Positions 1 to 34,492 of a stretch of 34,492 bases of DNA are shown here, one piece after another (position 1 is the first letter of the stretch; each line of letters opens with the position of its first letter). This DNA is from a virus. Below the pieces are notes generated by a model. The model was not told the DNA's origin, did not search any database, and worked only from the letters and a program-made list of their open reading frames with translations. The translations under genes were made by a program, and so were the position numbers. The stretch is taken from positions 1 through 34,492 of the IMG/VR virus record IMGVR_UViG_3300027747_000545, one strand, 5' to 3'.

Positions 1-1
1 C

Positions 2-955
2 TCGATCTGCTACGAGCAGCACGAACACGCGATGAAGTGCATGGTCGATCCGCACTTCGACCCCCAGTTTTTCGCGTATGTCCGGGCTGCGGCTCCTGAA
101 GATGACTACCGAAGCCCAAGTGTTTGGGCGGCTGCTAACCCGTCGTTCGGCGTCACGATGGACGAGGACTCTTTTCAGGCGGACGTGAAGGAGGCGGAGT
201 CTGCGAAGACCAAGCTGTCGAGCTTCCTCCGCTACCGGCTCAACGTCTGGGTGCAGGGTGAGGACAAGTTCTTCAACCTTACCCAGTGGCAGCAATGCCG
301 GGGCATGACTGAGGACTGGGGCTCGAACAGGGTCTGGTATGCCGGGCTCGACCTTGCCCAAACGTGGGACTGCAACGCGTTCGTGGCTGTCAGCCGTGGT
401 GCCGATGACGTCTGGGACGTGATCTGCAAGTTCTGGATTCCCGCCGACAACGCCGCCAAGAGAGACATCAAAGAGAACGTGCCGTGGACCCAGTGGGCAA
501 AAGACCCGTCGACCGGCGTCTGCCTTACTCCGGGTGACGTTGCAGACTACGGGTTCATCCGTCGCGACATCATGGAGTTCTGCAAGCAACGGACAGTCAA
601 GGTCGTCGCCACCGACCCCCACAACAGCCACTACCTGTCGCAACAACTTCAGGCTGAAGGCATCAGGATGTTAGGGTTTTCTCAGTCGGCGACTTCCATG
701 TCGCCCGCGACGAAACTTTTGGAGACTCTCGTCTCGCAGGGACGCCTGCGGACCAACGAGAACCCCGTCCTCGACTGGATGGCATCGAATGCCACAGTAC
801 GCGAGACGGCAGATGGATACATCAAGATTGTGAAGCCATCCTCACACTCACCCGCACGCGTGGACGGAATCGTCGCACTGGTGATGGCTCTGGCTGTTGC
901 CAGTGATGCCGAGCTTACCCCCACGCCAGTCGCGCCGGAGATATTCGTCCTATGA
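2..955 (+). CDS. terL: Terminase large subunit, C-terminal part (5' truncated by window edge)
   Basis: The frame is open from base 2, before the first ATG at 32, so the gene starts outside the window. The visible part begins with a CYEQHEHA segment and a DPEDDY-like stretch (APEDDY) typical of the end of the ATPase domain in HK97-type large terminases. The nuclease half follows: GLDLAQTWDCNAF (first acidic metal ligand), VVATDPHNSHYLSQQL (second), and DGIVALVMAL near the C-terminus (third). The protein would cut concatemeric DNA and pump it through the portal into the prohead. Its TGA overlaps the portal ATG in an ATGA junction, as expected for the packaging cassette. Family assignment is firm; the ATPase Walker motifs lie outside the window. 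Confidence 0.9.
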   Translation, partial: SICYEQHEHAMKCMVDPHFDPQFFAYVRAAAPEDDYRSPSVWAAANPSFGVTMDEDSFQADVKEAESAKTKLSSFLRYRLNVWVQGEDKFFNLTQWQQCRGMTEDWGSNRVWYAGLDLAQTWDCNAFVAVSRGADDVWDVICKFWIPADNAAKRDIKENVPWTQWAKDPSTGVCLTPGDVADYGFIRRDIMEFCKQRTVKVVATDPHNSHYLSQQLQAEGIRMLGFSQSATSMSPATKLLETLVSQGRLRTNENPVLDWMASNATVRETADGYIKIVKPSSHSPARVDGIVALVMALAVASDAELTPTPVAPEIFVL

Positions 956-3900
956 GCGAAGACCGTGTTGTCAGCGATCTGGTGTGGACTCCTGAGCGAG
1001 GCAGCGAGCAGCCAGAAGTTCGAGGCATCTCATGGGAGAACTTCCTTCTCTCTGATGACAAGTATCTGGGCAAGTGGAAGACCGACTCCGGCATCAGGAT
1101 CACGCCCGAGACCGCACTCCAGTCAACGGTCGTCCTCTCGTGCTGCCGCATCCTCGCGGAGACCGTCTGCGGGTTGCCTCTCCATGTCTATCGCCGCCGA
1201 CCAGACGGCGGAGACGAGATCGCGAAAGAGATTCCGCTCTACAAGATTCTGACATTCAGGCCAAACGATTGGCAGACGAAGCCGGAATTCTTTGAGCAGA
1301 TCGTAATGAACCTTACCCTCTGGGGTAATTCCTACACACGCATTCGCAGCGGACAGTACGGAAGTGTTTCCTGCCTCGACAATCTCCATCCGAGCCGGAT
1401 GGACGTTGAGAGACTTGAGAATGGCCGACTGCGGTACAGCTACACCGATCCAGAGACCGGCCGACTTGAACGGTACACGCAAGACCAGATCATGCACATC
1501 CGGTGGACTCCGGAGCAGGACGGCATCAAGGGCATGGTCCCGGTCGAGATCGCACGAGAGGCGATCGGCTTAGCTCGTGCATGCGAGCAGCACGCGGCTC
1601 GATTCTGGGCCAACTCTGCCCGACCGGGCGTTGTCCTTCAGACCGAAGGCACACTCAACGCGGAAGCAGCCGAGCGTCTCCGCGACAACTGGGAGAGACT
1701 CCATCGAGGCAGCGAGCGAGCATTCAAAACCGCAGTCCTCACGGGCGGCATGAAGGCCGTCGAGCTTGGCATGACGAATGAGTCCAGCCAGTTCGTCGCC
1801 AGCCGCGACTTTCAGACCGCTGAAATCTGCCGCGTGTACCGGATCGCGCAGCATTTGATTCAGGGCACTCCGGGCGGCGACCTCGAAGTGCAAGGTCAAG
1901 AGTTCGTTACCTACACGCTGATGCCTTGGCTCACTCGAATTGAGTCTGCGATCAGCCGATCGCTGATCTACAACGACGACGAATACTACGCGAAGTTCGA
2001 CGTGCGTGGCCTGCTCCGCGCCAATTCGCAACAGCGGGCGAGCTACTACTCGACGATGACCAGCCTCGGCATCATGACGATCAATGACTGCCGACGAGCC
2101 GAAGGCCTGAAGCCTCTCGGCGAGATCGGCGACCACCACTTCGTCGCGATGAATATGCAGACCTTGGAGGACGCCACGAAGCCCAAGCCAGAGGCACCTC
2201 CGGGCGGGATGCCGGGTGGCGGTGGCGACGGACCGCCTCCTCCGACTCCGGGTGGACCGCCAAGTCTCCCCGAGGTGAAGACAGGCAGGGCACCGATTGC
2301 TTCCCCGAAGGGCGAGGCGTCGAAGCCGAAGGAAGAGGAAGCCATCGAGGAAGCGTCAGCCGACTGGGAGGACGCGATCGAGGGGCGGGCTTTCTGCTCC
2401 ACCGGCCCCGGCGGTGGTATTGACAACTCGTGCGGCGCGAAGGTGATGGCTGGCCCGGATAAGGATTCCGGCGGCGGGGCTATCGCAGCAGGCGACCCCA
2501 GCTTGGCTAACTACAAACCCTTCATTTCGGTCGGTGACACCAAGAACTCTTCCTTCGCAATGCCGCCGACTGAAGACGAAGTAAAGTCCGCACTCAACGT
2601 CACTCAGCGAGAGAAGTTTGGAGCCCAGCGAACACTTGAGGCTGGATACCCGATCGACTTGCGAATCGACATCAACGCCTTCAAGAACCACAAGGTCTAT
2701 GCCGTCACAGCCCACGAGCATGAGGGCGGGGCTGGCGTTGGAAAGCCGATCGGCTACGACACACACATTCGCCTGAAAGGCCCGGTCAGCTTCGTCTCGA
2801 ACGAAAACTCCGCAGAGGCAATTGGCAAGGGGCGAACAAAGGGAACTCACTCGACAGTCAAGGGCAACTTTGATCCAAGCAGGGAGATTCCAGAGGACAT
2901 CGATTCGTGGACGCCAGTGGGCTACGACCCGCAAAAGACTGTCTACTACTACGACAAGAGAACCGGCGAGGAGGTTGTTGCCGGGACTGATGCCGTAAGC
3001 GTCGGCAATACTGTCTTCACGAGAAACCCGAGGTATGGAAACGCTAGGGAGCCGAGCAAGCCGCCACGAAACGCTCACACAGACTATCGTTCGATCGACG
3101 AACGTGGCTTCTGCCCAACCGGCGAAGGCGGCGGCATTGAGAACACGTGCAGTTCGAGCGATGGCAGTCACGCCAGTCCGGACGGCGACAAGACTACATC
3201 CGGAAGCGGCAGCGGCTCATGCCCTGCACCCTGCCCCACCATCGACGTCACGTCCGACAAGAACAAAGACGGCGTGACTGACGCTGCCCGCGTGGGCGTG
3301 CCAGCGATGGAAGTTCCGCCTCCGCCAAACGTGGGACGCGTTCCGAATCTCACGCCCCACGAGCGGTCTGTCGAGGATGCGTTCATGAAGCACTTCCAGT
3401 CAGACCCAGACGGTGTGTCGTCTCAGTTTCTTAAACTAGTCAAGAGCATGGGCGATCCTCCGACGTTTGGCACAGACGACGCCAAGTGCCTTACTGACGC
3501 ATGGTCGCACCCAGACCCGGACACTCGCGCTCAGAACAGAGCCACACTCAACGTCGCCCTGCACCAGACAGCCAACGCAATCGCGAAGCGTGCATTCGTC
3601 CAGCACCTCGACACGCTCTCGGAGGGCGACGAGATTCTCGTGACTGTCGGCGGCTGCGGTGCTGGCAAGGGCTTTGCCCTCAAGAACAATCCAGACGCAT
3701 TGGAGATGAAATCCAAGGCAAAGGCCGTGTGGGATTCCGCTGGCGACCAGAACGCCACCGAGAACCCGTGGATTCTGAAAGAGGCCGAGGATCGTGGTCT
3801 GAGAGTGAATTATGTCTACGTTCACGCCGACCCAAAGGTGCAGTGGGCCGACCCCGATCGTGGTGTTGTGAAGCGAGCATCCGATCCGAAGGACGGCCGA

Positions 3901-4182
3901 ATGGTAGACGCGATGGTGTTTGCTGATAGCTACGCAATCGGCGCGAAGAACCACCACGCGTTTCATCAGGCAAATAAAGACAACCCGTCTGCGTCTTTCG
4001 TTTTCCTCGACAACACTGGAAAGCCCAAGCAGATTCCGGGCGTGCCAAAAGAAGCTCTGGAACTCGACTCTGCCAGTCTGGCTGAGTTCGCTCAGTCAAA
4101 AGTCAAAGAGTCATCTGCACCAGAACGTGTGAAGTCAGGTGCGTTGGTGGGCACTCGCATCTGGAAACGAAAGGGCAAGTGA
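952..4182 (+). CDS. HK97-family portal protein fused to a polyvalent-type C-terminal extension
   Basis: Residues 1-410 form a normal HK97-type portal, the dodecameric DNA channel and motor docking ring. Signatures include ETALQSTVVLSCCRILAETV, the NLTLWGNSYTRI segment, IMHIRWTPEQDGIKGMVPV and FQTAEICRVYRIAQHLIQ. A Pro/Gly linker (413-440) leads into about 630 extra residues that ordinary portals of roughly 400-450 aa lack. The extension holds Cys motif 1 (479-495), an unnamed module (about 517-700), Cys motif 2 (718-734) and a zeta/kinase-like P-loop module (about 800-1040). Start ATG 952 overlaps the terminase stop. Portal C-termini normally face the capsid interior, so the extension probably projects into the lumen. 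The portal call is certain; the role of the extension is inferred. Confidence 0.9.
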   Translation: MSEDRVVSDLVWTPERGSEQPEVRGISWENFLLSDDKYLGKWKTDSGIRITPETALQSTVVLSCCRILAETVCGLPLHVYRRRPDGGDEIAKEIPLYKILTFRPNDWQTKPEFFEQIVMNLTLWGNSYTRIRSGQYGSVSCLDNLHPSRMDVERLENGRLRYSYTDPETGRLERYTQDQIMHIRWTPEQDGIKGMVPVEIAREAIGLARACEQHAARFWANSARPGVVLQTEGTLNAEAAERLRDNWERLHRGSERAFKTAVLTGGMKAVELGMTNESSQFVASRDFQTAEICRVYRIAQHLIQGTPGGDLEVQGQEFVTYTLMPWLTRIESAISRSLIYNDDEYYAKFDVRGLLRANSQQRASYYSTMTSLGIMTINDCRRAEGLKPLGEIGDHHFVAMNMQTLEDATKPKPEAPPGGMPGGGGDGPPPPTPGGPPSLPEVKTGRAPIASPKGEASKPKEEEAIEEASADWEDAIEGRAFCSTGPGGGIDNSCGAKVMAGPDKDSGGGAIAAGDPSLANYKPFISVGDTKNSSFAMPPTEDEVKSALNVTQREKFGAQRTLEAGYPIDLRIDINAFKNHKVYAVTAHEHEGGAGVGKPIGYDTHIRLKGPVSFVSNENSAEAIGKGRTKGTHSTVKGNFDPSREIPEDIDSWTPVGYDPQKTVYYYDKRTGEEVVAGTDAVSVGNTVFTRNPRYGNAREPSKPPRNAHTDYRSIDERGFCPTGEGGGIENTCSSSDGSHASPDGDKTTSGSGSGSCPAPCPTIDVTSDKNKDGVTDAARVGVPAMEVPPPPNVGRVPNLTPHERSVEDAFMKHFQSDPDGVSSQFLKLVKSMGDPPTFGTDDAKCLTDAWSHPDPDTRAQNRATLNVALHQTANAIAKRAFVQHLDTLSEGDEILVTVGGCGAGKGFALKNNPDALEMKSKAKAVWDSAGDQNATENPWILKEAEDRGLRVNYVYVHADPKVQWADPDRGVVKRASDPKDGRMVDAMVFADSYAIGAKNHHAFHQANKDNPSASFVFLDNTGKPKQIPGVPKEALELDSASLAEFAQSKVKESSAPERVKSGALVGTRIWKRKGK
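2386..2436 (+). repeat. Cys linker motif 1, T type (C-x11-C)
   Basis: Portal residues 479-495, RAFCSTGPGGGIDNSCG. It is preceded by the acidic helix DWEDAIEG and followed by a PDKDSGGG flexible stretch. It separates the portal linker from the first extension module. Confidence 0.9.
2500..3051 (+). other. Unnamed module in portal extension
   Basis: Portal residues about 517-700. A mixed alpha/beta stretch with DTHIRLKGPVSFVSNE, a polar loop, then DIDSWTPVGYDP, TVYYYDKRTGEEVV and VGNTVFTRNPRYG. The tail of this pattern (a Tyr-rich strand, 'TGEEVV', 'GNTVF') looks like a conserved phage structural or polyvalent module, but I cannot name the family. Boundaries are set by Cys motifs 1 and 2. Confidence 0.5.
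3103..3153 (+). repeat. Cys linker motif 2, T type
   Basis: Portal residues 718-734, RGFCPTGEGGGIENTCS, preceded by YRSIDE. A Ser/Gly-rich spacer containing a second small Cys cluster (CPAPCP) follows, then the P-loop module. Confidence 0.9.
3349..4080 (+). other. Zeta-toxin/kinase-like P-loop module at the portal C-terminus
   Basis: Portal residues about 800-1043. After a helical lead-in (LTPHERSVEDAF), strand ILVTV runs into the P-loop GGCGAGKG (residues 900-907), fitting G-x4-G-K but with Gly907 where Ser/Thr is usual. Further conserved pieces are VYVHADPKVQW, the Arg-containing VVKRASDPKDGRMVD, FADSYAIGAKNHHAF and a final strand SFVFLDNTG. This order matches phage zeta-toxin-like kinases, which in the classical toxins phosphorylate UDP-sugars. 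The substrate here is unknown. Confidence 0.65.
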
Positions 4183-7100
4183 TGGCTGACGATCTTTCCA
4201 AGTGGTGGGACGAGGACGCAGAGCGTCTCAACAAGATGGCGATCGCTGCACGCAAGATGGCGGTCAAGCTGCCTACTGAGAGGGAAGATCGCTGGGAGGA
4301 CGCTATTGAGGAAGAGCGTGCTTGGTGTCCGACTGGCCCCGGTGGTGGACTCGACAACTCGTGCGGTGGTGGAACCGCAGCGGTCGTCCGCGAAGTCTTG
4401 AAGAGCATCGAGAAGACTGGCGGCTTCTCTGTTCACCCAGTCTCAGCCAAGAGTCCGACTACGGGCTTCATGTGTGCAACAGTCCCGCACGCCGAGAAGA
4501 TTTTCAAGAGTAGCGAGGAGATCACTGAGCCTGCGATTCAGTCTTACATCGACCAGCACAAGGACTTCCTTTCTGAGAACCCTAAGCTACACTTGGGTGG
4601 CTGGATTGACCCCGACACGGAAAAGGTTTACCTCGATCTCTCTGAGCAATTCGAGGACGAGGCGTCTGCGGTCGCGGCAGGGGTCAAGCACAATCAACTT
4701 GCGATCTGGGACGTCAAAAACAAGCGAGAAGTACGGATAAGGAGAGACGAAAATGGACAACGAAGCCAAGCAGCCGATTCGGTTCGACTTCCCGCCGGGG
4801 GCGGGAGCCAAGGAGATCGCAGAAGCTCTGAACAAAGCTCGCGAGGAGTTGCGGGCAAGGAAGAAAGCCGCGCTTTCTGCGCAACAGGCGAAGGCGGAGG
4901 GATCGACAACTCCTGTGGAGTAGAAGGAGACGAAGCTCCGTCGGACTCATTCGGCAACGTAATTGACGCGCCAACGCGTTCACCGTCGTCCACGATGGGC
5001 GGCGGCGGACGATCATCGTGGAAGAAGAGCGACGATCTGTCTTTCTACGACTCCAATAGGCTGAAGAGTGATCCTCCGTCTCCCTCTCTCGCCGAAGTGA
5101 ACACCGTAACCATCCTTAGCGGCAGGACGCTGTCCGCATCGCTAAAGGAAGTTGGCGTCACTCTCGACCAAGCAGCCAAGGTGTGCTGCAATCTGTCGCC
5201 TGAGTCGAACGTCACGATGGCTCACGGCACACTCAAGGAGATAACCAGCCGCCTCGACGACCTCTCTGGGCCGACTGATCCTGAATCCAGCGTGACTGTT
5301 ATTTCGTCACAGTCATTCGGTGGCGTCGATAAGGCTATTGGGACTGCTGCGACACTCACTCGCACAGACGACGATGAGTTGCTTCTGAATTACGCGATGT
5401 TTAGCGTCGCTCCGGAATCGCAGAAAGAAAACCCGATCGCCATCGCTCGCGCGATGTACTCTGGGGTTGTGAAGAGTATCACCGAAGCCGAGAAGGCTGG
5501 CGTTGAAGAAGTGGGAATGTATGCGGCTGGCGACAGTGACTCGAACGACGAGTTCAAGGGATACCGCATCTGGCCTCGACTTGGATTCGATGGCATCATT
5601 CCGCGAGACAAGATCACTCCCACCTACTCTCTCCGGCTTGGCTTTTTCGAGCCATATGGAAGCAATATCCCCAACGAGATTCTTTCCGATCGCGCGAGGC
5701 AAGAGAAGAGCGAAGGTGTCTTGACGATTCAGGCTCTTTACGACACGAAGGAAGGCCAGCGTTGGTGGGAGGAGAACGGCGGTGCTATGCCGATGTTTCT
5801 CCGAGTTGGAGACAGTGAAGACCCCGGCTGGCAGCGTTTCAAGAAAATCAGCAGCAAGGTCTCCGACCGCGACATCATCGACGTCATTGACGCCGAGTGG
5901 AGATCGTTTCGAGGGGAGGCCGAGGAGCGTGGCTTCTGCCCGACCGGCGAGGGCGGAGGCATCGACAACTCGTGCGGCGGATTGTCTGGCGTCAAGATGG
6001 CACCAGATCGAGACATGGGGTCGTCTTTTTCTTCAGGCGGCAGCGTATCGCAGGGTCCAGCCAGCGTCAGGGTAGAGTCTGAAGAAAAGCTACAGAAGTC
6101 GATCTCCGCGATTGGCGCATCGAGCGTCGAGGATGTGATCTCTCTTGGGGGAGGGAACCTTCGAGGCGCGCAAGTGGCGATTGCCGCTGACCCTGAGCCA
6201 GATGGCACAGGCTCGACATACGTGCAAATTACCACGGCGTCACCAGTTGAGAGGGATAACTCGTCCGCAGAGACCTTCAATACTCAGGTCTCTATTTCTG
6301 TTGGACCCAATGGAAAAGAAGTTGGATTCGAGAGCCTTGGTCTGAGCGGTCACGGGAGCATGACGAAGGCCAACGAGCAAAAGGTCATGTCGCTTGTGTC
6401 CGAGAAGGTCATTGAATCGATTGCGACGGCAGAGAGACTGGACTTTGACAGGATCACCACGTTCGCTATCGGAGATTCCAAGAATGGCTACAAGGGGTAT
6501 CGTCTCTGGCCGCAGTTCGGCTTTGACGGCGACATTCCGAGGGACATCGTAAAAAAGATTCCGCCGGAACTAATCCTCGCATCGAAGGGGATCACTCCTC
6601 CGCCCCCCGGCTCGACGAGCATTCCGCACGACCTTGTCGTGAAGAGTCTTGCCTCACGATATCGCGACATGACGATCCAAGAGTTGCTGAAGACTCGCGA
6701 AGGCGATCGCTGGTGGGACAATAACGGCGACGACATCGTCCTGAAGCTCGACCTGAGAGACAAGTCGAGCCTTGGCTACAAGCGATGGAAGGAAATGGAG
6801 GCAAACCTTCCTCGCCTGCGAGAGAGAAACCAGACGAGAGAGTTCTTCGATGCGTTCGTGGAGGAGCGGGACGCCGACTGTGGCAGAACCCCAGACGGGA
6901 AGTTCGGCAACGACAACAAGTGCCAAGAAGAAGGCGAAGGCGGCGCGACCGCGACCGCAGGCGGCGGCGCGTTGGCAAAGGCAAGAAATGTCGACGTGAT
7001 GATCGGCGGAGGAAAGACTACCGCAGTCATTGACGAAGAAGCGAGAACTCGCGCTTTAGAAGACACCGCCTCGCACCCCCGGCCTGAAGGCTTGTCGTCT

Positions 7101-9155
7101 GGATCAACAGCAGACTTGTGGGATAGGACGTTCGTCGAGAGGAAAGGCTCCACAAAAACCAAAATCACATCCACTGATCCTGTGTTCCCACAGGACAGGC
7201 TCGCGATGAATGGAACGTATGTAGCTCACGAGTCTGTCGGCCAGTACCTGTCCATGCGACACGAGGAGGATCGCGCCGCTGCCGGTGGCGTTGGTCCCGG
7301 AGCAATAATCGACACGACCCAAGTGTTGACTCACTCGCAGTTCACTTATGTGTCTGATGCATTGAGCGACGACGTCATGCACGCATATGAGTCTGGAAGG
7401 TTTGATCCGGGCTTCTACAGCAAAGACCTTGAGGATGCCATGACGAAGATGGCATCGCGTCACCCGGAGCTTGCCACCGACGAGAACGGTCGATTTGTAT
7501 TCACGATGCTGACCGCGATCCTTAGCAATGGGCAAGACCCTACTGCAAACATCGCCGACTCAGACGGCGTCTATGCGATGTACAAAGAGCATGGCACGTG
7601 TATGCCGGAGGGTTCTATTGCTGGCACACGCTCAGCCGCAGCCAAGACGTCGCTCGCACTTTTCCAGTCGATGATTGACTCGTTCGGCGTGGAGCGAACC
7701 AAGAACCTTCTGTCTGGATACACAACTGCCGAGAACGTAAACAAGACGTTCGCCAGTCTGTCCGAGAAGTCGTCAAACGCTGAGTGGCGTGAAAGGACGG
7801 ACTCTAAGCCTTGGATGATCGATCACTACAAGGCCAGAGACAAAAAAACCGGCGAGGCACTTGCGACAACTAACTTGGTCAAGACGGACTCAAGTGGCGA
7901 GTTCAAGGACGAGATCGTTCCGATGGCATCGATCTTCGGACCGAAGATCGGGTCGTTCTTCGCGAACCTCAACGGCAGGCACGACTTCCTGACGATGGAC
8001 AGGTGGCTGATGCGTTCGGTCGGTAGAACCACTGGCGAGCTACTGACTCGATCCGCCCCGCAGGGGGCTAAGTCGAGAGCCGAAGACGCAATCAAAGCAC
8101 TCGACGTCGATAAGTGGAAGCCGAGCGTTTATATGTTTGGCATCGACAGGCAGTTCGGCGTGACGAAGCAAGACCTCATTCGCTCTCTGAAGATTCAGCA
8201 GAGGACAGGAGTGATCGAGGAGAACGGAGCAGCGTACCTGTGGGCTACTGCGGCAGAGCGTTCCCATAAGAACACAACGAAACCCAACGGCGGCGGATAC
8301 GGAAGAGACCCTGATGCGGACAAGCACGCCTGCCACGTAGCCGGTAATGCTCTTTTCAAGTCTCTGATTCACGAACAGCAAGACCCGCGAGGCGCACAGG
8401 CGAGGCGTTCTATTCGGGAAGTGTTTCGTTCTGTCGTGAAAGACATCGAAGCGAAGTACCCTGACCGCAAAGGCAAGGTAGACGTCGACGAAGTGCAGGC
8501 GATTCTATGGCAGTACGAGAAGAATCTCTGGAAGCACCTCGGAGCGAAGGTGCAGATCGACGAGAACTCGCTGTACTCGAAGGCGGCTGACGATCTCCTG
8601 ACTGGAAAGACCAAGGAGCGTAAGTTTAAGCCAGAGTCTCGTGCCGCATTGCTTGAAGCGTTGCGAGATATTGGTGACTCAAACGACGACTGGCAGTTTC
8701 AGGCCGAGCAGGAAAGCTGGGATTCGGATATCGGCGAGTCTGGGATCGACTTCAATCAGTTGTTTCTTGAGTTGGAGCGTATTGTTTCGGCAGAAAAAGC
8801 ACCCTCCGCACTTGAATCCGCAAAGGACACCGTCATCGATCTGCGTTCGGTCGGTCTTTCGACGGTCGAGATGCCGAAAGCAGGCCTCGATGGTCTCCAT
8901 GTGATGGGTTTCGACGCCGAAATCCCGCCAGACCTCATTGAAAAGCTTCCGGAGTCGCTCTCGCACTGCAAAACGCTGCTCGATTTGCACGTTTCGAGCG
9001 AGGGACAGGAGTGGTGGAAGGAAAACGGACGTGACATCGACGTCGCTATCGACCTCGACGGCGTTCAGGGACAGATTTTCGACAGTTTCGCCGCAGGGAA
9101 ACGGTGGGAAGAAATCATCGAAGAAGGGATTCTCGACGACTATGGCAACTCCTGA
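4182..9155 (+). CDS. Large modular (polyvalent-type) protein with four Cys motifs
   Basis: 1657 aa from ATG 4182, which overlaps the portal stop as TGATG; GTG 4179 is also possible. Order: acidic N-terminal helix; motif 3 (res 46-62); small module (66-186); a low-complexity stretch that overlies a nested reading frame; motif 4 (230-246); GFD module copy 1 (about 305-581); motif 5 (583-599); GFD copy 2 (about 630-894); variant motif 6 (896-914); a large unnamed module (about 930-1486); a truncated GFD copy 4 at the C-terminus. No known head-assembly family covers it, though it sits where a MuF-like or scaffold gene often lies. Best reading: a capsid-packaged multi-domain protein. Its size and internal repeats suggest growth by module duplication. 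Confidence 0.75.
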   Translation: MADDLSKWWDEDAERLNKMAIAARKMAVKLPTEREDRWEDAIEEERAWCPTGPGGGLDNSCGGGTAAVVREVLKSIEKTGGFSVHPVSAKSPTTGFMCATVPHAEKIFKSSEEITEPAIQSYIDQHKDFLSENPKLHLGGWIDPDTEKVYLDLSEQFEDEASAVAAGVKHNQLAIWDVKNKREVRIRRDENGQRSQAADSVRLPAGGGSQGDRRSSEQSSRGVAGKEESRAFCATGEGGGIDNSCGVEGDEAPSDSFGNVIDAPTRSPSSTMGGGGRSSWKKSDDLSFYDSNRLKSDPPSPSLAEVNTVTILSGRTLSASLKEVGVTLDQAAKVCCNLSPESNVTMAHGTLKEITSRLDDLSGPTDPESSVTVISSQSFGGVDKAIGTAATLTRTDDDELLLNYAMFSVAPESQKENPIAIARAMYSGVVKSITEAEKAGVEEVGMYAAGDSDSNDEFKGYRIWPRLGFDGIIPRDKITPTYSLRLGFFEPYGSNIPNEILSDRARQEKSEGVLTIQALYDTKEGQRWWEENGGAMPMFLRVGDSEDPGWQRFKKISSKVSDRDIIDVIDAEWRSFRGEAEERGFCPTGEGGGIDNSCGGLSGVKMAPDRDMGSSFSSGGSVSQGPASVRVESEEKLQKSISAIGASSVEDVISLGGGNLRGAQVAIAADPEPDGTGSTYVQITTASPVERDNSSAETFNTQVSISVGPNGKEVGFESLGLSGHGSMTKANEQKVMSLVSEKVIESIATAERLDFDRITTFAIGDSKNGYKGYRLWPQFGFDGDIPRDIVKKIPPELILASKGITPPPPGSTSIPHDLVVKSLASRYRDMTIQELLKTREGDRWWDNNGDDIVLKLDLRDKSSLGYKRWKEMEANLPRLRERNQTREFFDAFVEERDADCGRTPDGKFGNDNKCQEEGEGGATATAGGGALAKARNVDVMIGGGKTTAVIDEEARTRALEDTASHPRPEGLSSGSTADLWDRTFVERKGSTKTKITSTDPVFPQDRLAMNGTYVAHESVGQYLSMRHEEDRAAAGGVGPGAIIDTTQVLTHSQFTYVSDALSDDVMHAYESGRFDPGFYSKDLEDAMTKMASRHPELATDENGRFVFTMLTAILSNGQDPTANIADSDGVYAMYKEHGTCMPEGSIAGTRSAAAKTSLALFQSMIDSFGVERTKNLLSGYTTAENVNKTFASLSEKSSNAEWRERTDSKPWMIDHYKARDKKTGEALATTNLVKTDSSGEFKDEIVPMASIFGPKIGSFFANLNGRHDFLTMDRWLMRSVGRTTGELLTRSAPQGAKSRAEDAIKALDVDKWKPSVYMFGIDRQFGVTKQDLIRSLKIQQRTGVIEENGAAYLWATAAERSHKNTTKPNGGGYGRDPDADKHACHVAGNALFKSLIHEQQDPRGAQARRSIREVFRSVVKDIEAKYPDRKGKVDVDEVQAILWQYEKNLWKHLGAKVQIDENSLYSKAADDLLTGKTKERKFKPESRAALLEALRDIGDSNDDWQFQAEQESWDSDIGESGIDFNQLFLELERIVSAEKAPSALESAKDTVIDLRSVGLSTVEMPKAGLDGLHVMGFDAEIPPDLIEKLPESLSHCKTLLDLHVSSEGQEWWKENGRDIDVAIDLDGVQGQIFDSFAAGKRWEEIIEEGILDDYGNS
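4317..4367 (+). repeat. Cys linker motif 3, T type (Phe replaced by Trp)
   Basis: Residues 46-62 of the 1657-aa protein, RAWCPTGPGGGLDNSCG, preceded by DRWEDAIEEE, almost the same helix as before motif 1. It is the only copy with Trp before the first Cys. Confidence 0.9.
4377..4737 (+). other. Small conserved-looking module (YIDQHKDF...NQLAIWD)
   Basis: Residues about 66-186. Contains GGFSVHPVSAKSP, IQSYIDQHKDFL, LGGWIDPDTEKVYLDLS and ASAVAAGVKHNQLAIWD. This is a compact alpha/beta domain ending in a strand that calls to mind small phage proteins with the same 'NQLAI(W/F)D' ending. I cannot name a function. In frame 0 it is followed by Arg/Gln/Ser-rich sequence rather than another fold. Confidence 0.45.
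4753..4923 (+). CDS. Nested 56-aa ORF in an alternative frame inside the modular protein
   Basis: ATG 4753 lies 8 nt after a strong Shine-Dalgarno AAGGAG (4739-4744), and the frame closes at TAG 4921-4923. The product starts MDNEAKQPIRFDFPPG and continues as a charged helix (KEIAEALNKAREEL, RARKKAALSAQQAKAE), much more protein-like than the overlapping frame-0 residues (QRSQAADSV, GSQGDRRSSEQSSRG). The same frame upstream is closed by TAA 4738-4740. The ORF reads through Cys motif 4 in another frame. It may be an expressed small gene or the remnant of a formerly separate gene overprinted when two neighbours fused. No function is recognised. Confidence 0.55.
   Translation: MDNEAKQPIRFDFPPGAGAKEIAEALNKAREELRARKKAALSAQQAKAEGSTTPVE
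4869..4919 (+). repeat. Cys linker motif 4, T type
   Basis: Residues 230-246, RAFCATGEGGGIDNSCG. Unlike other copies, the residues before it do not form a clear helix, because this stretch overlaps the nested ORF. It borders GFD module copy 1. Confidence 0.85.
5095..5925 (+). other. GFD module, copy 1
   Basis: Residues about 305-581. Key pieces: ARAMYSGVVKSITEAEKAG, GYRIWPRLGFDGIIPRD, then LYDTKEGQRWWEENGG and a beta strand. The order (long helix, acidic turn, GY-x-WP-x-x-GFD, L-x-x-T-x-x-G-x-x-WW-x-x-NG) recurs in copies 2-4. The helix plus 'GY..WP.LGFD' arrangement is loosely GNAT-like, but I cannot confirm a fold. Confidence 0.6.
5928..5978 (+). repeat. Cys linker motif 5, T type
   Basis: Residues 583-599, RGFCPTGEGGGIDNSCG, preceded by AEWRSFRGEAEE and followed by a PDRD/Ser-Gly spacer. 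It lies between GFD copies 1 and 2. Confidence 0.9.
6070..6865 (+). other. GFD module, copy 2
   Basis: Residues about 630-894. Contains VSEKVIESIATAERLDFD, GYRLWPQFGFDGDIPRD and LLKTREGDRWWDNNGDD followed by LKLDL. Best match to copy 1, with a short Pro-rich insertion (TPPPPGST) after the GFD segment. The tandem position with copy 1 suggests duplication. Confidence 0.65.
6867..6923 (+). repeat. Cys linker motif 6, long variant (C-x13-C)
   Basis: Residues 896-914, RDADCGRTPDGKFGNDNKC, preceded by the helix REFFDAFVEE. It differs from the main type by D-G-K-F in place of the Gly run and two extra residues between the cysteines. Confidence 0.8.
6970..8640 (+). other. Large unnamed module (about 550 aa)
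   Basis: Residues about 930-1486. Mostly helical. Conspicuous pieces: WDRTFVERKG, FVFTMLTAILSNGQDP, IFGPKIGSFFANLNG followed by DFLTMDRWLMRSVGR, and AYLWATAAERSHKN. It resembles conserved large phage proteins with a GPK-x-x-x-F...T-x-D-x-W-x-x-R core (a helix-hairpin-helix glycosylase-like arrangement is conceivable), but I cannot assign a family or reaction. Confidence 0.45.
8870..9110 (+). other. GFD module, copy 4 (truncated)
   Basis: The C-terminal ~80 residues of the 1657-aa protein keep only the end of the module: GLHVMGFDAEIPPDLIEKLP, LLDLHVSSEGQEWWKENG and VAIDLDG. The N-terminal half seen in copies 1-3 is missing or not recognisable. No Cys motif precedes it. Confidence 0.6.
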
Positions 9156-11481
9156 GAAGTATTCGCACATTTCTTTCGTCCCACCGGCCGGTGTGAGGCG
9201 TGAAGCGGCTCGCGGCCTCGCAATGAGGCGTGAACACGGTCGCGGAGGCACGGCGATCGGAATCGCGAGGGCTCGCGACCTATCGAACGGGGCTGAACTG
9301 TCGCCCTCCACCGTCCGACGCATGAAGGCGTTCTTCGATCGCCATGCCTCCGACAGCAAGGCGAAAGGTTTTCGCGCTGGCGAGCCGGGCTTCCCCTCAA
9401 ACGGAAAAATTGCCGATCTTCTGTGGGGGGGTCGGAGTGGTGAGTCTTGGTGTAACAAGGTCGTTCGCCAGATGAATGCCGCCGATGAACGAACTTATAG
9501 TCCGGATATGGAGACCGCTATCCTCGAAGAGGAGGCTGCGTCGCAAAGGAGTGCAGAAATGCAGGGCGTTGAGCGTCGGTACTTCGGTTCGTTCGACAAG
9601 CCAGAAGAAAACTCGCTCACGGTCGAGCATCGGGCCGATCCCGCGACTGGAGCCAAGCGAACGTACATCGTCGGGTATGCTGCAAAATTTGGAACTGATT
9701 CGTTGCTGCTCGGCGACTTCATCGAGAGGCTGGCTCCGTCCGCTTTCGACATCGTCAAGGCTGGCAAGGACGAGAAAGGCAAGCCGCTCAACACTCGCTG
9801 CCTCTTTAACCACGACCCGAATCACCTTCTTGGTCGCTTCCCGACGACGATGAAGATGACGGTCGACAAGATCGGTCTGAGGTACGAGTGTCTGTTGCCA
9901 GAGTCGCGAAAAGACGTGGAAGAAATGATCAGTCGCGGAGACTTGCGTGGGTCAAGCTTCAGTTTTGTCTGCGCTGAGGGCGGCGAGCGGTGGTCTAACG
10001 AGAACGGTCAGTCGATCAGGACCGTTACGAAGATCAAGTCATTGCTGGACGTGTCGCCAGTAACTTACCCCGCGTATGACGACGCCACTGTGGCAATCGC
10101 CAAGCGCAGCTACGAGGTTTTCTCTTCTGAAAAGAAGAAGATTGTCGAGGTTCGCTCGAACGTCGCCAGCGAGATCGAGAAGACTCGTGCGTTCCTCGAC
10201 GAGCGGCGTGGCTTCTGCCCGACGGGGCCGGGCGGTGGGATCGACAACTCGTGCGGGGGCAGTGCATCTGGTTCGGATCAGATGAAGATCGCCAAAGAAG
10301 CCCTCGATAAGTACGAGGCTGGCAGGAAGACGACATCTGGGAAGATTGCCGATGCAGCAGCCACCGGGGCTATTATCGGTGGTACTGTTGGACTGGTGGG
10401 GGGTGCAGCCGGTGCTGTTGTTGGCTCTATCACTGGGGCACTTCTCGGCCTAGCAGGGCGCGGTGCCGCAGCAGCACTCGGCTCGATCGCTTCAGGGCGA
10501 TTGGACTCTCTAGCTAAGAGCATTGGCGTTTCTCAGGACAAGCTCTCGTCGGCTTCATCTACCTTATTCGGCTCCGATTCAAAGCCGTTCGCTCTCGATA
10601 GCAAGACGATTGCTATCGAGTCAGGTGACAACATCGCGTTGATCTCAAGCGGTAGCCAGTTCTCGAATGCATCTGGCACCGCTTTTCACTTTCAGCCCGG
10701 ATCAGACGTCAACGGGACTCTCGACATCAAAGCCGTAGAAAATGCTGCGAGAGCCACCGGTGCGAAGGTCGTGTCTGCCGAGGTGTGGAGCGACAAAGAC
10801 GCCAAGTCGCTGACTTCAAAAGGCTATCGCCAAGTCGTTGCTTCTCCGGGCGGCTTCTCTAAGAGCAAGGGCATCTACGAGAAGAAGCTCTCGGTCGGCA
10901 AGTACAAGCGTTCCTACGACGAGCTTATGAACTTCTATCACTCGCGCGGCTTCTGCCCCACCGGCTCCGGAGGCGGAGTCGACAACTCGTGCGGCGGCGG
11001 CTTCAACGGCGGCTTTGCGGGGGGAGCCTCGAAGAAAGACTTTCCAAGCGGGCCGGGAGGTGACAAGACAAAGGTATTCGAGAAGTACGGCAAGGCTCCG
11101 CAGTCGTCAGCTAAGTCCGACAAGTACATGGAGTGGAGCAAGGGCAAGGACAAGGAAGCCCAAGACTTCATCGACAAGGCCCGGAAAGATCAGACGCTCT
11201 CCGCCGGAAAAGATGGCGGCAAGTCAGACGACGGCGGCGGCGTTCAGACGTGGAGCAAGGGCGACCACTTCCCGTGGACGGTCAAGCAAGTCGGCGACAC
11301 CGACGGCCACGTCCAAGGCCAGCACCCGGACGGCAGCAAGACTGAGAAGTACCCGTTCTCTGGCGGCAAGACTTCCGACGCACTGAAGAAGGTCTCCGAC
11401 GAGATCAAGCGTCGTAAAGGCTCGCGTGCCGATCAGGTCGTGGCCGACACGCTCAAGTTCCTGAAGGACCGGCGTGCATGA
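9142..11481 (+). CDS. HK97-type prohead protease with N-terminal accessory module and polyvalent-type tail
   Basis: Start ATG 9142 overlaps the previous stop by 14 nt; the in-frame extension to 8938 is unsupported. Residues 1-112 are a separate helical module (KYSHISFVPPAGVRREAARG, GTAIGIARARDL, PGFPSNGKIADLLWGG). Residues about 150-320 are an S78/U35-type prohead protease: YIVGYAAKFG, LFNHDPNHLLGR with likely catalytic His224, RGDLRGSSFSFV with likely Ser272, and VSPVTYPAYDDA. It should trim the capsid delta domain and itself in the prohead. The remainder is extra: motif 7 (356-372), a glycine-zipper hydrophobic segment (about 409-451) with a small module, motif 8 (602-618) and a Gly/Lys-rich C-terminus. 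The protease is firm; the accessory functions are unknown. Confidence 0.88.
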   Translation: MATPEKYSHISFVPPAGVRREAARGLAMRREHGRGGTAIGIARARDLSNGAELSPSTVRRMKAFFDRHASDSKAKGFRAGEPGFPSNGKIADLLWGGRSGESWCNKVVRQMNAADERTYSPDMETAILEEEAASQRSAEMQGVERRYFGSFDKPEENSLTVEHRADPATGAKRTYIVGYAAKFGTDSLLLGDFIERLAPSAFDIVKAGKDEKGKPLNTRCLFNHDPNHLLGRFPTTMKMTVDKIGLRYECLLPESRKDVEEMISRGDLRGSSFSFVCAEGGERWSNENGQSIRTVTKIKSLLDVSPVTYPAYDDATVAIAKRSYEVFSSEKKKIVEVRSNVASEIEKTRAFLDERRGFCPTGPGGGIDNSCGGSASGSDQMKIAKEALDKYEAGRKTTSGKIADAAATGAIIGGTVGLVGGAAGAVVGSITGALLGLAGRGAAAALGSIASGRLDSLAKSIGVSQDKLSSASSTLFGSDSKPFALDSKTIAIESGDNIALISSGSQFSNASGTAFHFQPGSDVNGTLDIKAVENAARATGAKVVSAEVWSDKDAKSLTSKGYRQVVASPGGFSKSKGIYEKKLSVGKYKRSYDELMNFYHSRGFCPTGSGGGVDNSCGGGFNGGFAGGASKKDFPSGPGGDKTKVFEKYGKAPQSSAKSDKYMEWSKGKDKEAQDFIDKARKDQTLSAGKDGGKSDDGGGVQTWSKGDHFPWTVKQVGDTDGHVQGQHPDGSKTEKYPFSGGKTSDALKKVSDEIKRRKGSRADQVVADTLKFLKDRRA
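10207..10257 (+). repeat. Cys linker motif 7, T type
   Basis: Protease-fusion residues 356-372, RGFCPTGPGGGIDNSCG, after EKTRAFLDER. It separates the protease from the glycine-zipper module. Confidence 0.9.
10366..10494 (+). other. Glycine-zipper hydrophobic segment in the protease fusion
   Basis: Residues about 409-451: GAIIGGTVGLVGGAAGAVVG, then SITGALLGLAGRGAAAALGS. Small residues (Gly/Ala) alternate with Ile/Val/Leu for over 40 residues with a single Arg, enough for two membrane-spanning helices. Such glycine zippers are known in membrane-inserting and pore-forming proteins. The function here is inferred only. Confidence 0.65.
10945..10995 (+). repeat. Cys linker motif 8, T type
   Basis: Protease-fusion residues 602-618, RGFCPTGSGGGVDNSCG, after YDELMNFYHS. 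A Gly-rich stretch follows, then a Lys/Asp/Gly-rich C-terminal region with a WSKGKDKEAQDFIDKA helix. Confidence 0.9.
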
Positions 11482-14400
11482 TTGCGGCACGGTACGCGTC
11501 GCTTATTGCGTTTGCTCAGGCTCGTGCCTTCTGCCCCAACGGAGAAGGCAACGGCGTCACGAACACGTGCGGCTCGAAGGAACTGTCAGCACCAGACAAA
11601 GACTCCGGAGGTGGCTCTGCTTCGTTCCCCGAAACTTGGGACACAGACTTGTCGAGGGTTGTCCGAAAAGGTCCGCTGCCTCCGGGCCTTGAGAAACTTA
11701 GCTCGTTTAAACTGGGACCAAACGCGACCCCAAGGAAGGTTGTGAAGCTGTCTCAGGAGATGGGCATCAAGAGTCCTGAGCAACTCGTCACGATCGGTGC
11801 CTGCAACGTCGCTGGCGCAGATGTGACAATTAATCTACTTTCTAGCAACGCACTCACCGCCAGAGCAGACGTCCCTGTCGGAGGCGGGCACGTCGAAATC
11901 GACACGACCATGCGCAAGGGCGAAGACGGTCCAACGATCGACTACGGACTTCTCGACCTCGACGACACCGCGAGAACGCAAGCCGCGAATGACGAGAGCT
12001 TTAATAGGCGTGTTGCAGGCCAGATGTATGAAGTGATGCTTTCGTCGATGGAGGCTGCTGAAAAGGCTGGCTTCGTCAGTGCCAAAACTGTTGCCGAGGG
12101 CTATGGATCGGGATACACCAACGGCAAGCAGACGAAGTTTCAGGGCTACAGGCTGTGGGGACGTTTCGGATTCGACGCAAAGATTCCACCACGTTGGTTC
12201 GCGAGCGTGAAAGACAAGGGCGTTGACGTTCACTCTGCACTCAATCCCCTCGACAGAGATCAGTTGAACAATGAGGGCAGCGTTCGGCTTCAGCAACTTC
12301 TTGCCACAAAGCAGGGCGAACAAATTTGGAAAAAGTGGGGAATCGCTTTGGGGCTGACCTTTGATTTCACAAACAAAGCCAGCGACGGCTACCTGAGATA
12401 CAGGAAGATGCTTGCCGCTTCAAAACGTGCCACTGTCAAGCGAGACTTCTTCGAGTACGTTGCCGGTCTGGAGATGCGTGAAGACCCGGACTTGTGGAAT
12501 GGGTTTGCCGAGGAGCGTGCCTTCTGCCCTAACGGCGATGGTGGCGGAGTCACAAACACGTGCGGCCCCGACCAAACCGCGAAGTCATTCCCTGAAGGCT
12601 CGAAGAATCTCAGGGACGCCGTCGATTCGGTGGCCCCTGCCCCGGAGCAAGTCTGGGATCGTTCGAGAGGCTTGGCTGAGACTCCTGCCCCTAAGCAGAT
12701 GGACGACATCGCCAACGAGCAGACCAGCCACTCTGGGTCGCCGCTCACGCCAGAGGCAGAGGCGTCCTACGGATCGCTCGTCGATGAGATCGGCAGGCAG
12801 TACGAGGCTCTGACCGCAGCCGGTCTAAAAGCGCGGGCGTGGCGTGGAGAGGGCGAGCCATACGGCGACCCTCCGGGAAGCACGAAGCCAAACTCGAACA
12901 AGATGAGAGAAGAGGTCGCCAAGACTGGCGAGTTCTCGTTCTTTATGACCGACAAAGGGTTCGGCACGGGAGACGCCACGCCAAACCACCCCATGCTTCG
13001 CGAGACGAAGTACAAGACCGCTGACGGTGAGCCTATGATCGCCAACGACCTGTTCCGGGTCGTCCACGACATGGTCGCGCACGTGCGAGGCGGCTACTCG
13101 TTCTCGACGAACGGCGAATACAACGGGATGTTGACGCACGCGTCTACACTTCCCGAAGCAGCTTGGCCTGCACTGTTCGCAGAGACTTTCGGCCAGAACG
13201 CCGTCTACGAGAAGACGAAGAACTACGCCCCCCAGAACGCTTACGCCTCGAAGGTCGGCCCGGAGATCATTCGCAGCGAGTTGAAGAAGCGGACGAAGAG
13301 CAGCCGCGCATCGAAGAGTGACAGCGACGAGCCGCTGGGCTACCAGCACATCAAGTCGAGGCCTGATCTGCTCAAGTCTCTGGTCGAGAAGAGAGCCTTC
13401 TGCGCCACCGGGGAAGGAAACGGCATCGACAATTCTTGCGGCGCGAAGGCAACGTCCGCGCCAGACAAGAACAGTGGTGGCGGTAGCGGCAGCGGCGACT
13501 ACGATCCCGGCCATTTCGACATCGGACCGGACCCGAATGGTCTGACCGAGAAAGACTTGATGTACTCGCCTACCGTGAAGTGGACTCAGGATCACAAGTC
13601 TCTCGTTCGTGATGCGGTCCAGTCATGGAAGGGATCGCCTACGGACATGACTCTCCACGTCATGTCGGAACTCAAGGGGGACGGCACCCCCGGCTCCGGC
13701 TCTGGCAAGATCATGCGGGCACAGGCCACGGCGTTGCTCACTGAAGTTCTCGACAACGGCGAGCCAGCACCGACGCTCTACCGTGGCGCGAGCATCCCGC
13801 CGGAGCAAGACCCGTCGCCGCTCTTGGGATGGACTTCAAAGAAGTCGGTCGCCGTGGCGTTCGCCAAGAAAAACAACGGCGAGGTCTACACGCTTGAAGG
13901 CGCGACTGGGCTTGATACGAGCAAGATCAAGGCACACGGCATGGGTGAGGCCGAGTGGATCGTCGCACACAAGGTTCCGGACGGATATCGCGGAGCTAAG
14001 GCCGAAGTTGCCTCCGTTCCAAAGCCCAAATGGATGGGCGACGTTGACGCGAGTGGCACTACGAATCACGGTACATGGTTTCTTGAGAAGAACACTAAGC
14101 AACAACCGACGCCTTGGCGTGGCGACGACGAGGCCACAACTCACGTTGTGAGTCTGGTCGACGGCGGCGGGAAAGTAAAAGCGTTCGCACACGCTGACCT
14201 GTCCGACGAACGCACGTCCCTCTACATGAATTACTCGGAAGTCGCAGGGCCGCACAGGGGTCAGGGAGTTTACAAGTCGCTCCTCGATTCTTTGTCCGAG
14301 AAGTTTCGAGTTGTGTCAGACGAAGAACACAACGTGGCCCCTGCGGCCAAGAAGGCTTACGAGTCATTGGGTGCAAGGCTTGACCGCTACGGACACTACG

Positions 14401-16883
14401 TTCTCGATAAAAAGAAGAAGCATGAAGACCGTGCCTTCTGCCCCAACGGCGACGGTGGCGGCGTCACAAACACGTGCGGCAAGGGCATCGGCATAAACGA
14501 CGCGGAGCAGGACTTCACGGGACAGATTCTCTCCGGCGAGAAGACTATCGAGACTCGCGTGCCAAACTCTCTCAAGCCATACATCGGCAAGACTGTTGGA
14601 ATCGTCCGCACCGGCAAGGGCAAAGCCACTCTCGTGGGAGTGATGAAAATCGGCGAGCCGAAGTTCTATAAGACTCGCAAGGAGTTCGATGCCGACTACG
14701 ACAAGCACAGGGTGGGCAAAGACTCGCCGCACTACATCGGACCAGAGGGGAAGTACGGATACCCTCTCTCTGAGGTGAAGCCGGTCAAGCCTCGAACGCT
14801 CGACACGAAGGGGCACGTGGCTCGCGTGATTGCTAAGTCGGTTAAGACTCGTGAATTGACGATCGAGTTTGATCTGGGCGGCGAGTCGCCGGAGGAGCCG
14901 AATACAGAGTCTCGCGGCGACGCCCCCGCCCCGAAGAAAGACAAGATCAAAGGCAGCGACGTCAACGACGAAGGCTCCGCTAAGAACAAGTCTGGAGACA
15001 TCTCTCTGAACGAGAGCATCATCGCCTCGCTGAAGTCGAAGGCCGAGGAACACAACGCCGCGATGCGAAAAGCCAAGAAGCCGTCGTGGACTCACGTTAG
15101 CCTGCCCGCGTTGAAGGCAGTCTATCGTCGAGGTGCTGGAGCTTTCTCGACGAGCCATCGTCCGGGCATGACTCGCGACCGATGGGCACTTGCGAGGGTG
15201 AATGCGTTCCTGACTCTTGCCCGGAGAGGCAGGCCAGAGAACGCGAAGTACACGACTGACAACGACCTTCTTCACTCCAGCCATCCGAAGCACAGCAAAG
15301 AGTCCCGCTCCGACGACTGCGGTCGCGACGACGACGGTCGTTTCTCCTCCGGCAACAAATGCGGCGGCTCTGTCGATATGCCGAAGGAAGACCCTCGTGG
15401 CCGGATGCGGTACGACAACGGCGTTCAGACGGACGCCGCCCGGAAGCTGTACCAAATGGGATCGTCCGAGAAGAAGCTCAAGGGTCTGGTTGACGCGATG
15501 GGCGGCGATCCAAAACACACTCGCGTCGATATCAATCCGCCCAGCCTGAACATCTCTGTTGCCGACAGTGATGGAAATAAACTCTTCCACATCGATTTTG
15601 AGAACGGAAGGGCGAGGCTCTATCCAGCCAAAGACCTGACCACGGGCGAGACCGCCAATATCAAGAAAGCGGCTGGCGAAGCGTTTGGCGGGCGTCAGTC
15701 TGACAACACAATCAAAGTCTTCAGCAAGGCAGAAGACATGAAGAAGTGGGAGTCTGAGAACGCTGCCAAGATCAAGAAGTGGGAAGACAAGTACAGGTTC
15801 TCAACGCTTCTCCCGCCGCACCAGAGGCCGAAGAAGTGGGAGCGTTCGATTGACGCAAAGCACGCGTCTCTGCTTGCGTTTGCCCAGTCGCGTGGCTTCT
15901 GTCCTAACGGCGAGGGCAACGGAGTCACGAACACGTGTTCGTCGAAGGATGGTGGTTCAGAACTTGCCAGAATCCCGAAGTCTGCCGGTCCGTCTCTTGA
16001 TCCATACGATGCACCAATCTCTGAGGAGGCTGGCACGGACGTTCACTCCAAGCTAGTCCTTTCAAACACGCCTCGGCTTCTGGAGATACCCGGAGCAATT
16101 CACAACAACTTTATTCACGGCAATTCTCGTGCAAATGTCGGCTTCATGCACGAAACACTCGAAAGTGTCGGATACCCAACGGCGACCTGTTCTCAGATCG
16201 CCAAGGCGGCATCGCCGATGGCGAGCGACGGAGACTACGACCGGGCGAGGGCCGCGATCCTGATGGGACAATTTGTCGCCTCGGCGCATGATCATCCAGC
16301 CATCGCGGCGTCTCCCATGAAGCTCGCCACGGACGCGGTGGTGAAAAAGGAGATTGGAAAGGAGGTTGGCTCAAGAGTTATCGACATTCCGGCCTACTTC
16401 ATGCCGCAGGACGGCATAATTCGTCTGAATTCGGCAGGAGCAATTCAGTTGGCTGATCGTGCGGCGTCTATTGCCGCAGGAGACTCGGATAAACACACGG
16501 CAGGCTGGTTCAGCACCAAGTCTCTGTCGCACTGCCTAGTCCACGAAGAGGGGCATCGCATCCATTTTGATGCACTCCGGAGTGATCTGGGCTTGTATAC
16601 TGGGACAGATCGCCCACTGTCGAAGATGGATATGTTCGCGCTCGGTCGGACCCTAGAGGTTGCCGAGGCAAAGGCGATTGTCCTTGCTCACTCGAACCCA
16701 GATGTTTTTAAGGCAATCGAGAAATTGTCTGGATATGCTTGCACTTCTCCGAGAGAAGCCGTCGCTGAATACTACGCCAAGGCGATCCTGACGGGGAAAA
16801 GAGACAAGCACCTCGATAAGTTTATGGATGCCATCGGTTTTCCGGTCGAGCGGCTTGGGCCACAAAAGAAAGCAAAGAAATGA
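11478..16883 (+). CDS. 1801-aa polyvalent protein: GFD module, HD/GQN module, ART, GNAT, ASCH, zincin
   Basis: ATG 11478 overlaps the previous stop (ATGA). The N-terminus is itself a linker unit: helix AARYASLIAFAQA then motif 9 (16-32). Then GFD copy 3 (about 72-334), motif 10 (347-363), an HDxxxH/GQN module (about 365-620), motif 11 (639-655), an ADP-ribosyltransferase (about 690-840), a GNAT domain (about 880-978), motif 12 (985-1001), ASCH (about 1005-1120), a basic helical module (about 1178-1274), variant motif 13 (1277-1295), a module shared with the next gene, motif 14 (1472-1488), and a zincin with HEEGH at 1689-1693. This domain set matches phage polyvalent proteins thought to be delivered with DNA to modify host targets. 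Delivery and substrates are inferred. Confidence 0.82.
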   Translation: MIAARYASLIAFAQARAFCPNGEGNGVTNTCGSKELSAPDKDSGGGSASFPETWDTDLSRVVRKGPLPPGLEKLSSFKLGPNATPRKVVKLSQEMGIKSPEQLVTIGACNVAGADVTINLLSSNALTARADVPVGGGHVEIDTTMRKGEDGPTIDYGLLDLDDTARTQAANDESFNRRVAGQMYEVMLSSMEAAEKAGFVSAKTVAEGYGSGYTNGKQTKFQGYRLWGRFGFDAKIPPRWFASVKDKGVDVHSALNPLDRDQLNNEGSVRLQQLLATKQGEQIWKKWGIALGLTFDFTNKASDGYLRYRKMLAASKRATVKRDFFEYVAGLEMREDPDLWNGFAEERAFCPNGDGGGVTNTCGPDQTAKSFPEGSKNLRDAVDSVAPAPEQVWDRSRGLAETPAPKQMDDIANEQTSHSGSPLTPEAEASYGSLVDEIGRQYEALTAAGLKARAWRGEGEPYGDPPGSTKPNSNKMREEVAKTGEFSFFMTDKGFGTGDATPNHPMLRETKYKTADGEPMIANDLFRVVHDMVAHVRGGYSFSTNGEYNGMLTHASTLPEAAWPALFAETFGQNAVYEKTKNYAPQNAYASKVGPEIIRSELKKRTKSSRASKSDSDEPLGYQHIKSRPDLLKSLVEKRAFCATGEGNGIDNSCGAKATSAPDKNSGGGSGSGDYDPGHFDIGPDPNGLTEKDLMYSPTVKWTQDHKSLVRDAVQSWKGSPTDMTLHVMSELKGDGTPGSGSGKIMRAQATALLTEVLDNGEPAPTLYRGASIPPEQDPSPLLGWTSKKSVAVAFAKKNNGEVYTLEGATGLDTSKIKAHGMGEAEWIVAHKVPDGYRGAKAEVASVPKPKWMGDVDASGTTNHGTWFLEKNTKQQPTPWRGDDEATTHVVSLVDGGGKVKAFAHADLSDERTSLYMNYSEVAGPHRGQGVYKSLLDSLSEKFRVVSDEEHNVAPAAKKAYESLGARLDRYGHYVLDKKKKHEDRAFCPNGDGGGVTNTCGKGIGINDAEQDFTGQILSGEKTIETRVPNSLKPYIGKTVGIVRTGKGKATLVGVMKIGEPKFYKTRKEFDADYDKHRVGKDSPHYIGPEGKYGYPLSEVKPVKPRTLDTKGHVARVIAKSVKTRELTIEFDLGGESPEEPNTESRGDAPAPKKDKIKGSDVNDEGSAKNKSGDISLNESIIASLKSKAEEHNAAMRKAKKPSWTHVSLPALKAVYRRGAGAFSTSHRPGMTRDRWALARVNAFLTLARRGRPENAKYTTDNDLLHSSHPKHSKESRSDDCGRDDDGRFSSGNKCGGSVDMPKEDPRGRMRYDNGVQTDAARKLYQMGSSEKKLKGLVDAMGGDPKHTRVDINPPSLNISVADSDGNKLFHIDFENGRARLYPAKDLTTGETANIKKAAGEAFGGRQSDNTIKVFSKAEDMKKWESENAAKIKKWEDKYRFSTLLPPHQRPKKWERSIDAKHASLLAFAQSRGFCPNGEGNGVTNTCSSKDGGSELARIPKSAGPSLDPYDAPISEEAGTDVHSKLVLSNTPRLLEIPGAIHNNFIHGNSRANVGFMHETLESVGYPTATCSQIAKAASPMASDGDYDRARAAILMGQFVASAHDHPAIAASPMKLATDAVVKKEIGKEVGSRVIDIPAYFMPQDGIIRLNSAGAIQLADRAASIAAGDSDKHTAGWFSTKSLSHCLVHEEGHRIHFDALRSDLGLYTGTDRPLSKMDMFALGRTLEVAEAKAIVLAHSNPDVFKAIEKLSGYACTSPREAVAEYYAKAILTGKRDKHLDKFMDAIGFPVERLGPQKKAKK
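11523..11573 (+). repeat. Cys linker motif 9, N type
   Basis: Residues 16-32 of the 1801-aa protein, RAFCPNGEGNGVTNTCG. It lies directly after the N-terminal helix, so the protein begins with a complete helix-plus-motif unit. SAPDKDSGGG follows. Confidence 0.9.
11690..12480 (+). other. GFD module, copy 3
   Basis: Residues about 72-334. Contains YEVMLSSMEAAEKAGF, GYRLWGRFGFDAKIPP and LLATKQGEQIWKKWG then LTFDF. It has diverged from copies 1 and 2 (the WW pair is IW and NG is WG), so this duplication is probably older. Confidence 0.6.
12516..12566 (+). repeat. Cys linker motif 10, N type
   Basis: Residues 347-363, RAFCPNGDGGGVTNTCG, preceded by DPDLWNGFAEE. It lies between GFD copy 3 and the HDxxxH module. 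Confidence 0.9.
12570..13340 (+). other. Module with HDxxxH ... GE...H ... ETFGQN signature
   Basis: Residues about 365-620. Polar, potentially metal-binding residues are clustered: H530-D531-x3-H535 in FRVVHDMVAHVRGGYSF, E547 and H554 in GEYNGMLTHAS, then E569, Q573 and N574 in ETFGQN. I recall similar HD...GE...H...ETrGQN patterns in uncharacterised phage and plasmid proteins. The arrangement suggests an active site, but no reaction can be assigned. Confidence 0.5.
13392..13442 (+). repeat. Cys linker motif 11, T type inside an otherwise N-type protein
   Basis: Residues 639-655, RAFCATGEGNGIDNSCG, preceded by PDLLKSLVEK and followed by SAPDKNSGGGSGSG. It introduces the ADP-ribosyltransferase. 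Confidence 0.9.
13545..14000 (+). other. ADP-ribosyltransferase (R-S-E type) domain
   Basis: Residues about 690-840 of the 1801-aa protein. The three classical elements are present in order: Arg769 in PTLYRGASIP; T786-S787 in LLGWTSKKSVAVAFA, the S-T-S strand with Trp at the first position; and E824-A-E826 in GMGEAEWIV, the ExE catalytic loop. The ExE form is typical of arginine-directed mono-ADP-ribosyltransferases that modify protein targets using NAD. Phage versions can be packaged in the virion (for example T4 Alt). The target here is unknown. Confidence 0.82.
14110..14415 (+). other. GNAT-type acetyltransferase domain
   Basis: Residues about 880-978. It has a beta strand VKAFAHADL, strand LYMNYSEV, the acetyl-CoA-binding turn HRGQGVYKSLLDSL (R927-G-Q-G930) and the typical late element AAKKAYESLGAR before a final strand YVLDK. 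It follows the ART domain directly, with no Cys motif between, so ART and GNAT may form one functional bead. Confidence 0.72.
14430..14480 (+). repeat. Cys linker motif 12, N type
   Basis: Residues 985-1001, RAFCPNGDGGGVTNTCG, identical in protein sequence to motif 10. It separates GNAT from ASCH. Confidence 0.9.
14490..14835 (+). other. ASCH-like domain
   Basis: Residues about 1005-1120. It begins with FTGQILSGEKTIETRVP, the usual ASCH start in which the protein binds an RNA-like ligand near an 'ILSGKKTIE.R' strand. IGKTVGIVRTGKGKATLVG and a YPLSEVKPV segment follow. ASCH domains are associated with RNA binding or cleavage and with modified nucleoside metabolism. Confidence 0.72.
15010..15300 (+). 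other. Basic helical module (VYRRGAGAFSTSHRPGM type)
   Basis: Residues about 1178-1274: LPALKAVYRRGAGAFSTSHR, PGMTRDRWALARVNAFLTL and YTTDNDLL. I recall this short conserved unit as widespread at the ends of phage head-gene proteins. Its basic character suggests nucleic-acid contact, but the function is unknown. Confidence 0.5.
15306..15362 (+). repeat. Cys linker motif 13, long variant (C-x13-C)
   Basis: Residues 1277-1295, RSDDCGRDDDGRFSSGNKC. Same D-C-G-x3-D-G-[KR]-F pattern as motifs 6 and 15. Confidence 0.8.
15390..15760 (+). other. Module shared with the following 305-aa protein (copy 1)
   Basis: Residues about 1305-1428: KLYQMGSSEKKLKGLVDAMG, LNISVADSDGNKLFHIDF, RARLYPAKDLTTGE and IKVFSKAEDMKK. 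The same order (helix with 'MG/LG', strand, DG turn, 'DF' strand, 'YP', helix) recurs at about 17320-17630. Confidence 0.6.
15891..15941 (+). repeat. Cys linker motif 14, N type
   Basis: Residues 1472-1488, RGFCPNGEGNGVTNTCS, preceded by the helix AKHASLLAFAQS, closely matching the N-terminal helix of this same protein. Confidence 0.9.
15990..16850 (+). other. Zincin metalloprotease-like domain
   Basis: Residues about 1505-1790, the C-terminal module. Zinc-binding HExxH is present as H1689-E-E-G-H1693 in HCLVHEEGHRIHFDAL, and a plausible third ligand Glu lies in SPREAVAEYYAKAIL about 65 residues later. A long helical region precedes it. It could process host proteins after delivery or cut the modular proteins themselves. 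Family-level assignment only. Confidence 0.7.
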
Positions 16884-17797
16884 TCATTCTTCCGAAGGAC
16901 GGCGAGACGCTTGCGAGCGTTCGCGATCTTCAAGACAAGGTCAACGCTGCTATGGGCCTTCCTCCGTCTCCCCCTTGGGGGTTCGACGGTGATTCGCAGG
17001 GCATGACTCCCGGAGGCGGCACGCCCGGAGGCTCTGGTCTTGCTGCCCGATACGCCAGCCTTCTCGCATTTGCTGAGTCTCGCGACTGCGGGCAGGACAA
17101 GGACGGCAAGTTCTCGAAGGGCAACACGTGTGCATCCGGCCTCGCCGCCGACGTCGCAAAGGGTGCCGCCTCTGGTGCAGTGCTGGGTGCGACGTCTGGA
17201 TTCTTCAAGACGTTCATTCCGCAAGTGGCAGCTACTGGTGCTGCCTACGGTGCCGTCGCTGGCGTTGTCAAAGGAATCTACGACAACAAGATGCGACCGA
17301 CGCGAGTATCTGGACGAATCAAGCAACTAGGTATGACCGACAAGGGAATCGCCAATATAGTCAAGGGGCTCGGCGGTAGCAGCAAGTCAGTGGCGAGCAT
17401 AACAGGCCGATCTCGAATGACTGTGAAAATCAAAGACGAAGACGGAAAGGTGACTCATGTCGTGGATTTCACAAAGAAGTCGCTGACGATCTACCCTTCC
17501 AAGGGAAGCAAGGAGCTTTCCGATTCGGAGCTTCAGGCAGTCAAGAACATCGCCGCGCAGAACGCTCCGAAGCAGACGAGTTTCTCGGTCAAAACAGACT
17601 CGCTCTCATACGCAAAGCGAATCGCCAGAAATGGCTTTGAGGTTGCCGCGAATAAGGCAGGAGTGCTAATCGCGACGGCCAGCATCGCTGGAACGTATCA
17701 AGCCGCTCCGGACGTGGTTCTTGGGATCACTGATCTTTTGATTGACACTCACTTCACAGACTCCTTCTACGGAAAAGCAAATGCAAAGCGGCGATAA
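16880..17797 (+). CDS. 305-aa modular protein with variant Cys motif and hydrophobic segment
   Basis: ATG 16880 overlaps the previous stop (ATGA). N-terminal helix (VRDLQDKVNAAMG), a Pro/Gly linker, then the repeated unit LAARYASLLAFAES plus variant motif 15 (res 68-84). A Gly/Ala-rich hydrophobic stretch follows (about 87-135, AKGAASGAVLGATSGFFKTF and AATGAAYGAVAGVVKG), able to insert in a membrane. A second copy of the module from the previous gene spans about 145-250, and another hydrophobic stretch (GVLIATASIAGTY) lies near the C-terminus. I do not recognise a family. The linker unit and shared module place it with its neighbours as a packaged accessory protein. Confidence 0.7.
   Translation: MIILPKDGETLASVRDLQDKVNAAMGLPPSPPWGFDGDSQGMTPGGGTPGGSGLAARYASLLAFAESRDCGQDKDGKFSKGNTCASGLAADVAKGAASGAVLGATSGFFKTFIPQVAATGAAYGAVAGVVKGIYDNKMRPTRVSGRIKQLGMTDKGIANIVKGLGGSSKSVASITGRSRMTVKIKDEDGKVTHVVDFTKKSLTIYPSKGSKELSDSELQAVKNIAAQNAPKQTSFSVKTDSLSYAKRIARNGFEVAANKAGVLIATASIAGTYQAAPDVVLGITDLLIDTHFTDSFYGKANAKRR
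17081..17131 (+). repeat. Cys linker motif 15, long variant (C-x13-C)
   Basis: Residues 68-84 of the 305-aa protein, RDCGQDKDGKFSKGNTC, after the helix AARYASLLAFAES. It is the last copy in the window. Confidence 0.8.
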
Positions 17798-17966
17798 GTG
17801 CCAGTGCAATGGATGTTCGGGCAGGATGGTCACCCGAAGCAGCCGCCAGAGTGGTGATCTTCAGGTGAGGTATCTCCGCTGCCAAGTCTGCGGTCATCAG
17901 GGACGCTGTATCGTTTCTGCCAACGACGTCCGGTCGATCTGCTGGCGTCGCACCAGTCCAAAATAG
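17781..17966 (+). CDS. Small zinc-ribbon protein (Com/Ogr-like)
   Basis: 61 aa from ATG 17781, preceded by GGAAAAG at SD distance and overlapping the previous gene by 17 nt; upstream in-frame starts lie deeper inside that gene. Cysteines form CQCNGC near the N-terminus and CQVCGHQGRC about 25 residues later, a CxxC-type ribbon with RMVTRSSRQSGDLQVRYLRC between them. This layout fits short phage zinc-finger regulators of the Com or Ogr/Delta kind, which bind RNA or activate late promoters. That role is inferred. It is the last gene before the terminator. Confidence 0.6.
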   Translation: MQSGDKCQCNGCSGRMVTRSSRQSGDLQVRYLRCQVCGHQGRCIVSANDVRSICWRRTSPK

Positions 17967-17990
17967 TGTTGTTTCATACAACACTTTCTT
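17965..17990 (+). terminator. Rho-independent terminator after the head/accessory operon
   Basis: Perfect 8-bp stem AGTGTTGT (17965-17972) / ACAACACT (17978-17985) with a 5-nt loop, followed by the T-rich tract TTCTTT. The stem starts at the last base of the zinc-ribbon stop codon. It is AT-rich and so of moderate strength, and it separates the accessory block from the capsid gene. Confidence 0.65.
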
Positions 17991-17991
17991 T

Positions 17992-18057
17992 GACCCTCCT
18001 CTTCGGGTCGCTTGTTCTTTGCCCGTAGTTTGAACGTGTCGCCACGCATCGCGTGGC
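17992..18057 (+). promoter_or_regulatory. Leader of the capsid gene with two further hairpins
   Basis: Between the terminator and the capsid ATG two more inverted repeats are visible: GACCC/GGGTC (17992-17996 / 18005-18009) and GCCACGC/GCGTGGC (18041-18047 / 18051-18057). The second is perfect and G/C-rich with a 3-nt loop. They could stabilise the capsid mRNA or be processing sites. I see no convincing -35/-10 pair here. Confidence 0.4.
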
Positions 18058-18091
18058 CGCATCGTCAAACCACCAGCAAGGAACACAGAGC

Positions 18092-19546
18092 ATGGAAGCC
18101 TCGGCCAAAGTCAAGAAGCTCCTCGACGAACTCGCCGCCGTCCTCGCAGAGATGGGCGCGGTTCAGGAGTCGGACACCGAGACTGCCGACCAGAACGAAG
18201 ACATGGCCGAGCAGAACGGCATGGACCCCGCCGACGAAGCGGCCGACCAAGTCGAGGACACGCAGGAAGTCGAAGGCGAGAAGCAGAAGAAGCTTCGGTG
18301 CCTGTGCGAGCGTGCCGAGAAGCTCCGCGACCAGATCACTTTCTACGAGACCGTCGCCGCCAAGGAGCTTGAACTCCGGGCCGTTCTCGACAAGTCCACT
18401 CCAGCCAAGATCGAAACTCGCAACTCCAAGGAGAGCCCCGTGAAGATTTCCCCGATCGCCCTTCCGGGCGCAGGCCGACTCAAGAATTTCAAGGGTCCGA
18501 ATGCCGAAGAGCGTGCCTACCGCGCCGGTCAGTTCTTCCGAGCCACCCTGCTGAAGGACGCCGAAGCCCAGCGGTGGTGCAAGGATCACGGCGTGGCTGA
18601 GTCGCGTGCCCTCAACGAAGGCATCAACGCTCAGGGCGGAATTTTCGTGAACGAGGAAGTTCTCAATGAGATCATCGTTCTCGTCGAGGAATTCGGTGCA
18701 TTCCCTGCGAACGCTCGGAACCTCACCATGAAGTCTGACACGCTTATTGTGCCCCGGCGGGTTGGCGGTCTGAAGGCCTATTTTGTCGGGGAAAATACGA
18801 GTGTTTCGGAATCTGACGCGAGTTGGGATCGCGTCCAGATGGTCGCCAAGAAGACTGCTGTCGCGAGCCGCATCTCGTCGGAAATCCTCGAAGACTCGTC
18901 CGTGCTGAACCTCGCAGATTATTTGACAGGCGAGGTGAGCCGAGCCGTCAGCGAACTAATCGATGTGTGTGCGTTCGTCGGGACGGGCAGCGGCGACCAC
19001 GGCGGTATCGTCGGTGTGGTCAACAAGATCACAGACGGCAATCACGCCGCTGGTGTGGTCACGGCCGGTAGCGGCGAGACCGGGGCTCAGACTCTGACCC
19101 TGAACTCGCTCATCGCTGCGGCCGGTCGCCTCCCGCTTTACGCGAGGGCTCAGGCCAAGTGGTATGTGAATCCTGCCGTGTTCGCTGCCAGCGTGCAGCG
19201 TCTGGGCCTCGTCAACAATGTCGGCATCGCTGGCGGTAACACGCCCGCAACCGTTTCGGCTGGTGCCGAGATGCGTTTGCTCGGATATCCAGTGGTTTTC
19301 GTGCATACGCTTTCCAACAACGTGTCGGCTGACCCCGGCGTCGTTAAGTTCCTCTTCGGCGACCTGTCGCTGTCGAGCTTCTATGCGACTCGTCGCGGCC
19401 TGACGATCAAGCAGTCCACAGAACGCTATGCCGAGCTTGACCAGACTTTGATCGTCTCAACCCTTCGCTGGGATGCTATCACTCACGATTGCGGTGACGC
19501 GAACCGTGCCGGTCCGATCGTGGCTCTCAAGACTGCGGCCTCCTGA
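18092..19546 (+). CDS. Major capsid protein, HK97 fold, with N-terminal delta domain
   Basis: Start ATG 18092, with AAGGAA 9 nt upstream, is preferred over the GTG at 18053 in the same frame. 484 aa. Residues 1 to about 115 are acidic and helical (EQNGMDPADEAADQVED, then KLRDQITFYETV), the expected scaffolding delta domain removed by the prohead protease; cleavage is probably near NSKESPVKISP. The rest carries the HK97 capsid pattern: GGIFVNEEVLNEIIVLVEEF, a P-domain strand with VPRRVGGLKAYFVGE, a long helix with SRISSEILEDSS, AFVGTGSGDHGGIVGVVN and a C-terminal GLTIKQSTERYAELDQ. It assembles the shell around the portal. Confidence 0.92.
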   Translation: MEASAKVKKLLDELAAVLAEMGAVQESDTETADQNEDMAEQNGMDPADEAADQVEDTQEVEGEKQKKLRCLCERAEKLRDQITFYETVAAKELELRAVLDKSTPAKIETRNSKESPVKISPIALPGAGRLKNFKGPNAEERAYRAGQFFRATLLKDAEAQRWCKDHGVAESRALNEGINAQGGIFVNEEVLNEIIVLVEEFGAFPANARNLTMKSDTLIVPRRVGGLKAYFVGENTSVSESDASWDRVQMVAKKTAVASRISSEILEDSSVLNLADYLTGEVSRAVSELIDVCAFVGTGSGDHGGIVGVVNKITDGNHAAGVVTAGSGETGAQTLTLNSLIAAAGRLPLYARAQAKWYVNPAVFAASVQRLGLVNNVGIAGGNTPATVSAGAEMRLLGYPVVFVHTLSNNVSADPGVVKFLFGDLSLSSFYATRRGLTIKQSTERYAELDQTLIVSTLRWDAITHDCGDANRAGPIVALKTAAS

Positions 19547-19594
19547 TAGTACGGAAACACTTGCTCCCTCAACTCCCTTAACAAGGACTAGATC

Positions 19595-20053
19595 GTGAAT
19601 CATATCGAAGGTACGAAGACGGTTGCGAAGGTTTCCGTGGCGGTTGCCACGAGCGGCACTCACTCGCATGAGATCGACACTCTCGGTGCCGACTACGCGA
19701 GCATCGACGTGGTGTTCAGCCAGTTCTCGGCTGCGACCACGAGCTATGCCAGCGTCCTGAAGCTCCAGCAGTCTGACTCTTCTGGCAGTGGTCAGGCCGA
19801 CGTGAGCGGCTACACCATCACCGCCGGTGCCGGTGCAACGACCGGCGGCACGGGTGCTGTGGCCCGGTTCAACGTCGATATGCGTGGCAAGAAGCGTTAC
19901 CTGACGGTCGTCGCGACCCCCGGTAATGCAGCTACGATCTCGACCGTTGCTCGCCTGAGCAAGACTGAGGATATGCCGATCACCGCCACCGCGATGGGTG
20001 TCAACGACCTCGTCCCGTCGGTCACGATCAACAAGCAGTTCCAGACTTACTAG
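19595..20053 (+). CDS. Beta-rich head-associated protein (decoration candidate)
   Basis: 152 aa from GTG 19595, with AAGGA about 8 nt upstream. The sequence is Thr/Ser/Ala/Gly-rich and predicted all-beta: VAVATSGTHSHEIDTLGADY, ASVLKLQQSDSSGSG, KKRYLTVVATPGNAATIS. It has no catalytic motif. Similar small proteins directly after the capsid gene are often decoration or head-stabilising proteins. It is separate from the capsid gene by a 48-nt gap with no clear terminator. Confidence 0.55.
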   Translation: MNHIEGTKTVAKVSVAVATSGTHSHEIDTLGADYASIDVVFSQFSAATTSYASVLKLQQSDSSGSGQADVSGYTITAGAGATTGGTGAVARFNVDMRGKKRYLTVVATPGNAATISTVARLSKTEDMPITATAMGVNDLVPSVTINKQFQTY

Positions 20054-20083
20054 TCCACGGACGGACGACACGGGCAAGGATGC

Positions 20084-20115
20084 CCAAGCCTATTTTCACT
20101 TCAGGAGGGGCTTGG
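20084..20115 (+). promoter_or_regulatory. Hairpin presenting a Shine-Dalgarno in its loop
   Basis: CCAAGCC (20084-20090) pairs perfectly with GGCTTGG (20109-20115). The 18-nt loop contains AGGAGG (20103-20108). A smaller hairpin GGGCA/TGCCC (20072-20076 / 20081-20085) competes for some of the same bases. The arrangement could tune translation of the downstream glycosyltransferase-like gene. Confidence 0.45.
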
Positions 20116-20123
20116 AGTGTCAG

Positions 20124-20882
20124 ATGCGGATCGTCGTCGGCAACGTGGAACATGATGTAAAAGTCGCGGCGTGCTTGAGCATGCCGCGACTTGCTTTTAC
20201 AGACAACTTCTTCACAGTCACCAGCACGTTTGCCCCTCATGGCATTAAGGTTGTGAAAGGGACTGGGGCTTTCTGGGATCAGACCATGACCCGGATTCTC
20301 ACAGACCTGTCTAAGGAAGAGGCTGGAATAGATTTTATCTGCGCCCTCGATTACGACAGCGTATTCGAGCCTGAGTGCCTTCCTCGTCTCTTGTCTGCGA
20401 TCCTTATCTCAGGCGTTGATGCGATCGCTCCTCTTCAGATGAAGCGAGACGAGAAGCAACTCCTGTTCACGCCAGAAGGACTTAGCGGCAGAGGCGAACA
20501 GACCGTCACGATGCCAGCGGAGTGGTGGGAGAAGCCAGCCCAGATCGTCGATACGGCGCACTTCGGCCTGACCCTGATTCGGACGGCGGCTCTTCGCAGG
20601 ATGGCGAAGCCTTGGTTCCTTGGCGTCCCCGGCGAAGACGGCGACTGGGGTTCCGATCGCGAAGACCCTGACATCTTCTTCTGGCGAAAGTTTCGCGAGT
20701 GCGGCAACAAGCTTGCCGTCTGCCCTCAAGTCGCAATTGGTCACGCAGAGCTTGTGATCACGTGGCCTGACCAGAGGCTCAAGGCGATCCATCAGTATCC
20801 GACACACTTCTGGAACAACGACGGACGGCGACCACCGGAGGCATGGGGATCGCAAGAACACGCAGAGAGGTCATCGAAATGA
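20124..20882 (+). CDS. GT-A fold glycosyltransferase-like protein
   Basis: 252 aa from ATG 20124, with GGAG 6 nt upstream; the frame is open back to 19998, but that stretch overlaps the previous gene and is low-complexity. The core is IDFICALDYDSVFEPECL with the metal-binding DxD at D76-Y-D78, followed by ISGVDAIAPLQMKRDEKQLL. The C-terminal part has AHFGLTLIRTAALRRM, an acidic PGEDGDWGSDREDPDIFF loop and VAIGHAE, where a late His may help bind metal. This fits family-2-like transferases that add a sugar from a nucleotide-sugar donor. The location among capsid genes suggests virion protein glycosylation or another late role. The acceptor is unknown. Confidence 0.65.
   Translation: MRIVVGNVEHDVKVAACLSMPRLAFTDNFFTVTSTFAPHGIKVVKGTGAFWDQTMTRILTDLSKEEAGIDFICALDYDSVFEPECLPRLLSAILISGVDAIAPLQMKRDEKQLLFTPEGLSGRGEQTVTMPAEWWEKPAQIVDTAHFGLTLIRTAALRRMAKPWFLGVPGEDGDWGSDREDPDIFFWRKFRECGNKLAVCPQVAIGHAELVITWPDQRLKAIHQYPTHFWNNDGRRPPEAWGSQEHAERSSK
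20161..20198 (+). terminator. Strong 14-bp hairpin with T tract inside the glycosyltransferase start (attenuator candidate)
   Basis: Stem AAGTCGCGGCGTGC (20161-20174) / GCATGCCGCGACTT (20179-20192), with one G-U pair and a TTGA tetraloop, followed by GCTTTT. It has the form of an intrinsic terminator but lies about 40 nt inside a gene. A partial terminator here would lower expression of the downstream genes relative to the capsid genes. Confidence 0.5.
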
Positions 20883-21061
20883 AGATCATGATGCTGAGGG
20901 ATTGGGGCTGGCACAAGGAGGGCGACGTCGTCGACATCTTCGACGTCACTGCTAAGGGCTGGGTCTCCGAAGGGATCGCCAAGCCAATCACAGAAGAGTC
21001 GAGGTCGATTAAGGTCGAACAGGCGACTGTGACGGTCGAAAAGCGGAAAGTTAAGCCTTGA
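20879..21061 (+). CDS. Small phage head-region protein, 60 aa
   Basis: ATG 20879 overlaps the glycosyltransferase stop (ATGA); the earlier in-frame ATG at 20843 lies inside that gene. The sequence MLRDWGWHKEGDVVDIFDVT, then KGWVSEGIAKPI, has the compact beta pattern of short proteins often seen between capsid and connector genes. The role is unknown; it may be a minor head protein. Confidence 0.6.
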   Translation: MKIMMLRDWGWHKEGDVVDIFDVTAKGWVSEGIAKPITEESRSIKVEQATVTVEKRKVKP

Positions 21062-21684
21062 GATACTACGAGATAGTCCAGAGACAAAACCTCCGATACC
21101 GCTCGATCCGCAGGATCACTGAGCCGGTAATCGAGCCAATCTCTCTGGCTGAGGCCAAGTCTCAACTTCGGATTGACCCTGACTTCGATGCCGATGATCA
21201 GTATGTGATGGGGCTTGTCTCGGCGGCTAGGTATCACGTCGAGACGGTTTCGGACAGAACTCTCATTCGATCCCAGTGGCAGATCAAGCTGGACGCGTTC
21301 CCAAGCTGGGACATCGAGCTTCCACGCCCTCCGATCACGACAGGCGACATCGTGGTTACGTACATACCGAGCGACGGCGTCTATTCTCCGGTGACGTTCA
21401 CTGACTTCAGGCAGGACAGGGACTCCACTCCCGCCGTGATTCGCCCCCAGTGGAACAGGACGTGGCCTCCGTGCCGTGGTGCCGAGAACGACGTCACGAT
21501 CACCTACTGGGCAGGATATGGCGACAGTGGTCTATCTGTGCCAGCCCCGGCGAGACACGCGATGCTTATGCTCATTGGTGGGTGGTTCGCGAATCGCGAA
21601 TCGATCGTTCAGGGTTCGCTGAACCCTGTGCCGATGGCTGTGGATATGCTTCTGGGCTCGATCAACTGGGGGCAGTACAGATGA
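21058..21684 (+). CDS. Head-tail connector protein (gp6-like adaptor)
   Basis: 208 aa from TTG 21058, which overlaps the preceding TGA. The N-terminal signature PISLAEAKSQLRIDPDFDAD followed by a helix with GLVSAARYHVETVSDRTLI is diagnostic of HK97 gp6-like adaptors that bind the portal ring. The middle is strand-rich (DIVVTYIPSDG, DVTITYWAGYGD), and the C-terminus has a helix RHAMLMLIGGWFANRE typical of this family. Confidence 0.82.
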   Translation: MRYYEIVQRQNLRYRSIRRITEPVIEPISLAEAKSQLRIDPDFDADDQYVMGLVSAARYHVETVSDRTLIRSQWQIKLDAFPSWDIELPRPPITTGDIVVTYIPSDGVYSPVTFTDFRQDRDSTPAVIRPQWNRTWPPCRGAENDVTITYWAGYGDSGLSVPAPARHAMLMLIGGWFANRESIVQGSLNPVPMAVDMLLGSINWGQYR

Positions 21685-22019
21685 CGCTCCGGGCGGGAGA
21701 CTTGCGAGAGTCTGTGACCATTCAGGTCGCGACTCAGGCGACAAATGCCTACGGCGAGTCGAATGCCACGTGGACTTCATTCGCCACCCGCCGCGCTGCG
21801 GTAGAGGGTCTGACCGCGAGCGAGGCAATGCTCAGCCAAGAGCTTGCCACCATCGCGACTCACACAGTCCGGTTCCGATACGTTACCGGACTGACGTCTG
21901 GAATGCGTGTTCTGTGGACGAGCCGCACCCCTGTTCGGACGCTCGACATCGTCTCGGTCACCGAGAAGAACAATCGAGAAGAACACTCGCTCGTGTGTAA
22001 GGAGCGGGTGACGACGTGA
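21681..22019 (+). CDS. Head closure / head-tail joining protein
   Basis: 112 aa from ATG 21681, overlapping the previous stop (ATGA). It starts LRAGDLRESVTIQVATQATN and runs through WTSFATRRAAVEGLTASEA, IATHTVRFRYVTGLTSGMRV and LDIVSVTEKNNREEHSLVCK. This is the short all-beta pattern of SPP1 gp16-like and HK97 gp7-like joining proteins, which sit under the adaptor and close the channel. Confidence 0.82.
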   Translation: MTLRAGDLRESVTIQVATQATNAYGESNATWTSFATRRAAVEGLTASEAMLSQELATIATHTVRFRYVTGLTSGMRVLWTSRTPVRTLDIVSVTEKNNREEHSLVCKERVTT

Positions 22020-22420
22020 ACGGCGTGAAGATCACAGGGCTTAACGAGGTCATCTCGGAGCTAAAGAAGCTCCCGTCATCGATCGACCAAGGCCAAGTCT
22101 TGGGCGAGGTCTCGGAAATCTTCGCTGCCCGGCTCCGGGCAGCTACCCCGAAGGGCTACAGCGGCAAGCTGAAGGACTCGGTGATCTACGAGTCGTCTGA
22201 AGAGGGGGCTTTCGTCGGCTACGAAAAAGAGGTCGAGACCGCCGGGAACCCGGCCCTCGACAGTGTGATCCGCCCAAGGACTCGCGGCAGGAGCGTCATC
22301 AAGTGGGTCTCGACGGATGAGCTAGGCACGGTTCTGGAAGAGACGTTCGACGCTTACGCGGCGGAGGGCGTTTTGTTCATGGAAGAGCGGCTCGCGGAGC
22401 AGATCAATGTCGGCACCTGA
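22016..22420 (+). CDS. HK97 gp10-like tail/neck protein
   Basis: 134 aa from GTG 22016 (overlapping TGA). ITGLNEVISELKKLPSSI at the start, then RLRAATPKGYSGKLKDSVIY and FVGYEKEVETAGNPAL, fit the gp10-like family. These proteins are found between head-closure and tail-completion genes and help join the tail. It overlaps the next gene by 14 nt. Confidence 0.75.
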   Translation: MNGVKITGLNEVISELKKLPSSIDQGQVLGEVSEIFAARLRAATPKGYSGKLKDSVIYESSEEGAFVGYEKEVETAGNPALDSVIRPRTRGRSVIKWVSTDELGTVLEETFDAYAAEGVLFMEERLAEQINVGT

Positions 22421-22802
22421 GAAGTGGCTCAGAGAGCGGCTCGATTCAGCAACTACGGCTGGCGTCTATCCTGTCCTTGCCGTCCAGAATGCACCATTCC
22501 CACTTGTCGTCTACAGGCGGACGGGCACCCGACGAGAGCGTGGCCTGACAGGGAATTTCGGAGTCCCTGTTGCGACGTTCTCCGTAGCGATCGTGTCGGA
22601 GACTTACAGCCAAGCAAAGGACATCGCAGACTCGATTCGTCTCGCCTGCGACAACTTTACGGGCGACACGCAGGGGGTGAAAATAGTAACGACGGCCCTC
22701 GTTTCGGAGCAGGACAACATGGAGCGTCCTTTCGAGGGTCAGTCAAAACCACTCTACAGGGTCGATCAGGTCTACGACGTCCGATTTCAGGAATCCACAT
22801 AA
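22407..22802 (+). CDS. Tail completion protein (DUF3168-like)
   Basis: 131 aa from ATG 22407. Early helix EKWLRERLDSA, then YPVLAVQNAPFPLVVYRRTG, a strand VPVATFSVAIVSETYSQAK, a helix IADSIRLACDNF and a late strand YRVDQVYDVRFQE. This is the layout of tail terminator or completion proteins that cap the tail tube before head joining. Confidence 0.72.
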   Translation: MSAPEKWLRERLDSATTAGVYPVLAVQNAPFPLVVYRRTGTRRERGLTGNFGVPVATFSVAIVSETYSQAKDIADSIRLACDNFTGDTQGVKIVTTALVSEQDNMERPFEGQSKPLYRVDQVYDVRFQEST

Positions 22803-22823
22803 CGTCCAAGGAGGGGCGAAATA

Positions 22824-23195
22824 ATGGCTTACGAATCTTCGCAGGGTATTGGCTTTTCTTTCTCGGGCACCAAGTTCACCGCGACCCAGATCGCTGTGTC
22901 GAAGAAGACGCCGGAAATCGACGTCACTTCGCTGGAGGCTGCTAACGGCAGCTACCGCTCGTATCGTCTGGGGTCGATCCGCGACGGAGACGAACTGAAG
23001 GTTGACTTCATCGGTCTGACCCTGCCCCAGATGACTGCGACCGGCCAGATCACGTGGGCCTTTGACGGCACCGGCTCGAACGCTGCCTTCACGGCAGGAC
23101 TGCCCACCGCAGCCCTCGTGACGTCGGCAGACGTGACGGCTCAGGTCGGCGAGTTGATCAAGGGCTCCATGTCGCTTCGGCTGACGCAGAACTAG
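22824..23195 (+). CDS. Tail tube-like protein 1
   Basis: 123 aa from ATG 22824 with a strong AAGGAGGGG SD. GIGFSFSGTKFTATQIAVSK, EIDVTSLEAAN, DELKVDFIGLTLPQM and the ending VGELIKGSMSLRL match the short beta-sandwich of siphovirus tail tube proteins. The protein polymerises around the tape measure. The strong SD and position suggest the most abundant tail protein. Confidence 0.7.
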   Translation: MAYESSQGIGFSFSGTKFTATQIAVSKKTPEIDVTSLEAANGSYRSYRLGSIRDGDELKVDFIGLTLPQMTATGQITWAFDGTGSNAAFTAGLPTAALVTSADVTAQVGELIKGSMSLRLTQN

Positions 23196-23199
23196 TTAA

Positions 23200-23613
23200 A
23201 TGTCAGAACCTGTCTCGTCTCACAGCATAAAGCTGAACTGGGCCGGGAATGCCTTTTACGCGACCTCCATAAGACGGAGCGCGTCTTCGGCGACGGAGGT
23301 CGACATAACGAACATTGATTCCACGATCACTTCCGATCCGAATAACTCGGGCCGGAAGATGATCTGGAAAGAGGTGGAGTCTTGCGTTGCTGACCCCGGA
23401 GAGGTTTCTGTCGAGTTCTTTGCGAACGAGAATGATATGCGGACCTTGGTTGGAAGGATCGGCCACAAAAGCACGCTTACGGCCTCGATGGATGGCACTG
23501 CGGTGTTTTTCAAGCACTCGTGCATTCTCTCCAAGGTCGATTTCGACGCGAGTGTTGGTGAGTACGTGAAGGGAAGCATTGTGTTTCGTTTGTCTGGTTC
23601 ACAGTTACCTTAA
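23200..23613 (+). CDS. Tail tube-like protein 2 (paralogue)
   Basis: 137 aa from ATG 23200, four bases after the previous stop and with no clear SD, so probably translated by coupling. Shared elements with its neighbour are ATSIRRSASSATEVDITNID (compare AVSKK...EIDVTSLE), a strand VSVEFFANEND, and the ending VGEYVKGSIVFRL. It may be a second tube subunit, a minor spacer or a tube-terminating variant. Confidence 0.62.
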   Translation: MSEPVSSHSIKLNWAGNAFYATSIRRSASSATEVDITNIDSTITSDPNNSGRKMIWKEVESCVADPGEVSVEFFANENDMRTLVGRIGHKSTLTASMDGTAVFFKHSCILSKVDFDASVGEYVKGSIVFRLSGSQLP

Positions 23614-23641
23614 TTTGTCTGGATACAAGGAGTAGGTAGGC

Positions 23642-23986
23642 ATGGCTCTCAATAAGGCTGCAATCTTGTCTGCAAACGACAAGAAGATGATCGAAGTCCA
23701 AGTTCCTGAGTGGGGCGGTGTTGTCGCAATCAGGGTGATGACCGGAACAGAGCGGGACAAGTTTGAGTCTGAGTTCGTCGGTGGAAGCAAGTCGGTCGAG
23801 ATGGTCCGGGCGAAGCTCGTAGCGAAGTGTCTCTGTGACGAGAATGGTGAACGCCTCTTCTCGGAAGCAGACATCCCGCAACTCGGAGAAAAGTCAGCCG
23901 CCGTTCTCGACAGGCTTTTTTCGGAGTGCATGAAGCTGAATCGCTTCACCAAGGACGACGTCGAGGAAATGGCAAAAAACTCCTAA
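23642..23986 (+). CDS. Tail assembly chaperone, short form (gpG-like)
   Basis: 114 aa from ATG 23642, 25 nt after the tube paralogue, with the GGAG-containing sequence AAGGAG upstream. The protein has an N-terminal beta part (KKMIEVQVPEWGGVVAIRVM, then TERDKFESEF) and helices (ERLFSEADIPQLGEK, ECMKLNRFTKDDVEEM). Position directly before the tape measure and the -1 frameshift at its last codons identify it as the gpG-type chaperone that coats the tape measure during tail assembly. Confidence 0.8.
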   Translation: MALNKAAILSANDKKMIEVQVPEWGGVVAIRVMTGTERDKFESEFVGGSKSVEMVRAKLVAKCLCDENGERLFSEADIPQLGEKSAAVLDRLFSECMKLNRFTKDDVEEMAKNS

Positions 23987-24001
23987 GCCGCCCAAGGCGG
24001 C
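23974..24001 (+). promoter_or_regulatory. -1 programmed ribosomal frameshift signal
   Basis: Slippery heptamer A_AAA_AAC at 23974-23980 in the zero frame (GCA AAA AAC TCC TAA), then a 6-nt spacer ending with the stop codon, then a hairpin GCCGCC (23987-23992) CAA GGCGGC (23996-24001). All three parts of a classical -1 signal are present at ideal spacing. Confidence 0.85.
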
Positions 24002-24270
24002 GTTTCGAGTTTCGGTTGGCACTGGCCCTCGGGATGACGCACAAGCAACTCTTGGAGTCTTGCGACGCTGAGGAGTTGGCGGAATGGGAAAGTTTTTGGC
24101 TCATAGAGCCGTGGGGAGACGAGTGGCGACAGACCGCTCGACTTGCCACGGCTCTTTGCACGGCATGGGGGAGTAAGAACCTCGAAGAGGAAATGATCAT
24201 GCCATCCCATCGCAAGCCAATGCAGACTCCTGATCAGATGATCGGCGAACTCATGAAGCTGAGGAAGTAG
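23980..24270 (+). CDS. Tail assembly chaperone frameshift extension (gpT-like)
   Basis: Translated as the C-terminal part of a 209-aa fusion after the -1 shift: KLLSRPRRRFEFRLALALGM, THKQLLESCDAEELAEWESF, WRQTARLATALCTAWG. The LAEW pattern and downstream Trp-rich helices are typical of gpT partners. The same frame has an ATG at 23926 without an SD, so independent initiation is less likely. It ends 4 nt before the tape measure gene. Confidence 0.78.
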   Translation, partial: LLSRPRRRFEFRLALALGMTHKQLLESCDAEELAEWESFWLIEPWGDEWRQTARLATALCTAWGSKNLEEEMIMPSHRKPMQTPDQMIGELMKLRK

Positions 24271-24274
24271 CTCA

Positions 24275-27200
24275 ATGGCTACTATAGGCAGCATCACTGT
24301 CGCCTTCACGGCGGACATCGGCAAACTTGAGACTGGCGTCGAGTCTGCCATCAAGGCGATCGAGAGCCTGAGCAAGTCTGTTGAGGACGTCTCGAAGAGG
24401 CTCTCAGAGACATCCAAGGTTTCTGTTGAGATTAAAGCCAAGGCAGACACCTCCGAAGTTTCTCGGGCCTCGAAAGAGGTCGAGGAGCTAGAGAGCGAAA
24501 TTGAGAGCAAGAGCCCTACAGTCAAGGTGCGTGTCTCAGGCTCTCTCGGGTCAGAGTTTCTGTCGTCCACGTCCGCCCAGATCAAGGAGTACGGACAATC
24601 TCTCAAGGAATTGGGAGTTTCAACCGGTACGGCGTTGAAATCCGCCGCCTCAGCAGCGACTGCGATAGGCGGTGTCCTTGATGGTACGAACGCATCCGTC
24701 AGTGGCGTCATCACCGCTGTCGGCAGAGTCGAGAAGTCATTCGGTGAGTGGAAGGGCGTTCTGGCCGGGGCAGCGGTGGCGACTGGCATTTTCGTGCGAT
24801 ACTCCGGCGGCTTGAGGACTGCCCTGCGGGCTGCAACCGGCGACGTTAAATCGACTGCGAGAATCATCTCCTCGCTTGGAGCTACCGCTGCGGCGTCCGT
24901 TGTCGGGATCGCCGCCTTCGCCTCCGTAATAGCGGTCGCGAAGGTTGCATCTCGCGGGCTGTCTGAGGAAGCCAAGCAGAATGTCGCCCGATGGTCAGGT
25001 ATAGCCGCAGCGGCTGCTTCGGGGACGGCAGCGATTTACGCCGCAGGCGGCGCGTTTGCTGCCTTGCGCGATTCTTTCAGAACTTCAGCGACGTCTGCCG
25101 AGTTCGTGTCAAACGCGTTGCGGAACGCTTCAAGCAGCGTCGCTTCGTTTGCCGCCGAGGCGTCAAGGTACGTCAATGGGCTCGTCAACGTCATGACGCT
25201 GGCTCGCGTCGCATCCGGCGAGTTCAGAAACACACTTGCGGCTATGGGTTCGGAGGCCGAAGGCGTAAGAAACTTGGCTGATCGGTTTGGAGCGACAGTC
25301 GAAGAGATGCTCATTCTGCAATACGCCGCTCGCGCTGCAAGTGTCGGAATGAGTCAGTTGGCGAGGGCTCAGCAACAGTTCTATAAGAACGTCGGCAAGG
25401 TTCGCATTGGTCAACTAGGCACGCAGGAAGCCCAAGAGGCCAAGTTTGCGTTTGACAGGCTCGGCATCTCGATCGATGACCTGAGAAACAAGACTCCCCA
25501 ACAGGTATTTCGACTTGTCGGACAAAGGCTTGTTGATGTTAAGGACGCGGCCGACAGGGCGGCAATCGCGTTTGACCTCTTCGGGCGTCAGGCTGCAAAC
25601 GTACTGCCCGCACTGAAGGGTCTGAAGGAAGCCGAGGAAGATGCTCGCCGACTCGGCACCACACTGAGCGGGGCGAACTTCTCGATGTTTGAAAACGTCG
25701 ACACCGCCTTCGACAGAGCCAGTGAGGCAACCAGCAACTTCAACGAAGCGATGATGATTTCTTTCGCTCCGCTTCAGGCCGCAGCAGCAAACGCATATGC
25801 CGAAATCGCTGGCGGGCTGGCGTCTGCATTTGTGACTCTTCGAGTTGTGGCCGCAGCCGCAACTGCTCCCTTCGCAGTCTTCATTGAGGTCTTCGCTAGG
25901 CTGCTGAACATCGCCTTTAGGCTCGTGGGGGCGGTTGCGACAGTCGGTGCTGCCTTTACGGACGCCGCCGCTCTCGGCCCAGCGTGGGTAGAGGTCGGCG
26001 TCGTACTGAAGGGTCTGCTCACATACCTTGAGTCGATGGTCGACGTCGTCGCCGACGTGGCTTCGGCCTTTTATCGAGAACTCAACCCGGCACTCGATCA
26101 AACGGCCACGGCAGCCGAGCGGCTGATCTACATACTCCAGACGTTTTTCGTCGTCATCGCGTTGGGAGGTGTTTTTGTCGCGTTGGGTACAGCCTTTAAT
26201 GTGAGTTTCTGGGGCGTGGTCACTGCGGCCTATACGGCTCTCACGGGATTCAACTGGGCGGCGGCGTTCTCCGGGCTCATCACCGCGATGCGGTTTTTGT
26301 TGATTTCTTCGGTTGAAACTGCTCAGGGGATGGTTGGTGCGTTCCTTTTGGCGGGGTATGGATTCATATCGGGATTTGTCGGCCCGTTTGTTTCCAGTGT
26401 TATTGCCGTGATCACGGGAAACGCCGCGATGGCAACGTCTTCCATCGCAACCGGAATCACAATGGCCGCGTCCCTAGCCATCGGCACGGCGGGGCTCACA
26501 CTGATCGCCGCTGGCATTGTGGCGGTAATTCAGAACTTCGATAACCTCTTGGCATACTTCTCTGACTTTGGGTCGAACCTAGCCAAACTGTTTACTCTTG
26601 AGGGGCTGGCGGACGCGGGCAGGGCTGTCGCCGAAGCACTTCTGGTGGCATTCGTGACGGTCGTTGAGTCAATCCAAGGATTCTTCGGCAGGCTTATCAG
26701 GAACATCATCATCTCTGTCCGGGGCATTAAATTGCCTGAAAAAGGCGACGCGTCTCAGTCAACAGCCGCCGAAATAATTGGGAGAAGGCAGGCTCGGCAG
26801 CGTGCCGATTTTGAGGCAAGAATGGCTGCGGCCTCGGTCGTCGGGGCTCCGACCGATGACATCAAGATGCCAGTCGAGGACGCCACCCGCTTCACTCGTG
26901 CCATAGACGAGTCTCGGGAAAGCATGGTCGCAATGTCGCTCAACGCCGCAAAGTTCGGCGAGACTGGCAGGAAGGCATTCTTGGCAGCGAAGGCCGACCT
27001 CCAGAAGTTGCAGCAGCAAGTTGACGACAACACTATCGAAGTTAAGTATGTGACCGATCCTGATGGGACAAAGAGAAAGGAGACTGGACTCGAAGCGTAT
27101 GTGAGGCGGGTCGAGGAGATACAGGGAAGACTGCAAGAAAATCTCAAACTCGCGGACGTGATTTCGCCAGAGCAGTTCCAGCAGTCTGCGGAGGGCATGC

Positions 27201-28954
27201 GAAAGGCTGTCGAGGACGCGTTCTCTCAGGTCAGGGGCGTCATGCGAGGCAAAGACCTCGGAAGCGACCTGACCGTCGACCGATTCTTTCCGCAGTCTGA
27301 CGAAATCAAGGAGCAGGCAACCGTCTTCGCAAAGTCATACGAGGACTCCCTGATTGCGATCGAGCAAACCCTCCAGAGCGGAGGATACGGCAAGGGTCAG
27401 GCAGCGATGCGTGCCGCCGAGCAGGCGAGGGAACAGGCGAAGGCCAATTTCGACCGAAACATGGGGAAGGTCGAGGCCGACGTCTCGTTCGCCACAGAGA
27501 TCAGGAAGGCACTCGAAGACGCGTTCCTGACTCCGGTTGAAAAGTACCAGAAAAAACTCAGGGAGATTCAGAACAACAAGTCGCTATCCGCTGCCGAGAA
27601 GTCACTCGCCACCGTTTCCGAGCAGAAGCAGATGGTCGAGAGTACGTTCGGAAAGACGGCAGGCCAGTCGTACAGGGAGAAGGTCGGTTTCTTGAACGAG
27701 GCAAGCAGAAGGGACGCCTACGGGAGGACGGCTTTCGAGGTCTCTGCCGGATCAAAGGAGGCGGGGAGAGCCAGAGAGGAATCAGAGAGGAATAAGTTAG
27801 CAATCGAGCGTCGAAAGGCCGCTGGACTAGATGCAACAGCCTCGCAGCAGTTGCAGTCGGGAGCCGCCGACATAGCGGACATTTTCGACGTCACTGGGCT
27901 GTCGATGGACGAGATTCGAGCCAAACTCAGCCCGAAGGAATTTGCAGAGTTTCAGGAGGCGATGAAAAAGAACGCTCAAGCCGCAAAGGAAAGCGTTGGC
28001 GTGCAGGTTCCCGCAGTCACAAGACTCGCCGAGTCGCAGGCCAGACTTGCTGCTGCCGTCGCCGAAGGCGTCGTCACTGAAGAGGAAGCCTCCGTCGCAC
28101 GGAGCAAACTCAACGACGAATTCATGGCCGCGATCGGTGTTACAAAAACTCCGTTCGAGTCATTCGCTGATTCGATCGAGAACATCGCCGCTCAGTTCGA
28201 CATGGCGGGCAAGCCTCTTTCTGAAGTCAGGGCGGGACTCGCTGGAAACGCTCAGCAGTTGGCACTCTTCGAGCGGTCCGTAAAGGAGGCCCGCGACAGG
28301 ATGCTGGCTGACCTCGGCATCGAGAAGACTCCGCAGCAAGTCTTCGATGAGCAGATGAAGAAGATCGACGAGGCTGAAAACTCGACTGACCCTGAAAAAC
28401 GGATCACGCGGGAGCAGGCCACCGAGGCGAGACTCGCCGCCACTCGAAAACGTGACGAGGCTCTGGGCGGAGAGAGCGCGAACGACTTCGGAAGCCGGAT
28501 CGCACAGCAGAGGAGGAAGATAGAAGAGGCTTACGGGAAGAACGGCGAGCGAGACCCGGAGAAGTTCAATAACGCGATGCGGAAGCTGAACGAGACGATC
28601 CCCGGTGCAGAGCCAGACAGTCCTGTCAGAAAGTTTCAAGAAGACCTTGAAAAGCTCAAGTATTCGTTCAAAGAAGGCTCGCCTGAGTTCAACCAGAGGA
28701 AGCTCATGCTTCAAGCCCAGCTTCAGCAAGACCTTGAGCCCGCTCTCGATAATCTCAAGCCCGACAGGCGTGCAATCGACGGGGCGGACGTAAGAAGCAA
28801 GGCGGGGACTGACACGTTCTTCCGCATTCTCAGGGGCAACGACAATCCGTCCCTCAAGGCGCAGCTCGACGTCGCAAGAAACACTCGCGATCTTCTTGAG
28901 GTGACGAAAAACAAGGACGCTCGACCAGTCCTTCTCCAACTCCCGGCGAGGTGA
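24275..28954 (+). CDS. Tape measure protein
   Basis: 1559 aa from ATG 24275. The N-terminus (GSITVAFTADIGKLETGVES, then SLSKSVEDVSKRLSE) is typical of tape measure proteins. Ala/Gly-rich helices fill residues 100-330, and a conserved region with TVEEMLILQYAARAASV and AAIAFDLFGRQAANVLPALK follows. A cluster of hydrophobic segments spans about 600-770 (FFVVIALGGVFVALGTAF, FLLAGYGFISGFVGPFVS, GLTLIAAGIVAVI), probably for membrane passage on DNA ejection. Long charged coiled coils fill the C-terminal half. The protein sets tail length and is ejected ahead of DNA. No peptidase or lysozyme motif was seen. Confidence 0.9.
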   Translation: MATIGSITVAFTADIGKLETGVESAIKAIESLSKSVEDVSKRLSETSKVSVEIKAKADTSEVSRASKEVEELESEIESKSPTVKVRVSGSLGSEFLSSTSAQIKEYGQSLKELGVSTGTALKSAASAATAIGGVLDGTNASVSGVITAVGRVEKSFGEWKGVLAGAAVATGIFVRYSGGLRTALRAATGDVKSTARIISSLGATAAASVVGIAAFASVIAVAKVASRGLSEEAKQNVARWSGIAAAAASGTAAIYAAGGAFAALRDSFRTSATSAEFVSNALRNASSSVASFAAEASRYVNGLVNVMTLARVASGEFRNTLAAMGSEAEGVRNLADRFGATVEEMLILQYAARAASVGMSQLARAQQQFYKNVGKVRIGQLGTQEAQEAKFAFDRLGISIDDLRNKTPQQVFRLVGQRLVDVKDAADRAAIAFDLFGRQAANVLPALKGLKEAEEDARRLGTTLSGANFSMFENVDTAFDRASEATSNFNEAMMISFAPLQAAAANAYAEIAGGLASAFVTLRVVAAAATAPFAVFIEVFARLLNIAFRLVGAVATVGAAFTDAAALGPAWVEVGVVLKGLLTYLESMVDVVADVASAFYRELNPALDQTATAAERLIYILQTFFVVIALGGVFVALGTAFNVSFWGVVTAAYTALTGFNWAAAFSGLITAMRFLLISSVETAQGMVGAFLLAGYGFISGFVGPFVSSVIAVITGNAAMATSSIATGITMAASLAIGTAGLTLIAAGIVAVIQNFDNLLAYFSDFGSNLAKLFTLEGLADAGRAVAEALLVAFVTVVESIQGFFGRLIRNIIISVRGIKLPEKGDASQSTAAEIIGRRQARQRADFEARMAAASVVGAPTDDIKMPVEDATRFTRAIDESRESMVAMSLNAAKFGETGRKAFLAAKADLQKLQQQVDDNTIEVKYVTDPDGTKRKETGLEAYVRRVEEIQGRLQENLKLADVISPEQFQQSAEGMRKAVEDAFSQVRGVMRGKDLGSDLTVDRFFPQSDEIKEQATVFAKSYEDSLIAIEQTLQSGGYGKGQAAMRAAEQAREQAKANFDRNMGKVEADVSFATEIRKALEDAFLTPVEKYQKKLREIQNNKSLSAAEKSLATVSEQKQMVESTFGKTAGQSYREKVGFLNEASRRDAYGRTAFEVSAGSKEAGRAREESERNKLAIERRKAAGLDATASQQLQSGAADIADIFDVTGLSMDEIRAKLSPKEFAEFQEAMKKNAQAAKESVGVQVPAVTRLAESQARLAAAVAEGVVTEEEASVARSKLNDEFMAAIGVTKTPFESFADSIENIAAQFDMAGKPLSEVRAGLAGNAQQLALFERSVKEARDRMLADLGIEKTPQQVFDEQMKKIDEAENSTDPEKRITREQATEARLAATRKRDEALGGESANDFGSRIAQQRRKIEEAYGKNGERDPEKFNNAMRKLNETIPGAEPDSPVRKFQEDLEKLKYSFKEGSPEFNQRKLMLQAQLQQDLEPALDNLKPDRRAIDGADVRSKAGTDTFFRILRGNDNPSLKAQLDVARNTRDLLEVTKNKDARPVLLQLPAR

Positions 28955-29814
28955 TGATGGCAGTTGTGGGTTCAAAAGAAATGTATCGCGGTCGCAGTCG
29001 CCAGACGCAGTATGGCGACGTGCCTGTTTATGTTCGGATTTTTCTTGTGACGGTCAACGACGCCAACACGGACCTTCAGGAGATAGCAGAAAATCCGGGG
29101 GTGGCATGGCTCGATCCACACCCGGAGAACGAAAACGCCATTCTTGTTGAGTCGAGCATTCAGCAGGACGGCGACTCGCCGTTTCACTACAAGGTCACGC
29201 TGACCTACAAGTCTGGCGAAGACTTGCTCCAAAATCCAACGGACAGACCGCCGCAGTTTTCATTCAGCGGTAGCCTTGCTTCTGCTCCGTGCTTCTGGCA
29301 TTACCCAAACGTAAACAGTAACGTCACCAAGCAAATTATCGTCAACACCGCAGGTGACGCAATCGGTGGACTGGATCGCGATGAGGGCGAGTTCTCTGTC
29401 ACGATAACCATGAACGTCGATCCGCCGTTTGATTACCAGAAGGCTCAGAGATATGTCGGTGCAATTAATTCTGACGAGTGGAGCGGCGGTGTTGCTGGAA
29501 CGTGGAAGTGTCAGTCGATTAGCGGCAATCGCAAAATCGAAGAGGTTGCTGGTGAAAAGTACGTGTACTGGGAGGTCAACTCAACTCTTGCCTATCGCTC
29601 CACTGGATGGGATTTGCTCACTTGGGACGCTGGCTTCAATGAGGTCATCAACGGAGAAAGGATTCCGATCAAGGCGGGCAACGAGAGAGTCTCCGAGCCT
29701 GCCGCTCTCACTAATGGAAGAAAGAAAACTCCGGGCCAACCACCCGATATGCTCAGGTTCAGGATTTATCCAGCCTACGAATTTAGGAACTCATTTCCGC
29801 AGTTACCAACATGA
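28954..29814 (+). CDS. Tail-tip region protein (unrecognised)
   Basis: 286 aa from ATG 28954 (GTG 28951 and ATG 28957 are also possible), overlapping the tape measure stop. A beta-rich soluble protein: VPVYVRIFLVTVNDANTDLQ, HYKVTLTYKSGEDLL, FSVTITMNVDPPF, YVYWEVNSTLAYRSTGWDLL. It lies where distal tail or baseplate hub proteins normally sit, directly after the tape measure, but no family signature is recognisable. Confidence 0.6.
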   Translation: MMAVVGSKEMYRGRSRQTQYGDVPVYVRIFLVTVNDANTDLQEIAENPGVAWLDPHPENENAILVESSIQQDGDSPFHYKVTLTYKSGEDLLQNPTDRPPQFSFSGSLASAPCFWHYPNVNSNVTKQIIVNTAGDAIGGLDRDEGEFSVTITMNVDPPFDYQKAQRYVGAINSDEWSGGVAGTWKCQSISGNRKIEEVAGEKYVYWEVNSTLAYRSTGWDLLTWDAGFNEVINGERIPIKAGNERVSEPAALTNGRKKTPGQPPDMLRFRIYPAYEFRNSFPQLPT

Positions 29815-30332
29815 GCTACGGACCTTCTCGCCAAAGTCGCGGTGCGGGGAACTACGGTGAAAAACTAGTTGGTTTCAAGCACGCAGACGCAGAGAGGATC
29901 GGAAAAGTTGTCGTTGACGCAGAGCGAACCCGAAGACCGAGAAAGCCGAGCTTCTTGCCACGTTTTCCGGGCGGCGGCGGCGTCGCCTCCACAATCCGAC
30001 TCGCGCAGACATCCGGAGAATGGCCCAACGAGCCTCCGCTGAACGTGAAGGCAGTTCAGCTTTTCAGACAGCCAGACAACCCATCCGGGCCTGCCGACTG
30101 GATTCCGGAGACTGACGAATTTGGCGACCCCGTGATCGCGGTGACGATCAACTGGTTCTCGCACGTGCCTGTCGGCCAAGGCGACGTGATCAAGTGGTGC
30201 GCCATCGTTCCGATCAGTGATTTGGAGGGTTCTTATGATACTGGGCAAGTCATCTCAAGCCCAGACGGCCCAGATCAACCGATCATGAAGGCATACGGAA
30301 AACTCTGGCTTCTGCTGGCTGTGGAGTGCTGA
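29811..30332 (+). CDS. Hypothetical tail protein, 173 aa
   Basis: ATG 29811 overlaps the preceding stop (ATGA). A basic N-terminal region (RIGKVVVDAERTRRPRKP), a Pro/Gly-rich turn (RFPGGGGVAS) and a beta-rich C-terminus with WFSHVPVGQGDVIKWCAIVP and KAYGKLWLLLAVEC. Unrecognised. Its place in the tail module suggests a minor tail component. Confidence 0.55.
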   Translation: MSYGPSRQSRGAGNYGEKLVGFKHADAERIGKVVVDAERTRRPRKPSFLPRFPGGGGVASTIRLAQTSGEWPNEPPLNVKAVQLFRQPDNPSGPADWIPETDEFGDPVIAVTINWFSHVPVGQGDVIKWCAIVPISDLEGSYDTGQVISSPDGPDQPIMKAYGKLWLLLAVEC

Positions 30333-30335
30333 TCC

Positions 30336-33300
30336 ATGAGTGGCTTTCTCGTCAGCACACGGTCTGATTGTTGCTGCCCAGAGATGCGGTGCTGCACCCC
30401 GGAGACGGTGACGGCGACCATCAGTGGCATGAGCGGAGTCACAGTCATCCAAAACGGTCACTGGGGGGGCTGGGACGTCGCAAGCAGATGCCCGGAACTG
30501 GTGCCTGAAGTTGACGAATGTAGTTTCCGATGCGGCGGCAACGGACCAATGGGAGGATTTGTACACTCCCTGCACGATGCAATTGGACTCGAAGGCAACG
30601 CCACCGGCCGGGTCGGCGGAATGGGGTTCCTTTCCGACGATGGAGTTGGTTTCTGCTACGACGCCGACGGAAAAAACTGGTGGCCTCCAACTCAGTTCCC
30701 GCCCCGAATGGCAATACTCAGGGAGCCGGGGGATTGCACTCCGGGGCCGGGTATGTACCCGGAAGACCCGCCGATAACGTGCGAGACTCTGTTTCAGTAT
30801 GCTGGCGAGTTCGTCGCCAACGGCTACCCGTGGACAGACCTATACATTGTTCGGTGGGAGTTTTTGCGAACAGAACTCTGCAATTCTCTGCTTGGCGGAA
30901 ACCCGCTGTTCTGCTCGCGGCCACTATCGTCAGACGATATGCACGCCGGGCCGTGCAGCAGCGGCATACAGAAGAGGATGATGAACGAGAACGACCTGAA
31001 CGGAATGTATGTCTGTCACAGGCCGGAAAACTACCAGCGGCCCGAAGTAAAGTGCCGGATCATCCGACAGAATCCTCTGGCCGCTGACTCTCCATACAAC
31101 GGAGCGACAGAGGCTCGTCTTCTGTATGACGTCAGCCCTAGGCGAGTCTGGAACTATCGCTACGATACTGTTCCGCCGCCCAATGATTGCTGGGACGTTC
31201 TATTCCCGCCATCCGGGGACGACTACTGCATTGACTACCGCTGCGGCAAGCGAAACCCGTGGTACTCAGCCAGCGGAATGACATACTGCCAGAGGGGCAA
31301 ATGCACAACGACAAACCAAGGCGTTGTAAAGCCGCATCTATACCCATACCACCAGAGTGGGAATCAGTCAGCAGAACTTTATCTGCGACTGATACCTAAA
31401 TCCTATCAGCAAGACATTGATGGACGGTTCCCTCTCTACTGGCGCGTTGGTGCGGTTGACGTCCTTGACGGCGGACTGGGCTATTCAGTCGGTCAGTTTT
31501 TTGAGGTGCGCTACGAGTTCCCGCCTCGGCGTCGTTTGTTAGGCGGAGAGGACTACGAACTATTCCCGATTATAGACTCAACGTGTGCTATACCATACTA
31601 TCCAACTTGGACGGACAAGTACGGTTATGGAGGCGAACGGCTCGATGCGTATGGTGGATGGCGGCTTTTTCAGAGACTCCGCGTCAGCGAAGTCGATGCA
31701 AATGGAGCCATCAAGTCGATTGAGGTTGTCCCCATATACAAGTATGCAGAGTACGCTGATCCGCCGTTGTGTACGCTGGCTCTCACTGGCGACGCAAAGA
31801 CAAAGTTTTACACGGGCTACGGCCGCGTGATCTGTCACCCGACTTCAGTGCATTTCCCCGGTGTTGGATACACCGTCGGCGACCAGATAGAGTTCTTCTG
31901 CGACGACCCACCGTGCGAGGTTCTGACCCCGGCGATAGCCGAGGTCGTGGACGTCGATGACGAAGGCGGCATCCTCGATTGGCGAGTTCGCGGCACGGAT
32001 TTTACGTTCTACGTTACCGAGAACACTTGCAGGGAGACAAACGCCGACAGCCAGTGTATTGCGTTATGCAACACCGAAGGAGAGCAAGATCAGCGAGGGA
32101 GTTACAGATGGAAAACGAAGTACCTCTGCGATCTAACGTGGGTCGGCGTCGGGGTTCCCGTGAGGGCAGCATCGACAACCGGCGCAATACAGAATGGATT
32201 TTGCGGCGACTCTTATTTTCAAAACGCAGAAAACATCAGCGGCTACACCAACATCACGATCAGAATCTCGCGACGAAACTGTGAGACTTCTATCGAGACG
32301 TTCGTTTTTCCTTGGCCTTTCGACGCTTACGCCGGGTCTTCTGGTGGTGCGGAGAGGGCGATGTATCTGCTCCCTTCGTTCCCGCGTTGTGCTGGCGGTG
32401 GCGCGATCATACGGCCAGAGTTCGGTCCGTGGGCAGGAAACGAAAGCGATTTTGGAAGCTACCTCGCCGGAGCGCAGGTGATCACTGGGGGCGGCGGCTA
32501 CTGCTACCGAGACAAGCGTCACGTTGCACCGACGCTTCCGACCGTGATACCGACAATTGGAGGAGGTTTCGGTGCCACCATTTCTGCCTTCTCGTTTTCG
32601 GCGGTCAATAACTTCCCCAATCCAGCCATAACCTACCCCGGAACGCAGCCTGCATCGAACAGGTTCTCGTATTTCCCAGTCACGGCGGCGACGGTCGGAA
32701 GCTCTGGGTTGGGCTACGCCGTTGGTCAGGAGTTCGACGTTGCGCCATCTGGCGGCAAAGAGGTCACTGATATGTGGCGATTGACCGGCGGCGACTCGCC
32801 GGAAGAATGCCCCAGCGGCGCGTGGTATGGCGGCGAGCGAGCGACCGTGAACGCGGACGGGTATCTGTCGGTGCTGTTCGATTACGAGGTCGGCCAGTAC
32901 CTAGAACCAGTAAGCACGAAGCCGTCCAAGTGCCGACTTCGAGTCTCGTCTGTCAACGCCAGCGGAGGGATCACTGGCCTGCAAGTCATCAACGGCGGAA
33001 TGATGTTCCGCACGGAATGGACGACAGGGAAGCTGAGTCCGTTAGTGGCGGTGAACGTCAACTCGACTCTCGGCTATGGTGCCTACATCTCGTCGTCTTT
33101 CAATCAAGACTACTCGTCAGAAAACTTCGGCAAGCTCGTGGGCGTGTCCGTTGTCGCGGCCCCCGCTGGGGTTGCTGACCCACGACACCCCAACCAGTCC
33201 ATGCCGACAGGAGGGAGAGACTACGCCGACCGGAAGGCCGGGTACTTCTGGATGCTGAACGACACCGACGTCGGCGGTCCGGTTTGCCAGCCGTGGAGAC

Positions 33301-33764
33301 TGCTGGCGCATTTCGGCTGGCACTCGCGGCCGTTTTCTGGCGACATCGGCCCAGAGCCGACGGTTCCGCACAATCCGTTTCACGCCGAATACTCGACTCA
33401 CAATCTCGTGAAGGGATCGAGTCCGCAGTTCGTCCCACGAAGCACCGTCTGCGCTTTCTCCGACTGCTACCACGACCTACTGACGCGGACTTACCCGCTA
33501 ATCAAGGCGTGGGGCGGCGGCTGCGGACCGGGCAAGTTTGGGCCTCCGTTCTGGGATTGGGGCGCACCGACGACTTCGTATGCGATGTATCTGAGAAAGG
33601 GAAAAACTGTCGCCGTCTGCAATCAGTACACCGATACTGACACTGGACGTGGCGAAGATTACTTCGTCTACGAGTACGGGCCGACGCTGACTCTTGGCTA
33701 CACGCCGTCCGATCCATGCCCAGACTATTACGACGGTTCCACGTCTGACAGGAGAGAAGAATGA
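30336..33764 (+). CDS. Large cysteine-rich tail protein with GY repeats (receptor-binding candidate)
   Basis: 1142 aa from ATG 30336. It is extremely Cys-rich at the start (CCCPEMRCC) and keeps many cysteines throughout, e.g. CIDYRCGKRNPW and CQRGKCTTT. At least three units of the form G-x-GY-x-VG are visible: GGLGYSVGQFFEV (about res 379), PGVGYTVGDQIEFF (about 508), SGLGYAVGQEFDV (about 790). Each is followed by a strand pair of type VSxVxxxGxI, as in repeat-containing phage fibre proteins. Aromatic and Gly/Pro-rich loops dominate and no enzymatic motif is seen. It is the largest gene after the tape measure and probably a tail tip or fibre protein contacting the host. Confidence 0.65.
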   Translation: MSGFLVSTRSDCCCPEMRCCTPETVTATISGMSGVTVIQNGHWGGWDVASRCPELVPEVDECSFRCGGNGPMGGFVHSLHDAIGLEGNATGRVGGMGFLSDDGVGFCYDADGKNWWPPTQFPPRMAILREPGDCTPGPGMYPEDPPITCETLFQYAGEFVANGYPWTDLYIVRWEFLRTELCNSLLGGNPLFCSRPLSSDDMHAGPCSSGIQKRMMNENDLNGMYVCHRPENYQRPEVKCRIIRQNPLAADSPYNGATEARLLYDVSPRRVWNYRYDTVPPPNDCWDVLFPPSGDDYCIDYRCGKRNPWYSASGMTYCQRGKCTTTNQGVVKPHLYPYHQSGNQSAELYLRLIPKSYQQDIDGRFPLYWRVGAVDVLDGGLGYSVGQFFEVRYEFPPRRRLLGGEDYELFPIIDSTCAIPYYPTWTDKYGYGGERLDAYGGWRLFQRLRVSEVDANGAIKSIEVVPIYKYAEYADPPLCTLALTGDAKTKFYTGYGRVICHPTSVHFPGVGYTVGDQIEFFCDDPPCEVLTPAIAEVVDVDDEGGILDWRVRGTDFTFYVTENTCRETNADSQCIALCNTEGEQDQRGSYRWKTKYLCDLTWVGVGVPVRAASTTGAIQNGFCGDSYFQNAENISGYTNITIRISRRNCETSIETFVFPWPFDAYAGSSGGAERAMYLLPSFPRCAGGGAIIRPEFGPWAGNESDFGSYLAGAQVITGGGGYCYRDKRHVAPTLPTVIPTIGGGFGATISAFSFSAVNNFPNPAITYPGTQPASNRFSYFPVTAATVGSSGLGYAVGQEFDVAPSGGKEVTDMWRLTGGDSPEECPSGAWYGGERATVNADGYLSVLFDYEVGQYLEPVSTKPSKCRLRVSSVNASGGITGLQVINGGMMFRTEWTTGKLSPLVAVNVNSTLGYGAYISSSFNQDYSSENFGKLVGVSVVAAPAGVADPRHPNQSMPTGGRDYADRKAGYFWMLNDTDVGGPVCQPWRLLAHFGWHSRPFSGDIGPEPTVPHNPFHAEYSTHNLVKGSSPQFVPRSTVCAFSDCYHDLLTRTYPLIKAWGGGCGPGKFGPPFWDWGAPTTSYAMYLRKGKTVAVCNQYTDTDTGRGEDYFVYEYGPTLTLGYTPSDPCPDYYDGSTSDRREE

Positions 33765-34246
33765 GCCTCCCAGTTGGAGTGTTCTGTGTGTGGATAGACA
33801 GCGGAGATCGCTGGGTGTGCAGCCAGTGCAGAGCAGCGGTCATGAAATCAGCGAGCGTCACGGAACCGTTCTCTGGGTGCAAGGTCGGAATGCGAGACGC
33901 GGGCGTCACTGTGGGCGACATTACTTCGCCCAATCAGCGATCAATCCCCGACAACGGTCCGGGGACAGAACTCAAGATGCTCCTGAAGAACTGGCTGGGA
34001 ATCACGACAAGCAGCGGATGCTCGTGCAACTCGATGGCTGGGGAAATGAACGCAATGGGTTCCGACTGGTGCGAGAGTCCAGCCGGTCTCTCGAAGATCA
34101 AAAGAGTGATGAAAGCTGAACACGAGAAGCGAGTGAAGTCTGGATCAACAAGGCTCCCTTGGACGGACTTTGGCGCGGAACGGTTGATTCGTCTTGCGTG
34201 CTGGAGGGCTAGGAGAAAGGCATGGAAGACCACCACTTCCAAATAG
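33761..34246 (+). CDS. Cys-rich small protein (NGPGTELKxLL family)
   Basis: 161 aa from ATG 33761, overlapping the previous stop. Two parts: an N-terminal ribbon-like segment (VFCVWIDSGDRWVCSQC) and a domain with DNGPGTELKMLLKNWLGI, SGCSCNSMAGEMNAMGSDWC and a basic C-terminal helix. I recall the second part as a recurring domain in phage and planctomycete genomes; its function is unknown. The cysteines suggest zinc binding. Confidence 0.55.
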   Translation: MSLPVGVFCVWIDSGDRWVCSQCRAAVMKSASVTEPFSGCKVGMRDAGVTVGDITSPNQRSIPDNGPGTELKMLLKNWLGITTSSGCSCNSMAGEMNAMGSDWCESPAGLSKIKRVMKAEHEKRVKSGSTRLPWTDFGAERLIRLACWRARRKAWKTTTSK

Positions 34247-34492
34247 ACGGCCATAAATGGCTCTGGCGTTATTCGTCTCTCAAGGGGAAGGCAGACGGCT
34301 GGACGGAGTTCGACAAGAGAAAGGTGTTGATCCATTCGCAGCTAGAAGGTAGAAAGAGACTCGAAATCGAGCTACACGAAGGACTTCACGCCAGCCTTGG
34401 TCCCACGATCGCAGAGGAGTCGGTCACGCAGACGGCTCGCGATCTCGCCAAGATTCTCTGGTCTCTCGGCTACAGGATTCAGGAGGAATCTT
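34222..34492 (+). CDS. HExxH metallopeptidase-like protein (3' truncated by window edge)
   Basis: ATG 34222 follows AGGAGAAAGG and overlaps the previous gene by 25 nt. It is open to the right edge, with 90 residues visible. It has KWLWRYSSLKGKADGW, a strand KVLIHSQLEG and helix ELHEGLHASL with H52-E-x-x-H56, then EESVTQTARDLAKILWSLGYR. HExxH with a following Glu pair (E65-E66) fits small zinc peptidase-like phage proteins. The substrate is unknown, and it may be a structural relative rather than an active enzyme. Confidence 0.6.
   Translation, partial: MEDHHFQIDGHKWLWRYSSLKGKADGWTEFDKRKVLIHSQLEGRKRLEIELHEGLHASLGPTIAEESVTQTARDLAKILWSLGYRIQEES

Follow-up and report, generated by a model that had tools for sequence, protein, structure and literature searches.

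Polyvalent proteins are large, multidomain phage proteins encoded close to portal/MuF genes or in fusion with them (Iyer et al. 2017; PMC5512222); neither "cysteine" nor "linker" is mentioned in the text of that paper. Prohead processing in phage SPN3US involves 14 sites in nine substrates and C-terminal autocleavage of the protease (PMC10052503). The capsid localization signal of P1 DarB targets a large defence-related protein to the capsid and also works on a heterologous protein (PMC9024508).

The window analyzed here (i.e., the whole 34,492-nucleotide stretch of IMG/VR record IMGVR_UViG_3300027747_000545) shares ART, kinase, GNAT-like, and peptidase-like modules with polyvalent proteins, and homology links its modules to segments of known polyvalent proteins. 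Several effector-type domains per polypeptide were found (ART-PolyVal, ADPrib_exo_Tox, GNAT, Ntox46, and MuF in related loci and, on the portal of the window, a zeta-like kinase), together with portal-terminase head genes in the same loci. However, known polyvalent proteins lack the recurrent joint with a two-cysteine loop (Cys loop) described below, and the ctQRb9 homologue (3,210 aa) contains zero cysteines.

Joint copies in the window and in other metagenomic contigs

A head gene block composed of TerL, portal, S78 head protease, and HK97-fold capsid protein genes was identified in the window using Pfam and PHROGs. Five head-region open reading frames (ORFs) on the plus strand, which start with the portal gene and end immediately upstream of the major capsid protein gene, contain 12 in-frame copies of R-[AG]-[FW]-C-x-[TN]-G-x-G-[GN]-G-[ILV]-x-N-[ST]-C (type 1), all on the plus strand, and three further copies of a C-x13-C form (type 2), at the positions (2386 to 17131) that an earlier note made from the sequence had given. 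Adjoining joint-bearing ORFs share 4 to 17 bases. A degenerate DNA pattern for the joint matched the window 11 times in the forward and 0 times in the reverse orientation, and a reversed-pattern control yielded 0 matches.

The first of these ORFs (952..4182, plus strand) encodes the portal protein (aa 60 to 385; Pfam Phage_portal, 2.3e-97) and a C-terminal tail, in which AF2 and Foldseek analyses revealed a beta-rich module and a zeta-toxin-like kinase module (3349..4179, borders approximate; Foldseek match to zeta toxin 6eph_B, E value of 9.4e-9, probability of 1.00). The two joints of this tail (RAFCSTGPGGGIDNSC, 2386..2433, and RGFCPTGEGGGIENTC, 3103..3150) both lie in long linkers that are predicted to be disordered (pLDDT of <50, about 21 to 32 around the motifs) and that separate the beta domain from the kinase domain in the AF2 model, which is consistent with the earlier claim that the copies are located at module borders. 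Among orthologues of the portal tail, the motif is 85% identical, versus 35 to 41% identity in the flanking 20 to 25 residues.

The next ORF (4179..9155, plus strand) encodes a 1,658-aa modular protein with modules related to phrog_3170 and the ctQRb9 polyvalent protein. It contains three type-1 joints (RAWCPTGPGGGLDNSC, 4317..4364; RAFCATGEGGGIDNSC, 4869..4916; and RGFCPTGEGGGIDNSC, 5928..5975) and one type-2 loop (CGRTPDGKFGNDNKC, 6879..6923) with EERDAD just before it. The S78 prohead protease (9139..11481, plus strand; Pfam Peptidase_S78, 3.7e-33) is followed within the same ORF by C-terminal Gly-rich hydrophobic and other modules and carries two joints (RGFCPTGPGGGIDNSC, 10207..10254, and RGFCPTGSGGGVDNSC, 10945..10992). 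A 1,801-aa modular protein (11478..16883, plus strand) has ART-like and GNAT-like modules, a DUF5824 domain, and, by inspection, an HExxH metalloprotease-like module. Its five type-1 joints are located near the N terminus (RAFCPNGEGNGVTNTC, 11523..11570) and at 12516..12563 and 14430..14477 (both RAFCPNGDGGGVTNTC), 13392..13439 (RAFCATGEGNGIDNSC), and 15891..15938 (RGFCPNGEGNGVTNTC), and its single type-2 loop (CGRDDDGRFSSGNKC, 15318..15362) has ESRSDD just before it. Finally, a 305-aa protein (16880..17797, plus strand) consists of a leader helix, a type-2 loop (CGQDKDGKFSKGNTC, 17087..17131) with AESRD just before it, and a Gly-zipper-like hydrophobic module (weak Pfam Gly-zipper match, below its cutoff).

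A scan of IMG/VR using the degenerate DNA pattern matched at least 119 stretches with at least 222 distinct type-1 and at least 49 type-2 copies; this sample is composed of metagenomic fragments from related genomes, which are not independent. Among the matches listed, the type-1 consensus was E-x-R-[AG]-F-C-[PA]-T-G-x-G-[GN]-G-[IV]-D-N-S-C-[GS], followed by a stretch rich in G, S, P, and D (53% downstream of type-1 joints versus 31% in random segments). The type-2 consensus was D-C-G-R-x-x-[DG]-G-[KR]-F-x-x-G-N-x-C, and 42 of the 49 copies listed have an R within the five residues before it. The short helix that had been described in front of the motif was found to be a tendency only (16-mers lacking P and G make up 27.6% of upstream segments versus 10.4% of random segments); what is conserved upstream is E-x-R. 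Wobble positions do differ between the window copies, as had been reported, but their third codon positions agree more often (57%) than codon usage predicts (44 ± 3%). Besides protein constraint, there is residual DNA descent or site-specific codon bias among these copies, and shared DNA descent contributes to their similarity.

The paired cysteines are strictly co-conserved, as in Cys2 loops and zinc knuckles. In a cysteine-blind core scan of the loci examined, both were present in 146 of 146 type-1 core matches and in 29 of 29 type-2 core matches, with two Cys-less type-2 matches set aside because they look like an unrelated GRDxxGKFxKGN terminus. A scan for Cys-less joint variants, which did not require cysteines, gave the same stretches among the matches listed. 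No confident fold was obtained for the Cys loop using AF2 (pLDDT of about 50 to 60, unstructured). The motif is composed of two separable elements, an E-x-R-[AG] half and a Cys loop. This division was missed in the earlier note. A protease site does not require a pair of fixed cysteines.

The segments between joints fall into approximately 130 module communities that occur in many orders, and the portal core is followed by any of 13 different communities, among the matches listed in both cases. The same communities are preceded by type-1 or type-2 joints. Pfam matches in the joint-flanked modules sampled included ART-PolyVal, ADPrib_exo_Tox, GNAT, MuF, pentapeptide repeats, and Ntox46, with a DRAT match below its cutoff, and about half of the sampled modules had no Pfam match; module types also include acetyltransferases, zeta-like kinases, and likely metalloproteases. 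Single-module proteins have one joint, located after a short leader, and the last joint of a protein is followed by more sequence (median of roughly 240 aa).

On long contigs, the copies are all on one strand and mostly within one block of 4 to 12 kb (e.g., at 3.8 to 15.1 kb of the 94-kb contig G021, 16.5 to 23.6 kb of the 96-kb contig G022, and 67 to 79 kb of the 97-kb contig G015). The exception was G012 (81 kb), with two distant copies. The clustering that the earlier note had proposed to check was thus present in most long contigs, as a compact block on or beside portal, protease, or TerL genes. Unrelated cellular matches, which the same note had named as evidence against its reading, were limited to two in approximately 85,000 GTDB species genomes; both were in Maribacter, in open frames of 45 and 20 aa, and were judged to be due to chance rather than indicative of a cellular origin of the joint. 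A tblastn search of 50,697 cultured phage records with one 35-aa motif unit gave no match (a weak test, given a short Gly-rich query), nor did a PDB sequence search with the helix-motif unit, and no paper was found in a literature search with the motif letters. We found no counterpart of a repeated Cys-loop joint in the papers and libraries searched.

The residue before the loop, the head protease, and the capsid site

The 98 motif loci include 72 with TerL, portal, S78, or major capsid protein genes of the window type, and others have other TerL/portal families. The residue three positions before the first cysteine was R in all 181 copies from loci with window-type TerL/portal/S78/capsid genes, and all 26 non-R copies of the same set were located in loci without window-type head genes. 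In contig-wide searches, S78 was detected in 13 of the 17 contigs of an R-type panel (E values of 1e-31 to 1e-41), which includes G012, with its non-R copies, and three short fragments. It was detected in 1 of 14 non-R contigs, namely, G001 (holding L011 and L081), in which most joints have K. Most contigs without a detectable S78 have no fixed basic residue at the joint, and several non-R contigs encode portal and TerL families other than those of the window. Because the split between R and non-R copies follows the head genes, the basic residue can be assigned to the S78 system, which the Cys loop does not require; the loop is kept in all three groups (i.e., joints with R, with K, and with no fixed basic residue).

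A scan with a K pattern identified four more contigs with S78 (L151, L152, L153, and L157), and these contigs and G001 encode a divergent S78 protease. Because the first scan had asked for K, the five K-type contigs were rescanned without this condition: K was found at 18 of 20 joints and R at 2 of 20, both in one contig. In all five contigs, the capsid boundary likewise has a K, either in register with the site or shifted by one residue (LEQK|SLIDD, AEQK|ALIDD, HEQK|ALIDD, SEK|ASLIDD, and WHK|TIFAD). With K both at the joints and at the capsid border of these five contigs, the joint residue therefore follows the capsid site of the same phage, although the K-type contigs may represent one lineage and one evolutionary switch. 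Three further fragments of 7 to 16 kb (L021, L025, and L089) have K joints, with no S78 detected in them.

The capsid site itself was defined by comparison of major capsid proteins. The HK97-fold major capsid protein of the window (18053..19546, plus strand; Pfam Phage_capsid, 2.6e-30) has an N-terminal delta (scaffold) domain, and at the border between this domain and the N-arm lies ESR|A (aa 183 to 186; 18599..18610, plus strand), a predicted S78 cleavage site that has the consensus of the joints. Two other ExRA sites, EERA (18506..18517, plus strand) and ELRA (18371..18382, plus strand), are located within the delta domain. Among 23 nonredundant capsid proteins from joint-bearing loci (down to a phmmer E value of 1e-37), the border reads [ED]-x-R-A, with R in 23 of 23, A in 22 of 23, and V in 1 of 23. 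In alignments, R|A falls without a gap on K103|S104 of the HK97 capsid protein, the established cleavage site of that protein, and from this alignment we infer the capsid cut in the present phages.

ExR[AG] is approximately threefold enriched in delta domains (28 occurrences versus 9.6 ± 2.9 in shuffles, counts that are inflated by the homology of many sites) and is not enriched in capsid domains (7 versus 6.6); no enrichment was found for ExK[AG] or the reversed pattern. ExRA also occurs in the capsid proteins of joint-less phages (ELRA in EPP-1 and ETRA in PDB 9gyi), so a conserved ExRA in this protein does not set joint-bearing phages apart. Phage D3 was dropped as support for an R|S register: its reported 113-residue scaffold places the cut two positions C-terminal to the aligned R, so a basic P1 residue is not universal in HK97-like phages. 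No mapped capsid cut was found in the RcGTA paper that was checked.

The window S78 ORF ends in ..TLKFLKDRRA-stop, i.e., in the residues that precede FC at joints, and most S78 ORFs end in ..TL[KR]FLK[DE]RR(A)-stop or a close variant. These natural ends share the register in which other proteins run on into [AG]-F-C.

A candidate mechanism and its alternatives

We consider it probable that these proteins are modular virion effectors joined by S78-protease sites, the freed modules of which would keep an N-terminal Cys-loop tag. The repeats would then be bipartite joints of virion-packaged effector arrays. The S78 prohead protease encoded by the phage itself would process these proteins at the E-x-R-[AG] half, which is also the site at which it would detach the delta domain from the capsid protein. 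S78 is encoded in the same genome, and the joint site matches the capsid site of the same phage (R with R and K with K). The portal, the protease, and the adjacent multimodule proteins would enter the prohead while still fused; the S78 protease would then cut after R (or K in one lineage) within the prohead, freeing single effector modules to be ejected along with the DNA. Each freed module would start with (A/G)-F-C-x-T-G-x-G-G-G-x-D-N-S-C, followed by a flexible Gly/Ser linker. The two-cysteine loop would be a second element, independent of the protease, that acts as an N-terminal tag or cap; it is probably closed by a disulfide or metal and most likely serves effector loading, retention, or delivery. 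Cleavage, virion presence, and ejection, as well as the chemistry and role of the loop, are inferred. Among the roles suggested in the earlier note, that of a protease cleavage site is well, if only indirectly, supported for the E-x-R-[AG] half, and the invariance of both cysteines makes a disulfide, metal, or tag role likely for the loop half.

The loop also occurs on unrelated portals (e.g., the phrog_21 portal of L106), which hints at a delivery tag common to phage lineages. More tentatively, the arsenal of these uncultured phages could consist of interchangeable effector strings on the portal and protease that are diced by the capsid-maturation protease, with the loop as a general delivery tag of several unrelated head types.

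A docking peptide that recruits cargo to the prohead, with or without cleavage, is a possible if somewhat doubtful alternative, for which the T4 capsid targeting sequence and the P1 DarB signal are models. The single loop behind the short leader of single-module proteins, the location of copies in the head gene block, and the loops on unrelated portals all favor it. However, portal and protease enter the prohead unaided, several copies per protein exceed the need, and no common head protein is evident between S78 and non-S78 lineages. Recruitment by the loop and release by the S78 protease are compatible and not exclusive.

It is unlikely that the joint is a structural clip only, in which the cysteines form a disulfide or bind metal and so reinforce or shield the linkers of permanently fused modules, with R as a helix cap. 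Such a clip would account for the invariance of the cysteines, for the retention of the loop in lineages without a detected S78, and for type-2 loops, with their other spacing, at equivalent borders, but it leaves unexplained both the ..DRR(A) C termini and the covariation of the residue before [AG]-F-C (R, K, or neither) with the head protease and the capsid site.

We regard as quite improbable a joint that acts at the DNA level, kept as a short homology for module swaps. The heavy reshuffling of modules and the excess agreement at third codon positions point in that direction; however, window copies share no identical run longer than 20 nt, amino acids (particularly both cysteines) are kept across contigs while codons differ, and the P1 residue varies with the protease, as would not be expected from DNA homology. 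The recombination-tolerant joint of the earlier note fits as an evolutionary consequence, given the same modules in many orders, but it is not needed for conservation at the protein level. An intein-like, Hedgehog-type, or other self-splicing or self-cleaving element, which the Cys near the motif start and N-[ST]-C near its end recall, was rejected as exceedingly improbable: inteins are domains of 100+ aa with conserved blocks and a terminal His-Asn, whereas the motif has only 16 residues, Pro takes the place of its Asn in 5% of copies among the matches listed and in many K-type copies (DPTC), and the window proteins have no Pfam intein-family match.

Comparison with known systems

If release by the S78 protease is the correct reading, the joints mark virion-borne effectors and suggest how release inside the capsid happens, providing a testable explanation for how the portal or head protease could let go of its fused effector domains for ejection. 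The 20-residue signature would then find virion-borne effector modules directly in metagenomes. With HK97-type maturation, the locus shares an S78 protease encoded beside the portal and an HK97-fold capsid protein with a delta domain; it differs in that the candidate site is repeated in effector fusions on the portal, the protease, and free proteins. Encapsulin cargo-loading peptides are short, are usually located at the cargo C terminus, and bind an HK97-fold shell, whereas the joints are internal or near the N terminus. The joint differs from the P1 DarB signal in being repeated and internal. The internal head (ejection) proteins of T4, phiKZ, and SPN3US offer a parallel in their packaged effectors, with a portal and a protease processed at a short repeated motif. 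The prohead protease of those phages belongs to another family and recognizes another motif, with Glu at P1, and their propeptides are mostly single and N-terminal, whereas the joints here connect strings of effectors and carry a Cys loop.

Modules and leaders that accompany the joint

Free single-module proteins from five loci (L007, L012, L061, L085, and L093) had in common the joint (i.e., the repeated E-x-R-[AG] and two-cysteine loop motif) and a near-identical leader, VIAVFRPTRxGDxDAVLRCVRxLxAVxAxIERR; their effector modules differed from one another. Glycine-rich hydrophobic (Gly-zipper-like) modules followed a joint in the S78 prohead protease (9139-11481) and in the last small protein (16880-17797), with weak Pfam support, and recurred in related loci. 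These modules are possibly membrane-active ejection parts. On the contig carrying L011, two tandem K-type joints (K in place of R) preceded a zeta-like module (locus L150, 2129-3487). The loop of the first joint was decayed (LKAFCPTGPATDNDGSF) and lacked the second cysteine.

Genes downstream of the capsid gene

The ORF directly downstream of the capsid gene (19998-20882) looks by eye like a putative family-2-type glycosyltransferase. Among the more distal genes of the window, which are probably tail genes, one encodes a protein of 1,142 aa (30336-33764) with 42 cysteines, among them CCC/CC clusters at its start. The 1,559-aa ORF upstream of it (24275-28954) contains no cysteines.

Homologous and possibly analogous segments in known phages

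Residues ca. 70 to 190 of ORF 4179-9155 were homologous to part of the mycobacteriophage protein phrog_3170 (e.g., phage Astraea), and residues ca. 420 to 590 of ORF 11478-16883 to the adjacent part, so that a single known protein is split across two joint-bearing window proteins. Head-region proteins of Actinomycetia phage DSL-LC01 (L132) contained cysteine-free RRDRxG[KR]FAxMGGG segments, both near the start and internally, which possibly represent an analogous joint in other phages.
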